Assembly: GCA_913062815.1 (NCBI GenBank)
Contig: CAJXWZ010000012.1
Span: forward strand, 1-64,000
Reading direction: 5' to 3'
From: an uncultured Colwellia sp.
GTDB lineage: Bacteria; Pseudomonadota; Gammaproteobacteria; Enterobacterales; Alteromonadaceae
DNA: 64,000 bases
This document shows positions 1 to 64,000 of the stretch, in pieces. Positions within the stretch are counted from its first letter, which is position 1, and every line of letters starts with the position of its first letter. A model generated the notes under the pieces. The model made no database searches. It was given only the letters and a program-made list of their open reading frames with translations, and had not been told where the DNA came from. The position numbers were made by a program, and so were the translations under genes.

Positions 1-342
1 CGTGTGTTCATGAAAGCTGGTAACGGTGCAATCACAATTAACAAACGTGACATTTCTGAGTACTTCGGTCGTGAAACAGCTCGTATGGTTGTTCGTCAAC
101 CATTAGAGTTAGTTGAAATGTTAGAAAAGTTTGACTTTAACATCACTGTTGTAGGTGGTGGTATTTCTGGTCAAGCCGGTGCTATTCGTCACGGTATTAC
201 TCGTGCATTAATGGAGTTCGATGAAACTTTCCGTAGTGATCTACGCAAAGCTGGCTTCGTTACTCGTGATGCGCGTAAAGTTGAACGTAAGAAAGTGGGC
301 TTACATAAAGCACGTAAGAAACCACAGTTCTCAAAACGTTAA
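1..342 (+). CDS. rpsI: 30S ribosomal protein S9, C-terminal part
   Basis: This is a small-subunit ribosomal protein cut by the window edge. The frame is open from base 1, so the GTG at 4 is an internal valine codon and not a start. About 113 residues are present, including the conserved GGG-S-GQAGA-RHG-RAL core and the basic tail ending in QFSKR that reaches toward the ribosomal P site. S9 proteins are about 130 residues, so roughly 17 N-terminal residues are missing. rplM would be expected just upstream. A strong terminator follows the stop codon. Confidence 0.97.
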
Positions 343-362
343 TTTTCGTTTTATACGATTTC

Positions 363-393
363 AAAAAAACCGACCTTGTGTCGGTTTTTTTTT
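363..393 (+). terminator. Rho-independent terminator of rpsI
   Basis: An A-rich arm and CCGAC (370-374) pair with GTCGG (380-384) and a following run of nine T. The position, about 20 bases after the rpsI stop, fits the end of the rplM-rpsI operon. Confidence 0.9.
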
Positions 394-681
394 ACTTAAA
401 TTTTATACAAGTTATAGATTAAAAAAGTTAGCCAGTTAATATTCCCCTATTATTTGTAAGTATTTTTCTTTTTTTCTCACTTTACAGTGCTTAAGCGCCT
501 TTTTACCTTGTAAAAAATAGCCTATTTCTTTATGATCATAAAAATTTTTTGTCGATGTACCGCTTGGTATAAGTTTGATCAAACAAAAACAACCGCTATG
601 CTAGTTTAGATACGAGTGATTGTTAATAAACTTGTTTAGTAATAATAACTGTTGGTCATTAATGTAAATTGGAGAGTATGA
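394..681 (+). promoter_or_regulatory. Leader and promoter region of petABC
   Basis: This AT-rich gap holds no open frame of note. It must carry the petABC promoter because a terminator closes rpsI just before it. A TTTGATCAAA palindrome lies near 573-583. A good Shine-Dalgarno sequence (GGAGAG, about 671-676) sits just before the petA start. No confident -35/-10 pair was identified. Confidence 0.45.
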
Positions 682-1272
682 ATGAGCGATGTGCCTGTGA
701 ATAACGGCCGCCGACGCTTCTTAACTGCGGCTACTGCTGTTGTTGGTGGAGCTGGTGTGGTCGGAGTGGCTGTGCCTTTCATTGGTTCCTGGAATCCAAG
801 TGCTCGCGCGAAAGCAGCGGGTGCTCCAGTAGAAGTCAATGTTGGTAAAATAGAGCCTGGTCAATTAATCCGTGCTGAATGGCGTGGTAAACCTGTTTAT
901 GTAGTTCGTCGTACTGAAACCACGGTGTCTAGTTTAGCCAAGCATGATGATCAATTGCGCGACCCTAACTCCGAAAAAGCACAGCAACCGAGTTATGCAA
1001 CGAATGCTTATCGTTCCATAAAACCTGAATTTATGGTCGCTTTAGGTGTTTGTACTCACTTAGGCTGTGCACCTACTCATCATGGCGGGGATTTTGACCA
1101 GTTTGTTGAAGGGGTGAGTGAAGGGTTCTTCTGTCCATGTCATGGTAGTAAATTTGATATGGCTGGTCGAGTTTTTCAAGGGGTTCCTGCACCATTGAAT
1201 TTAGTGGTTCCTGAGCATTCTTTCACAAGCGAAGACACTTTGTTAATTGGTGTTGGACAAGGAGAGGCATAA
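682..1272 (+). CDS. petA: Ubiquinol-cytochrome c reductase, Rieske iron-sulfur subunit
   Basis: This subunit of the cytochrome bc1 complex carries the 2Fe-2S cluster that takes an electron from ubiquinol and passes it to cytochrome c1. Seen: an N-terminal GRRRFL twin-arginine-like motif followed by a hydrophobic anchor (about residues 13-35), and both cluster-binding boxes, C124-T-H126-L-G-C129 and C151-P-C153-H154-G. The length of 196 residues is normal. GGAGAG precedes the ATG. The stop codon overlaps the petB start by one base, which indicates translational coupling. Confidence 0.97.
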   Translation: MSDVPVNNGRRRFLTAATAVVGGAGVVGVAVPFIGSWNPSARAKAAGAPVEVNVGKIEPGQLIRAEWRGKPVYVVRRTETTVSSLAKHDDQLRDPNSEKAQQPSYATNAYRSIKPEFMVALGVCTHLGCAPTHHGGDFDQFVEGVSEGFFCPCHGSKFDMAGRVFQGVPAPLNLVVPEHSFTSEDTLLIGVGQGEA

Positions 1273-2537
1273 TGTTTACAAATTTTATGGCTTGGATGGA
1301 CAAGCGCTTACCTTTAACTGATGCTTGGAATAAGCATTTGGCACAGTATCCAGCACCTAAAAACTTTAATTTCTGGTACTTTTTTGGTTCATTAGCCATG
1401 TTAGTGTTAGTAAATCAAATTTTGACTGGCGTATGGTTGACTATGAGCTACGAACCTTCGGGTGATGGAGCATTTGCTAGTATTGAATATATAATGCGCG
1501 ATGTCGACTACGGCTGGTTGCTTCGATATATGCATTCTACTGGCGCATCGGCTTTCTTTATTGTGGTTTACTTGCATATGATGCGTGGCCTAATGTATGG
1601 CTCGTATCAAAAACCACGTGAATTATTATGGATCTTCGGTATGTTGATCTTCTTGGTATTAATGGCTGAAGCATTTATGGGCTATTTACTACCTTGGGGT
1701 AATATGTCGTATTGGGGAGCGCAAGTAATTATTTCTTTATTTGGGACCATCCCCGTTATTGGTGATGATCTAACCCTTTGGATTCGCGGTGATTATGTTA
1801 TTTCTGGTGCAACTCTAAACCGGTTCTTTGCACTGCATGTTATTGCTTTGCCATTAGTATTGGTTATTTTAGTGTTCTTGCACATACTTGCTTTACATGA
1901 AGTGGGTTCAAATAACCCTGAAGGTATTGAAGTTAAAAAGAAAAAAGGCACTATTAAGCCTGAAGAACAAAGCAAGTTTGCTTTTCATAAACAATATACT
2001 GAAAAGTACGATATTGTTGATGCAATACCATTCCACCCTTATTATTCTGTAAAAGATATTATGGGTGTTGCTGGCTTCTTGATTTTATTCTGCTGGGTAA
2101 TGTTCTTCGCTCCTGATGGTGGCGGTTACTTTATTGAAGCGCCAAACTTTGAACCAGCCAATGGTTTAAAAACACCAGAGCACATTGTGCCAGTTTGGTA
2201 TTTTGGTCCATTCTTCACCGTATTACGAATAGTACCTGATCCGTTATTAGGAACTATTGCTATGTTCTCAGCAATAATCGTACTGTTTTTATTACCTTGG
2301 TTTGATCGCGGTGTAGTTAAATCTGTTCGTTATCGTTCTAAGTTACATTTGTTAAACTTAATTCAATTCTCTATTAGTTTTATTGTGCTCGGTGTATTAG
2401 GTACTATGCCTGCAACACCAACTGCTAATATGATTGGAATTGTTGCTGCCTTCGGTTACTTCGGTTTCTTCGTAGCACTTTGGTTTTACTCTAAGAATGA
2501 AAAATGTAAGCCAGTTCCAGAGAGGGTTTCACACTAA
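1272..2537 (+). CDS. petB: Ubiquinol-cytochrome c reductase, cytochrome b subunit
   Basis: This is the integral membrane core of the bc1 complex, with the two b hemes and both quinone sites. The four heme ligands appear as H88/H102 and H189/H204. The Qo-site motif normally written PEWY reads PVWY here (IVPVWYF), a variant I associate with gamma- and betaproteobacterial proteins. The 421 residues contain about eight hydrophobic helices. It overlaps petA and petC by one base at each end, so the three genes form a tight operon. Confidence 0.97.
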   Translation: MFTNFMAWMDKRLPLTDAWNKHLAQYPAPKNFNFWYFFGSLAMLVLVNQILTGVWLTMSYEPSGDGAFASIEYIMRDVDYGWLLRYMHSTGASAFFIVVYLHMMRGLMYGSYQKPRELLWIFGMLIFLVLMAEAFMGYLLPWGNMSYWGAQVIISLFGTIPVIGDDLTLWIRGDYVISGATLNRFFALHVIALPLVLVILVFLHILALHEVGSNNPEGIEVKKKKGTIKPEEQSKFAFHKQYTEKYDIVDAIPFHPYYSVKDIMGVAGFLILFCWVMFFAPDGGGYFIEAPNFEPANGLKTPEHIVPVWYFGPFFTVLRIVPDPLLGTIAMFSAIIVLFLLPWFDRGVVKSVRYRSKLHLLNLIQFSISFIVLGVLGTMPATPTANMIGIVAAFGYFGFFVALWFYSKNEKCKPVPERVSH

Positions 2538-3235
2538 TGAAAAAATTACTTTTAGCATTCTGTGCGCTTTTACCTTTATTTGCTTTTGCTTCAGGTCCAA
2601 GCGTACATCTAGACAAAGCAGGCAATGATTTAACGGATAAAGAATCATTAAAAAATGGCTTTAAAACTTACATAAACTATTGTTTAGGTTGTCATCAATT
2701 ACAATATCAACGCTATAATCGCACCTTCAAAGACTTAGGTATTGAAGAGGCGGATGGTATAGAAAATTTTATGTATACAGGTGAAAAACCTGGTGATCAC
2801 ATTACTAATACTATGCCAGCTAAAGAAGCGGCAAAGTGGTTTGGTTCTGCACCACCAGATTTAACACTCGAAGCCCGATTACGCACCCCTGATTGGATTT
2901 ATACTTATTTGCGGTCGTTTTATATGGATGACAAACGTCCATTTGGCGTGAACAATAAGTTATTCAAAGATGTTGGTATGCCTCACGTGTTACAAGATTT
3001 GCAGGGTGTAAGTTCTATTGATGAACAAAGTAATGTAACGCCAGCGATGGGTGGCAGCTTAACAACAGAAGAATATGATATAGTAGTTCGTGATTTAGCC
3101 AACTTTTTAGAATATGTTGGTGAGCCAAGTAAACTTGAGCGTGAAGCAATGGGTTATAATGTATTAATTTTCTTATTCATCTTTTTTATTATTTCTTACT
3201 TCCTTAAGAAAGAATACTGGAAAGATATACACTAA
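2537..3235 (+). CDS. petC: Ubiquinol-cytochrome c reductase, cytochrome c1 subunit
   Basis: This membrane-anchored c-type cytochrome accepts electrons from the Rieske protein and delivers them to soluble cytochrome c. Seen: a signal peptide (residues 1-18), the heme attachment motif C49-L-G-C52-H53, and a C-terminal transmembrane helix (about 206-224) ending in a basic tail. An AMGGSL segment near residue 171 is a candidate for the methionine heme ligand. The length of 232 residues is normal. It is the last gene of petABC and a hairpin follows. Confidence 0.96.
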   Translation: MKKLLLAFCALLPLFAFASGPSVHLDKAGNDLTDKESLKNGFKTYINYCLGCHQLQYQRYNRTFKDLGIEEADGIENFMYTGEKPGDHITNTMPAKEAAKWFGSAPPDLTLEARLRTPDWIYTYLRSFYMDDKRPFGVNNKLFKDVGMPHVLQDLQGVSSIDEQSNVTPAMGGSLTTEEYDIVVRDLANFLEYVGEPSKLEREAMGYNVLIFLFIFFIISYFLKKEYWKDIH

Positions 3236-3260
3236 GTTATTAATACGCATAGTATTGTTA

Positions 3261-3306
3261 GGGGGGATTTGGTACTTGTGACCAAATGCCCCTTTGTTGC
3301 TTTTTT
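3261..3306 (+). terminator. Hairpin terminator after petC
   Basis: GGGG plus ATTTGGT pairs with ACCAAAT plus CCCC (one bulged G) around an ACTTGTG loop. T-rich sequence ending in six T follows. It lies between petC and sspA, so it could be a full terminator or an attenuator for read-through into sspA. Confidence 0.75.
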
Positions 3307-3354
3307 GATAGACAGATCAGCAAAGTATTTAATTGTAAATTTATAGGAGGCCCT

Positions 3355-3996
3355 ATGGCCGTAGCAGCAAATAAACGTTCAGTAATGACGTTATTCTCGC
3401 ATGCTGATGATATGTATAGTCATCAAACACGTATAGTATTGGCAGAAAAAGGCGTTGGAGTTGATATCACTTTAGTTGACTTAGCCAACTTGCCTGAAGA
3501 CTTAATTGACTTGAACCCTTATGGCACAGTACCAACCTTAATTGATCGTGAATTAGCCTTATATGAAGCTAAAATCATCATTGAATATTTAGATGAGCGT
3601 TTCCCTCACCCACCATTAATGCCTGTTTATCCTGTGTCTCGTGGTCGAAGCCGATTAATGATGCACCGTATTGAAAATGACTGGTATAGCTTAGCCGCCA
3701 AAATACAAACGGGTACGGCTGGACAAGCAGAACAAGCTCGTCAAGAGCTAAAAGAAAGCCTGCTAAGCGTTGCGCCAATTTTAAACGAAGCGCCGTATTT
3801 TATGAGTGAAGAGTATAGTTTAGTTGACTGTTATCTAGCACCATTGTTATGGCGCTTACCTGCTTTTGGTATTGAGCTTGATGGACAGGGTTCAAAAGAG
3901 TTGAAAACCTACATGTTACGTTTGTTTGAACGTGAATCATTCCAAGCGTCTTTAACAGAAGCTGAGCGCGAATTACGCTTTGGTCACCCTGCTTAA
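3355..3996 (+). CDS. sspA: Stringent starvation protein A
   Basis: SspA is a glutathione-transferase-fold protein that binds RNA polymerase and helps the stationary-phase and acid-stress response. Seen: a thioredoxin-like N-terminal half (LFSHADDMYSHQTRIVLAEK) with the conserved NPYGTVPTLIDR and YEAKIIIEYLDERFPHPPLMP segments, and an all-helical C-terminal half. The start at 3355 is chosen because TAGGAGG lies just upstream. A longer frame from 3286 would run back through the terminator hairpin. The product has 213 residues. sspB follows with a one-base overlap, the conserved arrangement. Confidence 0.95.
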   Translation: MAVAANKRSVMTLFSHADDMYSHQTRIVLAEKGVGVDITLVDLANLPEDLIDLNPYGTVPTLIDRELALYEAKIIIEYLDERFPHPPLMPVYPVSRGRSRLMMHRIENDWYSLAAKIQTGTAGQAEQARQELKESLLSVAPILNEAPYFMSEEYSLVDCYLAPLLWRLPAFGIELDGQGSKELKTYMLRLFERESFQASLTEAERELRFGHPA

Positions 3997-4469
3997 TGAT
4001 GGATTCGTCAAATGTAAAAATGAGTTCTAATAAGCCCTATTTGGTTGGGGCTTTTTACGATTGGATCTCAGACAATGATTTATCTCCTCACATAGTAGTT
4101 GATGTTAATGTGTATGGCGTTCTGGTACCTATGGCGTATGTAAATGATGGCCAAATAGTGCTAAACATTTCATCTTCTGCGGTTGGCACTATTGCGTTAG
4201 GTAGCGAAGCGATTGAGTTTAGTGCAAGGTTTGGTGGGAAGTTAGAGCATATCACTGTGCCGTATGGTGCTGTGGCTGCTATCTATGCTAAAGAGAATGG
4301 TGCCGGCACTTCTTTGCCAATTGAACATCCAAATGATGATGATATAGTTATTAAAGAAACACCAACAGCTAAGCCTAAACCAAGTTTAAGTAGTGTTTCT
4401 TCATCAGTGAAAACTAATGAGCCGAAGCAGTCTGCTAAAGGCAAGGCTAGTTTAAAGATTATTAAATAA
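3996..4469 (+). CDS. sspB: ClpXP protease specificity-enhancing factor SspB
   Basis: SspB tethers ssrA-tagged proteins to the ClpXP protease. The N-terminal 110 residues match the SspB substrate-binding fold (YLVGAFYDWISDNDLSPHIVVD). After a linker rich in Lys, Ser and Pro, the protein ends in ASLKIIK, which resembles the C-terminal ClpX-binding tail of SspB proteins (LRVVK in E. coli). The start may be either of two adjacent ATGs (3996 or 3999). It overlaps the sspA stop and is co-transcribed with it. Confidence 0.94.
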   Translation: MMDSSNVKMSSNKPYLVGAFYDWISDNDLSPHIVVDVNVYGVLVPMAYVNDGQIVLNISSSAVGTIALGSEAIEFSARFGGKLEHITVPYGAVAAIYAKENGAGTSLPIEHPNDDDIVIKETPTAKPKPSLSSVSSSVKTNEPKQSAKGKASLKIIK

Positions 4470-4483
4470 TTAGCGAACATACT

Positions 4484-4524
4484 GTAGGCAATATGCACAT
4501 AGTGCTTATTGCCTACACTTTTTC
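4484..4524 (+). terminator. Terminator between convergent sspB and dolP
   Basis: A perfect 10-bp stem (GTAGGCAATA with TATTGCCTAC) is followed by ACTTTTTCC. It lies between two convergent genes and may serve both strands. Confidence 0.85.
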
Positions 4525-4536
4525 CTGTTTAGCTGT

Positions 4537-5124
4537 TTATAAATATTCAAATGCTTTAAATACTCTATTTACTCCACTGATATTGCGGGTGATAGTAACC
4601 GCTGCTTCAGCTTCTTTTTTTGATACAACCCCCATCAAGAACACTTCTGCATTTTCGGTAATTACTTTAATATCCTTTCCGTTAACTTCATCACTTGAAA
4701 ATAAAGCAGTTTTGACTTTGGAAGTTAACCAAACATCATTGGTTTGGGTGGTTACGGACGTTGTATTGCCAATACGTATTTGGTTGTGAATGCGGACTAC
4801 ACCCGCAATGGCGTTAACAATCTTAATGGCTTGATCACGCAAGTAAGTATTAGGGGCTTGGCCAATGATAAGCACAGCGCCATTTAAACTGGTAACATGC
4901 AAATTAGTATTGTCACTTAATGACTTATTTTTAGTCATTTCATTGTAAGCCGCCAATTCTATACTCTGATCATCTATTTGATTACCAATACTACGTCTAT
5001 CTGTTGCCATACTGGCACCGGCGGTAATTGCTGCTACTGTAACTGCAGCGCATCCTTGTAAAACAGCTAACACAAGCACGCAAGTAGTTAATTTAACAGT
5101 TGTGATTTTAGAAAAATGAATCAT
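4537..5124 (-). CDS. dolP: BON-domain outer-membrane lipoprotein (DolP/YraP family)
   Basis: DolP proteins sit on the inner face of the outer membrane and support envelope integrity and beta-barrel assembly. Seen: a lipoprotein signal with lipobox VLQGC (Cys25), then two BON domains, roughly residues 50-115 and 125-195, each with the G-V-hydrophobic pattern (NGAVLIIGQAP, NAEVFLMGVVS). The length of 195 is close to the E. coli protein. It is the last gene of the minus-strand block lpoA-yraN-diaA-dolP, the order known from enterobacteria. Confidence 0.92.
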   Translation of the reverse strand: MIHFSKITTVKLTTCVLVLAVLQGCAAVTVAAITAGASMATDRRSIGNQIDDQSIELAAYNEMTKNKSLSDNTNLHVTSLNGAVLIIGQAPNTYLRDQAIKIVNAIAGVVRIHNQIRIGNTTSVTTQTNDVWLTSKVKTALFSSDEVNGKDIKVITENAEVFLMGVVSKKEAEAAVTITRNISGVNRVFKAFEYL

Positions 5125-5129
5125 AAAAA

Positions 5130-5720
5130 CTAAATCTCCGATTGAGGGAATAAGGTGGTATCGATAATTTCACATAAGCAATGCAACACAATAAGGTGTA
5201 CTTCATTAATGCGTGCAGTACGAGAAGAAGGCACTCTAATTTCAACATCGTTTTCCCCGAGTAAACCGGCAATGTCACCACCGTCATGCCCTGTTAAAGC
5301 GATAATAGGCATGTCACGAGAAACCGCACTCTCAACGGCTTTGATAACATTTTGAGAGTTACCGCTGCTTGATATCGCTACCAGTACATCGCCATTATTG
5401 CCCAACGCCCGTATTTGCTTTGAGAATAATTCATTAAATTGAGAGTCGTTCGCTATTGAAGTTATTGCAGTACTATCTGCAACCAGTGAAATTGCCGGTA
5501 AACTAGGTCGCTCTGCTTCGAAACGGTTGAGCAATTGAGCACAAAAATGTTGTGCATGACCAGCAGAGCCGCTATTACCGCAGGCAAGTATTTTGTTACC
5601 AGCCAGTAAGCCTTGCACTAAAATCATACCTGCTTGTTCTATCGCCGTTGAAATAGCTTCCGTTGCCGCTATTTGGGTCTGAATACTTTCAGTAAAATTG
5701 TTTTGGATCTGTTCTAACAT
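5130..5720 (-). CDS. diaA: SIS-domain protein DiaA (DnaA initiator-associating)
   Basis: This single SIS-domain protein is related to phosphoheptose isomerase GmhA. DiaA binds DnaA and promotes timely replication initiation. Seen: the [13 protein letters not shown] phosphosugar-binding loop near residues 48-60, and [12 protein letters not shown] near 115-126. The sequence alone cannot fully separate DiaA from GmhA. The position between yraN and dolP, next to lpoA, is that of diaA. Only five bases separate it from dolP. Confidence 0.9.
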
Positions 5721-5844
5721 GGATAAATTAGCTCCAAGAGGGGAAGTTAGATAAAATTAAATGACTTGCGCCAAGTGTATATATTCAAGGATAAACATTA
5801 GTATTATATTGCAGCTAATTCGCTCCCCAAATAAATTTTCAACA

Positions 5845-6219
5845 TCAAAATGCGTTTTTTAACCAAGTCACTTTTGGCTGATTTATGTCACCTTCCAAAG
5901 CAATTACATCAAATCGGCATGGGGTATTATATTCATTTAAATCATGTTTATGGAGAAAAAATGCAACACAATGTTTAATTTTTTGTTGCTTGCTTGGAGA
6001 TACCGCCGATATTGCTCCACCGAAGAGGCTATTTTTTCGGTATTTCACTTCAATAAATATTAAGGTATCACGTTCCTGCATAATAAGGTCAATTTCACCT
6101 CGACGACAATGGACATTGCTATCAACAAAAGTAAGGCCTTGTGCTAGCAGGTATTGCTTAGCAAACTCTTCCGTTATTTGTCCTTTGCTTTGACTAGTTA
6201 GCGTCTTAATCCATGGCAA
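5845..6219 (-). CDS. yraN: UPF0102 family protein YraN
   Basis: This small protein has a restriction-endonuclease-like fold and is conserved beside lpoA in many bacteria. Its exact role is not settled. Seen: the predicted nuclease-type core G-E-I-D-L-I followed by FIEVKYRK, that is, a D...ExK arrangement. The length of 124 residues is typical. The start overlaps the end of lpoA by 14 bases, which suggests translational coupling. Confidence 0.93.
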   Translation of the reverse strand: MPWIKTLTSQSKGQITEEFAKQYLLAQGLTFVDSNVHCRRGEIDLIMQERDTLIFIEVKYRKNSLFGGAISAVSPSKQQKIKHCVAFFLHKHDLNEYNTPCRFDVIALEGDINQPKVTWLKNAF

Positions 6220-8170
6220 CTTGCTGTACCTTGTCGTTTTGGTATTGTCCCCAAATAAGGCTTCGGGTAAGAATATTCTTTTCGTTTAGCCTTAACACCC
6301 CTGTTTGGCCAAAGTGGCGAACATAAGGTGCCTGCTGCATCAAAGTCGTTTTATTAAGTAACTGAAAACTATCAAAGCCCATCGCAAAGATGCTCGATAA
6401 ACTATCGGTACGTTTAGGCCAAAGATCATCACTTAGTTTGTTAAGGGGTTTGTTTTGCTGTTGTGAGGATAGTAGCCAAGGAATTTGACTAAAAGTTAAA
6501 CCTTGCAAGTCATTGGTACTACTGGCGTTATGCTTATCATTGAAATTACTATGACTACGTGAACTCGCATAAACAGGGATGATACTAGCAAATGGGCTAG
6601 TATTAACATCAATATAAGGCTTAATTAAGCGGGTTTGTGCGGCTGAACCTACCAGGTAGATCATATCTATGTCACGGCGATTTCGAGGCTCTGACTTGAT
6701 AGTATGCTTGAGGCGGCTGTTAAGTTGGCTAATGCGCGTTTGGCTAGTATTAACATCAAGGCTTTCTTTTAAACTTGCTTGCATCTCCTTGCCTTGATCG
6801 AAGTAGACAATATCGACAGCGTTTCCTGTCGATTTTTGCCATTGTTGGCTATAGGCTTGAGCGATACGCCGAGAAATTCTATCTTGATAACTTAAAATAA
6901 TGGGATGTTGATAATTCATTTGGCTAAGAGTTGCTGCCGCTTGAATTGCCTCATCTTCAGGACGCATAGATAAGGCGACTTGATAGGTAGCAAGCTCATG
7001 CTGTGATGGTAAGTTGAGTAATAAAGTAGGTACTTGTAGTGCAGGCTCTTGCACACTTAACGCTAAGAAGCTTGCTACATTGGCTTTTAGTAGTGGGCCA
7101 ATAATATGATCAATATTAAGTTTACTAAAATCAATTGCGATAGTAGTCCAGTCAATATTGTTGGTATCGATAAAGTGAATGTTGCTAGTACTATTACTGT
7201 TGTAAGCGGCCAATACACCTTGTTGGGCAGCTAATCCGGCATTCTGTTGGCTACCACTTAAAGGTAATAAAATGGCAATGTTAACCATTTCTCCCATAGT
7301 AACAGGTGCAGATTTCAATAGATCAATAATGGCAATTGCTGGGTGGGTAGGATTTTGTTGCTGCCAAACGTTTAAATAACGTGAAAATTGCTCAGGATTA
7401 GCACCGAATTTATGACCGTACTCTAAAAGTTGTTGCCAACCTTTGATGTAATCTGCTTTTGTTTTTACTAGTTGCGTTACTTGCCATTGAGCCAATGATT
7501 CAAGTTCATGCCAAATGGCGATTACATCACTTGTTGATGCATTTTCATTTAGTGAAAATGCATTAAGCTGCGCCGCTATTGCCAGTACTTTTTGACCTTG
7601 AGCAGTCAATACCTTTCTTAATGTCAAATAATAGTCGAATGTGAGCGCAAGCGATTGACTAATGTCATCACTGGCAATGCTTAAGGCTTTAGCAAGCTTT
7701 AATTGATGTTCTGCTTGTTGATGAAAGTTAAGGGCATGTAAACCTTTAGCTTTTACTAATAGTAAGCGATAAATATTATTATATTGTTGAGATAATAAAA
7801 GCGTCTCATTTGCTAACCAAACAGCTTGAGAGAAATCTTGTTGCACCAAAAGTAATTCGCTCGCTGAAATTAATAATTCGTCAATTTCTATCTGCAGAGC
7901 AAGTTGTTCTTCGATGGAGCCAGTATTTTGTACATTTATTGATTGGGCTAAGGTGATTTTCTCTTGAGCTGTTTTTGCTTCGCTAATATCTTTAACAATT
8001 GCCGTTGTAGTCTTTTCAGTGCTTTGCACCTTTGGTTTCGTGCCACAAGCCGTAGTAAGAAATAGCGCTATAAAAATTAAGACCAAATAAAGGTGAGAAC
8101 GATTTTGCTTAAGTAACTGATATATACTTATTTCTGCTACTTTCGAAAATGGAATATTTGTTTGACTCAA
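6206..8170 (-). CDS. lpoA: Outer-membrane lipoprotein LpoA, activator of PBP1A
   Basis: LpoA reaches from the outer membrane through the peptidoglycan to stimulate penicillin-binding protein 1A. Seen: a signal peptide with lipobox TTAC (Cys42), a helical TPR-like N-terminal half rich in Ala, Gln and Leu, and a C-terminal half resembling a periplasmic binding protein (NIAILLPLSGSQQNAGLAAQ onward). The 654 residues fit the family. The signal region is long, so the true start could be a little downstream of 8170. It is divergent from rsmI, a conserved arrangement. Confidence 0.93.
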   Translation of the reverse strand: MSQTNIPFSKVAEISIYQLLKQNRSHLYLVLIFIALFLTTACGTKPKVQSTEKTTTAIVKDISEAKTAQEKITLAQSINVQNTGSIEEQLALQIEIDELLISASELLLVQQDFSQAVWLANETLLLSQQYNNIYRLLLVKAKGLHALNFHQQAEHQLKLAKALSIASDDISQSLALTFDYYLTLRKVLTAQGQKVLAIAAQLNAFSLNENASTSDVIAIWHELESLAQWQVTQLVKTKADYIKGWQQLLEYGHKFGANPEQFSRYLNVWQQQNPTHPAIAIIDLLKSAPVTMGEMVNIAILLPLSGSQQNAGLAAQQGVLAAYNSNSTSNIHFIDTNNIDWTTIAIDFSKLNIDHIIGPLLKANVASFLALSVQEPALQVPTLLLNLPSQHELATYQVALSMRPEDEAIQAAATLSQMNYQHPIILSYQDRISRRIAQAYSQQWQKSTGNAVDIVYFDQGKEMQASLKESLDVNTSQTRISQLNSRLKHTIKSEPRNRRDIDMIYLVGSAAQTRLIKPYIDVNTSPFASIIPVYASSRSHSNFNDKHNASSTNDLQGLTFSQIPWLLSSQQQNKPLNKLSDDLWPKRTDSLSSIFAMGFDSFQLLNKTTLMQQAPYVRHFGQTGVLRLNEKNILTRSLIWGQYQNDKVQQVAMD

Positions 8171-8260
8171 GTGGTAAAATCCATGCGTTTTTATCGTCGT
8201 GTGTTGCTATAATAAACGTCATCAGACCTAGTCTCAACTATTGAAGTTAAGTTATTTATA

Positions 8261-9112
8261 ATGAATGAAAGTAAAGTCACCCCAGGTACTTTGTATATTG
8301 TTGCCACACCAATTGGAAACTTAGGCGACATTAGTGCAAGGGCATTAGATATATTGGCACAAGTAGATATTATCGCTTGTGAAGATACTCGACATACGCA
8401 AAAACTATTATCTGCTTTTTCGATAAAAAATAAAACGCTATCAATGCATGATCATAACGAGAGGCAACGACAAGAATATATTGCTTCTTTATTGCAAGAA
8501 GGTAAAAGCATCGCGTTAGTCTCTGACGCAGGTACGCCATTAATAAGTGATCCAGGTTTTCACTTAGTGCGGCACTGTCGTAGCTTGGGTTTAGCTGTTT
8601 CACCTATTCCCGGCGCTTGCGCGGTTATCTCGGCACTCAGTGTGGCAGGTTTACCAACAGATAGATTTACATTTGAAGGTTTTTTGCCATCGAAATCAAA
8701 CGCAAGGAAAAATACCTTATTGGCTTTGGCAAATGAAGCAAGAACCATGGTGTTTTATGATGCGCCAAGGCGCGCTATAGACACCATAAAAGATATCGTT
8801 GTTACCTTAGGTGGTGAGCGACATGTAGTAATAGCACGTGAATTAACTAAAACATTTGAAACCATACATTCTGACAAAGCAGAGAGTTTACTGGCTTGGC
8901 TTGAGCAAGATCCTAATCAACTGAAAGGTGAAATGGTGCTGATTATTGAAGGTTATCAAGCCGATCCTGATGAAATTTCTGCAGAAGCTATTAATACCTT
9001 GAAATTGCTATTAGCCGAGATGAAACCTAAGAAAGCATGTGCCATTACTGCAGAAATATATGGCGTGAAGAAAAATGCGCTGTATGATATCGCCTTAAGT
9101 TTAAAAACATAA
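8261..9112 (+). CDS. rsmI: 16S rRNA 2'-O-ribose C1402 methyltransferase
   Basis: RsmI uses S-adenosylmethionine to methylate the 2'-hydroxyl of C1402 in the decoding centre of 16S rRNA. Seen: the tetrapyrrole-methylase-type fold with LYIVATPIGNLGDIS near the N-terminus, CEDTRHTQKLL, ALVSDAGTPLISDPG and PIPGACAVISALSVAGLP, all family hallmarks. The 283 residues are normal. The next gene starts 36 bases downstream. Confidence 0.97.
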   Translation: MNESKVTPGTLYIVATPIGNLGDISARALDILAQVDIIACEDTRHTQKLLSAFSIKNKTLSMHDHNERQRQEYIASLLQEGKSIALVSDAGTPLISDPGFHLVRHCRSLGLAVSPIPGACAVISALSVAGLPTDRFTFEGFLPSKSNARKNTLLALANEARTMVFYDAPRRAIDTIKDIVVTLGGERHVVIARELTKTFETIHSDKAESLLAWLEQDPNQLKGEMVLIIEGYQADPDEISAEAINTLKLLLAEMKPKKACAITAEIYGVKKNALYDIALSLKT

Positions 9113-9148
9113 TTTCAAGCCCTTCAATAATAAAAACAGAGGCATAAT

Positions 9149-10372
9149 ATGAAAGCTTTTTGGCAGTTCACTAAGAAAGGGTTAGTAATTCTAGCTATCT
9201 TACTCACGGTATTATTGACCCTTAACTGGGATAAAGTAAGTCGCTTACATGCGGTAATCACTCTGTTCGATAAAGATCTCATTGTGAGCAATTTTTCAAA
9301 TATGGAGCAAGCTTTTTGGACGAAAAAAATTTCAAAAAGTAGTCAACCACATAAATTTGAATATGAAACTAAAGCATTACCTACCGATTTTTCCTTCCAA
9401 AATGAGCAAATTGTAGTAGATGAGTTTTTAACACGAAGAGCAACAACTGCTTTATTAGTGTTAAAAAACGATAACATTACCTTTGAGCAGTATTATTTAG
9501 GTACTGAAGCTGACGATAAGCGCATTTCTTGGTCAATGGCAAAATCCTTTGTATCAGTCTTGTTTGGTATGCAAGTCGACCGAGGTGTAATTGATATTGA
9601 GCAGCCAGTTAGTTTTTATCTACCTGAAATGAAAGGCTCAGGTTACGAGCAAGTAAAGGTTAAACACGTATTACAAATGTCATCAGGTGTTAAATGGGAT
9701 GAAAACTACTTAGATTTTAATTCTGATATTAATAAAATGGGACGTTTATTAGCACTTGGCGGCTCCTTAGATGAAATGACTACTCAACTTGAAAGTCAGT
9801 CTGTCGCTGGAGAAGCGTTTCATTATGTAAGTATGGATACTCACGTTATAGCCATGATCTTAAGAAGAGTAAGTGATCACTCACTAGTTGGCTTGGTGCA
9901 AAAAGAACTGTGGAGCAAAATTGGTATGGAAGGCGATGCTGCTTGGATAACAGACTCAAAAGACAACGCTTTTGCTTTAGGAGGATTAAATGCCACTACC
10001 CGAGATTATGCTCGCTTTGGTCGTTTATTGTTAAATAATGGCCGCTGGCAAGAAGAGCAGCTTGTATCGGAAAAGTGGCTTGACGAAGCGACCACAGCGG
10101 GGGCTGAATACTTAAAATCAAGCCATGAAAAATTGGGTTATGGCTATCAAATATGGTTACCCCCATTAGCACAACCAGGTGAATTTTTCTGCGTAGGTGT
10201 TTACGGTCAATTTATTTATGTAAACCAACAGCAAGGTTTGGTTATTGTCAAAAATAGCGCCGATAAAACCTTTATGGACGGTTACTCTAAGCAAGAAACA
10301 ATTGCCTTTTTCCGTGCTGTGGCAGACTCTTTAAAGCAACAGAGCCTTGCTCATCATAGTTTGAACAGGTAG
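9149..10372 (+). CDS. Serine hydrolase of the beta-lactamase/esterase (class C-like) family
   Basis: This is a membrane-anchored or exported serine hydrolase of the penicillin-binding-protein/class C fold. Seen: an N-terminal hydrophobic segment (about residues 10-24) and the catalytic S129-M-A-K132 tetrad. The usual YxN box is probably YVS (HYVSMDTH). An ALGGLNATTRDYARFGRLLLNNG block is typical of 6-aminohexanoate-dimer-hydrolase/EstB-like members. Substrate is unknown, and beta-lactam resistance should not be assumed. The 3' end stops about 10 bases before the start of rnpB. Confidence 0.85.
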   Translation: MKAFWQFTKKGLVILAILLTVLLTLNWDKVSRLHAVITLFDKDLIVSNFSNMEQAFWTKKISKSSQPHKFEYETKALPTDFSFQNEQIVVDEFLTRRATTALLVLKNDNITFEQYYLGTEADDKRISWSMAKSFVSVLFGMQVDRGVIDIEQPVSFYLPEMKGSGYEQVKVKHVLQMSSGVKWDENYLDFNSDINKMGRLLALGGSLDEMTTQLESQSVAGEAFHYVSMDTHVIAMILRRVSDHSLVGLVQKELWSKIGMEGDAAWITDSKDNAFALGGLNATTRDYARFGRLLLNNGRWQEEQLVSEKWLDEATTAGAEYLKSSHEKLGYGYQIWLPPLAQPGEFFCVGVYGQFIYVNQQQGLVIVKNSADKTFMDGYSKQETIAFFRAVADSLKQQSLAHHSLNR

Positions 10373-10381
10373 AATGCGCAC

Positions 10382-10768
10382 CGAGTTGACTAGACAATCG
10401 CTGCTTGTTGAATTTATTCAACAAGGGGAGGAAAGTCCGGGCTCCAATGAGCAGGGTGCCAGGTAACGCCTGGGCGGCGCAAGCCGACGACAAGTGCAGC
10501 AGAGAGAAGACCGCCGATGGCCGCTTGCGGAACAGGTAAGGCTGAAAGGGTGCGGTAAGAGCGCACCGGATTGCTGGTAACAGTAATTGCAGGGTAAACT
10601 CCACCCGGAGCAAGACCAAATAGGGTTTCATTACTTTCAATAGTATACGCGTGGCTCGCGTGGAAACCGGGTAGGTTGCTTGAGCTATAAAGCGATTTAT
10701 AGCCTAGACGAATGATTGTCACTTTTCTTCGGAGAAGATACAAAACCCGGCTTATGTGTCAGCTCACC
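10382..10768 (+). ncRNA. rnpB: RNase P RNA component, bacterial type A
   Basis: This is the catalytic RNA that matures tRNA 5' ends. Recognised by the conserved segments GAGGAAAGTCCGGGCTCC (10425-10444), the AACGCCTGGGCGGCGCAAGC region, GACCGCCGATGGCC, AACAGGTAAGGCTGAAAGGG, GGTAAACTCCACCCGGAGCA and the closing ACAAAACCCGGCTTAT. It follows rsmI as in related genomes. Ends are estimated by comparison with the E. coli RNA. The 3' end is also the presumed attachment site for the islands that follow. Confidence 0.95.
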
Positions 10769-10803
10769 TATTTAAAGTAACCGTTTGTGAATCAAGCGGT
10801 TAC
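10751..10803 (+). repeat. rnpB 3' end copy A: presumed attachment site plus rnpB terminator
   Basis: The CTTATGTGTCAGCTCACC segment at the rnpB 3' end recurs in altered form at about 14717, 24268 and 26717. After it comes a hairpin, AAGTAACCG with CGGTTACTT, and a T-rich tail (10784-10820), the likely rnpB terminator. I infer that integrases downstream recombine at this tRNA-like 3' end and rebuild it. Confidence 0.7.
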
Positions 10804-10909
10804 TTATTCTTTTAGTTATCAATTGCTTGGTGGCTTTTAGGTGTAACACTAACTGTCACACTAAGTGTTACACTCGCAACTAAAACAAAAGCTCTTAACG
10901 GAGCTAAAA

Positions 10910-11944
10910 ATGAAAGCAATTTCACACTTCAAATATTTATTTCAACGTAATAAAGTCTTTTATTTTAGATTTAAACTCTCTCACAATTTACCTCAGCCAG
11001 AAATAGCGATAAGCCTTAAAACTAAAGTGCTTGCAGATGCTGTTTTCTTATGGCAAAAATTAATCCCTTACACTGAAAAACTTAAGCAGTTAATTTTATT
11101 AGGTGATAGAGTAACTCAGAGTCATTCTAAGCTGTTATTTCAAGGGATTAAGTCAGATATGTTAAAGCAATTACAAATCAATCAAACTGATTCGCTAATC
11201 GCTGAAATGGAGAAAGATTATTCAGCATCAGCTCATATGATGAAAGCATCTGTTGGTGGTGATGGAATTGCTTTTTCAGATGACGATCGTGATCGGCTGC
11301 TCTATCTGCTCGGTGACAGAAATGAAGAAAGTTTTGACATTCGTTTAGGTAAGGTCTTGAAAGCATTAGCACCGGAAGACAAAAACTCCTTTATTGAAGC
11401 TCTTGCTGGTGCTGGTTATATTGCCCATACATATGGCTTTAACTATACTGATGCGTTTGATAATGAAAGGATTATTGAACAGGCAAAAGACCTATTACAG
11501 CGAAAAGGCTTTGTTGTAGATGAAAACTTGATGTCTTTTAAAGTACTTGTCAATAAGATACAAGCCTCACAAAAGATACAAAACGAGATTGCGGGAGCTG
11601 TCCTAAACAATAATTCCATCAGAGAAAGAGAATTGGGGAAGTTAATTGCTCAAACTGATGTTGAATTTCCAATAAAAGAAAGTACTGTATCAACTGCTCC
11701 GCTATTTTCTCAGGTTTATGCCGAGTTTCTTGAACATAAAATTAACAAAGATAAATTGTCCGAGAAAATGCAGAAGGCATATGAACGGTTGCACATAGTA
11801 TGGCTTGCGTTAGCAGAAGATAAACCTATCGATAGCTATACCAAACAAGATATTGGGCGATTTATAGATAGGTGTTTTGAATTACCACGTATGAATATCA
11901 CTCCATACAATAAAATGTATGGTCCGCCTCAATATTGCAAGTAA
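10910..11944 (+). pseudogene. Tyrosine-recombinase integrase, truncated by an insertion sequence
   Basis: Site-specific recombinase gene lying directly after rnpB, the usual place for an island integrase. The start at 10910 is chosen over 10865 because ACGGAGC lies just upstream and because the N-terminus (ISHFKYLFQRNKVFYFRFKL) matches remnants at 15030 and 27039. The 344 residues cover the N-terminal and core-binding parts; the helical core-binding domain runs to GRFIDRCFELPR. The catalytic domain with the R-H-R-Y residues is missing because the IS110-type element starts near 11919, and the last residues are read from IS DNA. The protein is probably inactive. Confidence 0.8.
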
Positions 11945-12148
11945 TAATATCGATAACGTAGTTGGTTTGCGCTAATGTATTCGGAGTCTTTGTTGGTTAC
12001 CCAATATATTAGGCCCAGCTCCACGATGAGATCCGCGCTAGATTGTCCTCAAAAGCGAGTAAGCATACTTATTTATGTTGCTGTAACGCCCCACAGGTCT
12101 TCAATCCAGTGGTCTAACCGTTGTGTCATCTTTATCATCATTTGCAAA
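11931..12148 (-). ncRNA. Candidate IS1111-type seekRNA/bridge-RNA region
   Basis: This non-coding block of about 218 bases lies between the transposase stop and the inner edge of the end repeat. In IS1111-group elements this is where the programmable guide RNA is encoded. I did not fold it and cannot give RNA ends. The call rests on position and on the absence of a convincing reading frame. Confidence 0.45.
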
Positions 12149-13171
12149 TCAGGCTTGTATTCTAACTTCGAATGCTTGTTTAGTTGAAAGTACCGACCAT
12201 GCGATACGTGCTAGTTTATTCGCTAACGCGATCACCACTACGTTAAAATGTTTCCTCGATAGCAATGCTAATATCCAATTACCAAAAACGGCTACGGCTT
12301 TTTCTGGCCTAACAAGAACAGCTCTTGCACCGTGAATGAATAATTCTCGTAAGCCTTTATTCCCTCGTTTGCTTATACCGAGTAATGTTGGCTTACCTCC
12401 AGTTGAATATTGGCGGGGTACTAAGCCTAACCACGCCGCAAAATTTCTTCCATTTTTAAAATCAGTAGCACTGCTTATATCAGATAAACAACGGCTAGCG
12501 GTTAGATTTCCTACACCAGGAATGGTCATGAGTAATTGACCACGCTCATCATTTTCAACTACTTGTTTAAGCTTTTTGTCTTGAACAGAAATAAGATTGT
12601 TAAGTCTCAAATAATAGTCATGGTGGTCTCTTAATTCTAAAAGAAGCATTGGCGGTATAGGCTCACCATGTTCAGCTAGCCATTGGAATAATACTTTCAT
12701 TTTGGCATGAGATTTAGGAAAGCTCATGCCAAACTCTAATAAGGTAGCTCCAATCCGTGACATGCATGCTGTTCTATCTTTTACATAACTTGAACGTATG
12801 CGTTGAATCACAGAGGTAACCTGAGATGATTCAGTTTTTACACTCACAAAACGCATAGTAGGTCGAGCAGCAGCTTCCGCGATAGCATCAGCATCAATGA
12901 AATCATTCTTATTTGTTTTTACATAAGGTTTAACGTATTGCGGGGGAATGAGTTTAACTTTGTGCCCAAACTCTTGACACTTTCGTGCTAGCCAATGAGA
13001 GCCACTACAGGCTTCCATAGCAATAGTTGTTATCTCTAAAGTAGAAAGTACTTGAATCAGTTTTGGACGGCTAAACTTTTTACGATAAACTTCTCGACCA
13101 GATAAGTCATGGCCAACAAGGTGAAAGGTAAACTTACCTATATCAATTCCAAGAATGTTAATAGTAGACAT
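12149..13171 (-). CDS. IS110-family transposase (DEDD recombinase)
   Basis: RNA-guided DNA recombinase of the IS110/IS1111 family. The N-terminal RuvC-like DEDD domain shows D10 in ILGIDIGKF, the Glu of MEACSGSHW near 62-65, and the Asp pair in NDFIDADAIAEAA near 100. The C-terminal Transposase_20 domain shows TIPGVGNLTA, AAWLGLVPRQYSTGGK and RGNKGLRELFIHGARA. Start at 13171 is preferred over 13186 because GAGGAGA lies just upstream of it; the product has 340 residues. It appears full length. Confidence 0.93.
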   Translation of the reverse strand: MSTINILGIDIGKFTFHLVGHDLSGREVYRKKFSRPKLIQVLSTLEITTIAMEACSGSHWLARKCQEFGHKVKLIPPQYVKPYVKTNKNDFIDADAIAEAAARPTMRFVSVKTESSQVTSVIQRIRSSYVKDRTACMSRIGATLLEFGMSFPKSHAKMKVLFQWLAEHGEPIPPMLLLELRDHHDYYLRLNNLISVQDKKLKQVVENDERGQLLMTIPGVGNLTASRCLSDISSATDFKNGRNFAAWLGLVPRQYSTGGKPTLLGISKRGNKGLRELFIHGARAVLVRPEKAVAVFGNWILALLSRKHFNVVVIALANKLARIAWSVLSTKQAFEVRIQA

Positions 13172-13290
13172 GATGGTTCTCCTCATTTAAAAGTCTGCCC
13201 TAAGTGTAGATTAGGGGAGGCGGACCATCTCATTAGCGAGTTAGAGTATATAATCTAATGCACCCATTATCTAATAATTTACAAAGTTAG

Positions 13291-14307
13291 CTAAAGTGAA
13301 TGAAATAGATTGTTACCAACCTTGGTTATATAATATTTTTGCCTTGGGCTTCTTGGCGAATCAGGCTCTGTCATTGCTATCAATCCAGATTCTAGAGCCG
13401 GTGCGATATAGTTATTCTTAAATGTAGGTCGATGCTTTAATGCTAACGCTTCCATTATAATTGTAAGTTTTTGCGGTTCTTTATTATTGAGCCAACTCAA
13501 GAGAGATTTTACTTGATCGCTTACTTGTACTGTTACTTGATCGCTTCGATCGGAGATAACTTCTATCATTGCTGAATGTAATGCTTTAAGCATAAAAAAT
13601 ATAAATGCGGTTGAATCATTTGCTTTATCTGAAGCTGACAACGCTCGGTAATATTCATTTTGTTGATCTTTAATGACAGTTTCTACTGGCAGATATGCAA
13701 ATATTGGCTGCCATTGGCTAAGGTATAATGTTTGCCATAATCGACCCATTCTGCCATTACCATCTGAAAATGGATGGATGAATTCAAATTCATAATGAAA
13801 AATACAACTAGCAATTAATGGATGACAATCCGTGTTTTTTAACCAGTTAAGTAAATCATCTATCAATAACGAAACTCTATTGGCGGGTGGTGCCATGTGG
13901 ATTAACTGTTTTTCTCGATAAATGCCTACGCCTGCATCACGGTATTTGCCAGCATCATCAACTAAGCCATACATGAGAGATTGATGTGCTGATAATAAAT
14001 TACTTGAATTTGTTGCCTGCCACGAAGTAAGGTTTTCATAGGTTTTAAAGGCATTTCTTACTTCTTGAATTTCATGAGGTAAACCTAATACTTTTTTTCC
14101 TGATATCACAGCCGTAACTTGCTCTAAAGATAAAGTGTTATTTTCTATTGCGAGCGAGGCCTGAATGGTTTTAATTCGATTTCCGCGTCTAAGCACAGGA
14201 GAAAGTAGATCTTTATCATTTGCTGACCAATGCCCAAGTAATCGGCTAATATCAGCAACAATATTTAATATGTCATTAGTGATTTGAAATGGTGGTTGAT
14301 ATGACAT
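13291..14307 (-). CDS. Fic family protein (predicted AMP-transferase)
   Basis: Fic proteins transfer AMP or related groups from nucleotides to target proteins. Seen: the complete active-site motif H178-P-F-S-D-G-N-G-R-M-G-R, and an N-terminal inhibitory helix motif S51-L-A-I-E55-N56, which makes this a class II, self-inhibited Fic enzyme. A DUF4172-like N-terminal segment precedes it and a winged-helix-like C-terminal tail follows (about 275-338), after a repeated SDQV stretch. It lies inside the first island, beside the IS element. A 28-codon frame just upstream overlaps its start by one base. Confidence 0.92.
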   Translation of the reverse strand: MSYQPPFQITNDILNIVADISRLLGHWSANDKDLLSPVLRRGNRIKTIQASLAIENNTLSLEQVTAVISGKKVLGLPHEIQEVRNAFKTYENLTSWQATNSSNLLSAHQSLMYGLVDDAGKYRDAGVGIYREKQLIHMAPPANRVSLLIDDLLNWLKNTDCHPLIASCIFHYEFEFIHPFSDGNGRMGRLWQTLYLSQWQPIFAYLPVETVIKDQQNEYYRALSASDKANDSTAFIFFMLKALHSAMIEVISDRSDQVTVQVSDQVKSLLSWLNNKEPQKLTIIMEALALKHRPTFKNNYIAPALESGLIAMTEPDSPRSPRQKYYITKVGNNLFHSL

Positions 14308-14393
14308 TAGATGCTACCTTGACTTTCATATTTTAGCTTCAAAGCTTTCATTCGCTCAGTGGTTTTGGCAAGAATCATTCTAGTAACTTTCAT
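14307..14393 (-). CDS. Small 28-residue open frame coupled to fic
   Basis: A short frame (MKVTRMILAKTTERMKALKL...) ends with a stop that shares one base with the fic start. The one-base overlap is a normal sign of translational coupling. No strong ribosome-binding site is seen in front of it, and it resembles no family I recognise. It might be a remnant of an antitoxin or an upstream partner gene, or chance. The product is basic and helical in character. Confidence 0.3.
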   Translation of the reverse strand: MKVTRMILAKTTERMKALKLKYESQGSI

Positions 14394-14707
14394 TGAGTTG
14401 TTGTTCTTAAATCAACTCTTGAAAATTCACTTTTAAACATTTTAGGTATTACATGATTATAATGCTGCTCTATCATAACAACACTAGTACTAAAGTGTTT
14501 AGTAATAATTTCCATGTTTAGGACTTTTCAGTAATTATTGTTTTATGTTGCTATAGCGTCGATAGTACAATAAATTTATATCATAGAGGGGCAATATTTT
14601 ACTGGCAAAGTGCTACAAAATTAGTTAGATTCAGTGTTGCATACGTAATATCGTAAAAACTTAAGCTTTTGTTTTTACTTGAAAATCAACACCTTAAAAG
14701 GCTGGTG
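14394..14707. other. Non-coding stretch inside island 1
   Basis: AT-rich sequence between the fic operon and attachment-like copy B. I see no gene, RNA or repeat in it. Confidence 0.5.
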
Positions 14708-14710
14708 AGA

Positions 14711-14790
14711 GTTAACTTATGTGTCATCTCACCAATTTTAGTAACCGCTTGATTATCTAATAAATAATTAAGCGGTTTTCTAAAACCCTT
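14711..14790 (+). repeat. rnpB 3' end-like copy B with terminator hairpin
   Basis: ACTTATGTGTCATCTCACC followed by TTTTAGTAACCGCTTGAT closely follows the real rnpB end (CTTATGTGTCAGCTCACC, then AAAGTAACCG). It carries its own hairpin, AACCGCTT pairing with AAGCGGTT (about 14743-14777). This is most simply read as an old island boundary: the right end of island 1 and left end of island 2. Confidence 0.72.
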
Positions 14791-14817
14791 TTTTATCAGG
14801 TCGTTACAGTAAAAAAA

Positions 14818-15000
14818 TGGTACACGGTTAGCTACACAGCCACTGTTTCTCACTTCAAATTTTCAACACTACTTTTTCACAAAAAATATCTTCTAATCTC
14901 TTCACGGAATACATTTAGGTTCAATTTTTTTCCTAATAAACTTTTCAGCTCAATATCAAATTCGATTATCTAAAACTGTGTGAATTTTGGTACACGGTTC
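14818..15000 (+). repeat. Pre-integrase region related to 26.86-27.01 kb
   Basis: The segment around 14897-14960 (CTCTTCACGGAATACATTTAGG onward, including CCTAATAAACTTTT and CTCAATAT) has a recognisable counterpart at about 26885-26945. A GGTACACGGTT element occurs here twice (near 14818 and 14991) and once near 26997. These sit between an attachment-like copy and an integrase remnant in both places and may be recombinase arm sites or a shared promoter region. Confidence 0.6.
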
Positions 15001-15029
15001 TAAGAAGTTGGCCAACTTGAGTTAACAAA

Positions 15030-15128
15030 ATGCAATCAGTAAAAGAGTTCAAATATTTATACCTAAGAAATAGTAAATATTACTTTAGGCAACGCGTACC
15101 TAAACTACAAAGCCAATTATCATTTTGA
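15030..15128 (+). pseudogene. Integrase remnant, first 32 codons only
   Basis: A frame starting MQSVKEFKYLYLRNSKYYFR resembles the N-terminus of the integrase at 10910 (SHFKYLFQRNKVFYFRFKL). It stops after 32 codons at TGA, and no continuation of an integrase is visible. This is what remains of the integrase of a second island. Confidence 0.65.
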
Positions 15129-15338
15129 CAAGGGAAATTAAGCAAGTAAATCACAAGATAATGGCACCTATTGTCATTTAAATGAAATAAATTTAATTAA
15201 TGTTGTACATTTTTGTCTTTCATACGTCTTATAAAAAACTCTATTTAAAACACACGAGAAATAGTGCTCTTATTTATGCGTATTATTTAATGATATAATT
15301 ATGCATGCTGATAATGATGAACTGTTTAAACATTACAG

Positions 15339-15959
15339 ATGGTAGGAATAAAGGGTGAGGCAAGTTTGAATAAGAAGAAGATAAATAATTCTATTCTGGA
15401 TACTTTTAAGCATCATGAAAATGCATTAAAAAAATATATATCGAGATTTTTTTTACCCTCACACGAAATTGAGGATATTTGCCAAGAAACATTTTTGCGT
15501 TCGTTTGAATCAAATATTCAAAATGAAATTCAGCGGCCTAAGTCCTTTATTTATAGAGTCGCAACAAATTTAATCATGTCTCAATATCGTCGTTCAAGTT
15601 ACAAACTTACCGATTATATTGATGACGTAGGTGAAGAATTGGCTCTCGTTTCTACCGCTGACATTGAAAATGATATTGATGCTCAAAGAAAGTTGGGCAT
15701 TTTCTGTGAGTCAATTGCTTCATTGCCAGAACAAAGTAGAAAAATATTAGTGATGAGAAAGGTTTATGGTTACTCAATAAAGGAAATATCGAGCCGTTTA
15801 AAAATGCCAACCAGTACCATTAATTATCATATAGCTAAAGGGATGGTTTGTTGTGATGATGCGATGGAAAGTTATGAGTCGGGTAATATATCTAACAAGG
15901 AGGTTGAGGTGAGTAAAAATGTCACTTTGAGCCAAAAGTTAAAGGGAGGTGTTGAATAA
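15339..15959 (+). CDS. ECF-type RNA polymerase sigma factor (FecI-like)
   Basis: Alternative sigma factor of the extracytoplasmic-function group, expected to be released by the FecR protein encoded next. Seen: region 2 (about residues 28-95, with IEDICQETFLRSF and FIYRVATNLIMSQYRR) and region 4 (about 125-170, LPEQSRKILVMRKVYGYSIKEISSRLKMPTSTINYH recognised as its helix-turn-helix). The start could be ATG 15339 or TTG 15366; the latter has GGGTGAGG upstream. It overlaps the fecR-like gene by one base, so the pair is coupled. The 30-residue tail after region 4 is longer than usual. Confidence 0.92.
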   Translation: MVGIKGEASLNKKKINNSILDTFKHHENALKKYISRFFLPSHEIEDICQETFLRSFESNIQNEIQRPKSFIYRVATNLIMSQYRRSSYKLTDYIDDVGEELALVSTADIENDIDAQRKLGIFCESIASLPEQSRKILVMRKVYGYSIKEISSRLKMPTSTINYHIAKGMVCCDDAMESYESGNISNKEVEVSKNVTLSQKLKGGVE

Positions 15960-17125
15960 TGAGCAATGTAAAAGGTTTCACCAACACTCAAAAAATTAAA
16001 GAAGAAGCGGCGAATTGGTTACTGAAAATCGAAGAGAAATCCCCTCTTTCGCCTCAAGAATCAAATGAACTGAAAGAATGGGTTGCCACTAGCGACATCC
16101 ATCGTTCGGTTATTATTCGTATGTCTCAAACATGGAACAATATGGATGTTTTGGCGGCTATGAGAGTGGCTCCTGAACGCACATCACGATTTTCTATGGA
16201 TAAGTTCAAAGCCTTGTTAGGGTCCAAAATATTAACGACCTTATTTAAACCAAATGATCAGAAGACTGCTCGAAGTTCTTCAATATTTTTCAAGTTGAGC
16301 TCAGTCTCTGCGTGTTTAATAGTCTGTCTATTAATGTTTGATGTGGTAGTTAATGAAGGTGTAAATTCCCAAGCTAACTATTATGTAACGGATATTGGTG
16401 AGTATCAAAAACATATCTTAGAAGATGGCTCAACGCTGTGGTTAAACAGCAATAGTAAAGTTAAAGTCGATTATACTGAAGGTTATCGACGCATTGCATT
16501 GTTAACTGGTGAAGCGCATTTTGAAGTAGAAAAGGATACAACAAGACCCTTTGAAGTTTATGCCAATAATAAGCTTGTTCGCGCTTTAGGAACTGCATTT
16601 TCGGTACAGAAATTAAAAGATAGTATCGAGGTAGTCGTCTCAGAAGGCACAGTAGAATTAGCGGTAGTTGATGAGGTTTTAGTGTTAAACCCCGATGATA
16701 TATCAACCGCTAGCGATATTGAGTCAACAGTAGCGATTAATAATGAACCTGCAAAAGTAGCTAAACATCTAGGAAAACTATCAGCAGGGCAAAGTATGAC
16801 TATTCCTACGGTAACTTCTGCACGCATCGAAGGAGAAGGTAACCATGTTGTGTATCTTGATCAAGGCGAAGTTGGTCGGAAGTTATCTTGGTTAGATGGT
16901 AAGTTAGTTTTTGCGGGCGAAACGTTAGCCGAAGTCGTCACCGAAATAAGCAGACATACCTCGATGGAAATTGATATCCCAGATCCTGAATTGCGAAAAT
17001 TACGGATTGGTGGACATTTTGAAACCGGCGAAACGGATAAGTTATTCAATATCCTTGAATCAGGCTTTGGTATTGAAGTAAATAAAATTAATGGTGAACA
17101 TGTTGAATTACTTAGAAAAAATTAA
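15959..17125 (+). CDS. FecR-type anti-sigma/signal-transfer protein
   Basis: Inner-membrane protein that relays receptor occupancy to the ECF sigma factor. Seen: a cytoplasmic N-terminal DUF4880 region (AANWLLKIEEKSPLSPQESN, about 15-55), one transmembrane helix (about residues 108-128), a periplasmic FecR domain (DIGEYQKHILEDGSTLWLNSNS onward, with ALLTGEAHFEVEKD and RALGTAFSV), and a C-terminal STN-like domain (about 300-385, LVFAGETLAEVVTEISRHT). Between FecR and the C-terminal domain lies an insertion of about 60 residues, longer than typical. Confidence 0.93.
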   Translation: MSNVKGFTNTQKIKEEAANWLLKIEEKSPLSPQESNELKEWVATSDIHRSVIIRMSQTWNNMDVLAAMRVAPERTSRFSMDKFKALLGSKILTTLFKPNDQKTARSSSIFFKLSSVSACLIVCLLMFDVVVNEGVNSQANYYVTDIGEYQKHILEDGSTLWLNSNSKVKVDYTEGYRRIALLTGEAHFEVEKDTTRPFEVYANNKLVRALGTAFSVQKLKDSIEVVVSEGTVELAVVDEVLVLNPDDISTASDIESTVAINNEPAKVAKHLGKLSAGQSMTIPTVTSARIEGEGNHVVYLDQGEVGRKLSWLDGKLVFAGETLAEVVTEISRHTSMEIDIPDPELRKLRIGGHFETGETDKLFNILESGFGIEVNKINGEHVELLRKN

Positions 17126-17148
17126 AACACAAAAAAACAATCAGGAAA

Positions 17149-20100
17149 ATGATTAAATTGAGTTGTACATTTTTCAACGGTAAACGTCCTATATACAGAC
17201 GAGTTATTGATTGCTTATTTAAGTTTGCAATCAGTTTGTTTATAGGACGTAAAAATGTAGTTTGGCTACTTACACGAATAAGTTTATTGTTCGTAAGTAT
17301 TCAAGTTAATGCGACTGATGTTGACAAAATTTATCGATTTGATATTCCTGCCCAATCATTAGTTAAATCGCTTGGGGCTATTTCCCAAGTGACAGAACGA
17401 TTATTTTTATTCCCTTATGACCTCGTTGAAAAACAAGAAAGCAAACACCTTTATGGCTTATATACCGCTCAGCAAGCATTAGATTTATTGCTAGTAGGAA
17501 CCGGCTTAGAGGGAGAACTTTCAGATAATAAAACGTTTATGGTAAAGCCAATGTTGGCACCAAAAAAGAACGTTCAATCAGGCCTAAAAGGGAAACAAGA
17601 ATTGAAAACTCAAAAAACAATATTAGCCACGCTCTTTAGCGTTCTTTTTTCTACTACCTCTGGCGCGGCAGAAGCCAAAAAACAGCTTATTGAGAATGAA
17701 GCTGCCGAAATAGAAATCATCACTGTGTCGGGGATTCGTGGTAGCCTAAAAAAATCAATGAATGATAAACGTTTTTCTACAGAAATAATGGATAGTATTT
17801 CTGCCGAAGATATCGGCCAGTTGCCTGATGAGAATATTGCTGAAGCCTTGCAACGTGTTACGGGAATTCAAATGTCGCGTAGTGCTGACGGAGAAGGTTC
17901 AACCATTCAAATTCGTGGTGTTTCCAATAATAATGTGGAAGTAAATGGTCAAACTTTATCGGGCACTTCAGCGGATCGCAGTGTTAATTTTCAAGATATT
18001 CCTTCCGAATTAGTTTCTGGTATTGAAATACAAAAAGCGCCTACTGCGGATAGAATTGAAGGCTCACTAGGTGGCACTGTAAATCTAAAAACTCGCCGCC
18101 CTTTAGGTATTAAGGAAGATAAAGTTGCTTCGATCACCACTAAGGCAAAGTATGCTGAGTTAAGTGGACAAACTGACCCAGATGTGAATTTTTTACTCGG
18201 TAAAAACTGGCGGGATACTGATTTCGGTGATTTTGGTTTCTTAGTGAATGCGGGAACTAAAACCGTGTCATCCTTGACCGAAGCTTATGGTGGCGGAGAT
18301 TTTGAAACAGCGACAGGGGCGTGGTTTTTACAATCAGGCGATATGCCTAGTAAAAAGCCTTTTAACAAAGGTGACCATGTTGTTGGTGATTTAGATGTAA
18401 ATGGCGATGGCATTGCCGATGCAAATGATAAGTTTTATGTGCCAAATGCCTTTCGACTGTTTTCTAGTGAGCGTGAATCGGTACGAAAATCGTTTAATAC
18501 CACACTCCAATGGCAGCCGAATGAAAATATAAATTTATTCTTTGATGCAACACTTTCTGATAGTGAAGAAGATCTGAAAAATTCTCGTTACAACATTCAA
18601 TTTAATAAGGGCTTAGCGTTACCACTTAGCTCAGGGAATAACCAATTTCAATCATTGGGCAATACACCCAATGGCGAGCATTTCTTGATGACATCTGGCC
18701 GTTTAGGTGGGGCAAACGTTAAACTGGGTTCAGCACCATCAGCAAAAACCACATGGCGTGAATCAGAGCTCTTTACCTTAGGTGGTGACATTCAAATTAC
18801 CGACAACTTGAACGTATCAGCCGAATTGAGTACTTCCAAAGCTAAGAGTTGGACTAATCAAGCAGCATTAACTATGGCTTATGATTGGAACCTCGATGGC
18901 AAGATAAAAGATTGGGGTGGTATTGTCGATTTTGATCATAACAGTGTCGATCTTGCTGATTTTACGTTATATGAGTCTCCCTCTAATACAGGGAATCCTG
19001 AGACATTAAAAGCCATTGATCCAACTGATATTAATTATGAACGTTTGGCTTATGAGAAATACCAGCGAAATGCTGACGATATTAACAATGGCTCAGACGC
19101 ATTTAGGTTAGATGTAACGTATGAATTTAACGATGGCATTATTAGCCAAATCTCTGCGGGTTTACGTGTATCAGAACGTAGTTATGAAAATCAATCCTTT
19201 AGTCACATAGATAAATCAGTGGCAAAAGTGCCAGTTAACCCTGATAACACCAGTAATGAAGCACATAAAGCAACCTCTGAAGCTTTTCAGCAGTGCTTAA
19301 CACCCGTCACAGAAAGTGCACTTTCAGCGCAGTCGGGCAATATGCCACGAACTTGGACATCAACCGGCTGTAGCAGTGACTTTTTTACTGAGTATTTTGC
19401 CTTAGAAAATCTTCGCGCCATTGACCCTGAAACAGGCGCAGGCGTTTATGAAAGAGCCTATGATCGTTTCGATGTATTGGAAGAAACTAGCGCCTATTAT
19501 GTGCGCGCCGATTATTATACTGAACTATTTGGTAAAAATTTCTATGGTAATTTTGGTGCTCGCTATGTTGATACCACAACCACCACGCAAGGCTTTGCTG
19601 ATATTAGTGGCGAGCCACAATGGGTCACTGTTGCTGGCAGTTATACTGAACTATTACCAAGCTTAAATGCTAACCTCGATTTAAATGACGAAATGATTTT
19701 ACGTTTGTCATATGCTGATGTGTTATCTCGCCCGGGTCTAAAGCATTTATCGCCAGGTATTAAGTTAAATAATAATGAGGACTTGCCTGGTTATGCGGGT
19801 AATGGTCAAGCAGGTAACCCTGATTTATCGCCGATTTTAGCCACTAATTTAGATCTTTCTTTTGAATGGTATTATCAAGAGGCGAGCATGTTCTCGGCGG
19901 CGATATTTTACAAAGACATTGATTCTAGTATTGCTTATGGCCCAGAAGCAGTGGATATGACCTTTAACGATGAAATATATAGCGTTCGTCAAAAACAAAA
20001 TATTGCTGGCACAAAACTTGAGGGGTTTGAGTTAAGTCTGGTACAAAATTTGGATTTCCTGCCAGGTTTTTTAACCCATACCGGTGTGAGTGCTAACTAT

Positions 20101-20493
20101 ACATATACTCATGAGGACAGCAGTAATATCGATGCTGAAGGTGAGCCTATCTCACGTAGAGGGCTTTCAGAAGACAGCTACAACCTTGCTGCTTTTTATG
20201 ATGACAATACTATTTCAGTACGTTTAGCCTATAACTGGCGTTCAGAATTTGTTCGCCGTGAATATGTTTTACTAGGTTCGGGCAGTGCAGATAGTTTACC
20301 TGAAATTGAAGCTGGCCGTGGTCAGTTAGACTTAACAGCTAACTACAAGATTAATGAAAACTTTAAAATAAACTTTTCAGCGATTAACTTAAATGAGTCA
20401 ACCACTGAACGTTATCTGAAATATGAAGAGTTAACTAACTATATTTCAGACTCAGGCGTTCGATATAACTTAGGATTAGTTGCTCGTTTTTAA
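17149..20493 (+). CDS. TonB-dependent receptor with N-terminal signalling (STN) domain
   Basis: Outer-membrane transporter that should both import a ligand and signal through the FecR and sigma proteins encoded upstream. Seen: a long N-terminal region with a hydrophobic signal (about 38-58), an STN domain (about 60-130, RFDIPAQSLVKSLGAISQV), then a second signal-peptide-like stretch (about 155-178, ILATLFSVLFSTTSGA), a plug (about 190-320, ISAEDIGQLPDENIAEALQR) and a beta-barrel ending YNLGLVARF. The 1114 residues are long for the class. Downstream sulfatases suggest the ligand is a sulfated glycan fragment. TonB-box candidate: EIEIITVSG. Confidence 0.93.
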   Translation: MIKLSCTFFNGKRPIYRRVIDCLFKFAISLFIGRKNVVWLLTRISLLFVSIQVNATDVDKIYRFDIPAQSLVKSLGAISQVTERLFLFPYDLVEKQESKHLYGLYTAQQALDLLLVGTGLEGELSDNKTFMVKPMLAPKKNVQSGLKGKQELKTQKTILATLFSVLFSTTSGAAEAKKQLIENEAAEIEIITVSGIRGSLKKSMNDKRFSTEIMDSISAEDIGQLPDENIAEALQRVTGIQMSRSADGEGSTIQIRGVSNNNVEVNGQTLSGTSADRSVNFQDIPSELVSGIEIQKAPTADRIEGSLGGTVNLKTRRPLGIKEDKVASITTKAKYAELSGQTDPDVNFLLGKNWRDTDFGDFGFLVNAGTKTVSSLTEAYGGGDFETATGAWFLQSGDMPSKKPFNKGDHVVGDLDVNGDGIADANDKFYVPNAFRLFSSERESVRKSFNTTLQWQPNENINLFFDATLSDSEEDLKNSRYNIQFNKGLALPLSSGNNQFQSLGNTPNGEHFLMTSGRLGGANVKLGSAPSAKTTWRESELFTLGGDIQITDNLNVSAELSTSKAKSWTNQAALTMAYDWNLDGKIKDWGGIVDFDHNSVDLADFTLYESPSNTGNPETLKAIDPTDINYERLAYEKYQRNADDINNGSDAFRLDVTYEFNDGIISQISAGLRVSERSYENQSFSHIDKSVAKVPVNPDNTSNEAHKATSEAFQQCLTPVTESALSAQSGNMPRTWTSTGCSSDFFTEYFALENLRAIDPETGAGVYERAYDRFDVLEETSAYYVRADYYTELFGKNFYGNFGARYVDTTTTTQGFADISGEPQWVTVAGSYTELLPSLNANLDLNDEMILRLSYADVLSRPGLKHLSPGIKLNNNEDLPGYAGNGQAGNPDLSPILATNLDLSFEWYYQEASMFSAAIFYKDIDSSIAYGPEAVDMTFNDEIYSVRQKQNIAGTKLEGFELSLVQNLDFLPGFLTHTGVSANYTYTHEDSSNIDAEGEPISRRGLSEDSYNLAAFYDDNTISVRLAYNWRSEFVRREYVLLGSGSADSLPEIEAGRGQLDLTANYKINENFKINFSAINLNESTTERYLKYEELTNYISDSGVRYNLGLVARF

Positions 20494-20832
20494 CCGGCCT
20501 TATAGGTAGCTGGTCATGAGTTGCTTCCCCTAAATTAGCAAATTATTCCTAGCTTTCCAACCAAAATGGGGTGTCGCATAGGCGCCCCATTTCAATCTAG
20601 CACTCGCTTTTTTAGTCAAAAGTCTAAAATTTGTAAACTAACCCGTTAATTGGTTAACAAACGTAGAACAGCCAAATACAACAGCACCGAAAATTGGTAC
20701 TTGACTCAATAATCTAACGGTATTCAAGTACTTTGTAATCATCAAAAAAATGCTAAAAAGAAAGCTAAATAGCTCAAAGAGAACTGATAGCGTTTTTTGT
20801 GAACCATATATTAAAATTAGTAGAGAAATATT
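20494..20832 (+). other. Gap between receptor and sulfatase genes, with one hairpin
   Basis: A hairpin at 20563-20592 (AAATGGGG with CCCCATTT) lies 70 bases after the receptor stop. It lacks a T-run, so it may stabilise the mRNA end or terminate weakly. The rest is AT-rich and probably holds the sulfatase promoter. Confidence 0.45.
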
Positions 20833-22251
20833 ATGAATAAAATGGCGATCAAACTATTTAATAAAGTAGTTTTAACCACATTACTATGTTGCTCAGCAAT
20901 AAGTTATGCCGCACAAAAACCTAACTTCATTATTATATTAACCGACGACCAAGGCTATGCTGATGTCGGTTTTAATGGCAGTGATGACATTATTACTCCC
21001 AATATTGACCGTATTGCCAACGAAGGTACCAAATTCACTAATGGTTATGTTACCTATGCTGTTTGTGGTCCAAGTAGAGCAGGGTTATTAACCGGAAGAT
21101 ATCAAGGACGTTTTGGTTTTGGCTATAACCCCATTATTGATCCAACAGATAAAATGTCAGGTTTACCTCTTGAAGAACAAATGGTATCAGAAGTGCTTAA
21201 ACCTATAGGTTATACATCAAGTATTATTGGTAAATGGCACATGGGTACCCATGAAAGATTTCATCCCAATAAGCGTGGCTTTGAACACTTTTATGGTTTT
21301 CTCTCTGGTGGTCATAATTACTTTCCCGAAGATTTAATTTATCAAAATATTACTGAAGCAAAAAAATCGAGCAAAGGTGCAGGTTGGTATAACACCAAAC
21401 TATTAGAAAATAATCAGCGAGTTGAAACCGACGAGTATTTAACTGATGAATTATCCAATGAAGCGGTCAAGTTTATTGAGCGAGAACATGACAATCCTTT
21501 TTTCTTATACTTATCTTATAACGCACCTCATACGCCATTACAGGCGTCAAAAGAATATTTAGATCGTAATACTCACATAAAAGATAAAAAACGACGTACT
21601 TATGCGGCTATGGTTACCGCTGTTGATGATGGCGTTGGTAGAGTATTAGCAAAACTTAAAGAGCTAGGTATTGATGAAAATACTATGGTATTTTTCTTAT
21701 CAGATAATGGTGGTTCATCTAAGAATGCATCTAATAATGCGCCACTGCGCGGTAGCAAAGGTGATTATTTCGAAGGCGGCATTCATGTACCATTTGCAGT
21801 GCGTTGGCCGGGTACAGTTCCAGCTGGTGTCGATTATCATAATCCGGTAAGTTCTTTAGATATATTAGGGACGTTTGCCGGAATAACAAACGCGCCAATT
21901 GCCAAAGAACGTCCGCTCGATGGCGTAAATTTGATGCCATTTATTACTGGCCAAAATAAAGGAATACCGCATCAAGTATTGTTTTGGCGTAATTTTGGTC
22001 AAGGTACTTTAGCGATCCGACGTGGTGATTCAAAAGCCATTAATTCTAATAAAAAAGGCCAGCACTTATTTGATTTGACGACCGATTTAAGTGAAAAGAA
22101 CAACCTCCTTAAATCAAACAGAGAGCAGTTTGAACAACATGTTCGAGAGATGAAAAGCTGGGAAACCGAATTAATAGACCCTATTTTTAGGTCATTAATG
22201 AGTCAGAAAAATAAAACTAATAAAAAGAAAAATAACAAGGTTAAACATTAA
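20833..22251 (+). CDS. Sulfatase (arylsulfatase, formylglycine type)
   Basis: Exported sulfatase that hydrolyses sulfate esters, probably on an algal or animal polysaccharide fragment. Seen: a signal peptide (1-26, ending SYA), metal-binding T37-D38-D39-Q, the sulfatase signature C78-G-P-S-R-A-G-L-L-T-G whose Cys is converted to formylglycine, G-K134-W-H136, and LSDNGGSSKNASNNAPLRGSKG near 280-300. The tail is very basic (KNKTNKKKNNKVKH). The length of 472 residues is normal. The next sulfatase begins one base after its stop. No maturase gene is in the window. Confidence 0.95.
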   Translation: MNKMAIKLFNKVVLTTLLCCSAISYAAQKPNFIIILTDDQGYADVGFNGSDDIITPNIDRIANEGTKFTNGYVTYAVCGPSRAGLLTGRYQGRFGFGYNPIIDPTDKMSGLPLEEQMVSEVLKPIGYTSSIIGKWHMGTHERFHPNKRGFEHFYGFLSGGHNYFPEDLIYQNITEAKKSSKGAGWYNTKLLENNQRVETDEYLTDELSNEAVKFIEREHDNPFFLYLSYNAPHTPLQASKEYLDRNTHIKDKKRRTYAAMVTAVDDGVGRVLAKLKELGIDENTMVFFLSDNGGSSKNASNNAPLRGSKGDYFEGGIHVPFAVRWPGTVPAGVDYHNPVSSLDILGTFAGITNAPIAKERPLDGVNLMPFITGQNKGIPHQVLFWRNFGQGTLAIRRGDSKAINSNKKGQHLFDLTTDLSEKNNLLKSNREQFEQHVREMKSWETELIDPIFRSLMSQKNKTNKKKNNKVKH

Positions 22252-22252
22252 T

Positions 22253-23857
22253 ATGAAAAATCCCCTTCATATCAAAAAAGTTATCTCCATAGTGGCAAGC
22301 ATTATTGTAAGCATGATTAGTTTTTCTTCATTTGCTGATGATAATAAACCTAATGTGTTGATTATTTTAGTCGATGACCTAAATGACTACCAAGGAGTTT
22401 TTGGTGGTCATCCCCAAGCCAAAACGCCCAATATTGATAAACTCGCTAAAAGCGGTATCCGCTTTGTTAATGCCCAAACCAATGTTCCGGTTTGCCAACC
22501 TTCACGTAATAGTTTGTTTACCGGTGTATATCCTCATGACTCGGGTGATTACAACTGGACTCCTCAAATCAAACAAAAAGTACTGAAACATAATAAGACC
22601 ATCATCGAGTTGTTTCGCGAAAACGGTTATTACACTTTAGGCACTGGTAAGTTAATGCATAATGACAACCCTGAACTTTGGCATGAGTGGGGCAGACCTG
22701 TCGGTCATAACTATGGACCAACCTATTTTGATGGTGAAAATAAAATTGCCATACCAACCGTGCCTGCACCTTATCGAGAGATAGGGCCTATCGACGGCGG
22801 TTATGGTCGATTATCCGGTGGTGGCTATTCTTCTGGCAAACAGGGTAGTAAAGGCTGGATGAATGGTCAGGATAAAACTATGTTCCGTTACGTTAATGAA
22901 AATAATCGTGATTTATTACCTGATGAACACCATGCTAAATGGGCAGTTGAAAAACTCAATAAACTTGCCAAGTCGACACAAAAACAACCCTTTTTTATGG
23001 GGGTTGGTTTAGTACGCCCTCACACGCCACTTTACGCTCCTGATCGATTTTTTGATATGTTTCCTTTAGATACCTTAGAGCTTGCGCCATGGATGAAAGG
23101 TGATGATAGCGATACTTATTATAGAGACAATTTTCCCGAAGATATTAAAAGCCTAAGGTATTACAGAACCTTGTTAGCTACCTATGATAATGATCATGAA
23201 ACGGCAATAAAACACTTCTTACAAGCTTATTTGGCTTGTATTGCCTTTATGGATGAACAAGTAGGAAAAATCATTGATAGTTTAAATAGCCATGCTGAGC
23301 TTAACAACACCATGGTGGTATTTACTGCTGATCATGGTTGGCAAATGGGTGAAAAAAGCATCTTATTTAAAAACACCCCTTGGGAGGAAAGCGTCCATAT
23401 TCCGCTGATCATACAAAAGCCAGAGAATAAACATAAAGGCAGTGCAGTCAAACACCCTGTATCGCTGATTGATTTATACCCAACCTTGATCGATTATGCG
23501 CAATTAAAAGGTGATAACAAGAAAAACAAAAAAGGCGGAAAACTAGGTGGTTATAGCTTAAGAACTTTCTTGGAAGACCCTAATAGCCAAAAATGGCAAG
23601 GACCCAATGGTGCCTTAACCGTGGTGGGAAATTACCATCAAGTAGCTAACATCGATACGGTTAATAAGCAAAATTACTCATATAGAACTCAATACTGGCG
23701 TTATATCCGTTATAGCCAAGGACAAGAAGAGCTTTATGATCATCGTATTGATCCGTATGAAAGAGTTAATCTTGCTAAAGAACCTGAACATCAGCAAGTG
23801 AAAAAGAAATTATTAAATGAAATAAAAATGATAATAGGGCAATCTCTTATTGATTAA
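22253..23857 (+). CDS. Sulfatase (iduronate-2-sulfatase-like)
   Basis: Second exported sulfatase, in tandem with the first. Seen: a signal peptide (1-28), metal-binding D41-D42-L-N-D-Y, the signature C81-Q-P-S-R-N-S-L-F-T-G with the Cys that becomes formylglycine, GTGKLMH, VRPHTPLYAPDRFFDMFP and FTADHGWQMGEKSILFKNTPWEES. The DDLNDY start and PHTP-HGW-GE blocks are characteristic of the iduronate-2-sulfatase-like subgroup; the true sugar substrate is unknown. The 534 residues are normal. It is coupled to the preceding gene. Confidence 0.94.
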   Translation: MKNPLHIKKVISIVASIIVSMISFSSFADDNKPNVLIILVDDLNDYQGVFGGHPQAKTPNIDKLAKSGIRFVNAQTNVPVCQPSRNSLFTGVYPHDSGDYNWTPQIKQKVLKHNKTIIELFRENGYYTLGTGKLMHNDNPELWHEWGRPVGHNYGPTYFDGENKIAIPTVPAPYREIGPIDGGYGRLSGGGYSSGKQGSKGWMNGQDKTMFRYVNENNRDLLPDEHHAKWAVEKLNKLAKSTQKQPFFMGVGLVRPHTPLYAPDRFFDMFPLDTLELAPWMKGDDSDTYYRDNFPEDIKSLRYYRTLLATYDNDHETAIKHFLQAYLACIAFMDEQVGKIIDSLNSHAELNNTMVVFTADHGWQMGEKSILFKNTPWEESVHIPLIIQKPENKHKGSAVKHPVSLIDLYPTLIDYAQLKGDNKKNKKGGKLGGYSLRTFLEDPNSQKWQGPNGALTVVGNYHQVANIDTVNKQNYSYRTQYWRYIRYSQGQEELYDHRIDPYERVNLAKEPEHQQVKKKLLNEIKMIIGQSLID

Positions 23858-24262
23858 CCATTTGGTTTTATTGCGGGTGAAAGTAAAAAATAAAATGTTA
23901 ATAAAGAGAGAATAGTATGAAGTTTTTGTTTAACGGTAAAGCTACTCTGGTTTTATTGACATTATTTACTTGATTAGGTGCTTATGTCATGAATACTTAC
24001 CAGTGTTCATGACATTTCCAAAACTTAGCTAGTGCCAATAGGAAATATAATTAAACCTAGTATTGTATTATGACACTATAGGGGCGAAACCGCCATAGAG
24101 TATATATTCTATTATCTGCCGTCCTTTAAGGTATGGACATAAAATAGGGTGCGCTCTAATAATTCAGGCTGCTTTATGTCTTTGAAGGTATTTTTATTGA
24201 TATTTTCTTAAATGTAGAGAATTAATGATACTTCAATAAAAACAATCTGTTAAAATCTATTT
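23858..24262 (+). other. Gap after the sulfatases with a dead gene start
   Basis: Apart from the truncated signal-peptide frame at 23917-23973, I see only AT-rich sequence. A weak GGGGCG-AAA-CCGCC hairpin lies near 24081-24097. Confidence 0.4.
23917..23973 (+). pseudogene. Remnant start of a third exported gene
   Basis: An ATG preceded by AAGAGAG opens an 18-codon frame (MKFLFNGKATLVLLTLFT) that looks exactly like a signal peptide and then stops. It sits 60 bases after the second sulfatase, where another gene of the same operon would be expected. I infer that the body of that gene was deleted. Confidence 0.45.
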
Positions 24263-24335
24263 TTGAGTTGACTTATGTGTTAACTCACACCTTCAAACAA
24301 ATCAGCCTCTACAGTAGTGTAGGGGCTTTTTTTAT
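24263..24335 (+). repeat. rnpB 3' end-like copy C with terminator
   Basis: GACTTATGTGTTAACTCACACC is followed by CTTCAAAC and a strong terminator (GCCTCTACA with TGTAGGGGC and T7). The same block, almost base for base, recurs at 26712-26775. It marks another likely island boundary. Confidence 0.7.
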
Positions 24336-24639
24336 ATTTGAAGCGCAATGGTAATAAAGTGTACCTGAATTCATTTATACCTATCTGAATGCTAGATAGT
24401 GCTACATTAATAATTACTATTCTTGATTGTCATATCTAGTGTTTTAACAACATCCACCGTCTTCATTTTATTACGTAGTTCATAACTCATGATTTTTCGA
24501 CTATAGAGGTTTACCCGTGTTCAATGTCACACAGGCAGCTTAGAAATTGAAAAAGCACTTTTGCGTTACCTTTTAAAAGTGTACTGCCATTCGTAATTTT
24601 AATATTTAACCATTGTTAGGTAAGCAATCGTTTTCACTA
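24336..24639. other. Non-coding stretch after copy C
   Basis: AT-rich sequence with no recognised gene. Unlike copies A, B and D, no integrase N-terminus was found after this copy. Confidence 0.45.
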
Positions 24640-25140
24640 TTAATATGTTTTATTTTTTCTGAATCCAACTAATGCTAGGAGCAGCAATAAAGCAGAGCTT
24701 GGCTCTGGTACCGACGCAATATATTGTGATACTCCAAAAGATTCAAACTCGACAAACCCAGATACACTTGTGAAGGTATATGTTTCATCTGCTAAAAAAA
24801 TAAGGGGGTCAGAGAAATCATTTGGGCCTCGACCTGAGCTTTGAGCTTCTAATTTAACGCCTAAGCCGGTTATATCAAAAAGACCATCGAATGCCCAATC
24901 AATGACATAATAAGAAAAAAGTATGTCTTTATCTGTAACAACAGACCACGAATCACTCAGTTCAATGCCATCGCCATTATTAACAAATGCCCCTGTTTTT
25001 TTAAAAAAGGTAAGGCTAATATCGTCAACTGCTTGTGTAAATTCTGATGCACCATTAACCCCTTGGTCAAAATAAATTAAGCCGGCATTGGCTGACATAG
25101 ATATCATTAGTGAGGTGAAGAGTGCCATTAAATAACGCAT
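24640..25140 (-). CDS. PEP-CTERM sorting-domain protein
   Basis: Exported protein of unknown role with a C-terminal sorting signal. Seen: a signal peptide (residues 1-19, ending ANA), a middle region rich in Asp, Ser and Phe that looks like a small beta-sandwich, and a C-terminal VPEPSSALLLLLALVGFRK tail, the PEP motif plus hydrophobic helix plus basic end recognised by exosortase systems. AAAGGAAA precedes the start. No exosortase gene is in the window. It is a lone gene inside the third island. Confidence 0.85.
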   Translation of the reverse strand: MRYLMALFTSLMISMSANAGLIYFDQGVNGASEFTQAVDDISLTFFKKTGAFVNNGDGIELSDSWSVVTDKDILFSYYVIDWAFDGLFDITGLGVKLEAQSSGRGPNDFSDPLIFLADETYTFTSVSGFVEFESFGVSQYIASVPEPSSALLLLLALVGFRKNKTY

Positions 25141-25277
25141 ATACGTTTCCTTTAGTTACAACTGAATACTAAGATATTGCTTATTATTCTAGAGTTTTTG
25201 CTTTTTAGAAAAGCAAGTTGGATTAGAGTAGCTAGACAAAAATATCGTCGGCTACTCAAGTGTATTGCAATTAAATT

Positions 25278-25820
25278 TTAGAATACGCCGTTTGAATTGC
25301 GGATGCTTCCACCGCTGATCAAGGAATAAAAACGCATAAAACCATCAAGTGCTTGAATAGAATCCCAATGCTCAACGATTTTTCCGTCTTCAATACGCCA
25401 AGTATCAATGATATTCATACCTTTTTGATCATTTCCCCTATCTTCTTTTTCAAGGGTTACATGAGAATGAAATATGACGAAATTACCATCTACATAGATA
25501 TGTTTTACCTCATAAGAGTACTCTGGATAATCCTCTACAAACTCCCGCAAAAAATTAACTAAGCCGGTGACCTTATCAGGTATATTACGATTTTGTTGCG
25601 TATAAGTACTGTCATTAAAGTGCTTTAAGACGTATTCAAAATTATGCTCATTCATCAGCTTTTGTACGAAATCAGTGAGTAGTTTCGCGTTTTTTAGCTC
25701 ATGCTGTGTCCAGTTCGATTTCTGTAACAATTGAAAATCAATAACAGGTTTGTCACTACTTTGTGCGTTTGATCCGGTGCTTAATAAAATTAACAATATA
25801 AGGAAAATATTTTTCCACAT
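25278..25820 (-). CDS. Exported NTF2-like (SnoaL-like) protein
   Basis: Small exported protein with the cone-shaped NTF2-like fold, a fold used by many unrelated enzymes and binding proteins. Seen: a signal peptide (1-19, ending SNA), then LTDFVQKLMNEHNFEYVLKHFNDSTYTQQN, FVIFHSHVTLE and IIDTWRIEDGKIVEHWDSIQ, the typical SnoaL-like C-terminal pattern. Substrate unknown. It is divergent from the HxlR regulator at 25975, which suggests that the regulator controls it. Confidence 0.82.
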   Translation of the reverse strand: MWKNIFLILLILLSTGSNAQSSDKPVIDFQLLQKSNWTQHELKNAKLLTDFVQKLMNEHNFEYVLKHFNDSTYTQQNRNIPDKVTGLVNFLREFVEDYPEYSYEVKHIYVDGNFVIFHSHVTLEKEDRGNDQKGMNIIDTWRIEDGKIVEHWDSIQALDGFMRFYSLISGGSIRNSNGVF

Positions 25821-25841
25821 AAATAATTCCTAAAACTTAGT

Positions 25842-25929
25842 TTGGTTACTAATTGGTACTATGGTAATTTATAGTAACTTACGTTGCAATTAGGCACGTA
25901 AACATGCCTTAGGCACAAATTGGTAACCA
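25842..25929. promoter_or_regulatory. Divergent promoter region with candidate HxlR operators
   Basis: TTGGTTAC (25842-25849) and GTAACCA (25923-25929) form a widely spaced inverted pair. A TGCCTTAGGCA palindrome lies at 25905-25915, close to a TAGGCA half at 25891-25896. The region separates an HxlR gene from its probable target. Operator function is an inference. Confidence 0.4.
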
Positions 25930-25946
25930 CTACGTGGAGGAATAAC

Positions 25947-25988
25947 ATGAAAACGAAAAATTGTAGGGCCTGTGATGACAGAGAATAA
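25947..25988 (+). CDS. Possible 13-codon leader peptide overlapping the HxlR gene
   Basis: An ATG with an excellent ribosome-binding site (GTGGAGG, 25934-25940) opens a 13-codon frame, MKTKNCRACDDRE, that ends at TAA (25986-25988) inside the regulator gene in another frame. The regulator start itself has only a modest site. Either this is a translated leader with two cysteines or a frameshift moved the original start out of frame. Confidence 0.4.
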   Translation: MKTKNCRACDDRE

Positions 25989-26361
25989 TAAAAGAGCAAG
26001 ACGAAAGTTCAACAACGATGAAGAGTGCCCAATTCGTAATGTTGTTGCTCAAATAGGTGATAAGTGGTCTATGCTCATTTTATTTGCATTGGTAGATGGT
26101 GCAGATAGATTCAATGCACTTAAATCAAGAATTTTAGGGATCTCTCAACGTATGTTGACCCAAACACTACGCGACTTAGAGCGAGAGGGATATGTGAAAA
26201 GAACGGTGTTTCCTGAAGTTCCAGCAAGAGTGGAATATGAACTGACAGCAATGGGAAGAGGTATCGTTAAACCTTTATATCAACTAGTTAGTTGGGCGGG
26301 CGAACATCACGATGACATTAAAAACTCTCGTATTGCCTATGACAAAATGACTCAATTATAA
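25975..26361 (+). CDS. HxlR-family transcriptional regulator
   Basis: Winged-helix DNA-binding regulator of the HxlR family, often a sensor of electrophiles or redox state through cysteine. Seen: C-P-I near residue 20 (EECPIRNVVAQIGDKWSMLILFAL), then FNALKSRILGISQRMLTQTLRDLEREGYVKR and PARVEYELTAMGRGI, the family hallmark wing. The start is ATG 25975; GTG 25972 is an alternative. The 128 residues are normal. It is divergent from the NTF2-like gene. Confidence 0.92.
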   Translation: MTENNKRARRKFNNDEECPIRNVVAQIGDKWSMLILFALVDGADRFNALKSRILGISQRMLTQTLRDLEREGYVKRTVFPEVPARVEYELTAMGRGIVKPLYQLVSWAGEHHDDIKNSRIAYDKMTQL

Positions 26362-26703
26362 ATGAGGAAGTTAGCTACAACCTAGTATAAATATAGCGCC
26401 ATTTAATCATTCTTTAGTGACTGTCATATAGTGTCTAATCTTACCTGCCAAAACAGTAAAAGCTAGTATATTTAATTGCCAGACTAGGTTTAGTGTATTT
26501 CTCTGGTATTCAGCGAGCGAAAGCTAGATAGAGTTCATAATCTAATGCCAACGGCCCATGAAGGTATAGAACACCTAAAACGAGCTCAATTGCTCAAATG
26601 TTTTGGATTGCTCTGTGTATTTCAAGACCTTTTAATGGAAATTTATCTAAGTACAGATGTTTTTAAATACTCTATAAAATAAACAGCAGGTTAAAGTTTT
26701 CTC
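26362..26703. other. Non-coding stretch before copy D
   Basis: AT-rich sequence with no supported gene. The last bases before copy D (GGTTAAAGTTTTCTCTTGAG) resemble the bases before copy C (TGTTAAAATCTATTTTTGAG). Confidence 0.4.
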
Positions 26704-26707
26704 TTGA

Positions 26708-26776
26708 GCTGAATTATGTGTTGACTCACACCTTCAAACGAATCAGCCTCTACAGTAGTGTAGGGGCTTTTTTGTG
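26708..26776 (+). repeat. rnpB 3' end-like copy D with terminator
   Basis: AATTATGTGTTGACTCACACC, CTTCAAAC and the same GCCTCTACA/TGTAGGGGC terminator as copy C. Copies C and D bracket the PEP-CTERM, NTF2-like and HxlR genes (about 2.4 kb), as expected of a discrete insertion unit. Confidence 0.7.
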
Positions 26777-26859
26777 AGAAAATTTCAACTCCGTTCAAAC
26801 CTCAACTAACGCGTCTTCCAATTTCTCTCTCTTTAATTTAGCCATCAATTTATCCCCAA

Positions 26860-27038
26860 TTTTCTAAAAGTATCACTACCAAATGTCTCTACGGAATAGA
26901 TTTAGGCTCAACTTTTTGCCGGATAAACTTTTATCTCATATTTTTATTTTTAAAAAATAGCATCGTTAATATTATTAAAATCTGTGATGCACACTTTGGT
27001 ACACGGTTGTTAAATATGAGTCAGCTTGGTTAGGTAAA
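26860..27038 (+). repeat. Pre-integrase region related to 14.86-15.03 kb
   Basis: The segment near 26885-26945 (CTCTACGGAATAGATTTAGG, GGATAAACTTTT, CTCATAT) and GGTACACGGTT near 26997 match the sequence that precedes the integrase remnant at 15030. Confidence 0.6.
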
Positions 27039-27071
27039 GTGCAGGCAGTTTCTGGTGCTAAGTATTTGTAG
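27039..27071 (+). pseudogene. Integrase remnant, first 10 codons only
   Basis: GTG opens a 10-codon frame, VQAVSGAKYL, ending at TAG. It aligns with the start of the remnant at 15030 (MQSVKEFKYL). It lies at the same distance and in the same sequence context after an attachment-like copy, so I read it as the last trace of a third integrase. Too short to stand on sequence alone. Confidence 0.45.
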
Positions 27072-27296
27072 TTAAGCGCCTTAACACAAAAAAAGTAATA
27101 CTTTGTTTACGGATTAAGTAACCAGTGTTGCGGTAGTAACTCTAGACAGACTAATAGCCTTTGTTTCAAGGCTAAAACAACTTGTCATTCGTTCAAGAAC
27201 ATTATTCCATACCATAATTTTCTCAATTGATTAACTGAAACTGGTATTTTGGTTCATAATTCATATAACAATGTGAACTGATAATAATGAGAAATC

Positions 27297-28259
27297 ATGA
27301 GTTTGATGAGGACTATTTATATCTTGGCCATCCTCTTAATACCTGATGCAGTTGCACAGGAGAAGAGTGATGAACCTATGGAATTAATAGTTGTTCACCC
27401 AAAACCTGAAGATGACTGGTTGTTTGGTTTTCATGATGCAATCAGCGATTCAGTTTATGGTACTGCACAGTGGTTTGATAGTTTCTTTGCAACAGATGAA
27501 ATCGACGGAACCAGAGCAGAATCATCACTTAGAATTCGCTTTGGCTGGGAGCCAAGGGCTAGAGATTTAAATGTATTTACGCAAAAATTTCGGTTACGTT
27601 TAAAGCTACCAAATTTAGAAAAAAAAGTAGATTTCATTTTTTCTGATGAATTGGATGACAATCAGAGTATCAAGGCTGCTAAAGGACGAACCTTAACCCA
27701 TGAAGGTGGCGATTCATTAACCGCAGCAATTCGAGTAATTAACAGTAACAAACCTAATAGGTTTATAGATAGTAGAATTGGAGTTGCTAGCGGCGATCTT
27801 TTTGCTAAATTCAGGTTGAAGTTCCTAAAAGATTTTTCCGATAAACATTTAATTGAATTTCAACCATCCATTTATTATTACTTAAAGGATGGTTTTGGTC
27901 AGCGCCTATTTGCTGAATATAACTATAATTATTCGAGTGATAAACAACTTAGAACCAATGTTAGTGTTAGATTTTCGCAAGCATATGAAGGTTATAACTG
28001 GAAACAAGCAAATTATTTTTTAGGTCAAATTGACCGACGACAAGCCTATGCCATTGGTTTTGTTACTTATGGTGAAAAAAATTCAAAGAGGGGTTTTGTT
28101 GCTGATAACTATAAGTTGACCTATCTCTATCGCGCTAACGCTTATCGGAAGTGGCTATATTTTGAAGTTGAGCCTTTTTTAGAGTGGTCTGAACAAGATA
28201 ACTACTCAACCACATTAGGGATTGCCTTACGCATAGAGGGATATTTTAATCAAAATTGA
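27297..28259 (+). CDS. Predicted outer-membrane beta-barrel protein of unknown function
   Basis: I do not recognise this family. Seen: a signal peptide (1-20, ending AVAQ), a short acidic segment, then about 290 residues with alternating polar and hydrophobic stretches typical of beta-barrel strands (LFAKFRLKFLKDF, LIEFQPSIYYYL, RLFAEYNYNYSS, LRTNVSVRFSQ, AYAIGFVTYG, WLYFEVEPFLEW, TTLGIALRIEGYF). It ends close to the expected aromatic C-terminus. It is the first full gene after copy D and stands alone. Confidence 0.6.
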   Translation: MSLMRTIYILAILLIPDAVAQEKSDEPMELIVVHPKPEDDWLFGFHDAISDSVYGTAQWFDSFFATDEIDGTRAESSLRIRFGWEPRARDLNVFTQKFRLRLKLPNLEKKVDFIFSDELDDNQSIKAAKGRTLTHEGGDSLTAAIRVINSNKPNRFIDSRIGVASGDLFAKFRLKFLKDFSDKHLIEFQPSIYYYLKDGFGQRLFAEYNYNYSSDKQLRTNVSVRFSQAYEGYNWKQANYFLGQIDRRQAYAIGFVTYGEKNSKRGFVADNYKLTYLYRANAYRKWLYFEVEPFLEWSEQDNYSTTLGIALRIEGYFNQN

Positions 28260-28647
28260 TAAAGATTATTTTTGTAGATCGAATATGAAATACCGATACC
28301 GCTATACCTGTTAATACGTCCTTTCAATGGAATAAAAGCATTGTTGTCGCGTAAGTGATTACCAATGGCGTTAAAAGTGAGCAGGTTAATCCCTTGTTAC
28401 GCCATGCTTTGGTTAAAGACTAACAGATGCAGAACAATCAATTGTTATGATAAAAGGTGTTGGTTCCATCAAGGTATCCATAGCACAACAGCCCGTTATT
28501 CACATCGAAGTGCAAAAGGTTAACGTTTTCTCTTCAGCATCGAAAAAATTTATCAGCGGATAACTAGACAACTGCCTTGCCTATTCACTGCAACACGTAT
28601 TAGAGTATGGCCAAAGAAAATTAAGCCATTGGAAACAGGAAATAGTT
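28260..28647. other. Intergenic stretch, no gene recognised
   Basis: No convincing frame, repeat or RNA was seen. The last 25 bases hold the ribosome-binding site (CAGGAAAT) of the cyclophilin gene. Confidence 0.4.
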
Positions 28648-29328
28648 ATGCCATCTATCATCAAGAAAATTATAGTTTGGAGTGCTGGCGCGCTGCTTTT
28701 GGCTAATCTTTTTGCATGTAGTGATAAAGACCAGGCATTAAAGAAAGTAGATACTTTAATTGCCAGCCAGCAAATTGATAAAACCCAGAATGACTGGAAA
28801 AGCAATCTTAAACTCCCAGAAATGATGGAGTTTTCCGAAGGCACAAGTTATATGTGGAAGCTAGAAACCAACAAAGGGGAGTTGTTCATAAAGCTCAACC
28901 ATGAAGTGGCTCCTATGCATGTTAGTAGTACCATCTATTTAACTCAGCTAGGCTTTTACGACGGCTTATCCTTCCACAGAGTGATCCCTGGCTTTATGCT
29001 TCAAGGGGGCGACCCGCTGGGAAGTGGCCGAGGAAATCCTGGTTATAAATACAAAGGGGAGTTCTCCGAGGCGGTTTCTCATGACAAACCGGGGATTTTA
29101 AGTATGGCAAATTCTGGACCGGGAACCGATGGCAGCCAGTTTTTTATTACCTTCAAGGCCACTCCTTTTCTTGATGGTAGGCATACTATTTTTGGTGAAG
29201 TTGTTGAAGGTTTAGACACCACATTAGTGGCTCTAGAAAAGCTTGGTAGCCGTAGTGGAAAAACTATAGAGCCTCTATTGATCAGCAAAGCAAGCATAAC
29301 AACAATTGCCATTCAAAGCGGACAGTAG
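28648..29328 (+). CDS. Cyclophilin-type peptidyl-prolyl isomerase lipoprotein
   Basis: Protein-folding helper that speeds cis-trans turnover of proline peptide bonds. Seen: a lipoprotein signal (lipobox LFAC, Cys24), a helical spacer (30-65), then a cyclophilin domain with FHRVIPGFMLQGGDP, LSMANSGPGTDGSQFFIT and LDGRHTIFGEV. The active-site Arg (HRV), FF and Q/F residues are present. It is therefore an envelope-located enzyme; a following Asp (CSDK) may favour retention in the inner membrane. Convergent with the LysR gene. Confidence 0.93.
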   Translation: MPSIIKKIIVWSAGALLLANLFACSDKDQALKKVDTLIASQQIDKTQNDWKSNLKLPEMMEFSEGTSYMWKLETNKGELFIKLNHEVAPMHVSSTIYLTQLGFYDGLSFHRVIPGFMLQGGDPLGSGRGNPGYKYKGEFSEAVSHDKPGILSMANSGPGTDGSQFFITFKATPFLDGRHTIFGEVVEGLDTTLVALEKLGSRSGKTIEPLLISKASITTIAIQSGQ

Positions 29329-29389
29329 ACAAGAAGTCGGCCAATGGCTCTTTAATTTTCCTATCATTTGTAGGCCAAATTTTTCTGAA

Positions 29390-30298
29390 TTACATTAAGT
29401 TATCCTTTGGTGCTGTAAAGTTTTTCCCCTCAATTAAGTCTTTTTTTGTCGCAACAAATTCAGTCATGAAACGAACAAAAGTTTGTACTTTATTGTTTTT
29501 TCTCATGTCTTGGTGGCTGAGTATCCAAAGATCATATTTCCCTTCGCTTATATAAGGAGGAATTCTGATTAAGTCCGGATCAGTATCGCCTTTAAAACAG
29601 GGTAAAATAGCGATCCCCAGTTCTTGCTTACATGCTTCTGTTTGTAATTGGCTATTTGCTATTTTGTGTTTCGAAATAAAGCGAGGGTATTCTTTGGCTA
29701 TAACTCCTATTGGCCGCCTTAATTTGTCAGTCCATCCTATCCAGTTTTGTTTTTCAAGCCATCCAGGTTCGTTGAATTTTGGTGCTAAGTTTTTACTGAT
29801 ATAACAAGCACGATGTAAAACGGCGAGTTTTCTACCAATAAGGTATTCAGGGGGCTTTTTGACTATTCTAAAGGCAACGTCAGCTTCCCTATTAGCCAAA
29901 TTAAGCTCTTTAATGGAATCAATAATTTCTACTTCAATTTTGGGATACTTTTTACAAAATAGAGCAAAGCCAGACATGAGGAGACCTACACCGAGTAAAT
30001 CAGGTAGGGTTATACGAATATCTCCTGATAACTCTTCATTTTTCCCGATAATTTTGCGTTCAACAGTGTTTAATCTTTCCTCAAGATATGATGCCTCTGT
30101 GAAAATTTCATCTGCTAGTTTAGTTCTTACATAACCATTACCGGTTCGTTCAAACAGTCGTTGTCCGAGTGATTGTTCAAAGCCATTTATTCTTCTTGAA
30201 ACGGTACTATGATTTACCTCTAATTTTACTGCAGCTGCGCGAATTGAACCTGAACGGCACACCGCTAAAAAAAATTTTAAATCATCCCAATTCAACAT
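29390..30298 (-). CDS. LysR-family transcriptional regulator
   Basis: DNA-binding regulator with an N-terminal helix-turn-helix (about residues 3-62, FLAVCRSGSIRAAAVKLEVNHSTVSRRI) and a C-terminal ligand-binding domain starting GDIRITLPDLLG. The 302 residues are normal. It belongs to the subgroup with the shortened effector domain seen in AphB/YafC-like members. It is divergent from the SRPBCC gene at 30463, and a LysR-type inverted repeat lies between them. Confidence 0.93.
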   Translation of the reverse strand: MLNWDDLKFFLAVCRSGSIRAAAVKLEVNHSTVSRRINGFEQSLGQRLFERTGNGYVRTKLADEIFTEASYLEERLNTVERKIIGKNEELSGDIRITLPDLLGVGLLMSGFALFCKKYPKIEVEIIDSIKELNLANREADVAFRIVKKPPEYLIGRKLAVLHRACYISKNLAPKFNEPGWLEKQNWIGWTDKLRRPIGVIAKEYPRFISKHKIANSQLQTEACKQELGIAILPCFKGDTDPDLIRIPPYISEGKYDLWILSHQDMRKNNKVQTFVRFMTEFVATKKDLIEGKNFTAPKDNLM

Positions 30299-30364
30299 AT
30301 TAATTACCTAAGTTTACATCTTTGTTAATGATAACAAGTGAAGTGTTGCTTAGCTGGTGCATAT

Positions 30365-30383
30365 TTGCAACTAAAGGTTGCAA
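30365..30383. promoter_or_regulatory. Candidate LysR operator
   Basis: TTGCAAC-TAAAG-GTTGCAA is a perfect 19-bp inverted repeat with a 5-bp spacer, containing a T-N11-A core. It sits 67 bases before the lysR start and 80 bases before the SRPBCC start, the usual place for an autoregulated divergent LysR site. Confidence 0.65.
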
Positions 30384-30462
30384 TTGTCGCAGGTTACTTA
30401 TTTTTTAAGTTGCAGGTAGATTTATCGAGAACGAAATAACCACTAATTAAAGGATGTTTATC

Positions 30463-30957
30463 ATGCCGTATTCTATTAGGTTTAATAAAACAATTGCTGC
30501 ACCACTATCAAGTGTTTGGCAGGTATTGGCTGATTTTAATAACGTATATACATGGGCTCCGTCGGTAACAAAATCAGGCCCATTAAATGAAAAAAACAAC
30601 CAAATAGGAGCTGGTCGTCATTGTACGATTAAAGGTTTTGGGTCTATTGAAGAATACATAACTCAATGGCAAGACGAAAATAGTTTTACTTATACAGTGT
30701 CTGACTTAGGGCCCTTAACTAATACTGTAAGTCGTTGGGCTATTCATGCTGAATCAGCAATAGCGACCCGTATTACTATTGAATTTAGTTACAACCTGAA
30801 ATTTAATATTTTAGGTAAGGTTTTGCATAAGCTGATAATGCAAAAAAAATTAGAAAAGGGGATTGCTGATACGTTAAATGCACTCAAAAACCGTATTGAA
30901 ACAGGTGAATTAGTAAGGCCTTTAAACGACAGCCAATTGTCGTCGTCAATAGTATAA
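30463..30957 (+). CDS. SRPBCC-superfamily protein (polyketide cyclase/START-like)
   Basis: Small protein with the helix-grip fold that binds hydrophobic ligands. Seen: IRFNKTIAAPLSSVWQVLADFNNVYTWAPSV at the N-terminus, GAGRHCTIKGFGSIEEYITQW, and the long C-terminal helix (KGIADTLNALKNRIETGE). The start at 30463 is chosen because AAAGGA (30449-30454) would overlap the other ATG at 30454. The 164 residues are normal. It is divergent from the LysR gene and probably in an operon with the unknown gene 8 bases downstream of its stop region. Confidence 0.85.
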   Translation: MPYSIRFNKTIAAPLSSVWQVLADFNNVYTWAPSVTKSGPLNEKNNQIGAGRHCTIKGFGSIEEYITQWQDENSFTYTVSDLGPLTNTVSRWAIHAESAIATRITIEFSYNLKFNILGKVLHKLIMQKKLEKGIADTLNALKNRIETGELVRPLNDSQLSSSIV

Positions 30958-30974
30958 TAATTAGGATGTTTGTG

Positions 30975-31964
30975 ATGGAAAGTCTCTCTCTATTTAATGG
31001 TGAGTATGCTATTGAAAATGCACCAAGAACACATCTTGATGATGGCAGAGCATGCGTACCCCAGCATTATTTGCAATATTCACATACTCACTCGAGTGTT
31101 GAAGAATTGATTTTGAAAATAGATTATTGCGAAAGGTATCCCATCTTTGTTTGTCAAGATGATGCAGGCATTTACCTACAAGTAGGGGTTATAGGGACAG
31201 ATAATTACCTAAAGGATAGCCAACAAGAACAAGTGAAAATTGTTTATGGGAGAAAATGGCGAGTTGAACCTAAATTACCAACATCAGAAATCATTCAAAC
31301 AGCTTTTTTAGCTATTAAGAAAGCTAGAGAACACGAAGTAAGAGAACTACTTAGATTGAAGCTCAATAACAATATAACAACGCCTTTTAATAATCATCAA
31401 GATATAAACTTGTTAAGTAATCACTCATTAGCAATAAGTACTGAAGGCGATAATGTTTCATGGGCAGAGCTTCAGCGTGAACTCAATCAAGTAAGTTATG
31501 ATCATGCAACATTTTTTGTTCATAACCTTGAACGGAGAATTAGCAACTGCTGGCTGCTTGAAATAGTTATGATGTCAGAAGTTTCAACGAAACAACCAGA
31601 ATTACTCGACAACCCTGTTATTGTTTTGGTGATAAATAAACTCACAATAGATGAGGTGCTCTATCAGTTAATGACACAGTTGATTCACTTAAGCGATCGT
31701 CATGTAGATGAGCACTTTAAATTTGCACAAGTGGCCAGGTTTAGTCGAAACATTAGCGTGAAAGCAATCGCATCAATTTCAGCTAGTACTCGCCAACTAC
31801 ATAAAACCGTAGCTTTACTTGAATTCGAACAGCATTGGTTAAAATCAAACTACCAAACAGATTTAACGCGTGTTCCCACATTAAACGCTAGCCCGCTTTC
31901 TTTAAAAATTAAGGCACAATTGAACTCGTTTGGCAAAATAGCAGGGGTATTACCCAAAGAATAA
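30975..31964 (+). CDS. Unknown protein of 329 residues
   Basis: I do not recognise this gene. It has no signal peptide and no clear transmembrane helix, so it should be cytoplasmic. The N-terminal third has beta-strand-rich text (YPIFVCQDDAGIYLQVGVIG); the rest is helical with many His and Gln residues. Start chosen at 30975 (AGGA at 30963-30966) rather than 30966. The AGGATGTTT leader context resembles that of the preceding SRPBCC gene. The two genes and the divergent LysR gene likely form one regulatory unit. Ligand binding or modification of a lipophilic compound is only a guess. Confidence 0.6.
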   Translation: MESLSLFNGEYAIENAPRTHLDDGRACVPQHYLQYSHTHSSVEELILKIDYCERYPIFVCQDDAGIYLQVGVIGTDNYLKDSQQEQVKIVYGRKWRVEPKLPTSEIIQTAFLAIKKAREHEVRELLRLKLNNNITTPFNNHQDINLLSNHSLAISTEGDNVSWAELQRELNQVSYDHATFFVHNLERRISNCWLLEIVMMSEVSTKQPELLDNPVIVLVINKLTIDEVLYQLMTQLIHLSDRHVDEHFKFAQVARFSRNISVKAIASISASTRQLHKTVALLEFEQHWLKSNYQTDLTRVPTLNASPLSLKIKAQLNSFGKIAGVLPKE

Positions 31965-32151
31965 AGTTATGGCTAATAAATAGCACCAATTAGCAGCACA
32001 CTATAGCGGTATTTTCTATTGCTGCAGACATCATGCACGGCAGTTAAATTTCAACAGTGTGGGCTTTTCAATTTCTCCGCTGAACAATTTCACATAATTT
32101 TCACATGAGTACCTGTACCTTTTCACCATTATCAAGATGGAGGAAACTACT

Positions 32152-33228
32152 GTGTTCAAAAAATTATTTATTGTTGCTGTTGTTGTTATTAGTATCATTG
32201 CGATCCCTAAAGGCGCTAAAAGCTGGTTGAAAAGTTTATTGCCAGATAAAGCTCATTTCGCCGCGATAAAACAAACCAAAATTAGTGACTTGCAATACGT
32301 TACTGAGGATATTCCAGAGTATCGTGGAAAAATACTCGCTGTGGTTACCAGTGTTGACTCCATGGGGGAAGACAAGCCAACGGGTTATGAGCACACCGAA
32401 CTGGCACGCGCTTACTTTGTTTTTATTGCCAATGGTTTTGACGTTGATATTGCCAGCCCTCAAGGGGGCAAGCCACCAGTGGTATACGACGATGAAGATA
32501 TGGGAGAGTATGATTATGCTTTTATCAATGATGCTTTTATCCAGAACAAGGTTGCACACTCTATTCCGCTTGCAGAGATAAATCCTGATGACTATGAAGC
32601 CGTGTATTTTGTCGGTGGCAAAGGCACAATGTTTGACTTTCCTGACAATAAAGACATAAAGCGTATTGCAAAGTCACTATACCAAAACAACAAAGTGGTT
32701 AGTGCTGTTTGTCATGGTCCTGCAGCATTAATCAACGTAACCCTTGATAATGGGGTTGCACTTCTTAGTAATAAAAAAATCAGTGGCTTTACCAATGAAG
32801 AAGAGTTGACCTTAATCCCTGATGCAAAAGATATCTTTCCCTTTTTATTGGAAGATAAACTTATTGAACAAGGGGCTCAGTTTAAGTCTGGAGCCAATTA
32901 CTTAGAGCAAGTGAGTCAAGACGGAAAGATCATAACGGGTCAAAATCCTTGGTCTGTCTGGCGTATGGCTGAAATGGTTGTTGCCGAAATTGGCTATCAG
33001 CCTAAAGCTCGCATGAGAACCCCAGAGGAATTTGCGGTAGATTTACTAATTGTTTATCAAAATCAAGGCTATGAAGCAGCTTTGACGCATTTACGCGCAC
33101 GTCCTGATTCAATACAAAAAATTCTATTGGTAATGCATGGCGTTATGGCTTTTATGCAATTTGAGATCGGTAACGGTATCGATATATTTAAATTGGCTGT
33201 AGAGCTTAAAAACCTTACTAAAACGTAA
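32152..33228 (+). CDS. DJ-1/PfpI-family protein with N-terminal membrane anchor
   Basis: Class I glutamine-amidotransferase-like protein related to Hsp31/DJ-1 enzymes that act on glyoxals or as chaperones. Seen: an N-terminal hydrophobic anchor or signal (3-18), the sandwich core (KILAVVTSVDSMG, GFDVDIASPQGG), the acidic residue motif YEAVYFVGGKGTMFDF, and the nucleophile elbow SAVCHGPAAL with Cys and His. About 75 extra residues follow the domain. GTG 32152 is preferred because GGAGGA (32139-32144) is correctly spaced from it and overlaps the ATG at 32137. Being exported or anchored is unusual for this family. Confidence 0.85.
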   Translation: MFKKLFIVAVVVISIIAIPKGAKSWLKSLLPDKAHFAAIKQTKISDLQYVTEDIPEYRGKILAVVTSVDSMGEDKPTGYEHTELARAYFVFIANGFDVDIASPQGGKPPVVYDDEDMGEYDYAFINDAFIQNKVAHSIPLAEINPDDYEAVYFVGGKGTMFDFPDNKDIKRIAKSLYQNNKVVSAVCHGPAALINVTLDNGVALLSNKKISGFTNEEELTLIPDAKDIFPFLLEDKLIEQGAQFKSGANYLEQVSQDGKIITGQNPWSVWRMAEMVVAEIGYQPKARMRTPEEFAVDLLIVYQNQGYEAALTHLRARPDSIQKILLVMHGVMAFMQFEIGNGIDIFKLAVELKNLTKT

Positions 33229-33404
33229 AGTGCCTCACAGTAGTAGTCGGCTCTATGATTACAAGAAAATGAGCTGACGCTAAATTTGAATAACAATAGT
33301 GTCGATGTCTTTGCAGTATTTTGTAATACTCTAATAGCTAAGTAGCAGACTTGTATGTGCTGAAATAGACAAGTTACAACCTTTCACAGCTATTAGGGTA
33401 TTCA

Positions 33405-34829
33405 ATGAAAATAATAAATAAACTGCTCATCATTAGTGTGATATTGCTCACAACGGCATGTCAAATTTCTAATGCGAGCGACGTAATTGAGTCTTTGGTC
33501 GCTGAAAATAGTATCAAGTCTGAAAAAGCCGCTTTGCCAAGTAGTGATATCATATTATCTCGTGCGCAATATCATGAGAAACTTTATGGCTTCTGGTTAG
33601 GTCAATCTATTGCTAATTGGACCGGCTTAGTAACTGAAATGGATAAAATTGGCGGGGCGGGTCCGCACGGCGTTTTTTATACAAGAGAAGATTGGGGTAA
33701 GAAAGACCAGCCAAGTATATGGGGGCAGGGCGTTCCTAGCCAACTTTCTAAAAATATAGATTTTGTTTTCAAAGACGAAGACGAAATTTGGGGCTCTGAC
33801 GACGACACTGACATTGAATATATCTACCAACATCTATTGTTTACTCATAAAACCAGCATCTTGTCGGCAAAGCAAATTAGGGATGGCTGGATAAAGCATA
33901 TCTATTCAGAAGAGCAATCACCTTTTGGTTTAGCTGATGATGGCAAACAGGAAAACTTTCTTTGGGTTTCAAACCAGCGGGCACATGAGTTGATGTTGAA
34001 AGATGGCCTATTACCACCGGCAACTAGCCATCCTGACAATAATAAAGAATACGACATGATTGATGCACAGCTCAGCACAGAAATATTCGGCTTCTTTGCA
34101 CCAACAAGGCCAGATATTGCGTTAAAAATGGCCCACTTACCCATTAGAACTACTGCAAGAGCTAATGCTGCATGGGCGGCAGAATTCTACGTGATCATGT
34201 ATTCCCTTGCGTCGCTAGCGGATGACTCTTGGCCTATTAAAGCGCAAATACAATGGATGGCTAATACCGCTAGACAACGATTACCCCACCATTCTTATTC
34301 AGCAAAAATGTTTGACCTTGTTAAGGCTCGTTATCATTCAGGAGTAAAGTGGGAAAGGGTTAGAGACGAACTGTACCAAAAATATCAGGTAAACCAAGAG
34401 GACGGTTATGATATCACTTCGAAACAATTGTATTGCAATGGCTGTTTTGCTTCAGGTATTAATTTTGCCGCTAGTATTATCAGTTTACTTTATGGTGAAG
34501 GGAATATAGTTGAAACCATAAAGATAGCTGCACTAGCGGGTTGGGATTCAGATAACCCTGCAGCGACTTGGGGAGGGCTGTTGGGTTTTATGATAGGAAA
34601 AAATGGCGTTGAGGCGGCATTTAATCGCAAATTCTCAAAGCAATTTAATATTCATCGAACCCGAGGCAACTTCCCTAACCAAGGCATCGATAATTTTGCT
34701 CAAATGGCCGAGCGTGGCCTCGCTATTATTGACCGAGTAGTCGTTGATGAAATGGAAGGCAGCATCGATTTGAATAACGATGCTTGGCACATTCCTAAAA
34801 TAAAAGTTGTTTTAGCCCCGGGTAATTGA
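33405..34829 (+). CDS. ADP-ribosylglycohydrolase (DraG)-family lipoprotein
   Basis: Member of the ADP-ribosylglycohydrolase fold, which removes ADP-ribose from proteins or small molecules. Seen: a lipoprotein signal (lipobox LTTAC, Cys19), YGFWLGQSIANWTGLVTEMD at the domain start, the first metal site SDDDTDIEYIY near residue 130, and the C-terminal metal motif GWDSDNPAATWGGLLGF near 385. Both dinuclear-metal Asp groups are present. The lipoprotein signal places it in the envelope, away from cytoplasmic NAD chemistry, so the substrate may be an environmental glycan or nucleoside rather than ADP-ribosyl protein. Confidence 0.85.
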   Translation: MKIINKLLIISVILLTTACQISNASDVIESLVAENSIKSEKAALPSSDIILSRAQYHEKLYGFWLGQSIANWTGLVTEMDKIGGAGPHGVFYTREDWGKKDQPSIWGQGVPSQLSKNIDFVFKDEDEIWGSDDDTDIEYIYQHLLFTHKTSILSAKQIRDGWIKHIYSEEQSPFGLADDGKQENFLWVSNQRAHELMLKDGLLPPATSHPDNNKEYDMIDAQLSTEIFGFFAPTRPDIALKMAHLPIRTTARANAAWAAEFYVIMYSLASLADDSWPIKAQIQWMANTARQRLPHHSYSAKMFDLVKARYHSGVKWERVRDELYQKYQVNQEDGYDITSKQLYCNGCFASGINFAASIISLLYGEGNIVETIKIAALAGWDSDNPAATWGGLLGFMIGKNGVEAAFNRKFSKQFNIHRTRGNFPNQGIDNFAQMAERGLAIIDRVVVDEMEGSIDLNNDAWHIPKIKVVLAPGN

Positions 34830-34852
34830 GCTTAACTAGGTTAGTTTCAACG

Positions 34853-36514
34853 TTACACAAGTGTTGAGTTTTCTTGCTTGCAAACTAAGTCGTCATTTTG
34901 TAATGCTGGTGCAGTTGAGCTCTCTATTTCGTTTGAACTCTTTCCAAAAGTGGACAGTACTATAAACAATACAATGACACCGATGAGTAAACTTAGCCAC
35001 TGAGGCACGCCAAATCCGGTAGGAACAAGACAGAATATTAATGCTACAGCGGCCACTAAAAGCGCATAAGGCATTTGAGTTCTAACATGTTCAAGGTGAG
35101 AACATTTACACGCCACAGAGGCAAGAATGGTGGTATCTGATATTGGCGAACAATGATCTCCCCAAACGGCTCCAGCAATCACTGATGCTAAAGATGCATA
35201 TAAAATGCTAATCTGAGTGATGTCGCCACCAATAATAGTCCAACAAAGGGGTATCACTAACGGCATCAAAATTGCCATGGTTCCCCAAGCTGTACCTGTA
35301 CCTAAAGCAATAACTGCCGCAATAACAAATACTGCGGCAGCAAATAATTCAGTAGGGATTACTGTTCCCAGGGTACTTACAAGGTAGGTAGATGTTTGTA
35401 GTTCTTGGGTTATTTGGGCAAGAGACCAGCTTAAAACCAGTATGATGACAGCACCAACCACCGAATTAACCCCTGTACTCCATGAATCAATTGCTTCTTT
35501 AAATGATAATAAGCGTCCAAAAACTGATAATACGATGGCAGTGATAGAGCCCAGGAAACAACCTACTAATAGCGAAGTAAAGGAATCAGCGGTAGCCAAA
35601 ATGTCTCTAACAGTTTCGCCCTTGCCGGTTACATATATGCCAATAAGTACTGATAAAATGAATACTAAGATGGGTAGAAGCGCAAATAAACTTGAAGCTG
35701 TTTTTTTATTCGACTCGACCAATGACTCAGTAGAATGATGCAAAACTCTTCGTTCTGCTTTGAGCATAGGACCAAAATCTTTTTGTAGAAATATAACTAG
35801 GAAAACGAATACGAGTGCGAGAATAGGATAAAAACTGTAAGTAATTGAATTTAGATAAAGGAAAAATGGATTCTCTAGTTCAGGAATCGAAGCAATGGAA
35901 GTTTCGATTAACGCAACCTGAAAGCCAACCCATAAAGAAATCCCCGAAATTGCTGCCAATGGCGCCGAGGTAGAGTCAACTATATAGGCTAGTTTCTCAC
36001 GAGATATACGCAGTTTATCTGCCAAGGGGCGCATTGTATTACCCGTGATCAGCAAATTGGTATAGTCATCAAAGAAGATAATAAAGCCGACGATAGCCGT
36101 GCTCAATTGCCCTTTCTTCCTGTTTGTTGCCCAGAGAGAAATTTTTGCAACTAACCCATTCATGCCTCCATTAGCTGAAATAACCGAAGCCATGCCGCCA
36201 ATAAATACGGTTATTAAAATAATAAGTAGATTATTAGGCTGATTCATCGCGTTTAACGCGTATTTACTTGGAACATCGACCAAGGAAGTAAAAATTGCGG
36301 CAAAATCTTTACCGTTTAGCAGCCAAGCACCACTCCATATCCCCAAGAATAATGCAGTAATAACTTCTCGTATGACAAAGGCCGAAACAATGGCGATTAC
36401 TGGCGGAATTACTGACAATATAGAAGGGTTGTCAGGGGTAATAGGGTCGGTGAACATCGCTAATAGAACACAAGCAACTATTGAGACCAAAGTAAAAATG
36501 AAATTTTTATTCAT
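34853..36514 (-). CDS. Na+/H+ antiporter of the NhaC family
   Basis: Inner-membrane exchanger that expels sodium in return for protons, or a related amino-acid/dicarboxylate antiporter. Seen: 12 or more hydrophobic helices over 553 residues, the family motifs AFVIREVITALFLGIWSGAW, FFDDYTNLLITGNTMRPL near 150 and GAVWGDHCSPISDTTILAS near 450. A malate/lactate or other substrate exchange cannot be excluded. A hexanucleotide repeat lies about 60-95 bases upstream of its start. Confidence 0.88.
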   Translation of the reverse strand: MNKNFIFTLVSIVACVLLAMFTDPITPDNPSILSVIPPVIAIVSAFVIREVITALFLGIWSGAWLLNGKDFAAIFTSLVDVPSKYALNAMNQPNNLLIILITVFIGGMASVISANGGMNGLVAKISLWATNRKKGQLSTAIVGFIIFFDDYTNLLITGNTMRPLADKLRISREKLAYIVDSTSAPLAAISGISLWVGFQVALIETSIASIPELENPFFLYLNSITYSFYPILALVFVFLVIFLQKDFGPMLKAERRVLHHSTESLVESNKKTASSLFALLPILVFILSVLIGIYVTGKGETVRDILATADSFTSLLVGCFLGSITAIVLSVFGRLLSFKEAIDSWSTGVNSVVGAVIILVLSWSLAQITQELQTSTYLVSTLGTVIPTELFAAAVFVIAAVIALGTGTAWGTMAILMPLVIPLCWTIIGGDITQISILYASLASVIAGAVWGDHCSPISDTTILASVACKCSHLEHVRTQMPYALLVAAVALIFCLVPTGFGVPQWLSLLIGVIVLFIVLSTFGKSSNEIESSTAPALQNDDLVCKQENSTLV

Positions 36515-36575
36515 GTTTATTCTTCAAAAAGTCTAACGTAATGACTAGCTTAAGTTGAGTATGTTTTTTGTACAA

Positions 36576-36609
36576 GTAAAAATAAAAATAAAAATAAAAA
36601 TAAAAATAA
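36576..36609. repeat. Hexanucleotide repeat (TAAAAA) about five copies
   Basis: Five uninterrupted copies of TAAAAA run from about 36577 to 36607, between the start of nhaC and the stop of the histidine kinase. This is a simple-sequence repeat in a promoter region; such tracts can change length by slippage. Confidence 0.85.
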
Positions 36610-36657
36610 GATTATAGTTAGGTTTATATTTTAGGTAATAGCCAAGACTAATAGCGG

Positions 36658-37998
36658 CTATTGAGGTAACTCTATCGAGGCAATGGCGCCTTTTTTATCT
36701 TGTCTGTTTTGCAGGGATAAACGTCCACCTTGTTGCTCTATCATGTTTCGACATAATGCTAAACCAATGCCTTTGCCACCTTCTTTAGTGGTATAAAAAG
36801 GCACAAATAAGTTATCTGGGTTAGCGATGCCAGCGCCTTTATCAATAATTGAGAGGGTAAGATGCTTGCCTTTCTTTTGGCTTATTATTTCAATCGCATC
36901 TGCAGCATCGCTTGCTTCAACTGCATTCTTTACTAGGTTAATGAGTGTTTGCTCTAGCAAAACCTTATCAGCTAAAACTCTTTCTACGCCGACGGTTACA
37001 TTAATTTCATGCGTAAACAAAGCAGTAATCTTATTAATTAGTGACACTAAATTCACTGTTTCAATGTTAATCTCAAACTGTTGCGCTAAGCTCGCATAAC
37101 GATTAACAAACTGCATTAAGCTATCACTTCTAGAGACAATAACACCAAGGGCTTGTTGAGCATTTTCGTCTAGTGATTGTTGCGCAAAAATTTCTTCTAA
37201 AGACTGAGCTAACGACTTTATCGGTGATAGTGAATTGTTAATTTCGTGACTCAAAACCCTCGTCATTTTATGCCACGCTATTTGCTCGGTTTCATGTACT
37301 AATTGTTCAATATTAGTCAGCACTACCAGTTGAAAATGTTCGTCTTGCATGGAAAGTTGGCTGTACCTTAACTGCCATCTATCGGCTAATTGCTCATTGG
37401 CAATCTGCCATTGCATTCGATGTGCAGACTTGTCTTGAGTGTCGTTACTTTCTACTTTTGCATGAGGGTGAAAGCTGAGGCCTAAGCTATTTGCGTGCGC
37501 ATATTTGACTTGCTGCCAAGGTGTTCTACACCAAGCGGAAAATGCATCATTGGCGTGCTTCAATCGCCCGCTTTTATCAAAAACAGCAATGGGTGTGGCA
37601 AGCTGTTTAATCAAATTAAGTACCAGAACTGCATGTTGATCATAATGCAATTTACGCACTCTTAAATCACTTGCCATTAAACTAACTTCATCGCTCAGCG
37701 CTTTTATAGCGCCATGATTAAATTTAGGCTTTACGCGTAATGAATAATCTTCGTTGCGGATAGACTCTAATGAGGCTGAAAGCCCATTTAACGGGGTTTG
37801 AATAGTGTTTTTGACATAGTAAGATACTGCGACAAACGGCACTATAACTAATAATAGTGCGGTGACAATAACCAATGTGGATGCCGCAGAGAAATAAAAA
37901 ATAATTGAAAGTAAGATCAGTAACAAAGTTACCGTGAAAGCGATGTAGCGATGAAATAAAGACTCAAAGGAGTATGACTTATGTTGCTTTTCTCTCAA
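36658..37998 (-). CDS. Sensor histidine kinase of the sigma-54 efflux operon
   Basis: Membrane histidine kinase that should phosphorylate the adjacent NtrC-type regulator. Seen: two closely spaced transmembrane helices (about 15-60) with almost no periplasmic loop, a HAMP-like linker, a PAS-like domain (about 120-220), the H-box LSHEINNSLSPIKSLAQSL near 250 and the ATPase boxes NLVKNAVEAS, DKGAGI and KGIGLALCRNMIEQQGG. It is NtrY-like. The start appears to be TTG at 37998, with TAGGTA upstream. It lies six bases after the regulator gene. Confidence 0.92.
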   Translation of the reverse strand: MREKQHKSYSFESLFHRYIAFTVTLLLILLSIIFYFSAASTLVIVTALLLVIVPFVAVSYYVKNTIQTPLNGLSASLESIRNEDYSLRVKPKFNHGAIKALSDEVSLMASDLRVRKLHYDQHAVLVLNLIKQLATPIAVFDKSGRLKHANDAFSAWCRTPWQQVKYAHANSLGLSFHPHAKVESNDTQDKSAHRMQWQIANEQLADRWQLRYSQLSMQDEHFQLVVLTNIEQLVHETEQIAWHKMTRVLSHEINNSLSPIKSLAQSLEEIFAQQSLDENAQQALGVIVSRSDSLMQFVNRYASLAQQFEINIETVNLVSLINKITALFTHEINVTVGVERVLADKVLLEQTLINLVKNAVEASDAADAIEIISQKKGKHLTLSIIDKGAGIANPDNLFVPFYTTKEGGKGIGLALCRNMIEQQGGRLSLQNRQDKKGAIASIELPQ

Positions 37999-38004
37999 GT
38001 TTAC

Positions 38005-39348
38005 CTACTTACTTTTTATATTAAATTTATCTAGCCGGCGATAGATAGCGCTTTTACTAATTCCTAGTAATAGTGCCGCATCTTCTACATTATTATGAGA
38101 TTGAGTCATAGCCATTTTCAACAGTTTTCGTTCGGCATCATCCAAGGTCATTAACGACAACTCAGTGGTTGCTGCGGCCGATTTTGCTTTGAAAGCAAAA
38201 TCTTTTGCCGTTAGCTCACAATCCTCACTCATTAATACTGCGCGCGCCATAAAGTGGCTTAACTCTCTCACGTTACCAGGCCAATGATAATCCATCAGTG
38301 CTACTTTTGCTTCTTCAGTTAACAATGGTGTAGCTAACTGATATTTTTTACTGTGCAAGCTAATAAAGTACTCAGCTAAATACAGAATATCTGCATGGCG
38401 ATTTTGCAGTGAGGGAATTTCCAATTCAATGGTATTAATTCTAAAGTAAAGATCAGTACGGAAATCACCTTGCTCAAGTAATGTTTCAAAATTAGCATTA
38501 GAGGCACATACAATACGGCAATTGGCAACATGGGTTTGATTATCTCCAACCCGCTCATATTCTTTAGACTCTAATACTCGTAGTAGTTTTGTTTGTTGTT
38601 CTAATCCTAAACTGCCAATTTCATCTAAAAATAGGGTGCCATCTTGTGCTGCTTCAAACCGTCCTTGCCTATCTTGTTTTGCATCGGTAAAAGCGCCTTT
38701 TTTGTGGCCAAATAGTTCACTTTCAAATAACGCCTCCGGAATGGCCGCCATGTTAACACTCACAAAGGGGCCAGAAAGCTGAGATTCTTGATGAATATAA
38801 TGGGCAATACTGGTTTTTCCGGTCCCATTTTCGCCTCGTAATAAAACACTGGCGTCAGTTTTTGCAATTCTATCTAGTTGTCTTTGTAATGCTAACATAG
38901 CCTCACTATGCCACTTAACTTCACTAAGCTTATTGGGGAGTTCAGTAGTCGTTGGTTTTTTCTCAATAGCAGACAAAGCAATATGCTTTTGCACTAAGTC
39001 TAATACTGCTTTGTTATCCCAAGGTTTGGCAAAGAAGTCTTTTGCGCCTAATTGCATGGCGTTGACAGCAAGACTAACACTAGACCATGCGGTCATGGCA
39101 ATTACCGGTGGTGACTCAAATGACTGTAGTTCTTTTAAAAAAGATAAGCCTTCTTCACCCGATGTGGTATCTAGTTGGTAGTTCATATCAAGTAAGACTA
39201 AATCTACTTGATTACTTTTCAGTTGCGCACGAGCTTCATCTAACCAATTAGCTTCAAGTATTTGATAACCATGGTTTGACAATAAAAATCGCAAACTTAG
39301 TCTAACGTCTGCTTTGTCATCAACAACAAGAATAGTTTTTGTGGTCAT
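38005..39348 (-). CDS. Sigma-54-dependent response regulator (NtrC type)
   Basis: Activator of sigma-54 RNA polymerase. Seen: a receiver domain with phospho-acceptor D54 (VDLVLLDMN), an AAA+ ATPase with Walker A GENGTGKTS, ESELFGHKKGAFTDA (the sigma-54 contact loop, GAFTGA in most family members, is GAFTDA here) and DGTLFLDEIGSL, and a Fis-type helix-turn-helix at the C-terminus (NNVEDAALLLGISKSAIYRRLDKF). Start 39348 is chosen because MTTKTILVVDD begins the receiver; the frame itself opens at 39399. Likely acts on the sigma-54 promoter found upstream of the operon at 43833. Confidence 0.94.
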   Translation of the reverse strand: MTTKTILVVDDKADVRLSLRFLLSNHGYQILEANWLDEARAQLKSNQVDLVLLDMNYQLDTTSGEEGLSFLKELQSFESPPVIAMTAWSSVSLAVNAMQLGAKDFFAKPWDNKAVLDLVQKHIALSAIEKKPTTTELPNKLSEVKWHSEAMLALQRQLDRIAKTDASVLLRGENGTGKTSIAHYIHQESQLSGPFVSVNMAAIPEALFESELFGHKKGAFTDAKQDRQGRFEAAQDGTLFLDEIGSLGLEQQTKLLRVLESKEYERVGDNQTHVANCRIVCASNANFETLLEQGDFRTDLYFRINTIELEIPSLQNRHADILYLAEYFISLHSKKYQLATPLLTEEAKVALMDYHWPGNVRELSHFMARAVLMSEDCELTAKDFAFKAKSAAATTELSLMTLDDAERKLLKMAMTQSHNNVEDAALLLGISKSAIYRRLDKFNIKSK

Positions 39349-39421
39349 TAAATCACTACTGTAATGTAAGTTACTGTTTATATTATAGAGCGGTACCACA
39401 TTGTTAGCACCGCTTTCTTTG

Positions 39422-41827
39422 TTATTCGTTGCGTAAGGCCTTAATTGGATCCGCAGTAATCACTTTTTTAACTGGCCAATAACAAGCAATAATGGCAATG
39501 ACTCCCATCAAAGGCAAAGCAAAAGCAAAGGACAACATATTTGCTCTTAATTCATACACCCAGAGTTGAGAACCAATTAAATGAGCCATAACGGCTATAA
39601 CAAGTCCTGACAATATGCCAATACATACAGGCATCATACTTTGCTTAACTACCATACTGATTAAACTATGAGTATGGGCGCCTAATGCCAAATGGATACC
39701 AAGTTCATATCGTCGCATTTGCACAGCATAGCTCAATACTCCGTAAATCCCGGCAGCGGCTAAAGTCAACGCTAATAAAACCAGAGAAACGGTTAAAATT
39801 GCAACGAGCTTAGCTTCTCTTAACCTTCTTTCTAGTGCCCAGTCTAAGTCATATATACGTGAGATACTAAAGTTAGGGTTAATAGTAGTTAATACATTGA
39901 GTATTTTTGCTCTAGCCAGTGGTGCATTTAGTTTGATAGTAAATGACAGCTGATCACCAGGATAAGGTAAATAATAGCGCTCAAGTTCGTAATCATAACC
40001 GATGTCAGGCACTCGAATATCACCAACCACGCCGACAACGGTCAATGGTTCATTTTGAGCGGCTTGCAAAATTTGTCCAATGGCGGGTTTATTGCCAAAT
40101 ACACGCTTGGCTAACGACTCACTTATAATGATTTCTTGCGGTATTGCATCACTGTTAGTAATGTCAGAAAAAGAGCGACCCGCAAGTATTGGATGCTCTA
40201 AAACACTAAAAAAGTCCTGGTCGTACATACCGGTACTGACAATACCGAGCATTTTATTATTACTGTCATATAAGTAGTTTTTCCAGCCCATAGCTAATGG
40301 CGTCGATAATGCTCGTGCAACCCCTTGTACTTCGGGTAAATTTGCTAGCTTTTGTTTGATTTGTTGAGCGTATTCAAAGACTCCCTCTTCAACAGCGCCT
40401 GAATCTACCCGTAGATAAGTAACCAGATCGCTGTTAAATCCTACAGGCTTAGCTAGCCTATCAAATACAGGGCTAAGCACAGCAATGGCGCCCAAAATAA
40501 GTACAGTGGCAAGACTTACTTGTGTCGCAACCAATAGGTTGCGGGTAAATGCACTTATTTGTGCCCCTGTACCTTTACCACTACCATGTAAGTCGTCAAT
40601 CAACTTACTGTAATTCACTTGTTTAACGGCCAACTTTGCCATGACCAATGCAATCAATAAGCTGACTATGCCACTCGCAACCACGGTTACAGCATCAAGC
40701 TGCAGGTTTTGCATACGTGGGAACATATATTGAAGATCATTTTCAAGCCAAAGCATGATCCAACCCGACAACACCAATCCAATAACCCAAGCCGCACTAA
40801 TCAGTAAAAATGCTTCAGCAAACATGCTAGCAAATAAATGCTTAGGCTGAGCGCCTACTGCAGCTTGAATAGCCATAACTCTTTGTTTTTCTGCCGCTCG
40901 TGAAAAAAACAGATTAGTTATATTAGTTACGGCGATAAAAAGTAAGGTGATGACCCCCGCGAGTAACATTAAAGCCATGGTGTCGCTATCATCGATAATC
41001 TTAGTCTTTAACGGGACAAACCTTGCGCCGATGCTAGTATCTGGTGCAACACCCTCCTGACTTTGATAAAGATCATTTATCTGCTCCCCTAATGCCATGT
41101 TGGCTTGTTTAATCGCTATGCCTGCTTTTAGCCGAGCAATGCCGTTGATGCCTCCGGTAATTGAATCCCAATCTTGTGTTGTTGATATTTCTTGGCTAAA
41201 GCTCATCCAAACTTCAGTTGCAGTATGGCCAAATACTTCTGGATCTGAAAAAGAAGGTGCAGCAACACCAATAATTTTATATTGCTGGTTGCCAATACGG
41301 GTGAACTGACCAATGATTGCAGGCTCTGATTTGAAGTGTTCTTGCCAGGTTTTCGCACTGAGAACTGCAACACTTTGTTGATCATTGACACCTTCATTTT
41401 TATTGAAGTATCGGCCTAAGAGCATAGGGGTATTGAGCAGAGAAAAATACTCAGGAGATACGCGTAAGCCATCGATGAACGGCGTACCTTCAATATCTCT
41501 GAGCTTACCATCTGATATGCTCATTAATGCCATTTCCTCAATATAGGTAGTGTCGCTATAGATATGAAATTGCGTTGGCAGTAATTGAAAACCGTACTGC
41601 GTATCCCCATTAATGGTTTCACTTTGATCTGTCACTACCAATGTCTCTGCGTCAGGGTAGGGCAAGGGTTTTGTTAGTACTAAATAGTTAATATTTAATA
41701 CTACCGCCAACGCAGCTAATGTGACCGCTAATGTGGCGATCACAGTAAAGCTAAAACTTGGTAAGCGCATCAGGCTGGCAAATGACAGCCTAAGTTCTTG
41801 ACCAAAAACATGTCTTAATGAACTCAT
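39422..41827 (-). CDS. ABC transporter permease (MacB/FtsX type, duplicated)
   Basis: Mechanotransmission-type ABC permease of about 800 residues, with two FtsX units. Seen: an N-terminal transmembrane helix (about 22-48), a large periplasmic MacB core, three helices near 280-400, a helix near 430, a second periplasmic core and three final helices, ending KKVITADPIKALRNE, a family hallmark. This longer form works with one ATPase and a HlyD-like adaptor. Its start overlaps the ATPase stop by four bases. Substrate unknown; antimicrobial peptides or toxic lipids are plausible from family knowledge. Confidence 0.93.
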   Translation of the reverse strand: MSSLRHVFGQELRLSFASLMRLPSFSFTVIATLAVTLAALAVVLNINYLVLTKPLPYPDAETLVVTDQSETINGDTQYGFQLLPTQFHIYSDTTYIEEMALMSISDGKLRDIEGTPFIDGLRVSPEYFSLLNTPMLLGRYFNKNEGVNDQQSVAVLSAKTWQEHFKSEPAIIGQFTRIGNQQYKIIGVAAPSFSDPEVFGHTATEVWMSFSQEISTTQDWDSITGGINGIARLKAGIAIKQANMALGEQINDLYQSQEGVAPDTSIGARFVPLKTKIIDDSDTMALMLLAGVITLLFIAVTNITNLFFSRAAEKQRVMAIQAAVGAQPKHLFASMFAEAFLLISAAWVIGLVLSGWIMLWLENDLQYMFPRMQNLQLDAVTVVASGIVSLLIALVMAKLAVKQVNYSKLIDDLHGSGKGTGAQISAFTRNLLVATQVSLATVLILGAIAVLSPVFDRLAKPVGFNSDLVTYLRVDSGAVEEGVFEYAQQIKQKLANLPEVQGVARALSTPLAMGWKNYLYDSNNKMLGIVSTGMYDQDFFSVLEHPILAGRSFSDITNSDAIPQEIIISESLAKRVFGNKPAIGQILQAAQNEPLTVVGVVGDIRVPDIGYDYELERYYLPYPGDQLSFTIKLNAPLARAKILNVLTTINPNFSISRIYDLDWALERRLREAKLVAILTVSLVLLALTLAAAGIYGVLSYAVQMRRYELGIHLALGAHTHSLISMVVKQSMMPVCIGILSGLVIAVMAHLIGSQLWVYELRANMLSFAFALPLMGVIAIIACYWPVKKVITADPIKALRNE

Positions 41828-42531
41828 ACTGCTAACCCCATGCTAAATTCTTCAGCCATAGTGCCGTCTAGTAAATGAAGTTTTGTTGTGGCCATATCTG
41901 CGTATCTTGGGTCATGAGTTACCATACAAATTGTCGTGCCCGCACGATTCAACTCGCTGAGCATTTGCATTACGGCATCACCATTTTTCGAATCTAGGTT
42001 CCCGGTTGGCTCATCAACAAGTAATATTGCCGGATCATTCACTAATGCTCTAGCTATGGCTATTCGTTGTTGTTGCCCTCCTGACAATTGATTCGGTTTG
42101 TGTTGCGCACGGTGAGACATCTGTACTTTTTCAAGACAGCTAATCACACGACTTTGTATTTCTTTACTGGATAACGGCTGTTGTCTGTAGCGAAGCGGTA
42201 AGGCGATATTATCGAATACACTCAATTCATCAATGAGGTTGAAGGACTGAAAAACAAAACCAATGTGCTCATTTCTCAGGGTAGCTCTTTCATTCACTGT
42301 TAAAGCACTAACGTTATTACCCGCAATAATGTATTCGCCGGAGGTTGGTGTATCTAATAAACCAAGAATGGTTAATAAGGTCGACTTTCCACAACCAGAA
42401 GGTCCAGAAATAGAAATATAATCACCATCAAATATTTCCAAATTTACGCCTTGTAATGCGTGGGTTTCCATTTCATTGGTCAAAAATTTCTTGGTAATAT
42501 TAGTCAATTTTATTTTACTTAATTTAGTCAT
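41824..42531 (-). CDS. ABC transporter ATP-binding protein (MacB/LolD type)
   Basis: ATPase that drives the adjacent permease. Seen: Walker A GPSGCGKST, Q-loop VFQSFNLI, signature LSGGQQQR, Walker B ILLVDEPTGNLD and the H-loop VTHDP, all intact. The 235 residues are typical for the LolD/MacB group. GGAATAA precedes the start. Coupled to the permease by a four-base overlap. Confidence 0.96.
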   Translation of the reverse strand: MTKLSKIKLTNITKKFLTNEMETHALQGVNLEIFDGDYISISGPSGCGKSTLLTILGLLDTPTSGEYIIAGNNVSALTVNERATLRNEHIGFVFQSFNLIDELSVFDNIALPLRYRQQPLSSKEIQSRVISCLEKVQMSHRAQHKPNQLSGGQQQRIAIARALVNDPAILLVDEPTGNLDSKNGDAVMQMLSELNRAGTTICMVTHDPRYADMATTKLHLLDGTMAEEFSMGLAV

Positions 42532-42547
42532 CGTTATTCCTTATTAA

Positions 42548-43795
42548 TTACTGCACGAGTGCAATGGCAGTATGATTTTTCCAGCGAGACATATCCGATA
42601 AGATAAAGCGCTGATTAACTGAAGCGCCAGAAACAACTTGGATAGTATCCTTTGTTTCAGCGCCAAATTGAAGTGTTGTTGCATGGGCTGTTTCACCTGA
42701 ATTATCTAGCTGGTAAAGCGTGCCTTCACTATTAGGGTGACTGTTTATTGGCTTTTGCACATACAACACATTGTTAAGCGTATTCGTTAATATATTGCCT
42801 GAGATATTTAACTCAGGACGGGCGTTATCAGTAAGCTCACTCGTTAAAGTAACTTCTACCTGAATACTGCCATTAGTGACCCTAGGTTCAACACGGGTGA
42901 CTAAACCAGCAATTGAACCTGCACGGGTATCGATATCAACTACTTGATTAATAGCGACATGTTGCATATTGGCTTGTGGAATATTTACTAAAGCATAGAG
43001 CTGCGACATACTGCCGACTAATGCCAATTGCTGACCTGAGTTAACACTTTGCCCTAACTCGACCGACAGCGATTGCATGACACCGGCAATACCCGCTTTC
43101 ACAATTAACCTTTGTTGCGTTTGTTCAATTAACGTCACAGCTTCTTGCTGTGCCACAATATTTGACTGAGCAATGGTTAAGTTGGCTTGATGCAATTCTT
43201 TTAATTGTTCAATGCGCAGTGTTTCTATTTTTAGACGACGTGTTAATTGACGCTGAACTAGTAGTCGGCGCTGATACTCAATGCTCGATACAATGCCTTT
43301 TTCAATAAGTTGGCTTTGCGCTTTAACCTCAAGGTCTGCGCTTTCAAGCGAAGCACGTAAAATCTCCATAGCAGATTGCTGGGATAATAATTCACGTTTT
43401 TGGTTTATCTCTAACTGTAAGAATTGATTATTCGCTTGCACTAACGAGCGCTGCGCATCTTTAACTGCTTGATCTATTTGTGGATCGAATAATTTTAAAA
43501 TAACGCTATCAGGTTGCACTATGGCACCAGGCTTTAAGATGATTTCTTCGACGGTCGCATTACTGTAAGCGGTTAATAAACGTGTTTCTTTTGATTTCAA
43601 TTTGCCAAAACCTGACACGGTTTGCTGTAAATCTCCTTGCTTAATGGCACCTATCCAAATATCAGCAGCGGCAACTTTAGCGCTTGCATTGGGTTGCATT
43701 ACCAACCAAATGATTAGTGAAGCGCAAGCTATTATGGCCAATACGGCTATTTTATTGACTTTAAATTGTTTCTGTTTAGTTAAAATGACATCCAT
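42548..43795 (-). CDS. HlyD/MacA-like periplasmic adaptor
   Basis: Membrane-fusion adaptor linking the ABC permease to the outer membrane. Seen: an N-terminal transmembrane anchor (about 17-34), a split biotinyl-lipoyl-like domain (TVEEIILKPGAIVQPDSVILKLFDPQIDQAV and VKAGIAGVMQSLSVELGQSVNSGQQLALVGS) around a long coiled coil (about 110-235), then a beta-barrel domain. It is the first gene of the five-gene operon adaptor-ATPase-permease-regulator-kinase and lies just after a sigma-54 promoter. Confidence 0.93.
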   Translation of the reverse strand: MDVILTKQKQFKVNKIAVLAIIACASLIIWLVMQPNASAKVAAADIWIGAIKQGDLQQTVSGFGKLKSKETRLLTAYSNATVEEIILKPGAIVQPDSVILKLFDPQIDQAVKDAQRSLVQANNQFLQLEINQKRELLSQQSAMEILRASLESADLEVKAQSQLIEKGIVSSIEYQRRLLVQRQLTRRLKIETLRIEQLKELHQANLTIAQSNIVAQQEAVTLIEQTQQRLIVKAGIAGVMQSLSVELGQSVNSGQQLALVGSMSQLYALVNIPQANMQHVAINQVVDIDTRAGSIAGLVTRVEPRVTNGSIQVEVTLTSELTDNARPELNISGNILTNTLNNVLYVQKPINSHPNSEGTLYQLDNSGETAHATTLQFGAETKDTIQVVSGASVNQRFILSDMSRWKNHTAIALVQ

Positions 43796-43832
43796 TTTAC
43801 GGCCCTTTTTCAGTGATGCATAAAAGCTAAGT

Positions 43833-43848
43833 TACAAGTGACGTGCCA
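43833..43848 (-). promoter_or_regulatory. Sigma-54 (-24/-12) promoter of the efflux operon
   Basis: On the minus strand the sequence is TGGCACG-TCAC-TTGTA, against the consensus TGGCACG-N4-TTGCA. The -24 box is perfect and the -12 box has one mismatch. It lies 38 bases before the adaptor start. The operon encodes an NtrC-type activator, which supports a self-activating circuit. Confidence 0.85.
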
Positions 43849-43927
43849 ATTTTTAAGTGTTTGAATTTAAGGGATTTGTGGGTTTTCAAAGAAAAGAGAT
43901 TTAGTCATGCTTTATGAATGTGAAAAA

Positions 43928-43949
43928 TTTTTTTCGAATTCGAAAAAAA
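43928..43949. promoter_or_regulatory. 22-bp perfect palindrome, candidate activator site
   Basis: T7-CGAATTCG-A7 is a perfect inverted repeat about 80-115 bases upstream of the sigma-54 promoter, the usual distance for an NtrC-type enhancer. It could also act for the divergent gene at 44134. As a transcript it would form a hairpin, so a terminator-like role is the alternative. Confidence 0.6.
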
Positions 43950-44133
43950 CTATCAACAATTATTTTGAGCCGTTACTGACAGTTGTGACTCATTGACTAG
44001 ACCTTTTTCTAATTTTAAATGTTTGGCCTAAACGTTCAAAATTAATCACCTAATGTAGAGACTTAAGTGATAACTTGAACTATAAATCATCTATGGCCTT
44101 TATGCGTTATTTGCTCAATTGGGGTTAGTTAAT

Positions 44134-44811
44134 ATGTCTATTGCGTTACCTGTCATTAAGATCAAAGCCAAAGCAAAGCATCACGCTGCCTTTTTAACTT
44201 TAATCGGTAGTACGTTGATGATTATTGCCATTGTTTTAGCTAACTATTATTGGTCAGTTATTAGGTTAGTATTGATTTTTATTATTTTGTTGGCGTTAAT
44301 AATTACCTTAACTGGTTTGCTAAAAAGGTTTGAGCCAAAATATAGTTTACTGCTAAACCCTCAAGGTATGAATTATTACCATAGGTATGGTTGTTGGCAT
44401 TTAGACTGGCAACAAATACGCAATATTAATCAAGTGCATGAAACAAGTGGCTTAAACAGGCTAGCACTGCCTTATATTGGCATCCGTTTGTATGACTTAG
44501 ATTCATTGGTTAGCCAAATATCACCTCGATTAGCCAACAGGCTGATACATGAACAAAAACCGTTAATTGCATTCGCTATCATTCATCGCCTTCTGTCGTT
44601 TGAACAAAGCCAGCTAAATTTTTCCCCTTACAAACTGTTATCAGGAAAGCTTATAAAAGGACCACTGGCAGCTTTTATGCATCATAGTCAAACAATATAC
44701 GCAGGGTTTGGCTATCATCTAATTATTCCTGAAAGTAGTACCGATCGAGAATTACACCAATTTTGTCAGTTGTTAAACCAGTGTAAAAGCTCAGCACATC
44801 GTTACCTTTAG
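44134..44811 (+). CDS. DUF2982-like membrane protein
   Basis: Uncharacterised protein with two N-terminal transmembrane helices (about residues 17-60) and a cytoplasmic part that begins with a PH-like strand pattern (YSLLLNPQGMNYYHRYGCWHLDWQQIRNI). I associate it with DUF2982, found in Shewanella and Alteromonas relatives. Start at ATG 44134 is chosen over the TTG at 44119; GGGGTTA lies upstream. The 225 residues fit. Divergent from the efflux operon. Confidence 0.65.
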   Translation: MSIALPVIKIKAKAKHHAAFLTLIGSTLMIIAIVLANYYWSVIRLVLIFIILLALIITLTGLLKRFEPKYSLLLNPQGMNYYHRYGCWHLDWQQIRNINQVHETSGLNRLALPYIGIRLYDLDSLVSQISPRLANRLIHEQKPLIAFAIIHRLLSFEQSQLNFSPYKLLSGKLIKGPLAAFMHHSQTIYAGFGYHLIIPESSTDRELHQFCQLLNQCKSSAHRYL

Positions 44812-44916
44812 CGACTGAATAATGAAGGAATAGTGCAGCTGAAAATTTAGTGTTAACCATGGAAGCATGTTGAGTTTTTAAATATAAATCCGCCTAAACG
44901 ACGGATTTAGCATCAA

Positions 44917-45129
44917 TTATTTATGCACTCGGTAATTTGGATCTGTCCAACATCTGGGTAATTCTTCACCAGAAAGAAAGACCAATTCAGATTTTTTAAA
45001 CTCCTGTAAATCTTGCATTTCCTCACCATTTTGATAACAGCCGAGCACTTTATCATGGTATAAATTGGTCAATTCTGCCATTTGACTTACATCGACCATA
45101 TTTTCGCTATTTCTACTTTTGAGAAACAT
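44917..45129 (-). CDS. Small conserved-looking protein, 70 residues
   Basis: Unknown small acidic cytoplasmic protein (MFLKSRNSENMVDVSQMAEL...) ending in GEELPRCWTDPNYRVHK. The strong ribosome-binding site (GGAGTAGG, 45132-45139) and good codon pattern support it as real. I have an impression of similar small proteins in Shewanella and Vibrio, not verified. No function is proposed. Confidence 0.65.
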   Translation of the reverse strand: MFLKSRNSENMVDVSQMAELTNLYHDKVLGCYQNGEEMQDLQEFKKSELVFLSGEELPRCWTDPNYRVHK

Positions 45130-45390
45130 AACCTACTCCAGTAATTTTAATCAAATTACTATTCAAGTATAGTCGGAAAAACAAGCAGGGTAACTAGCAA
45201 CAAAAGTCTGCTGGTATTTTTCTGCTTATTTTGTATCCTAGTTGTAATAACAGAACGCTATAAAGGTAGTCGGTAAGACGTTTGTATGCACTTCGCTATT
45301 CGTCAAAGTGTATTTATAAGGTTGTCGACGGCTGAAAGTCACCTGAACGAAAATTGACGGGTTTATCGAAATAAATGAAAGGAGATTATG

Positions 45391-46212
45391 ATGAGTGCTA
45401 AATTTGATTTCTCAGGAAAAAATATTTTTGTAGTAGGCGGAACCAGCGGTATTAACTTAGGTATTGCTTGCGGTTTTGCACGTTGGGGCGCTAACGTAGC
45501 CGTGGCCTCACGCAAACAAGAAAAAGTTGATAATGCCGTTTCAAAATTAAAAGGTTTGGGTGCTAATGCGTTCGGTGTTGCCTTTGATGTTCGTCATGCT
45601 GAAGATGTTGAAAGTGGTTTTGCTAAAGTGGCTGATTTTTTTAATGGCACTATAGATGTGCTGATATCTGGGGCGGCGGGTAACTTTCCCTCACGCGTTA
45701 ATGATATGTCGGTCAATGCCATACGTTCAGTGTTGGAAATTGATTTACTTGGTACATTTCATGTAATGAAAGCTAGCCATGCTTACCTTAAAAAGCCAGG
45801 GGCAAGTGTGGTGAATATTTCAGCGCCACAAGCTTTTTTACCTATGAGTCACCAAGCACATGTTTGTTCGGCTAAAGCAGGTGTGGATATGATTACGCGT
45901 ACGCTTTCAATGGAGTGGGGAAGTGATGGAATAAGGATCAATTCAATTGTTCCGGGCCCTATTGCCGGCACGGAGGGCATGGATCGTTTGGCGCCTACGC
46001 CAGCATTACAAGAGGCGGTTACCCGCTCCGTACCTTTAGGGCGTCAAGGCTCTGTTGATGATATAGCCAATGCCGCAGCTATGCTGAGTAGTGAACAGTC
46101 ATCTTACATTTCAGGCGTAATATTACCTGTGGATGGTGGTTGGAGCCAATCAGGAGCAACAGACGTAATGACGAAGTTATCGAATATGTTAGATAACATG
46201 AAGGCAAAATAA
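45391..46212 (+). CDS. Short-chain dehydrogenase of the 2,4-dienoyl-CoA reductase type
   Basis: NAD(P)-binding oxidoreductase. Seen: the cofactor loop VVGGTSGINLGIA, ASRKQEKV, AAGNF, and QAHVCSAKAGVDMITRTLSMEWG, followed by INSIVPGPIAGTEGMDRL. The catalytic Tyr of the usual YxxxK motif is absent (V-C-S-A-K), as in the peroxisomal 2,4-dienoyl-CoA reductase (DECR) group, which also shares the PGPI-GTEG stretch. A role in unsaturated fatty-acid breakdown is inferred. AAAGGAG lies six bases before ATG 45391, so this start is preferred over 45388. Confidence 0.85.
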   Translation: MSAKFDFSGKNIFVVGGTSGINLGIACGFARWGANVAVASRKQEKVDNAVSKLKGLGANAFGVAFDVRHAEDVESGFAKVADFFNGTIDVLISGAAGNFPSRVNDMSVNAIRSVLEIDLLGTFHVMKASHAYLKKPGASVVNISAPQAFLPMSHQAHVCSAKAGVDMITRTLSMEWGSDGIRINSIVPGPIAGTEGMDRLAPTPALQEAVTRSVPLGRQGSVDDIANAAAMLSSEQSSYISGVILPVDGGWSQSGATDVMTKLSNMLDNMKAK

Positions 46213-46335
46213 CCTTGCAATACTACAGCGCAAATGGATAGTAATTAGCGCTATTTGCGCTTGCGCTGCCGTTTACTCATCTTGTCTTTAGTAACGGTTT
46301 CTAACAATTTTTTCATTTGGTCACGTTGTTAGTAC

Positions 46336-46351
46336 AAATGATTCTCATTTA
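46336..46351. promoter_or_regulatory. Candidate Fur box upstream of the multicopper oxidase
   Basis: AAATGATTCTCATTTA is an imperfect inverted repeat built from the NAT(A/T)AT-like Fur half-sites (AAATGA / TCATTT). It lies about 50 bases before the GTG start, overlapping the likely promoter, so expression would rise under iron limitation. Confidence 0.6.
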
Positions 46352-46396
46352 CTGGTAAGCTAGCCTCCTCAATCTACACATGTCAAAAGGTCTACT

Positions 46397-47485
46397 GTGA
46401 ACAAACTCGTCGTTTGCTTATTTATATTATTAACTGTTCTATCGGCTCGGAGTGAGGCAGTTGAGCGCATTTATTATGTTGCTGCTGAAGAAGTGGTTTG
46501 GGATTATGCTCCTAAACACCAAAATTTAATGATGGGCATGCCACTTAATGACGCGCAGCAAGTATTTGTCAAAACAACCAACAACACTATTGGCAGTAAA
46601 TACAAAAAAGCCCTGTATCGTGAATATACCGATGCGTCGTTCAGTAAATTAAAACCTCGCCCTGACAGTGAGCAACATCTTGGCTTATTAGGACCATTAT
46701 TTCGTGCTGAGGTAGGCGACACGATTAAGGTAGTCTTTAAAAACAAGGGCTCGCGTGCTTATTCTATTCATCCGCATGGTGTTTTCTATACTAAGAAAAA
46801 TGAAGGGGCGATGACAAATGACGGCACCTCGATGAAAGCAAAGCTCGATGATAAAGTTATGCCAGGTAAAACGTTTACTTATCATTGGCAAGTACCTGAA
46901 ACCGCAGGCCCAGGTCCTGCGGATCCTAGTTCTATCGTTTGGGTTTATCACTCCCATGTACGTAGTATTCAAGACTCTAATTCAGGTTTGGTTGGTGCTA
47001 TTGTGGTCACCGCAAAAGGCCAAGCGAATCCTGATGGTACGCCTAAAGGCATTGATAGGGAATTCGTTAACCTTTATACCGTCATGAATGAAAATGAAAG
47101 TTGGTTTTTACAAGATAATGTCAGCAAGTATATTGGCAATGCAGTCGATGAAGAAGACGAGGAGTTTGTCGAAGGCAACTTAATGCATATGATCAATGGT
47201 TATCTTTTTGCTAACCTGCCAGGACTTAATATGACTGATGGCGATAATGTCAGATGGTATTTAGTTGCTTTAGGGACAGAGGTTGATTTGCATACCCCTC
47301 ATTGGCATGGACACACGGGTTTGATTGAAGGGCGACGTACAGATACTGTGGAGCTATTGCCTGCTTCAATGAAAACTTTAGACATGAAAGTCGATAATCC
47401 AGGCACTTGGATGTATCACTGCCATGTTAACGATCATATTGCGGCAGGTATGACGGCGCTTTATCATGTGCATGATGCAAAATAG
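46397..47485 (+). CDS. Exported multicopper oxidase, ceruloplasmin-like
   Basis: Copper enzyme that oxidises a substrate (often Fe2+) and reduces oxygen to water. Seen: a signal peptide (1-20, ending SEA), two cupredoxin domains, and the four copper-binding histidine motifs: SIHPHGVF, VWVYHSHV, HTPHWHGH, and YHCHVNDHIAAGM (with the type-1 Cys, His and Met). The 362 residues and the HPHG/HSH arrangement resemble half of human ceruloplasmin more than CueO-type oxidases. GTG start with AAAAGG upstream. The Fur-like site supports ferroxidase or iron-uptake use. Confidence 0.9.
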   Translation: MNKLVVCLFILLTVLSARSEAVERIYYVAAEEVVWDYAPKHQNLMMGMPLNDAQQVFVKTTNNTIGSKYKKALYREYTDASFSKLKPRPDSEQHLGLLGPLFRAEVGDTIKVVFKNKGSRAYSIHPHGVFYTKKNEGAMTNDGTSMKAKLDDKVMPGKTFTYHWQVPETAGPGPADPSSIVWVYHSHVRSIQDSNSGLVGAIVVTAKGQANPDGTPKGIDREFVNLYTVMNENESWFLQDNVSKYIGNAVDEEDEEFVEGNLMHMINGYLFANLPGLNMTDGDNVRWYLVALGTEVDLHTPHWHGHTGLIEGRRTDTVELLPASMKTLDMKVDNPGTWMYHCHVNDHIAAGMTALYHVHDAK

Positions 47486-47512
47486 CTGTTTTATGACTCA
47501 CAGATAATATTG

Positions 47513-47539
47513 AAAAGCCTCACAAGTGAGGCTTTTTTA
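47513..47539. terminator. Bidirectional terminator between the oxidase and astB
   Basis: AAAAGCCTCAC and GTGAGGCTTTTTT form a perfect stem around AA. A-rich and T-rich flanks allow termination on both strands between two convergent genes. Confidence 0.9.
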
Positions 47540-47550
47540 TTGCACTGAAT

Positions 47551-48900
47551 TTAATCTTGTTGAAAGCGGTACACTGAGCCTAAATTGAGGATTTGTGTTA
47601 ATTCATCTAGTGCAGTGCGAGATTCATTTATCAACTGGGGATCAGCTAAGTCTTTACTGTATAATTCGTCGCGGTAATGCTTTTCTATCCAGTTATCTAA
47701 GGTATGAAATAAGCCGTCAGTTAACATCACATTAGGGTTAACCGCTGCTAATTCTTGCTCAGATAAGGCTACGCGTAAACGTAAACAAGCAGGGCCGCCA
47801 CCATTTTTCATACTTTGCTTTACATCAAAGAAGTGCACTTTTTTAATGGGCGTATTTAAGGTAAGCAATTTTTCAAAATAGGCTGAAACAGCTTGGTTTT
47901 CTTGACATTCTGTTGGTGCAATAATGGCCATATCACCACTTGGTAGTGTGATAACTTGGGTATTAAATAGATAGGTTGTCACTGCATCTTGCACCGAAAC
48001 ATCCTGAGTTTTTACTTCAATGAAATGTAAAGGCGTGTCTTGGCCAAGCTTTTGTCTTATTTCATTAAAGCCTTGTTCTTGGTTCAAAAATGCTTGTTCA
48101 TGGTAGAACAACACATTTTGATTGCCGACGGCAATAACATCATTGTGGAATACACCTTGATCAATAAGATCGGGGTTTTGCTGCATGAATACTACATTTT
48201 CATCTTGCAAACCGTGCAAGCGTGCCACAGCTTGGCTTGCTTCAAACGTTTGGCGAGCAGGGAATTTTTTCGGCGCAGGTTTGCTACTATCAAAGGCATA
48301 ACGACCATAAACAAATAGTTCAACTCCTGTGTGTCCATAATCTCCTTTGGCACATAAACGCGTATGATTGGCCGCTCCTTCATCACCAAAATGTTCGTTG
48401 TCAGGTAAGTGCTGATGATGAGCAAAGTGTTGCTCATGTTTAAACATTGCTTTAAGAATATTACCTGTTGTTTCCGGCTCTAATGAACGGTGATACTTGT
48501 TGGTTAAATTAGCGGGAGTAAAATGTACTTTTCCGTCACTGGTATCGGCACTAGGTGAGACAGTAGCAGCATTAGCTGTCCACATACTAGACGCACTACA
48601 ACAGGCTCTTAAAAGGTGAGGTGCTTGCTCAGCAGCTTGGGCAATAACATTAGCATCACTACCGTTAAAACCTAAACGGCGTAAAGCATAAAGATCAGGT
48701 CGTTCTTGGGGGGCTAAAACCCCTTGTACCATGCCCATGTCCATTAATGCCTTCATTTTGCGCAGCCCTTGCTTTGCCGCTTGCTTAGGGTGGGAGGCAT
48801 CTTTGGCATTCTGAGAGGAAGCTACATTACCGAACGATAATCCCGCATAGTTATGTGTTGGTCCTACTAAACCATCAAAATTGGCTTCTGTATGTTTCAT
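47551..48900 (-). CDS. astB: N-succinylarginine dihydrolase
   Basis: Second enzyme of the arginine succinyltransferase (AST) pathway; it splits N2-succinylarginine into succinylornithine, ammonia and CO2. Seen: the family start [48 protein letters not shown]-type His region ([10 protein letters not shown]) and the active-site block [17 protein letters not shown] with the catalytic Cys. The 449 residues are normal. The other AST genes (astA, astC, astD, astE) are not beside it. GGAGATAA lies before the start. Confidence 0.96.
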
Positions 48901-49236
48901 CTTCAGTTATCTCCTGGTGTTATAACAATGATAGAGCGGATTCAGGTCAGACCATTATAAGCGGTAATTCGTTCCGTTATTTAGTATTTATTTGTTTTAC
49001 TTAATATACTTTTCACTAAATAGACTAAAAGCTTAGTGCGTTGTAGTTCGTAGAAGAGGGCAAACATAACGGTCGATATTAATAGCACTGAAATGATGAA
49101 TAGTAGATTTTTACCCGTTCAGAAAGTAATTTCGTGCGCTGGTATTTAGAAGTGAGCAAGTTAACTGGCAAGGCTTTTTAAAGACTAAATCGGTATTATA
49201 TTTATGATGAAACTTATCTTGTTAGTAAGCTAAGTA
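48901..49236. other. Intergenic stretch between astB and the hybrid kinase
   Basis: It holds the astB promoter region on the minus strand. No gene, repeat or clear hairpin was seen. Confidence 0.4.
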
Positions 49237-52200
49237 CTATACGGTAGGCGACTTATTTAGTACGTCTATAATGTGTTTAACATCAATGGGTTTACCGATG
49301 AAGTCACTCATACCTGCGTCATAGCATTTCTGCCTGTCTTCAGTTAAAACATTTGCTGTCATTGCTATTATTTTCGGGCTGCTAGCCCCCATGTTTTTGA
49401 TGATTTGCTCGGTTGCTTCTACACCATCCATCTCAGGCATTTGCATATCCATGAAGATCAGATCATAGGATTTTCTTTCAACCGCTTGTACTGCTTCTAA
49501 ACCATTGACGGCTAGATCTGGTTCATAACCGAGTTTTTTAAAAATACTAAGGGCAATGGTTTGATTAACTTTATTGTCCTCGGCGATAAGTATGGACAAT
49601 GGCCTTGTTTTGGATAACTCATTTTGTTGTTGTAATTGTGTTTTTTCCTGTGGTGTTGTGGAAGTCACTGTCGCCACTCTTGTTGCTTCAAGTGGAATGG
49701 TGAATTGGAAGATAGAGCCTTGCCCTAGCTGACTTTCGACCTGAATTTCGCCCTGCATCTGCTGAACTAATTGTTGAGAAATCACTAAGCCCAAGCCGGT
49801 ACCACCATATTTACGACTAGTCGAGCTATCAACTTGAGAAAATGGTTGAAATAATTTTTGCAAATCTTGGGCGGCAATGCCAATGCCTTGGTCGATAACT
49901 CTAAAGTTTATATGATGCAGTGTCTCTTCTTTTTTGACGACATTTACTGCAATTTCTACTTGCCCTGCCTTGGTGAACTTAATGGCATTACTGGTTATAT
50001 TCATTAGTATTTGGCCGATTCTGACTGAATCTCCCAGAAAGTTGCCAGAAATTTGGCTGTCAATAGTCGTCACTAAAGATAAGCCTTTTTGAGAAGCCGT
50101 GGCATCTAGCAAAAATGCTGCTTCTTCTATCATTTGCCTTAGGTCAAATGGACGTTCTTCAAGGGCTAATTTTCCTGATTCTAGTTTTGAAATATCTAAA
50201 ATATCATTAATAATGACCAATAGACCATCACCACAAGATCTCAGGGTATTAATCATTGTTTTTTGCTCATCAGTTAATTGTGTATCTTCAAGCATAGTGA
50301 GTGTACCTAAGACACCATTCATTGGCGTTCTTATTTCATGTGACATATTTGCCAGAAAATCTCCTTTGGCTTTAGTTGCTTGCTGTAAATCAGCCATGGT
50401 ATTACGTATTGAAGATGTCATACGATTAAATGAATCGCCTAATAGAGCAAACTCATCTTTTCCATCAATATCTATCTCTGTCTCTAACTGTCCTTGGGTG
50501 ACTTTTTCAGTTCCAGTTACTAATTTATTTAGTTTTTCGACGATGTTTTTTGAAACGATGATTGCTGTAGCGAGAGCGAACATTAGTGCGACTACGGTAA
50601 AGATAATGAGCAGTTTTATTGACAGTGCAGAGGCTTCTTCTGCCGCAAATTCTCGAGCGATCACCAGTTGACGCTCTACGCTTAAAAATTGTTCTTGCAA
50701 TGTTCTGATCTTATCTATTAATTTTTTTCCTGTCTCTTTCTCTATGAGGGCTGTGATATCGCTCATTGATGCTCCTTTTTCATTAAGGGCATCTCGCATC
50801 TCTATTTCCGGTACTGCGACGTTAAAATTCCATGCACTTGCAGTTGCTTCTAGCTCAGCGATTAACGTAAGGATAACGTCTTTATTTTCATTTGAATTTA
50901 CAAGTTGCAACAATGAGGTGAAGTTATTTTGGAGTGCAGTTTGACCCTCTTCATATGGTAATAAAAACTCCTCTGCAGCTGTGAGTGAAAAACCGTTTAA
51001 TCCGGTTTCCTGATCGGCAACATTCTTGCTGACCAATGTTGTTAATAATTGACCTGCCGAATTTTGAGCTTGATCGAAGCTTAAGCTTAATTTACTAAGC
51101 ACATGATTAAACTGATCTAGCTTTAAAGTTCCTCGTTCATCTAGTGTGCGCGTTTTTGTATAGGCATCATCGAGGTTATTTACGCCAACGTTATTTTTTA
51201 CCGAGTTGATCAAAGGACGGGCATAAGTAGTTTGCCAATTATCGATGAGGCTTTGTATTTTCTGTATATTTCGAACTTCTTCAGCTTTATCATAAAATGA
51301 CTTAACTGTATTAATCAGCAGAGGGAAAGTCTCATTTAATACAGTGTTACCATGATGATAGGGCGCTAAAAAGCTTTGTTCTCCCGTAATGAGATAACCC
51401 CGTTGTCCTGTCTCTCTGTCAACAATAGCCTGCTGTATTGTTAGTAAGTGTTTATTGGTTCTGCTGTTATTGCTTCCAATGGCCTGTTCAAGACGCTCAA
51501 TAATAGCTCTTATTTGGTCTAATACTTGTTTGCCTTTAGCTGTTGATACTGTATTTTGAATGGTTGAAAAACTTATGTCAGGATTTTTATTTACTCGTAA
51601 TCTCGCTTGAATATTTGCGTGGGCAACTTTGGTTTGCCATTGACTAATCATCGCTTGGATCGCAACTATAATCGAGTCAACTTTGTTATGGTCTACGGCT
51701 AATTTATGTATTGAAAGGTGGACTACAAGATTGTTTATAAGCCTAGCCAGTTTTTTTTCAGCCTGATAATAACGTGTTAAATATCGCTCAAGTCCCGTCG
51801 ATAAAAAACTGACCTCGTATGTTTCAAGTAATAGCTGCTGGGTCTTTATTTCATTTACTATATTTTCCGCTGTGCTGTCTTCGTGCTTTGTCATAAAACT
51901 GAGTAGCTCTGTTAATTTGTCAGCGATATCAAGATGTACCCGTTCAGTAGTAGTTTGTCGGACCTTTCTATTAACAAGTTGGTCATTGGAAATATTGTTG
52001 TTATTAATGTTCTTACGAGCCAAAATTTCTGGCTTGGCGGCTTCTTCATGCCACTGTAGAGCAAGTGCTTCAATTGTTTTAGTTTGAGCAAATGCTTCAG
52101 CTTTATCAAATACAAGGTCAATTTCGCGCAGTAATGCATCTTTGTTATTGCGGATAGACAGGGTTGATAATTCGATTTGTTTCAGTAGCGCTTGGTTAGC

Positions 52201-53226
52201 GGTTAATAAATATTTGCGTTGGTTTTTTTCAATGTTAACTATGTCATTGGTTAGGTTTGCCAGTATGTTACGCGCATCAGGTCTTTGCGCTCTATCAAAT
52301 AACAACTCAAGTTGATAAATCTGTATCCTGATTTGATCTAAGCTTTGTTTACCAGCGGCCAACAGTTGTGTTTGTTGCGCACTGACGCCCAATACAGTGC
52401 TATTTGGCAACGTTGCCGGGGTAATCGAAGTGGTTATCCATGTCTGAGTATCAGTAAAAATGGCATCTACAATGCTTTTGGCATGTGTTGGGACAAATTG
52501 ATTATCAATAAGCTGTCGCAGTTGACTAAGGTGACGTTGCAAATTTGTCAAACCGGCATAATAAGGCTCTAGAAAGACTTCATCGCCAGTGAGTAAGTAT
52601 CCTCGCTCACCGGTCTCTTGGTCAACCATGTCTTTGGTTATTCTCAACACTAAATTTTCACCCTCTGGGCTACGAGAATTTACAAACAATGTAGCTAATG
52701 TCGTTAATTCAGTTCGCAAAGCATCTAAGATGCTTTTTCCATGACCTTCTTTCAGTACTCTTTGTATGTATGCTACGGATACATTTTGCGTCTGCACTTG
52801 TCGACGTTTGGCTATTTCAACTTTTGCTGCCTTGTCTAGCCATTCCTTTTGCAGCTTATCAATGGCGATTAATTTTTCAACTTGTGGGGGGTTATCAGCA
52901 ACTAGTGTTTGTAATTCGCTCATTTTGCTATCCCAAATGTTTTGCGAATTAATAAAAGGCGCTAAAAAAGAGTCTTTGCCGGTAATTAAGAAACCACGCT
53001 CGCCAGTTTCCATGTCGATCATGAGTTTTTCTAACTCAGTGCCACGAGCAAGTACTTCATGGGTATGTTTTACCCAAGCAGATGTACTGAGTAAATTGCC
53101 AATACTAAAATAGGCGATTAATGTTAAAACTAAAATAAGGGATAAAGGGATAGCAAAACCTGACAATATTTTGTAATGGGTCGGTAATGCATCAAGCGCT
53201 TTGGTAATCCTTTTAATGTTCGGCAT
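49237..53226 (-). CDS. Hybrid sensor histidine kinase with six CHASE3-like repeats
   Basis: Membrane-bound hybrid kinase. Seen: a transmembrane helix (about 20-45), a very long extracytoplasmic region (about 45-885), a second helix (about 887-912), HAMP, a HisKA domain (MSHEIRTPMNG, His near 962), an ATPase domain (NITSNAIKFTKAG, GGTGLGLVISQQLV) and a receiver (FMDMQMPEMDG, Asp near 1257). The external part has six CHASE3-type units, with hallmark (D-ETG-RGY-LTG) near residues 72, 202, 334, 470, 607 and 740, a period of about 134. Units 1, 2 and 5 are canonical; 3, 4 and 6 are degenerate. No Hpt domain. The 1329 residues are far above usual. Confidence 0.92.
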   Translation of the reverse strand: MPNIKRITKALDALPTHYKILSGFAIPLSLILVLTLIAYFSIGNLLSTSAWVKHTHEVLARGTELEKLMIDMETGERGFLITGKDSFLAPFINSQNIWDSKMSELQTLVADNPPQVEKLIAIDKLQKEWLDKAAKVEIAKRRQVQTQNVSVAYIQRVLKEGHGKSILDALRTELTTLATLFVNSRSPEGENLVLRITKDMVDQETGERGYLLTGDEVFLEPYYAGLTNLQRHLSQLRQLIDNQFVPTHAKSIVDAIFTDTQTWITTSITPATLPNSTVLGVSAQQTQLLAAGKQSLDQIRIQIYQLELLFDRAQRPDARNILANLTNDIVNIEKNQRKYLLTANQALLKQIELSTLSIRNNKDALLREIDLVFDKAEAFAQTKTIEALALQWHEEAAKPEILARKNINNNNISNDQLVNRKVRQTTTERVHLDIADKLTELLSFMTKHEDSTAENIVNEIKTQQLLLETYEVSFLSTGLERYLTRYYQAEKKLARLINNLVVHLSIHKLAVDHNKVDSIIVAIQAMISQWQTKVAHANIQARLRVNKNPDISFSTIQNTVSTAKGKQVLDQIRAIIERLEQAIGSNNSRTNKHLLTIQQAIVDRETGQRGYLITGEQSFLAPYHHGNTVLNETFPLLINTVKSFYDKAEEVRNIQKIQSLIDNWQTTYARPLINSVKNNVGVNNLDDAYTKTRTLDERGTLKLDQFNHVLSKLSLSFDQAQNSAGQLLTTLVSKNVADQETGLNGFSLTAAEEFLLPYEEGQTALQNNFTSLLQLVNSNENKDVILTLIAELEATASAWNFNVAVPEIEMRDALNEKGASMSDITALIEKETGKKLIDKIRTLQEQFLSVERQLVIAREFAAEEASALSIKLLIIFTVVALMFALATAIIVSKNIVEKLNKLVTGTEKVTQGQLETEIDIDGKDEFALLGDSFNRMTSSIRNTMADLQQATKAKGDFLANMSHEIRTPMNGVLGTLTMLEDTQLTDEQKTMINTLRSCGDGLLVIINDILDISKLESGKLALEERPFDLRQMIEEAAFLLDATASQKGLSLVTTIDSQISGNFLGDSVRIGQILMNITSNAIKFTKAGQVEIAVNVVKKEETLHHINFRVIDQGIGIAAQDLQKLFQPFSQVDSSTSRKYGGTGLGLVISQQLVQQMQGEIQVESQLGQGSIFQFTIPLEATRVATVTSTTPQEKTQLQQQNELSKTRPLSILIAEDNKVNQTIALSIFKKLGYEPDLAVNGLEAVQAVERKSYDLIFMDMQMPEMDGVEATEQIIKNMGASSPKIIAMTANVLTEDRQKCYDAGMSDFIGKPIDVKHIIDVLNKSPTV

Positions 53227-53477
53227 TTCTTTTAAAAGCTCTTTAGTGAATCTGTTGGGACCATTGTCAATATTGGCTTTACTAACAAGGTGATAATCAT
53301 TGAATTTATTTAACCTACGCTTTTAAATGTAGTACAAATTTATTAATTTATTAAATAACTACTGAAAGTAACAGCTAAAACAATTTCAGACGGTTATGGA
53401 GAAGATTATGGAGAGGATTATCGAGCAATGATTTCGACATCATGATGAAGCGAACTTTAGGTAGTTAACTTTGGAAT

Positions 53478-53948
53478 TTATGAAGACACAGCAGGGCTTG
53501 CTAAATTATTACAGGTATTCTGTTGGTCAATAACGGCTTTTTGTATGGCTAACAAAACAACATTATTTAGGGCTGATTGATACTCACTGTCTAAATTGGC
53601 CAGATTAGCATCAACATTAGAGGCTCTATAATAATTTACTCGTTCACCATTATTGTCTTTTCTTGCAACGACTGCGGTTGCTACCAGTATATATGCGTTC
53701 GGTCGAACATACGCTTTGACTAGCTCTAATTCTAATAAATGATTACTTTGACTAGGTTTGCTATAAGCTTTGCTGACTTTGCCATGAAGCTTATCAAAAT
53801 CGACAATGTGTTTTGAATCAATAGTGTTATCAATTGAGAAGTTGAGCCCAACTTGACAAGCATTGTGATGACTTTGACTGACTGATTTACAGCCAGCCAA
53901 AGCGAATATTGCCATAAACGGCAATAAAGTAAACTTGATTAAAGGCAA
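53478..53948 (-). CDS. Predicted lipoprotein, 156 residues
   Basis: Unrecognised. Seen: lipobox ALAGC (Cys20), then an N-terminal stretch with conserved-looking KHIVDFDKLHGKVSKAYSKPSQ, ending in a Gln/Asn-rich tail. Its start overlaps the end of the upstream lipoprotein gene by ten bases, so the pair is translationally coupled and likely acts together. Both sit after the long hybrid kinase gene on the same strand, but with a gap, so coregulation is not shown. Confidence 0.65.
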   Translation of the reverse strand: MPLIKFTLLPFMAIFALAGCKSVSQSHHNACQVGLNFSIDNTIDSKHIVDFDKLHGKVSKAYSKPSQSNHLLELELVKAYVRPNAYILVATAVVARKDNNGERVNYYRASNVDANLANLDSEYQSALNNVVLLAIQKAVIDQQNTCNNLASPAVSS

Positions 53949-54973
53949 AGAAGTTTACCTGTAGATTCTTCTTTAGGCATAGAGCAAACAGCACCTGCTC
54001 GGTAGCCTTCGCTAAAGCGTATTACTTTTCTACTTTCACTTTCATCAACTAATATAGCTTTATGGTATGCTGGATAGCCCGCTAGTGTAGTGCCTGATTT
54101 TGCATAGGATTCAGGTGCTGTTTTATCAGCCATATCATCAGCAATAATGTTAAATAGTTGCTGAATTCCACCGCGTAGATCTGAGTCGAGTGCTGCTTTG
54201 TATTCAGTACTCCAACTCTTTGCTGAAATGGCATTCGCATCGTCAAAACTCAAAGAGGTTTCTCGGGCTTTTTTTAGCTGCTTTTGACGTTTTATTCTAG
54301 CCTTACGTGATTTTTTCGTTTTGTCACTGAGTTGAGCAAAGTTATTGTTTATTTTGTCTACTTCGGCATCTATGAAGTCTTGTGATTTCTCTGGTGCAGG
54401 TAAAGATAAGCCGAAATAGGTAAAGGTGTTTTTATAAAACACGGTGTCTTTTTTCTTGGCTTTACCTTTCTCGTTTAACGTCACTGAGGTTACGATAAAT
54501 GGTGTTCTAAAATCTATATCCATCTTGTAGTAAGTATCTAAAAGTAAATAAGTTTCACCAGGAGAAAGTGTTTTCTTAAGCTCTTTTACTGATTTAATTG
54601 TTTGAACTTTACCTATGTTAACTTGGTTATGGAGTTTCTTACCGATTTCTTCTGCAAATAATTTATCAAACTCTAAGCCTATCAGTTCATTGCGAATACC
54701 AGCTAAATTTTCTTCTGCTACTTCAGCATTAGATTTATTTATAGAAGTATCTATAGCAGCGCCAACTAAGGCACCGACTAAGCCAAATTGCATGGTTGCA
54801 GCAGAGCTATCTGACACTGGGTATAAAGCGTCTAGTTCATCTTGCGGAATAAGTGAGTAGACATTGATAGTTTTATTGGTTGGTGGTGTTGAGTAAACTT
54901 GCTTAGCTGGCATAACAGTACAACCAGTAACAAATAGGGTAATGAAAATGAGTGAGACTAATTTTTTAAACAC
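53939..54973 (-). CDS. Predicted lipoprotein, 344 residues
   Basis: Unrecognised. GTG 54973 is chosen as the start because CTAAAGG (54981-54987) lies upstream and it gives a clean lipoprotein signal with lipobox FVTGC (Cys18). The frame opens at 55039, but the extra residues look like read-through. After the signal comes a glycine-rich hydrophobic segment (MQFGLVGALVGAAIDTSI, about 62-79), a helical Lys/Arg-rich region (220-255, KKSRKARIKRQKQLKKAR) and a C-terminal part. No enzyme motif is seen. Coupled to the following small lipoprotein. Confidence 0.65.
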   Translation of the reverse strand: MFKKLVSLIFITLFVTGCTVMPAKQVYSTPPTNKTINVYSLIPQDELDALYPVSDSSAATMQFGLVGALVGAAIDTSINKSNAEVAEENLAGIRNELIGLEFDKLFAEEIGKKLHNQVNIGKVQTIKSVKELKKTLSPGETYLLLDTYYKMDIDFRTPFIVTSVTLNEKGKAKKKDTVFYKNTFTYFGLSLPAPEKSQDFIDAEVDKINNNFAQLSDKTKKSRKARIKRQKQLKKARETSLSFDDANAISAKSWSTEYKAALDSDLRGGIQQLFNIIADDMADKTAPESYAKSGTTLAGYPAYHKAILVDESESRKVIRFSEGYRAGAVCSMPKEESTGKLLCL

Positions 54974-55137
54974 GATAATTCCTTTAGTTATTATTATTTT
55001 TGCCGCGAGGATTTTTATATAAATCAAAGATAAAAGCAAACATATGTTACATTTTTTTTACATTTGAATATGGGGCTACTACAGGGCTTTGAATTTATAG
55101 TACTGTTGGGTGATCAGAGGGGGCTTGAGATTAAAAT

Positions 55138-55166
55138 AAAAAAAACTGCCTTTCGACAGTTTTTTA
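55138..55166 (-). terminator. Terminator of the TonB receptor gene
   Basis: AAAAACTG and CAGTTTTTT flank a CCTTTCGA loop; on the minus strand a T-run follows the stem. It lies 11 bases after the receptor stop. Confidence 0.85.
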
Positions 55167-55176
55167 TTTATGGTGA

Positions 55177-57558
55177 TTAGAAGTTCATTCTAAATTGCGC
55201 GCCAAAATATCTGTCGGCATCTCTTGGTACTTGATAACGGAAGCCGTCACCACTGTAACTCGTGAAATACTGCTCATCAGTTAAGTTTTTCGCAATAAGT
55301 GAAATACGATATTCATCATCATTGAACGAGAAAGCGACACTAGCGTTAAGTAATGCGTAGTCAGGTAGTTGAACAGCCGGGCTGAATTCACCAGTATTAC
55401 TAGGTAGTGTTGCCATTTGCTCGTCAGTGTAGACATAAGTTGCATTCCAGAAAATATCCATTGAGGCTAGCTCTGTCACATAATCAGCAGTTAATGAATA
55501 CTTTAAGTTCGGTGAGAAAGGTACTTCTAAACCTGAACGCTCAGTACAGCTTTCACCGACAGGACAGAAAAACTCATCAATTTCAGCATCAATTTTAGCA
55601 AAGCCACCCGTTAAGGTTAAGTTATCTGTTGCCTGCCAAACAAAGTCAAATTCAATACCTTGCGTAGAAACATTACCGGCATTGGTTAAGCGAGTAATGG
55701 TGACGCCACTTGAGTTGTCAAAGTTATTGGCTTGAAAGCCCTCAATTTCAGTTTTGAAAATTGCTGCATTGAACATAAAGTCATAGGCTGCATATTTATA
55801 ACCAAGCTCATAAGCGTCAGACGTTTCTTCATCAATAGGTAGCGTATCGTTGGCTGACATATTATAAAAAACGTTAAAGCCAGGGCCTTTATAACCTTGA
55901 GAGTAAGTAGCATAGACCATGCCCATATCATCTAGGTCGTATTGTGCGCCTAATTTGAATGAGGTATTGGTATTGCTAGTGCCACCATCGTAATTTGTAT
56001 TCAAAGAAGCTTCGCGTACACCAACGCCTTTGCGGCCATACTCATCGTTATTGACACGGTTATGGGTAAAACTCACCTCATCATCGGTATAACGCATGCC
56101 AAAGAGTAATCTGAAATCATCAGAGACGTGATATTTACCATCACCAAATAATGCCCAGTTTACAAACTCGGTACGCATGTAGGCAGTAGCACTGACGATA
56201 TCATTGGCGTTACAGGTAATACCTTCATTGGCAATAAAGTTAGCGACATCATCTGCCGACGGGTCAGCAATAATATCCTTGCTGGTTAAATAGTAAGAGA
56301 CAGCACTATCTAATTGACCGCCGTTGTTCTGACAACTTGCATCACGGGTAAAGTTACGCTCTGAGTCCATTTTCCAGAAGAAGGCGCCTGCTTGCCAATC
56401 TACTTTGCCACCAATAGGTGAAGCGATACGTACTTCTTGAGAGAATTGACGCCAAGTTTGTGGGCCAACATCATGTAACTGAAAAGGTACACCAAATACC
56501 GGCTCTGTTGAATCACCCGCGATAGAGGTGAAGTCACCTTCACGGTATTCAATATTTTCCCATTCACGGTATGCAGTGATTGAGGTGAATGCATAATCGC
56601 CAAGATCTTTATCAACTTGTACTGAAAAGGCGGTAGTTTTATCAATAGTACGAGATTCAAAATCATGATCAACTTTACGTTGGTTTAAATCAAAATCAGC
56701 GACGCCATCAACAATGCCGTTACTGTTTGGTGCGGCTTCTGAGTCTGGGTTACGACCACTAGGTAAGCCCTCAATATCTGCACAACAGTCGTCATTTGAT
56801 TCTGAGTTTTCGAAGATAAATAGCACATTAGTGTCGGATGACGCTTCGTAATCTAACATGGCTCTTACGCCTTGCTTATCGTAGCCGTTGACATTTTCGT
56901 TATTGTAAACGTTATATAAATTACCGTCGTAGCCGGACTTGGTCACGACTACGCTAGCCGCTGCTTTATCGGAAATTTCGCCTTGAATTTTGGCGCGTAA
57001 ACGGTATTCATTACCTTGGAACATGGTTGCTTCAACCATACCTTCAGTATCACCATGCGGCCGTTTAGTGGTAATGTTTACCACACCGGCTGAGGCGTTT
57101 TTACCGAATAAGGTGCCTTGAGGGCCACGCAAAACTTCAATACGTTCTAAATCGTATAAATCAGTAAAAGCTTGCCCTGAACGACCTAGCACTACACCAT
57201 CAACAACGGTAGAAACACTTGGCTCTGCCGCAACACTGAATGAAATGGTACCGATACCACGTACCGTGATGGCAGAGTTACGGCTAGTTGTACCTTTTTT
57301 AAAACTTACTGATGGTACTAAGCTTTGTAAACCTTCAAAGCTGCCAGTAAATGCAGAGTCGATTTGATCACTACCAATAACCGATACGGCAACGGGGATC
57401 TCAGACAAGCTCTCAGTACGCTTTTGTGCGGTTACGGTAATTTTTTCAAGACCTTCGTCTTCTTTTTTATTTTCTTCAGCAAAAACTGGGTTTGCTAATG
57501 TTGTTATTGCCAATGACGACACTATAGCTAGTGAAATTTTGCTTCGTTTGATTGACAT
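55177..57558 (-). CDS. TonB-dependent receptor of the sugar-use regulon
   Basis: Outer-membrane active transporter, expected to import an oligosaccharide for the GH31 enzyme and symporter encoded upstream. Seen: a signal peptide (about 1-28, ending VFA), the TonB box LEKITVTAQKR, a plug (about 45-170, SFEGLQSLVPSV, TVRGIG, RGPQGTLFGKNASAGVVNITTKRP) and a beta-barrel ending FGAQFRMNF. The start at 57558 is chosen because GGGGGAAA lies just before it. The 793 residues are normal. A GntR operator-like palindrome lies about 220 bases upstream. Confidence 0.93.
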   Translation of the reverse strand: MSIKRSKISLAIVSSLAITTLANPVFAEENKKEDEGLEKITVTAQKRTESLSEIPVAVSVIGSDQIDSAFTGSFEGLQSLVPSVSFKKGTTSRNSAITVRGIGTISFSVAAEPSVSTVVDGVVLGRSGQAFTDLYDLERIEVLRGPQGTLFGKNASAGVVNITTKRPHGDTEGMVEATMFQGNEYRLRAKIQGEISDKAAASVVVTKSGYDGNLYNVYNNENVNGYDKQGVRAMLDYEASSDTNVLFIFENSESNDDCCADIEGLPSGRNPDSEAAPNSNGIVDGVADFDLNQRKVDHDFESRTIDKTTAFSVQVDKDLGDYAFTSITAYREWENIEYREGDFTSIAGDSTEPVFGVPFQLHDVGPQTWRQFSQEVRIASPIGGKVDWQAGAFFWKMDSERNFTRDASCQNNGGQLDSAVSYYLTSKDIIADPSADDVANFIANEGITCNANDIVSATAYMRTEFVNWALFGDGKYHVSDDFRLLFGMRYTDDEVSFTHNRVNNDEYGRKGVGVREASLNTNYDGGTSNTNTSFKLGAQYDLDDMGMVYATYSQGYKGPGFNVFYNMSANDTLPIDEETSDAYELGYKYAAYDFMFNAAIFKTEIEGFQANNFDNSSGVTITRLTNAGNVSTQGIEFDFVWQATDNLTLTGGFAKIDAEIDEFFCPVGESCTERSGLEVPFSPNLKYSLTADYVTELASMDIFWNATYVYTDEQMATLPSNTGEFSPAVQLPDYALLNASVAFSFNDDEYRISLIAKNLTDEQYFTSYSGDGFRYQVPRDADRYFGAQFRMNF

Positions 57559-57895
57559 ATTTCCCCCGTACATTTAGTTAATGTTTATCATTATTTTATT
57601 GTGATTATTTTTTACTGTGACAGTTATTGCCACTTAACCCGTTACTTGTTGTACATTCTGCATATATTCACTTTAGTTGAATAAAATTGAATACTCCTAG
57701 AATTTCTTTGTCACTGTAGAAAATTACTACAGCTTAGTTTTACAATACACATGCAATTGATATAATACAACTAATATCTTATATAAGACCTAATAATTTA
57801 TTATTCTTAATTATTACAACGTATTGCATGTATTTGTCTTATGTTTTTATATGAAATTAGCTATATTACGTCTCAATAAATTGGATTTATAGCAT
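57559..57895 (-). promoter_or_regulatory. Promoter region of the TonB receptor
   Basis: AT-rich region between the symporter stop and receptor start, with the operator palindrome at 57777-57788. No gene is seen. The strong length of leader (over 200 bases) suggests the promoter lies near the palindrome and a long untranslated leader follows. Confidence 0.5.
57777..57788. promoter_or_regulatory. GntR operator-like palindrome 1 (TCTTATATAAGA)
   Basis: A perfect 12-bp palindrome identical to those at 61780 and 62975. It stands upstream of the TonB receptor gene. Confidence 0.75.
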
Positions 57896-59626
57896 TTAAA
57901 TATGGTTAGTCTCTTCCAAGTTATGCTCGTATTTTTTCTTCCAAACATTTAAAGACAGAGCACACATTACTATATTCACCGCAACAATTACTGAGATCAC
58001 TCCCCAAAATGATGGGCTTAATCCGTTCACTAACCCTATTGGTGAAAACAATACGTACAGCATAAGAATGCAGGCGACTAAGTTGATGGCCACCGGTAAG
58101 GCATACTTCCACGGTGTTAAGTTAACAATAGTATTTTTTGTATAAATTAAGTGACTTGTACGTGGGTACAACTTGCCAATAGTTAACATTATTGCCGTTT
58201 CTACAACAAATAAAATGGCGTAAATGTGAATGAAATTTATATCTATTTCGATAATGAATTTTAGTACCGCATAGGTGATAACGTGAAAGATGATAACCAC
58301 TTTTGCGGCAACAGCTGGGACATGCGAAGTAAAAAAACCAACTAAGACTATGGTAATAACAGGAATATTATAAAACCCGGTAAATATTCTGATGATTTGC
58401 CATAAGCCGTCTGGTGCAAACATCAATATAGGCGCAACGATAAATGAAAATAAAGCAATGACAACACTCGCAATTTTAGCGACTTTAATTAACTCTTTAT
58501 CAGATACTTTGTTCTTCTTCATTGGCAGGTAGATATCTAAACAAAACAAAGTGGCAGCACTATTAAGTAACGAATTGAATGAGCTAAAAACAGTACCCAG
58601 TAATACTGCTAAGAAAAACCCTGATAAGTAGACAGGCAGTACATCTTTAACCAACATGGGGTAGGCTAAATCGAATGAAGGCAAGGTTTCGCCCTGATAT
58701 AAGTGAAAGGCAATAATACCGGGCACCATCATCAAAAAGGGTATTAATAATTTAAAATAACCAGAAAGCAGCACCCCTTTCTGGCCTTCGGCCAAGTTTT
58801 TTGCGCCCAGCGTTCGTTGGATAACGTATTGGTTTGTACACCAGTAGAATAAATTCGCAAAAATCATTCCGGTGAATATTGTCCCAAAGGGCACAGGATC
58901 ATCAGGCGCACCAATAGCATTTAATTTTTCCGTATGTGTTGTCATAACGGTATTGACGCCAGCCATGACATCGCCTCCGCCAAGTAGAGAAAAACCTAAA
59001 ACCGGTACTAGAATACCGATAATCAGTAAACCAACGCCATTTAATGTATCTGATACAGCAACAGCCTTAAGCCCACCGAAAATGGCATAAAGTGCGCCAA
59101 TACTACCGACAGAAATAATGGTGATGACTAGCGCGATTTCATAATTAACATTTAACAATTCGGGAATGTCAAAGAGCCTTAACACCGCCACTGAGCCAGA
59201 ATATAAAATTGAGGGGATAGTGACCAGTCCATAGCCAACCATAAACAGTACTACTGTCATGCGCCTAACCGAGTCATCAAAGCGTGATTTTAGAAATTCA
59301 GGCAGGGTAGTGAATGCTCCTGAAAGGTAACGAGGCAAAAAGACTAACGCCATGATAATGGTTGCGAAACCGGCAGTGACTTCCCATGCCATAGCACTTA
59401 AGTTATACATATAGGCTGAGCCGTTAAGGCCGATGAGTTGTTCAGCAGAGAGGTTGGTCAGCAACATTGAGCCAGCAATAAAAGTACCTGTTAAGCCACG
59501 GCCTGCTAGAAAGTAGCCGTCTTTCGAATCGACTTCACCTTTGGTTTTACTATAAGAGTACCAAGCGACTAACCCCATAAAAAATATGCAGGATAATAAG
59601 GTGGTAATAAGTTGCTCTATCGGCAT
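57896..59626 (-). CDS. Sodium/solute symporter (SSS family)
   Basis: Inner-membrane sodium-coupled transporter of sugars or similar solutes. Seen: about 14 hydrophobic helices over 576 residues, the LAGRGLTGTFIAGSMLLTNLSAEQLIGLNGSAY start (SSS sodium-site region), ALYAIFGGLKAVAVSDTLNGVGLL near 180, and ANLFYWCTNQYVIQRTLGAKNLAEGQKG, all typical of SglT-like members. It follows the GH31 gene by 43 bases on the same strand and is probably in one operon with it. Confidence 0.92.
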   Translation of the reverse strand: MPIEQLITTLLSCIFFMGLVAWYSYSKTKGEVDSKDGYFLAGRGLTGTFIAGSMLLTNLSAEQLIGLNGSAYMYNLSAMAWEVTAGFATIIMALVFLPRYLSGAFTTLPEFLKSRFDDSVRRMTVVLFMVGYGLVTIPSILYSGSVAVLRLFDIPELLNVNYEIALVITIISVGSIGALYAIFGGLKAVAVSDTLNGVGLLIIGILVPVLGFSLLGGGDVMAGVNTVMTTHTEKLNAIGAPDDPVPFGTIFTGMIFANLFYWCTNQYVIQRTLGAKNLAEGQKGVLLSGYFKLLIPFLMMVPGIIAFHLYQGETLPSFDLAYPMLVKDVLPVYLSGFFLAVLLGTVFSSFNSLLNSAATLFCLDIYLPMKKNKVSDKELIKVAKIASVVIALFSFIVAPILMFAPDGLWQIIRIFTGFYNIPVITIVLVGFFTSHVPAVAAKVVIIFHVITYAVLKFIIEIDINFIHIYAILFVVETAIMLTIGKLYPRTSHLIYTKNTIVNLTPWKYALPVAINLVACILMLYVLFSPIGLVNGLSPSFWGVISVIVAVNIVMCALSLNVWKKKYEHNLEETNHI

Positions 59627-59669
59627 GTAATCTGGCTCCGTTGTTTTATTATTGCTTATCTAACGCTTA

Positions 59670-61745
59670 TTATAGTGAAGGCCAATAACTGGTTATATTT
59701 TCAATGTTTTCGAGTTGTTCTGTATGTTCAACTACTGCGCCAAGCGGGATGCGTTTATCTGTTTTAACAAACACTGCTTGTTGATCAAGGTGCAGCGTTA
59801 ATTGATGAACTTGGCCGCCTTCAAACACTCGTTCATCTTCAAACATACGCCATTGTCCTTTTGGCAGGTAAAACTCAACCTTGCCACCGGGTTGTAAGCA
59901 AGGTACAACAAGCAAATCATCACCAAACATGTATTGATCTTCGAAATGCCATGCGGCTTTATCTTCAGGAAAGGCGAGTACCATAGCTCGTTGAACGGGT
60001 AAGGCTGTTTCAGTTGCCTGTAACATGGTTCTTTTTAAATAAGGTAACAGTTTATACCTCAGTGCTAAGGCTTTATTGGCGGCTTGTTCGGCTTGTGCTC
60101 CATAGCTCCAAGGTTCTCTTTGACCTATACCGTGCAGTCTCATGTGTGCCGAGAAAACGCTTGCTTGAATCCAGCGAACAAATAATTCAGCATCTCTGGT
60201 ATCTTTATAAAAGCCACCTACATCAGTGGCATAAAAAGGTGCACCAGAAAGGCCCCAGGATATACCGCCACGTAAGCTTGCGGCTAAACCACCCCAGTCA
60301 GCTTGAGGATCTCCGCCCCATTGTGCAGGATAACATTGTGAGCCAATCCAACTTGAGCGGCTAAATAGGAATGGACCATTCTTGCTATATAATTTGGCTG
60401 CTTCATATACACATCGGTTGTAGAGCAATGTATAAACATTATGCAGTGCAGCGCCACTTTCTCCATTTGACGCCAGCATGTTTTCATCTTCAATTTGTTC
60501 GCCAAAGTCGGCTTTAATCATGTCTACGCCAATATCAAATAAAGGTTTATGACTATCGCGCCAGAATTCATAGGCTTCAGGGTGGGTGAAATCTAAAATA
60601 CCAGATTTAGGTAACGGGGTCAGTACTTCACCAAAAGCGCTCATGTCCCAATCATATTGAAAGGCTTCACCCGTACGCTTGTCTTTAATTAGCCAGCCTT
60701 TGTCAGCCAACTCTTTAAAGAGTGGATTTTCGACTGAAATCATAGGATATTCCCAAATACAAATTTTAAAATTCATATCCTTGAGTTCTTGTAGTACGGC
60801 GGCGGGATCTTTATATCTAGTTTTGTCCCATTCAAAGGCGAAGCGAGTATCGGTATCTTGCCAAGCGCGGCCGTCAAGTGTAATGACATCACAGGGCATT
60901 TTATGTGCGCGAACGGCTTTTGCGGTAGCCATTAATTCGTCAACATCTTGATAATATGCTTTGGAAAGAATCACGCCTAAACTCCAATCTGGAGGCGTTG
61001 GCGCTTTACCCGTGAGCTCAGTATAGGCATTCAACATGCCGGCACCATCTTCTTCTTTTAATAAAAAAAGGTCTAAAGCATGGTCTTCTACTAATAAACC
61101 GTATGCACGTTGTGACCAAGGAGCATAGCCAACACTATGTGTGACAGGCGCTGGCGTATGCACGAATAACCCCCAGCCCTGAGGGCTCCAAGCAAAGGGG
61201 GTGTTTTTATAAGATATTTCTGCATTGACGCCGAGGGCATCATGGTTAAATGAGCGAATAAATTGCCCACGCTTGTCTAGTTTGCCCCATTTTTCACCAA
61301 GCCCGTAAACCGGCTCACTCGAATTCAACTCAAAAGACATTAGCCAGCCTTCGTCAACTTTTGCTAATGGAGGTAATCGATATTGGCGAACGAAATGTCC
61401 GTCATTAGGGCTAGCCTGAATGAGATTGTCACCTTCAAATAGCTTAAAACTGAAAGGTGTGTGTACTAGTTCTAAACGAAACCTGTTGCTGATAATAGTA
61501 CTGGTTAATTGATTTGATTCGAGGGTAATAGGTTGTGCTTGTGGGCTTGTTTTCAACATAGCGTAATCAAATGTTCTTTGCGTACCTATTTGAAACCTAA
61601 CGCCATTACTTAGCATAGAAATGGTTAATTCCCCATGCTCAGTAGGTAAACTAACGGTATCGCAAGCGGTGAGTTGTGCATCTTCCATAATTGAAAGTTG
61701 AGGTATATCGTTCCAGTTAGGACTAGTTACTGAAAGTGAGGACAT
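59670..61745 (-). CDS. Glycoside hydrolase family 31 (alpha-xylosidase/alpha-glucosidase)
   Basis: Retaining alpha-glycosidase. Seen: SEPVYGLGEKWGKLDKRG near 160, the substrate-site segment VITLDGRAWQDTDTRFAFEWD, nucleophile region MIKADFGEQIEDE (Asp in KADFGE), acid/base region FSRSSWIGSQCYPAQWGGDPQADWGGL, and HGIGQREPW. The KADFGE form is like YicI-type alpha-xylosidases, but alpha-glucosidase activity is possible. No signal peptide, so it acts in the cytoplasm on sugars imported by the symporter. Start at 61745 is chosen for the GATGGAGT site upstream; the operator lies 35 bases further on. Confidence 0.88.
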   Translation of the reverse strand: MSSLSVTSPNWNDIPQLSIMEDAQLTACDTVSLPTEHGELTISMLSNGVRFQIGTQRTFDYAMLKTSPQAQPITLESNQLTSTIISNRFRLELVHTPFSFKLFEGDNLIQASPNDGHFVRQYRLPPLAKVDEGWLMSFELNSSEPVYGLGEKWGKLDKRGQFIRSFNHDALGVNAEISYKNTPFAWSPQGWGLFVHTPAPVTHSVGYAPWSQRAYGLLVEDHALDLFLLKEEDGAGMLNAYTELTGKAPTPPDWSLGVILSKAYYQDVDELMATAKAVRAHKMPCDVITLDGRAWQDTDTRFAFEWDKTRYKDPAAVLQELKDMNFKICIWEYPMISVENPLFKELADKGWLIKDKRTGEAFQYDWDMSAFGEVLTPLPKSGILDFTHPEAYEFWRDSHKPLFDIGVDMIKADFGEQIEDENMLASNGESGAALHNVYTLLYNRCVYEAAKLYSKNGPFLFSRSSWIGSQCYPAQWGGDPQADWGGLAASLRGGISWGLSGAPFYATDVGGFYKDTRDAELFVRWIQASVFSAHMRLHGIGQREPWSYGAQAEQAANKALALRYKLLPYLKRTMLQATETALPVQRAMVLAFPEDKAAWHFEDQYMFGDDLLVVPCLQPGGKVEFYLPKGQWRMFEDERVFEGGQVHQLTLHLDQQAVFVKTDKRIPLGAVVEHTEQLENIENITSYWPSL

Positions 61746-61779
61746 GTATAAACTCCATCGCATGCAAATCAAAAAGCTA

Positions 61780-61791
61780 TCTTATATAAGA
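61780..61791. promoter_or_regulatory. GntR operator-like palindrome 2 (TCTTATATAAGA)
   Basis: Perfect 12-bp palindrome 35 bases upstream of the GH31 start, so it should overlap the promoter of the GH31-symporter operon. Confidence 0.8.
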
Positions 61792-62041
61792 CTGAAGATA
61801 CTAACTTTATCAGCTGACTGTCAATCTTTAATTGATAGAAAAGCTTGAATAGTTGCGATTTTTTCGACTGAAAACCTAGCTTGAGCGCAATAAAAATCAG
61901 GCTTCTTCTTCATAATAAATAATAGCTAATTTTAGCCTATTGTTTAATTTCTTGCATTCTTTGGCTCAGTAGCGTATCTATGTTCCTATTGGATTAATGA
62001 TTAAATTTTCCCTTTTAAACAAGAGTTATTTGAGCTGTAAA

Positions 62042-62791
62042 ATGAATGATACAAAATTTCATAATAAATTGAGCGCTGGTAGTCCGGCTTATTTACCTCT
62101 ATACAAGCAAGTTGAAGAGTATGTTAAACAATTAATTGTTGAGCAGCGCTGGAAGGTTGGTGAAATTCTACCAAATGAGTTTCAACTAGCAGAAGAGTTT
62201 AATGTTAGCCAAGGTACCGTTAGAAAAGCCCTTAGCGCATTAACTGACGCCAAAATTTTATATCGAAGGCAAGGTGTAGGCACTTTTGTTTCTGAGCATA
62301 CCGGCCAGCAAGCGCTTTATCGTTTTTTTCCATTAGTTGCTGATGGTAAAAAGCCAGAATTGCCGATGTCTGAGACTATTTCGCGAAAAATTGAACTTGC
62401 TCAAGGTGATGTTTTAGAAAACTTGCAACTGAAGCAAGGTGAAAAGGTCATTGTTTTATCACGCCGTCGGAAAATCGATAGTGAACTGTGTATCCTAGAA
62501 GATATTTATTTGCCGGAAAAATATTTTGAAGGCATGATGGAAGAGCCTGAAATCCCTCATACGCTATACCATTTCTATCAAACTAATTACCGTCATACGG
62601 TGCAAGATATATCTGATTGCATAAAGGCCATATTACCCACGAAAGCCGATGCTAAATCTCTGGGAATTAAGCCAACAGAGCCGTTATTACAGTTTACTCG
62701 TTTGTCTAAGTCGTTAACGGGTCAATTAATTGAATTTCGTCAAACTCGTTGCCGCTCAGATAATTATCATTATTTAGTTAAATTCGATTAA
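62042..62791 (+). CDS. GntR-family regulator with UTRA domain (HutC subfamily)
   Basis: Sugar-responsive transcriptional regulator. Seen: an N-terminal winged helix (LPLYKQVEEYVKQLIVEQRW, then FQLAEEFNVSQGTVRKALSAL and RRQGVGTFV), and a UTRA effector-binding domain (about 100-249) with LKQGEKVIVLSRRRKIDSELCILEDIYLP and TEPLLQFTRLSKS. ATG 62042 is preferred over 61997 because it gives the usual short arm before the DNA-binding domain. It stands between the GH31 and AKR genes, with three copies of a 12-bp palindrome near their promoters; its effector is probably a sugar phosphate or oligosaccharide product. Confidence 0.93.
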   Translation: MNDTKFHNKLSAGSPAYLPLYKQVEEYVKQLIVEQRWKVGEILPNEFQLAEEFNVSQGTVRKALSALTDAKILYRRQGVGTFVSEHTGQQALYRFFPLVADGKKPELPMSETISRKIELAQGDVLENLQLKQGEKVIVLSRRRKIDSELCILEDIYLPEKYFEGMMEEPEIPHTLYHFYQTNYRHTVQDISDCIKAILPTKADAKSLGIKPTEPLLQFTRLSKSLTGQLIEFRQTRCRSDNYHYLVKFD

Positions 62792-62974
62792 ATTTCTATA
62801 AAGTCAGAGTTTCCATTCGGTTGGAAACTCTCATTCACCTCTTTGAAGCCATTAAACATCTATTCTCCAGTCTTTGTTGCTGTCTGCTATTATTTCAAAT
62901 AGTACTATTTCGAGATCTACAATTAATACAGTAAATTAAATAAATTTGTTATTCTCGCATTGACAAAACTTGTG

Positions 62975-62986
62975 TCTTATATAAGA
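62975..62986. promoter_or_regulatory. GntR operator-like palindrome 3 (TCTTATATAAGA)
   Basis: Perfect 12-bp palindrome 41 bases upstream of the AKR start, overlapping its likely promoter (a TTGACA-like element at 62960-62965). Confidence 0.8.
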
Positions 62987-63026
62987 TATAAAATAAATAT
63001 TCGTAATAGATTAAGCTTTGAGGTTT

Positions 63027-63989
63027 ATGATGGCTGAAAATAAAATTCCCCCAGTAGGTTTAGGTTTATGGAAAATATCTAAAGATCAATGTGCTGATGT
63101 TGTATACCAAGCTATAAAAGTGGGATATCGCCACTTAGATAGTGCTTGTGATTATGGCAATGAAGTAGAAGTAGGTCAGGGGATTGCGCAAGCTATTAAA
63201 GAAGGTATCTGTAAAAGAGAAGAGCTATGGGTAACGTCTAAGCTGTGGAATACTTATCATAAAAAGGAACATGTTAAATTAGCATTAGAAAAAACCTTAG
63301 CTGATCTGAATTTAGACTATCTTGACTCATACCTAATACATTTTCCAATAGCACAACCTTTTGTGCCATTTGAACAAAGGTACCCGCCAGAATGGTTATT
63401 TGAGCCTGAAAGTGAAAATGCCAGCATGTTAACTGCGCCAGTACCATTATATGAAACATGGCAAGCAATGGAGGCATTGGTTGAAGACGGTTTAGTGAAA
63501 GAAATTGGTGTTTGTAATTATAATGCAGGTTTACTCAATGATTTAATGTCGTACGCGAAGATTAAGCCGTCGGCATTGCAAATAGAGTCACACCCTTACT
63601 TAACACAAGAAAAACTCATCCGTTTGGCTAAAGGTTATGGTATTTCGGTAACCACATTTTCACCGTTAGGTGCTTTGTCATATTTAGAGTTACAAATGGC
63701 AGATGCGCTTGAGTCTGTTTTGACACAGAATGTGGTCATTGCTGCGGCAAAAAGGGTGGATAGAACACCGGCTCAGGTTGTTTTACGTTGGGGAGTGCAA
63801 CGTGGTTGTGCAATTATCCCTAAGAGTACTAAATTGGCAAGGCTAAAAGAAAATATTGCCCTGTTTGATTTCGAGCTTTCAGAGCACGAAATGGAGGCTA
63901 TATCTTCACTGAATCAGAATCGACGCTTTAACGATCCTGGCGAATTTTGCGAAGCGGCATTTAACACCTTCTACCCAATTTATGATTAG
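63027..63989 (+). CDS. Aldo/keto reductase, xylose-reductase-like
   Basis: NAD(P)H-dependent carbonyl reductase of the AKR fold. Seen: the catalytic tetrad in HLDSACDYGNE (Asp, Tyr), VTSKLWNTYH (Lys) and SYLIHFPIA (His), the loop FVPFEQRYPPEWLFEPE typical of xylose reductases (PIEEKYPPG in yeast enzymes), and cofactor-site IPKSTKLARLKENI with RFNDP at the end. ATG 63027 is chosen because TTTGAGG lies just upstream. The 320 residues are normal. Aldose reduction of a released sugar is plausible with the GH31 neighbour, but the substrate is inferred. An SD-like TAGGAGAT follows for a next gene. Confidence 0.9.
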   Translation: MMAENKIPPVGLGLWKISKDQCADVVYQAIKVGYRHLDSACDYGNEVEVGQGIAQAIKEGICKREELWVTSKLWNTYHKKEHVKLALEKTLADLNLDYLDSYLIHFPIAQPFVPFEQRYPPEWLFEPESENASMLTAPVPLYETWQAMEALVEDGLVKEIGVCNYNAGLLNDLMSYAKIKPSALQIESHPYLTQEKLIRLAKGYGISVTTFSPLGALSYLELQMADALESVLTQNVVIAAAKRVDRTPAQVVLRWGVQRGCAIIPKSTKLARLKENIALFDFELSEHEMEAISSLNQNRRFNDPGEFCEAAFNTFYPIYD

Positions 63990-64000
63990 GAGATAGAGTT
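63987..64000 (+). promoter_or_regulatory. Ribosome-binding site of the next gene beyond the window
   Basis: TAGGAGATAG right after the AKR stop codon is a strong Shine-Dalgarno-like sequence. It shows the operon continues with at least one more gene past the window edge. Confidence 0.6.

Follow-up and report, generated by a model that had tools for sequence, protein, structure and literature searches.

The 3' end of the RNase P RNA gene (rnpB) of an uncultured Colwellia sp. is followed by four units, each of which is very probably an integrative island, or the remains of one, inserted serially at this end by a tyrosine recombinase of the DUF3258 type. The units were found in a 64,000-nucleotide stretch of contig CAJXWZ010000012.1 (positions 1 to 64,000; hereinafter referred to as the window). 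Serial insertion at the rnpB end, as proposed in an earlier note on this DNA, is supported by the anatomy of the region, the kinship of the integrases within one clade, the flanking copies of the rnpB terminus, the compatibility of helix P1, occupied and empty sites in E. coli, clean rnpB ends within the genus, and a second stack in another genome (G155).

Copies of the rnpB 3' terminus

A full-length match to the rnpB model was present in the window. The genes rsmI and rnpB, treated as direct neighbors in the earlier note, are separated by a beta-lactamase-like gene. The features from rnpB onward are as follows:

10382..10770, + strand, rnpB, RNase P RNA class A (Rfam RF00010, 322 bits), its 3' end being the proposed landing site
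10751-10768, + strand, copy 1 of the rnpB 3' terminus, within rnpB itself
10775..10805, + strand, hairpin of the unit 1 left end (CCGTTTG..CAAGCGG); similar hairpins follow rnpB in integrase-bearing relatives
10910..11944, + strand, unit 1 integrase, truncated tyrosine recombinase (PF11646 DUF3258, E 1.7e-9)
12149..13186, - strand, IS110-family transposase (PF02371, PF01548), adjoining the cut point of the unit 1 integrase
13291..14307, - strand, Fic protein, unit 1 cargo (PF02661; PADLOC SoFic E 1.6e-42)
14709..14733, + strand, copy 2, att site GAGTTAA-CTTATGTGT-CATCTCACC, unit 1 right half and unit 2 left end
14744..14776, + strand, hairpin of the unit 2 left end
15030..15122, + strand, unit 2 integrase N-terminal remnant (tblastn, E 4.7e-4 to 0.016 with 7 of 9 queries)
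15339..23857, + strand, unit 2 cargo: ECF sigma factor, FecR, TonB receptor, and two sulfatases (Pfam)
24265..24289, + strand, copy 3, att site GAGTTGA-CTTATGTGT-TAACTCACA
24304..24333, + strand, native-type rnpB terminator 3' of copy 3
24640..26361, unit 3 cargo: PEP-CTERM (- strand), SnoaL-like (- strand), and HxlR regulator (+ strand) (Pfam)
26706..26730, + strand, copy 4, att site GAGCTGA-ATTATGTGT-TGACTCACA
26745..26773, + strand, native-type terminator 3' of copy 4, near-identical to that of copy 3
26809..27204, + strand, unit 4 left end: GGTACACGG repeat and decayed integrase N-terminus

Matches to the rnpB end started at 10751 (rnpB), 14716, 24272, and 26713, in agreement with the four related copies reported earlier. 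When the 17-nt rnpB end was searched with up to 4 mismatches, four places were found within 20 kb 3' of rnpB, namely the three downstream copies and a site at 19715. In 200 dinucleotide shuffles of that 20 kb, the mean was 0.23 matches and the maximum 2, and the observed count was never reached; the copies, which the earlier note had set against random DNA, were thus better than chance. The match at 19715, which lay inside the TonB-receptor gene and had no inverted half-site, was regarded as fortuitous. A stricter motif, combining the inverted left half with TTATGTGT, matched exactly the three downstream copies and none of the 200 shuffles. The sequence GAG(T/C)T(A/G)A lay directly 5' of each downstream copy, forming an inverted-repeat core, as att sites should have. 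No further convincing att copy was found in the contig scanned to 84 kb; candidates at 41716, 42824, and 70991 were rejected, being scattered and having 4 or 5 mismatches and no inverted half-site.

A hairpin with a T-rich stretch was present 3' of all four copies, as the earlier note had stated. The terminators after copies 3 and 4 were near-identical (58 of 61 bases, by eye from the alignment), and the hairpins after copies 1 and 2 were unlike them.

An origin of the copies by tandem duplication of the rnpB tail, followed by splitting through unrelated insertions, was also considered. Such tail repeats exist, with 113-bp spacing in E. coli, where we take them to be the known rnpB tail repeats, and as units of ~265 bp in another genome (G103); the near-identical terminators of copies 3 and 4 would also fit this origin. 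Like the window copies, the E. coli repeats are partial rnpB 3' ends with a terminator after each, but they contain longer rnpB segments, are spaced in tandem, and have no recombinase or cargo between them. The window copies have only about the last 18 nt in common with rnpB; 5' of CTTATGTGT they carry GAG(T/C)T(A/G)A, whereas rnpB has AACCCGG, and the rnpB sequence 5' of CTTAT that marks tail tandem repeats is absent. Moreover, the far ends of several integrase-bearing islands carry a GAG-type half-site in similar form, and integrase DNA follows three of the four copies. On the half-site and repeat evidence, tandem duplication was rejected as highly improbable.

Integrases and cargo of the four units

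The earlier note had placed an integrase or a remnant after three of the copies, and this was confirmed: integrase sequences were located at 10910-11944, from 15030, and at ~27039, and none was found in unit 3 after copy 3 (24272). The unit 1 integrase comprises the N-terminal and core-binding part; its alignment to full-length relatives ends at PYNKM, and the catalytic domain is gone. For units 2 and 4, N-termini were detected by tblastn, with E values referring to a search space of 84 kb. The unit 4 remnant (27039-27068 and 27124-27204) was weak alone at the protein level (best E 0.13). At the DNA level, 26809-27070 matched the left end of an element in a Colwellia MAG (L068) with 79% identity over 263 bp, and 27093-27204 showed 75% identity over 113 bp to the same MAG, in which the matching element has an open integrase frame. 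About the first 100 bp of the unit 4 left end had no match to the elements of relatives.

The cargo differed between units, again as previously described: IS110 and Fic in unit 1, the sigma factor, FecR, receptor, and sulfatase genes in unit 2, and the PEP-CTERM, SnoaL-like, and HxlR genes in unit 3, in which the PEP-CTERM match was just under the Pfam cut-off. The Fic protein was similar to SoFic, a candidate defense protein. The sequence around copy 3 (24233-24332) resembled the far end of the C. echini element (74.5% identity over 106 positions), and 24272-24333 showed 81% identity to the rnpB end of an empty genome (G207).

A single larger island that entered at rnpB in one event and was subsequently fragmented by internal deletion and by recombination between its att-like repeats would be in line with the lack of any intact integrase, with unit 3 having none, and with the likeness of copies 3 and 4. 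It is nevertheless very unlikely: one event yields two copies, not four, the integrase N-termini behind three of the copies are different from one another, and copies 1 and 2 have other hairpins than copies 3 and 4.

In serial site-specific insertion, the recombinase would join the att site of an island with the rnpB 3' end, with the strands exchanged around CTTATGTGT, where the rnpB body meets the 3' strand of P1. The gene would retain its promoter and body, but its P1 3' strand would now come from the island, as would the hairpin in the window and in several Colwellia-type islands. The displaced native end and terminator would end up at the far end of the island. The rebuilt rnpB end would again be a target, so that later islands would insert at rnpB and older ones would be pushed outward. 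Consistent with islands, a recombinase beside its target, direct repeats at both ends (units 1-3), a restored gene, and empty sites in relatives were found. The case is weakest for unit 3, which has no integrase and is flanked by two near-identical terminators, and therefore could be a duplication or deletion product; as an island, it would have lost its integrase.

The scan of the contig to 84 kb did not reveal where unit 4 ends on its outer side. Genes near rnpB in relatives map here to 36-44 kb and 71.7-79.7 kb, indicating that the region is rearranged. No excision product was observed. Since no unit retains an intact integrase, the stack is probably immobile now, and the units are, judging from their sequence, remnants rather than active elements.

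Occupied and empty rnpB ends in relatives

Immediately 3' of rnpB, an integrase of the same clade or a remnant is present in at least 15 of 246 genomes of the family, a lower bound because not every one of the 73 family genomes with a match was checked. In the order, 11 of 20 scanned loci had a same-clade integrase at this position, 10 of them outside the family, and an integrase of this clade, or a remnant, directly followed rnpB in 18 of 5,426 E. coli. When genome contigs were scanned for the integrase, rnpB was upstream in all six loci. Open integrase frames were present in relatives. In the integrase tree, several branches were long and their placement was unsure. One side branch is located at a TPP riboswitch.

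A clean rnpB end (empty site) was found in 7 of 11 genomes of the genus. Cargo-free relatives that still carry the copies, which the earlier note had regarded as evidence against stacking, were not encountered: no convincing extra copy was present in these seven genomes, two of which had one 4-mismatch match each, without hairpin or half-site. The second stack belongs to another of the 11 genomes (G155). Its rnpB ends lie in rnpB itself and at +10900 and +11038, and an integrase N-terminus follows both rnpB and the +11038 copy.

Of 24 occupied loci, 15 had a second rnpB end downstream; among the nine in which no far-end copy was accepted, four had <8 kb of sequence and five had at least 19 kb. 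L060 (+11957) and L103 (+6656) were counted despite 4 mismatches because a native-type terminator follows. L108 (+4644, 4 mismatches, 0.03 expected) was left out of the count, and may be a true far end, with an rnpB-like ACCCGGCTTATCGGCC and an island-type hairpin. The 4-mismatch matches in L047, L054, L056, L059, and L103 (+2316, the first of two) were attributed to chance (0.08-0.16 expected, without terminator or half-site). A scan for the GAG-type motif, which misses far ends other than Colwellia-like types, yielded one further match in 34 loci (~784 kb 3' of rnpB), in L109, which was taken as chance.

Comparison with known islands

Genomic islands at the 3' ends of tRNA and tmRNA genes have a tyrosine recombinase beside the target RNA gene; the element restores the 3' end, a direct repeat lies at the far end, and tandem stacking is possible. 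The rnpB stack shares all these traits. It differs in its target, RNase P RNA, and in that the element restores a single strand of helix P1, which has to pair with the 5' end of the host gene.

This kind of element is already known from the flk-type flagellin islet of E. coli, which, like the window units, lies directly after rnpB and has an integrase of the same clade. In CFSAN061761 and ECC-1470 the gene order is garK-rnpB-[integrase ... flagellin, repressor]-yhaC, compared with garK-rnpB-yhaC in K-12. Occupied rnpB is identical to that of K-12 up to position 369 and then diverges, and the native end, terminator, and repeats reappear after 9.2 kb; in CFSAN061761 the native end and terminator lie at the far end of the islet. 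Unlike the window, this is a single islet with flagellin cargo, and its flagellin and repressor genes were not present in the window units. In strain H240 the integrase shares 31.6% identity with that of C. echini, with 58% of the query covered. A published description of the ECC-1470 flk islet (PMC5422975) does not contain the word rnpB in its available text. In the open-licence literature, covered by titles, abstract starts, or passages and not extending to the primary flk papers (Feng 2008; Liu 2012), no text on rnpB as an integration site was found; where rnpB or island terms did occur in the passages, they were incidental or belonged to references.

Since related enzymes occupy this position in other marine bacteria as well as in E. 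coli, rnpB appears, by sequence comparison, to be an overlooked docking site for mobile islands. Although RNase P RNA is essential, the end of its gene takes up cargo that includes flagellins, a sulfatase cluster, and a candidate-defense-type Fic gene. The rnpB end also offers a simple marker for locating other islands. There is perhaps an even chance that the recombinases form a clade specialized on the closing stems of structured RNAs. Such a clade would replace the P1 3' strand of RNase P RNA throughout Enterobacterales, and one of its branches would have switched to the thiM TPP riboswitch, with the island carrying most of the aptamer itself and separating thiMD from the promoter.

Helix P1 and terminators after insertion

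Of 29 loci, 27 had all 8 pairs of P1 (26 in register by eye); among random strands the fraction was 0.018. In 4 of 14 loci the near P1 strand was unlike the far one, and the rebuilt P1 of these four keeps, partly as read by eye, 8, 7, 7, and 8 of 8 pairs; mismatches in the rebuilt P1 were found in L061, L068, and, in register, L103. These loci amount to natural exchanges of P1 strands in a ribozyme of known structure. The idea that every island brings a terminator was abandoned, as only 11 of 24 occupied rnpB ends passed the hairpin-plus-T-run rule; by the same rule, the flk-type islet has no terminator before its integrase. Three E. coli carriers of the islet were examined (L072, L098, and L099); their P1 3' strand and tail were unlike those of K-12, indicating that insertion can edit the mature RNA.

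Copies of the rnpB 3' end in the window

The last bases of rnpB recurred at three downstream positions of the window (14716, 24272, and 26713; copies 2 to 4, with the gene's own end as copy 1).

10382-10770, rnpB (class assigned by Rfam match)

A search with the 17-nt rnpB end, allowing up to four mismatches, returned four places in the 20 kb downstream, namely the three copies and position 19715, against a mean of 0.23 and a maximum of 2 in dinucleotide shuffles (n = 200); the copies are therefore better than random AT-rich DNA, and the match at 19715 was taken as a chance one. A motif including the inverted left half retrieved exactly the three downstream copies and occurred in 0 of 200 shuffles, so that the extra rnpB ends claimed in the earlier note are real and lie above the shuffle level. 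Copies 2 to 4 consisted of GAG(T/C)T(A/G)A-(C/A)TTATGTGT followed by a right half of the (T/C)(A/G)(A/T)CTCAC type, forming an inverted-repeat core, and at rnpB itself the left half was the rnpB sequence AACCCGG. A hairpin with a T-rich stretch followed all four copies, as had been proposed, and the terminators behind copies 3 and 4 were near-identical.

The integrase or integrase remnant expected behind three copies was found in units 1, 2, and 4 of the proposed successive islands, and no integrase was found in unit 3. Of the unit 1 integrase, 344 residues remained, covering the N-terminal and core-binding regions and carrying PF11646 (DUF3258). It broke off at PYNKM, a point beyond which full-length relatives run on into the catalytic domain; an IS110 transposase adjoined it. 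Unit 2 retained about 25-31 codons at 15030 (7/9 queries, E 4.7e-4 to 0.016). The decayed integrase N-terminus of unit 4 was weak at the protein level, and the left end of this unit showed 79% identity over 263 bp to the element of locus L068, a Colwellia MAG with an open integrase frame.

Repeats of GGTACACGG were present between att site and integrase (14819, 14989, and 26998), and likewise in G038, G235, G189, G153, G155, and L068; they are possible arm-type integrase sites. A cluster at 36658-43795 included a histidine kinase and a MacB-like transporter, and its relatives lay 7-15 kb after rnpB in the empty-site genomes G135 and G207.

Within the genus of the window, G155 had two further copies downstream of rnpB, at +10900 and +11038; integrase N-termini lay behind the first and third of the three ends. 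The window is thus not a single oddity, and the serial stack suggested earlier has a second example. In such stacks, newcomer islands would insert at rnpB and shift older ones outward; the innermost integrase being the least decayed fits this order, as far as one stack allows.

Integrases at rnpB in other genomes

The unit 1 integrase matched 12 of 246 family genomes, and a wider profile (A2) matched 73 of 246 at 1e-10; several checked A2 loci adjoined tRNA, tmRNA, or SRP RNA, not rnpB. By coordinates and Rfam, an integrase or remnant of the DUF3258-type clade lay directly 3' of rnpB in at least 15 of the 246 (G000, G038, G047, G071, G140, G141, G144, G153, G155, G168, G180, G189, G210, G218, and G235). 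At the order level, 23 of 394 genomes matched at 1e-30. Twenty of these loci were scanned for upstream RNA, giving rnpB at 11 (10 outside the family), tRNA at three, a TPP riboswitch at two, and none at four; the other three were G000 and G038, known to be at rnpB, and L097, for which a subsequent scan returned no hit. A genome contig scan placed rnpB beside 6/6 loci, including Colwellia echini, Glaciecola sp. 33A, and Thalassomonas sp. M1454. At the class level, matches at 1e-50 were confined to 2 of 369 genomes, that of the window and one in which the match adjoined a tRNA. Remoter recombinases within the larger family lay next to SRP RNA, tmRNA, or tRNA genes (L073, L157, L146, L074, L138, L142, L144, L148, L149, L150, and L159).

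The islands rebuild the 3' strand of helix P1, the partner of the gene's 5' end. All eight P1 pairs were kept in 27 of 29 loci (fraction for random strands, 0.018); L061 and L068 kept seven, and L103 reached eight only off register. The P1 strand of window copy 2 was that of the L068 rnpB, where the integrase frame is open. In E. coli, the island strand converts a G-U pair to G-C.

Far ends and empty sites

A second rnpB end was found downstream in 15 of 24 occupied loci examined (window, G038, G155, G141, G153, G071, G210, G475, G567, G277, G345, G416, G441, G375, and E. coli CFSAN061761). Hairpins with T-runs were seen behind 12 of 14 far copies (window left out), and behind rnpB in 6/7 empty genus genomes versus 11/24 occupied rnpB ends; therefore, most far ends carry a native-type terminator, and island-supplied sequence varies. 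Extra copies in relatives free of cargo would speak against insertion. Seven of 11 genus genomes (G078, G109, G135, G174, G191, G207, and G222) had a clean rnpB end, and none of these seven showed a convincing extra copy over the next 19 kb (6 kb in the case of G191). One four-mismatch match apiece in G078 and G222 was taken as chance.

The far copy of G210 (L062, L117), 25 kb after rnpB, exceeded the tail (model positions 161-303), and a possible far copy of L108 (G168), at 4.6 kb, had AACCCGG ahead of CTTAT. Neither an integrase gene after rnpB nor a far copy in the following 19 kb was seen in L063 (G130), which had an island-type hairpin and left end directly 3' of rnpB and looks like a scar. 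Just 3' of rnpB, G103 had four shortened rnpB copies, G237 two, and G052, G133, and G001 one each, all roughly 200-240 bp long. In G103 (L064, 0.1-1.9 kb after rnpB), these were followed by a small two-gene cassette with an att-like end, antitoxin/toxin-like by eye. G048 had a 357-bp partial rnpB copy some 5 kb upstream of rnpB.

The E. coli flagellin islet

The empty order garK-rnpB-yhaC (K-12) corresponded to garK-rnpB-[islet]-yhaC in CFSAN061761 and ECC-1470. The CFSAN061761 rnpB equalled that of K-12 to position 369 and then diverged; the native end and repeats returned 9.16 kb later. Of 5,426 E. coli genomes, 18 contained 80% or more of the rnpB-integrase query. In EH10-18-47 the islet lay between other flanking genes, and 21.6 kb of sequence showed no far copy. 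In ECC-1470, integrase, flagellin, and repressor genes lay 3' of rnpB, the repressor being so named in CFSAN061761 and EH10-18-47 but labeled otherwise in ECC-1470. PMC5422975 describes the flk islet of ECC-1470 and cites papers treating flk phase variation. Among open-licence papers on rnpB or flk, none presented rnpB as an integration target, as judged from titles, the beginnings of abstracts, and selected passages.

Integrase tree and TPP riboswitch islands

A tree of 27 integrases grouped 17/17 rnpB-associated sequences into a single branch of 21 rows (100/99), and the integrases adjoining tRNA or SRP RNA fell outside it. Because a TPP pair (100/100) and two integrases of unknown target also sat inside the 21-row branch, the rnpB label needs two changes; several end branches were long.

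Clade-integrase islands at a TPP riboswitch were found in L158 (14997-25653, E. coli N921), L121, and L122. In N921, rcnR was followed by a TPP aptamer, the integrase, Drt2 with other genes, another TPP aptamer, and thiMD. The first TPP copy equalled K-12 up to GCGTAG; the second combined a 5' part carried by the island with the host leader from GGGAAGTC onward, an arrangement by which thiMD would be separated from its own promoter.
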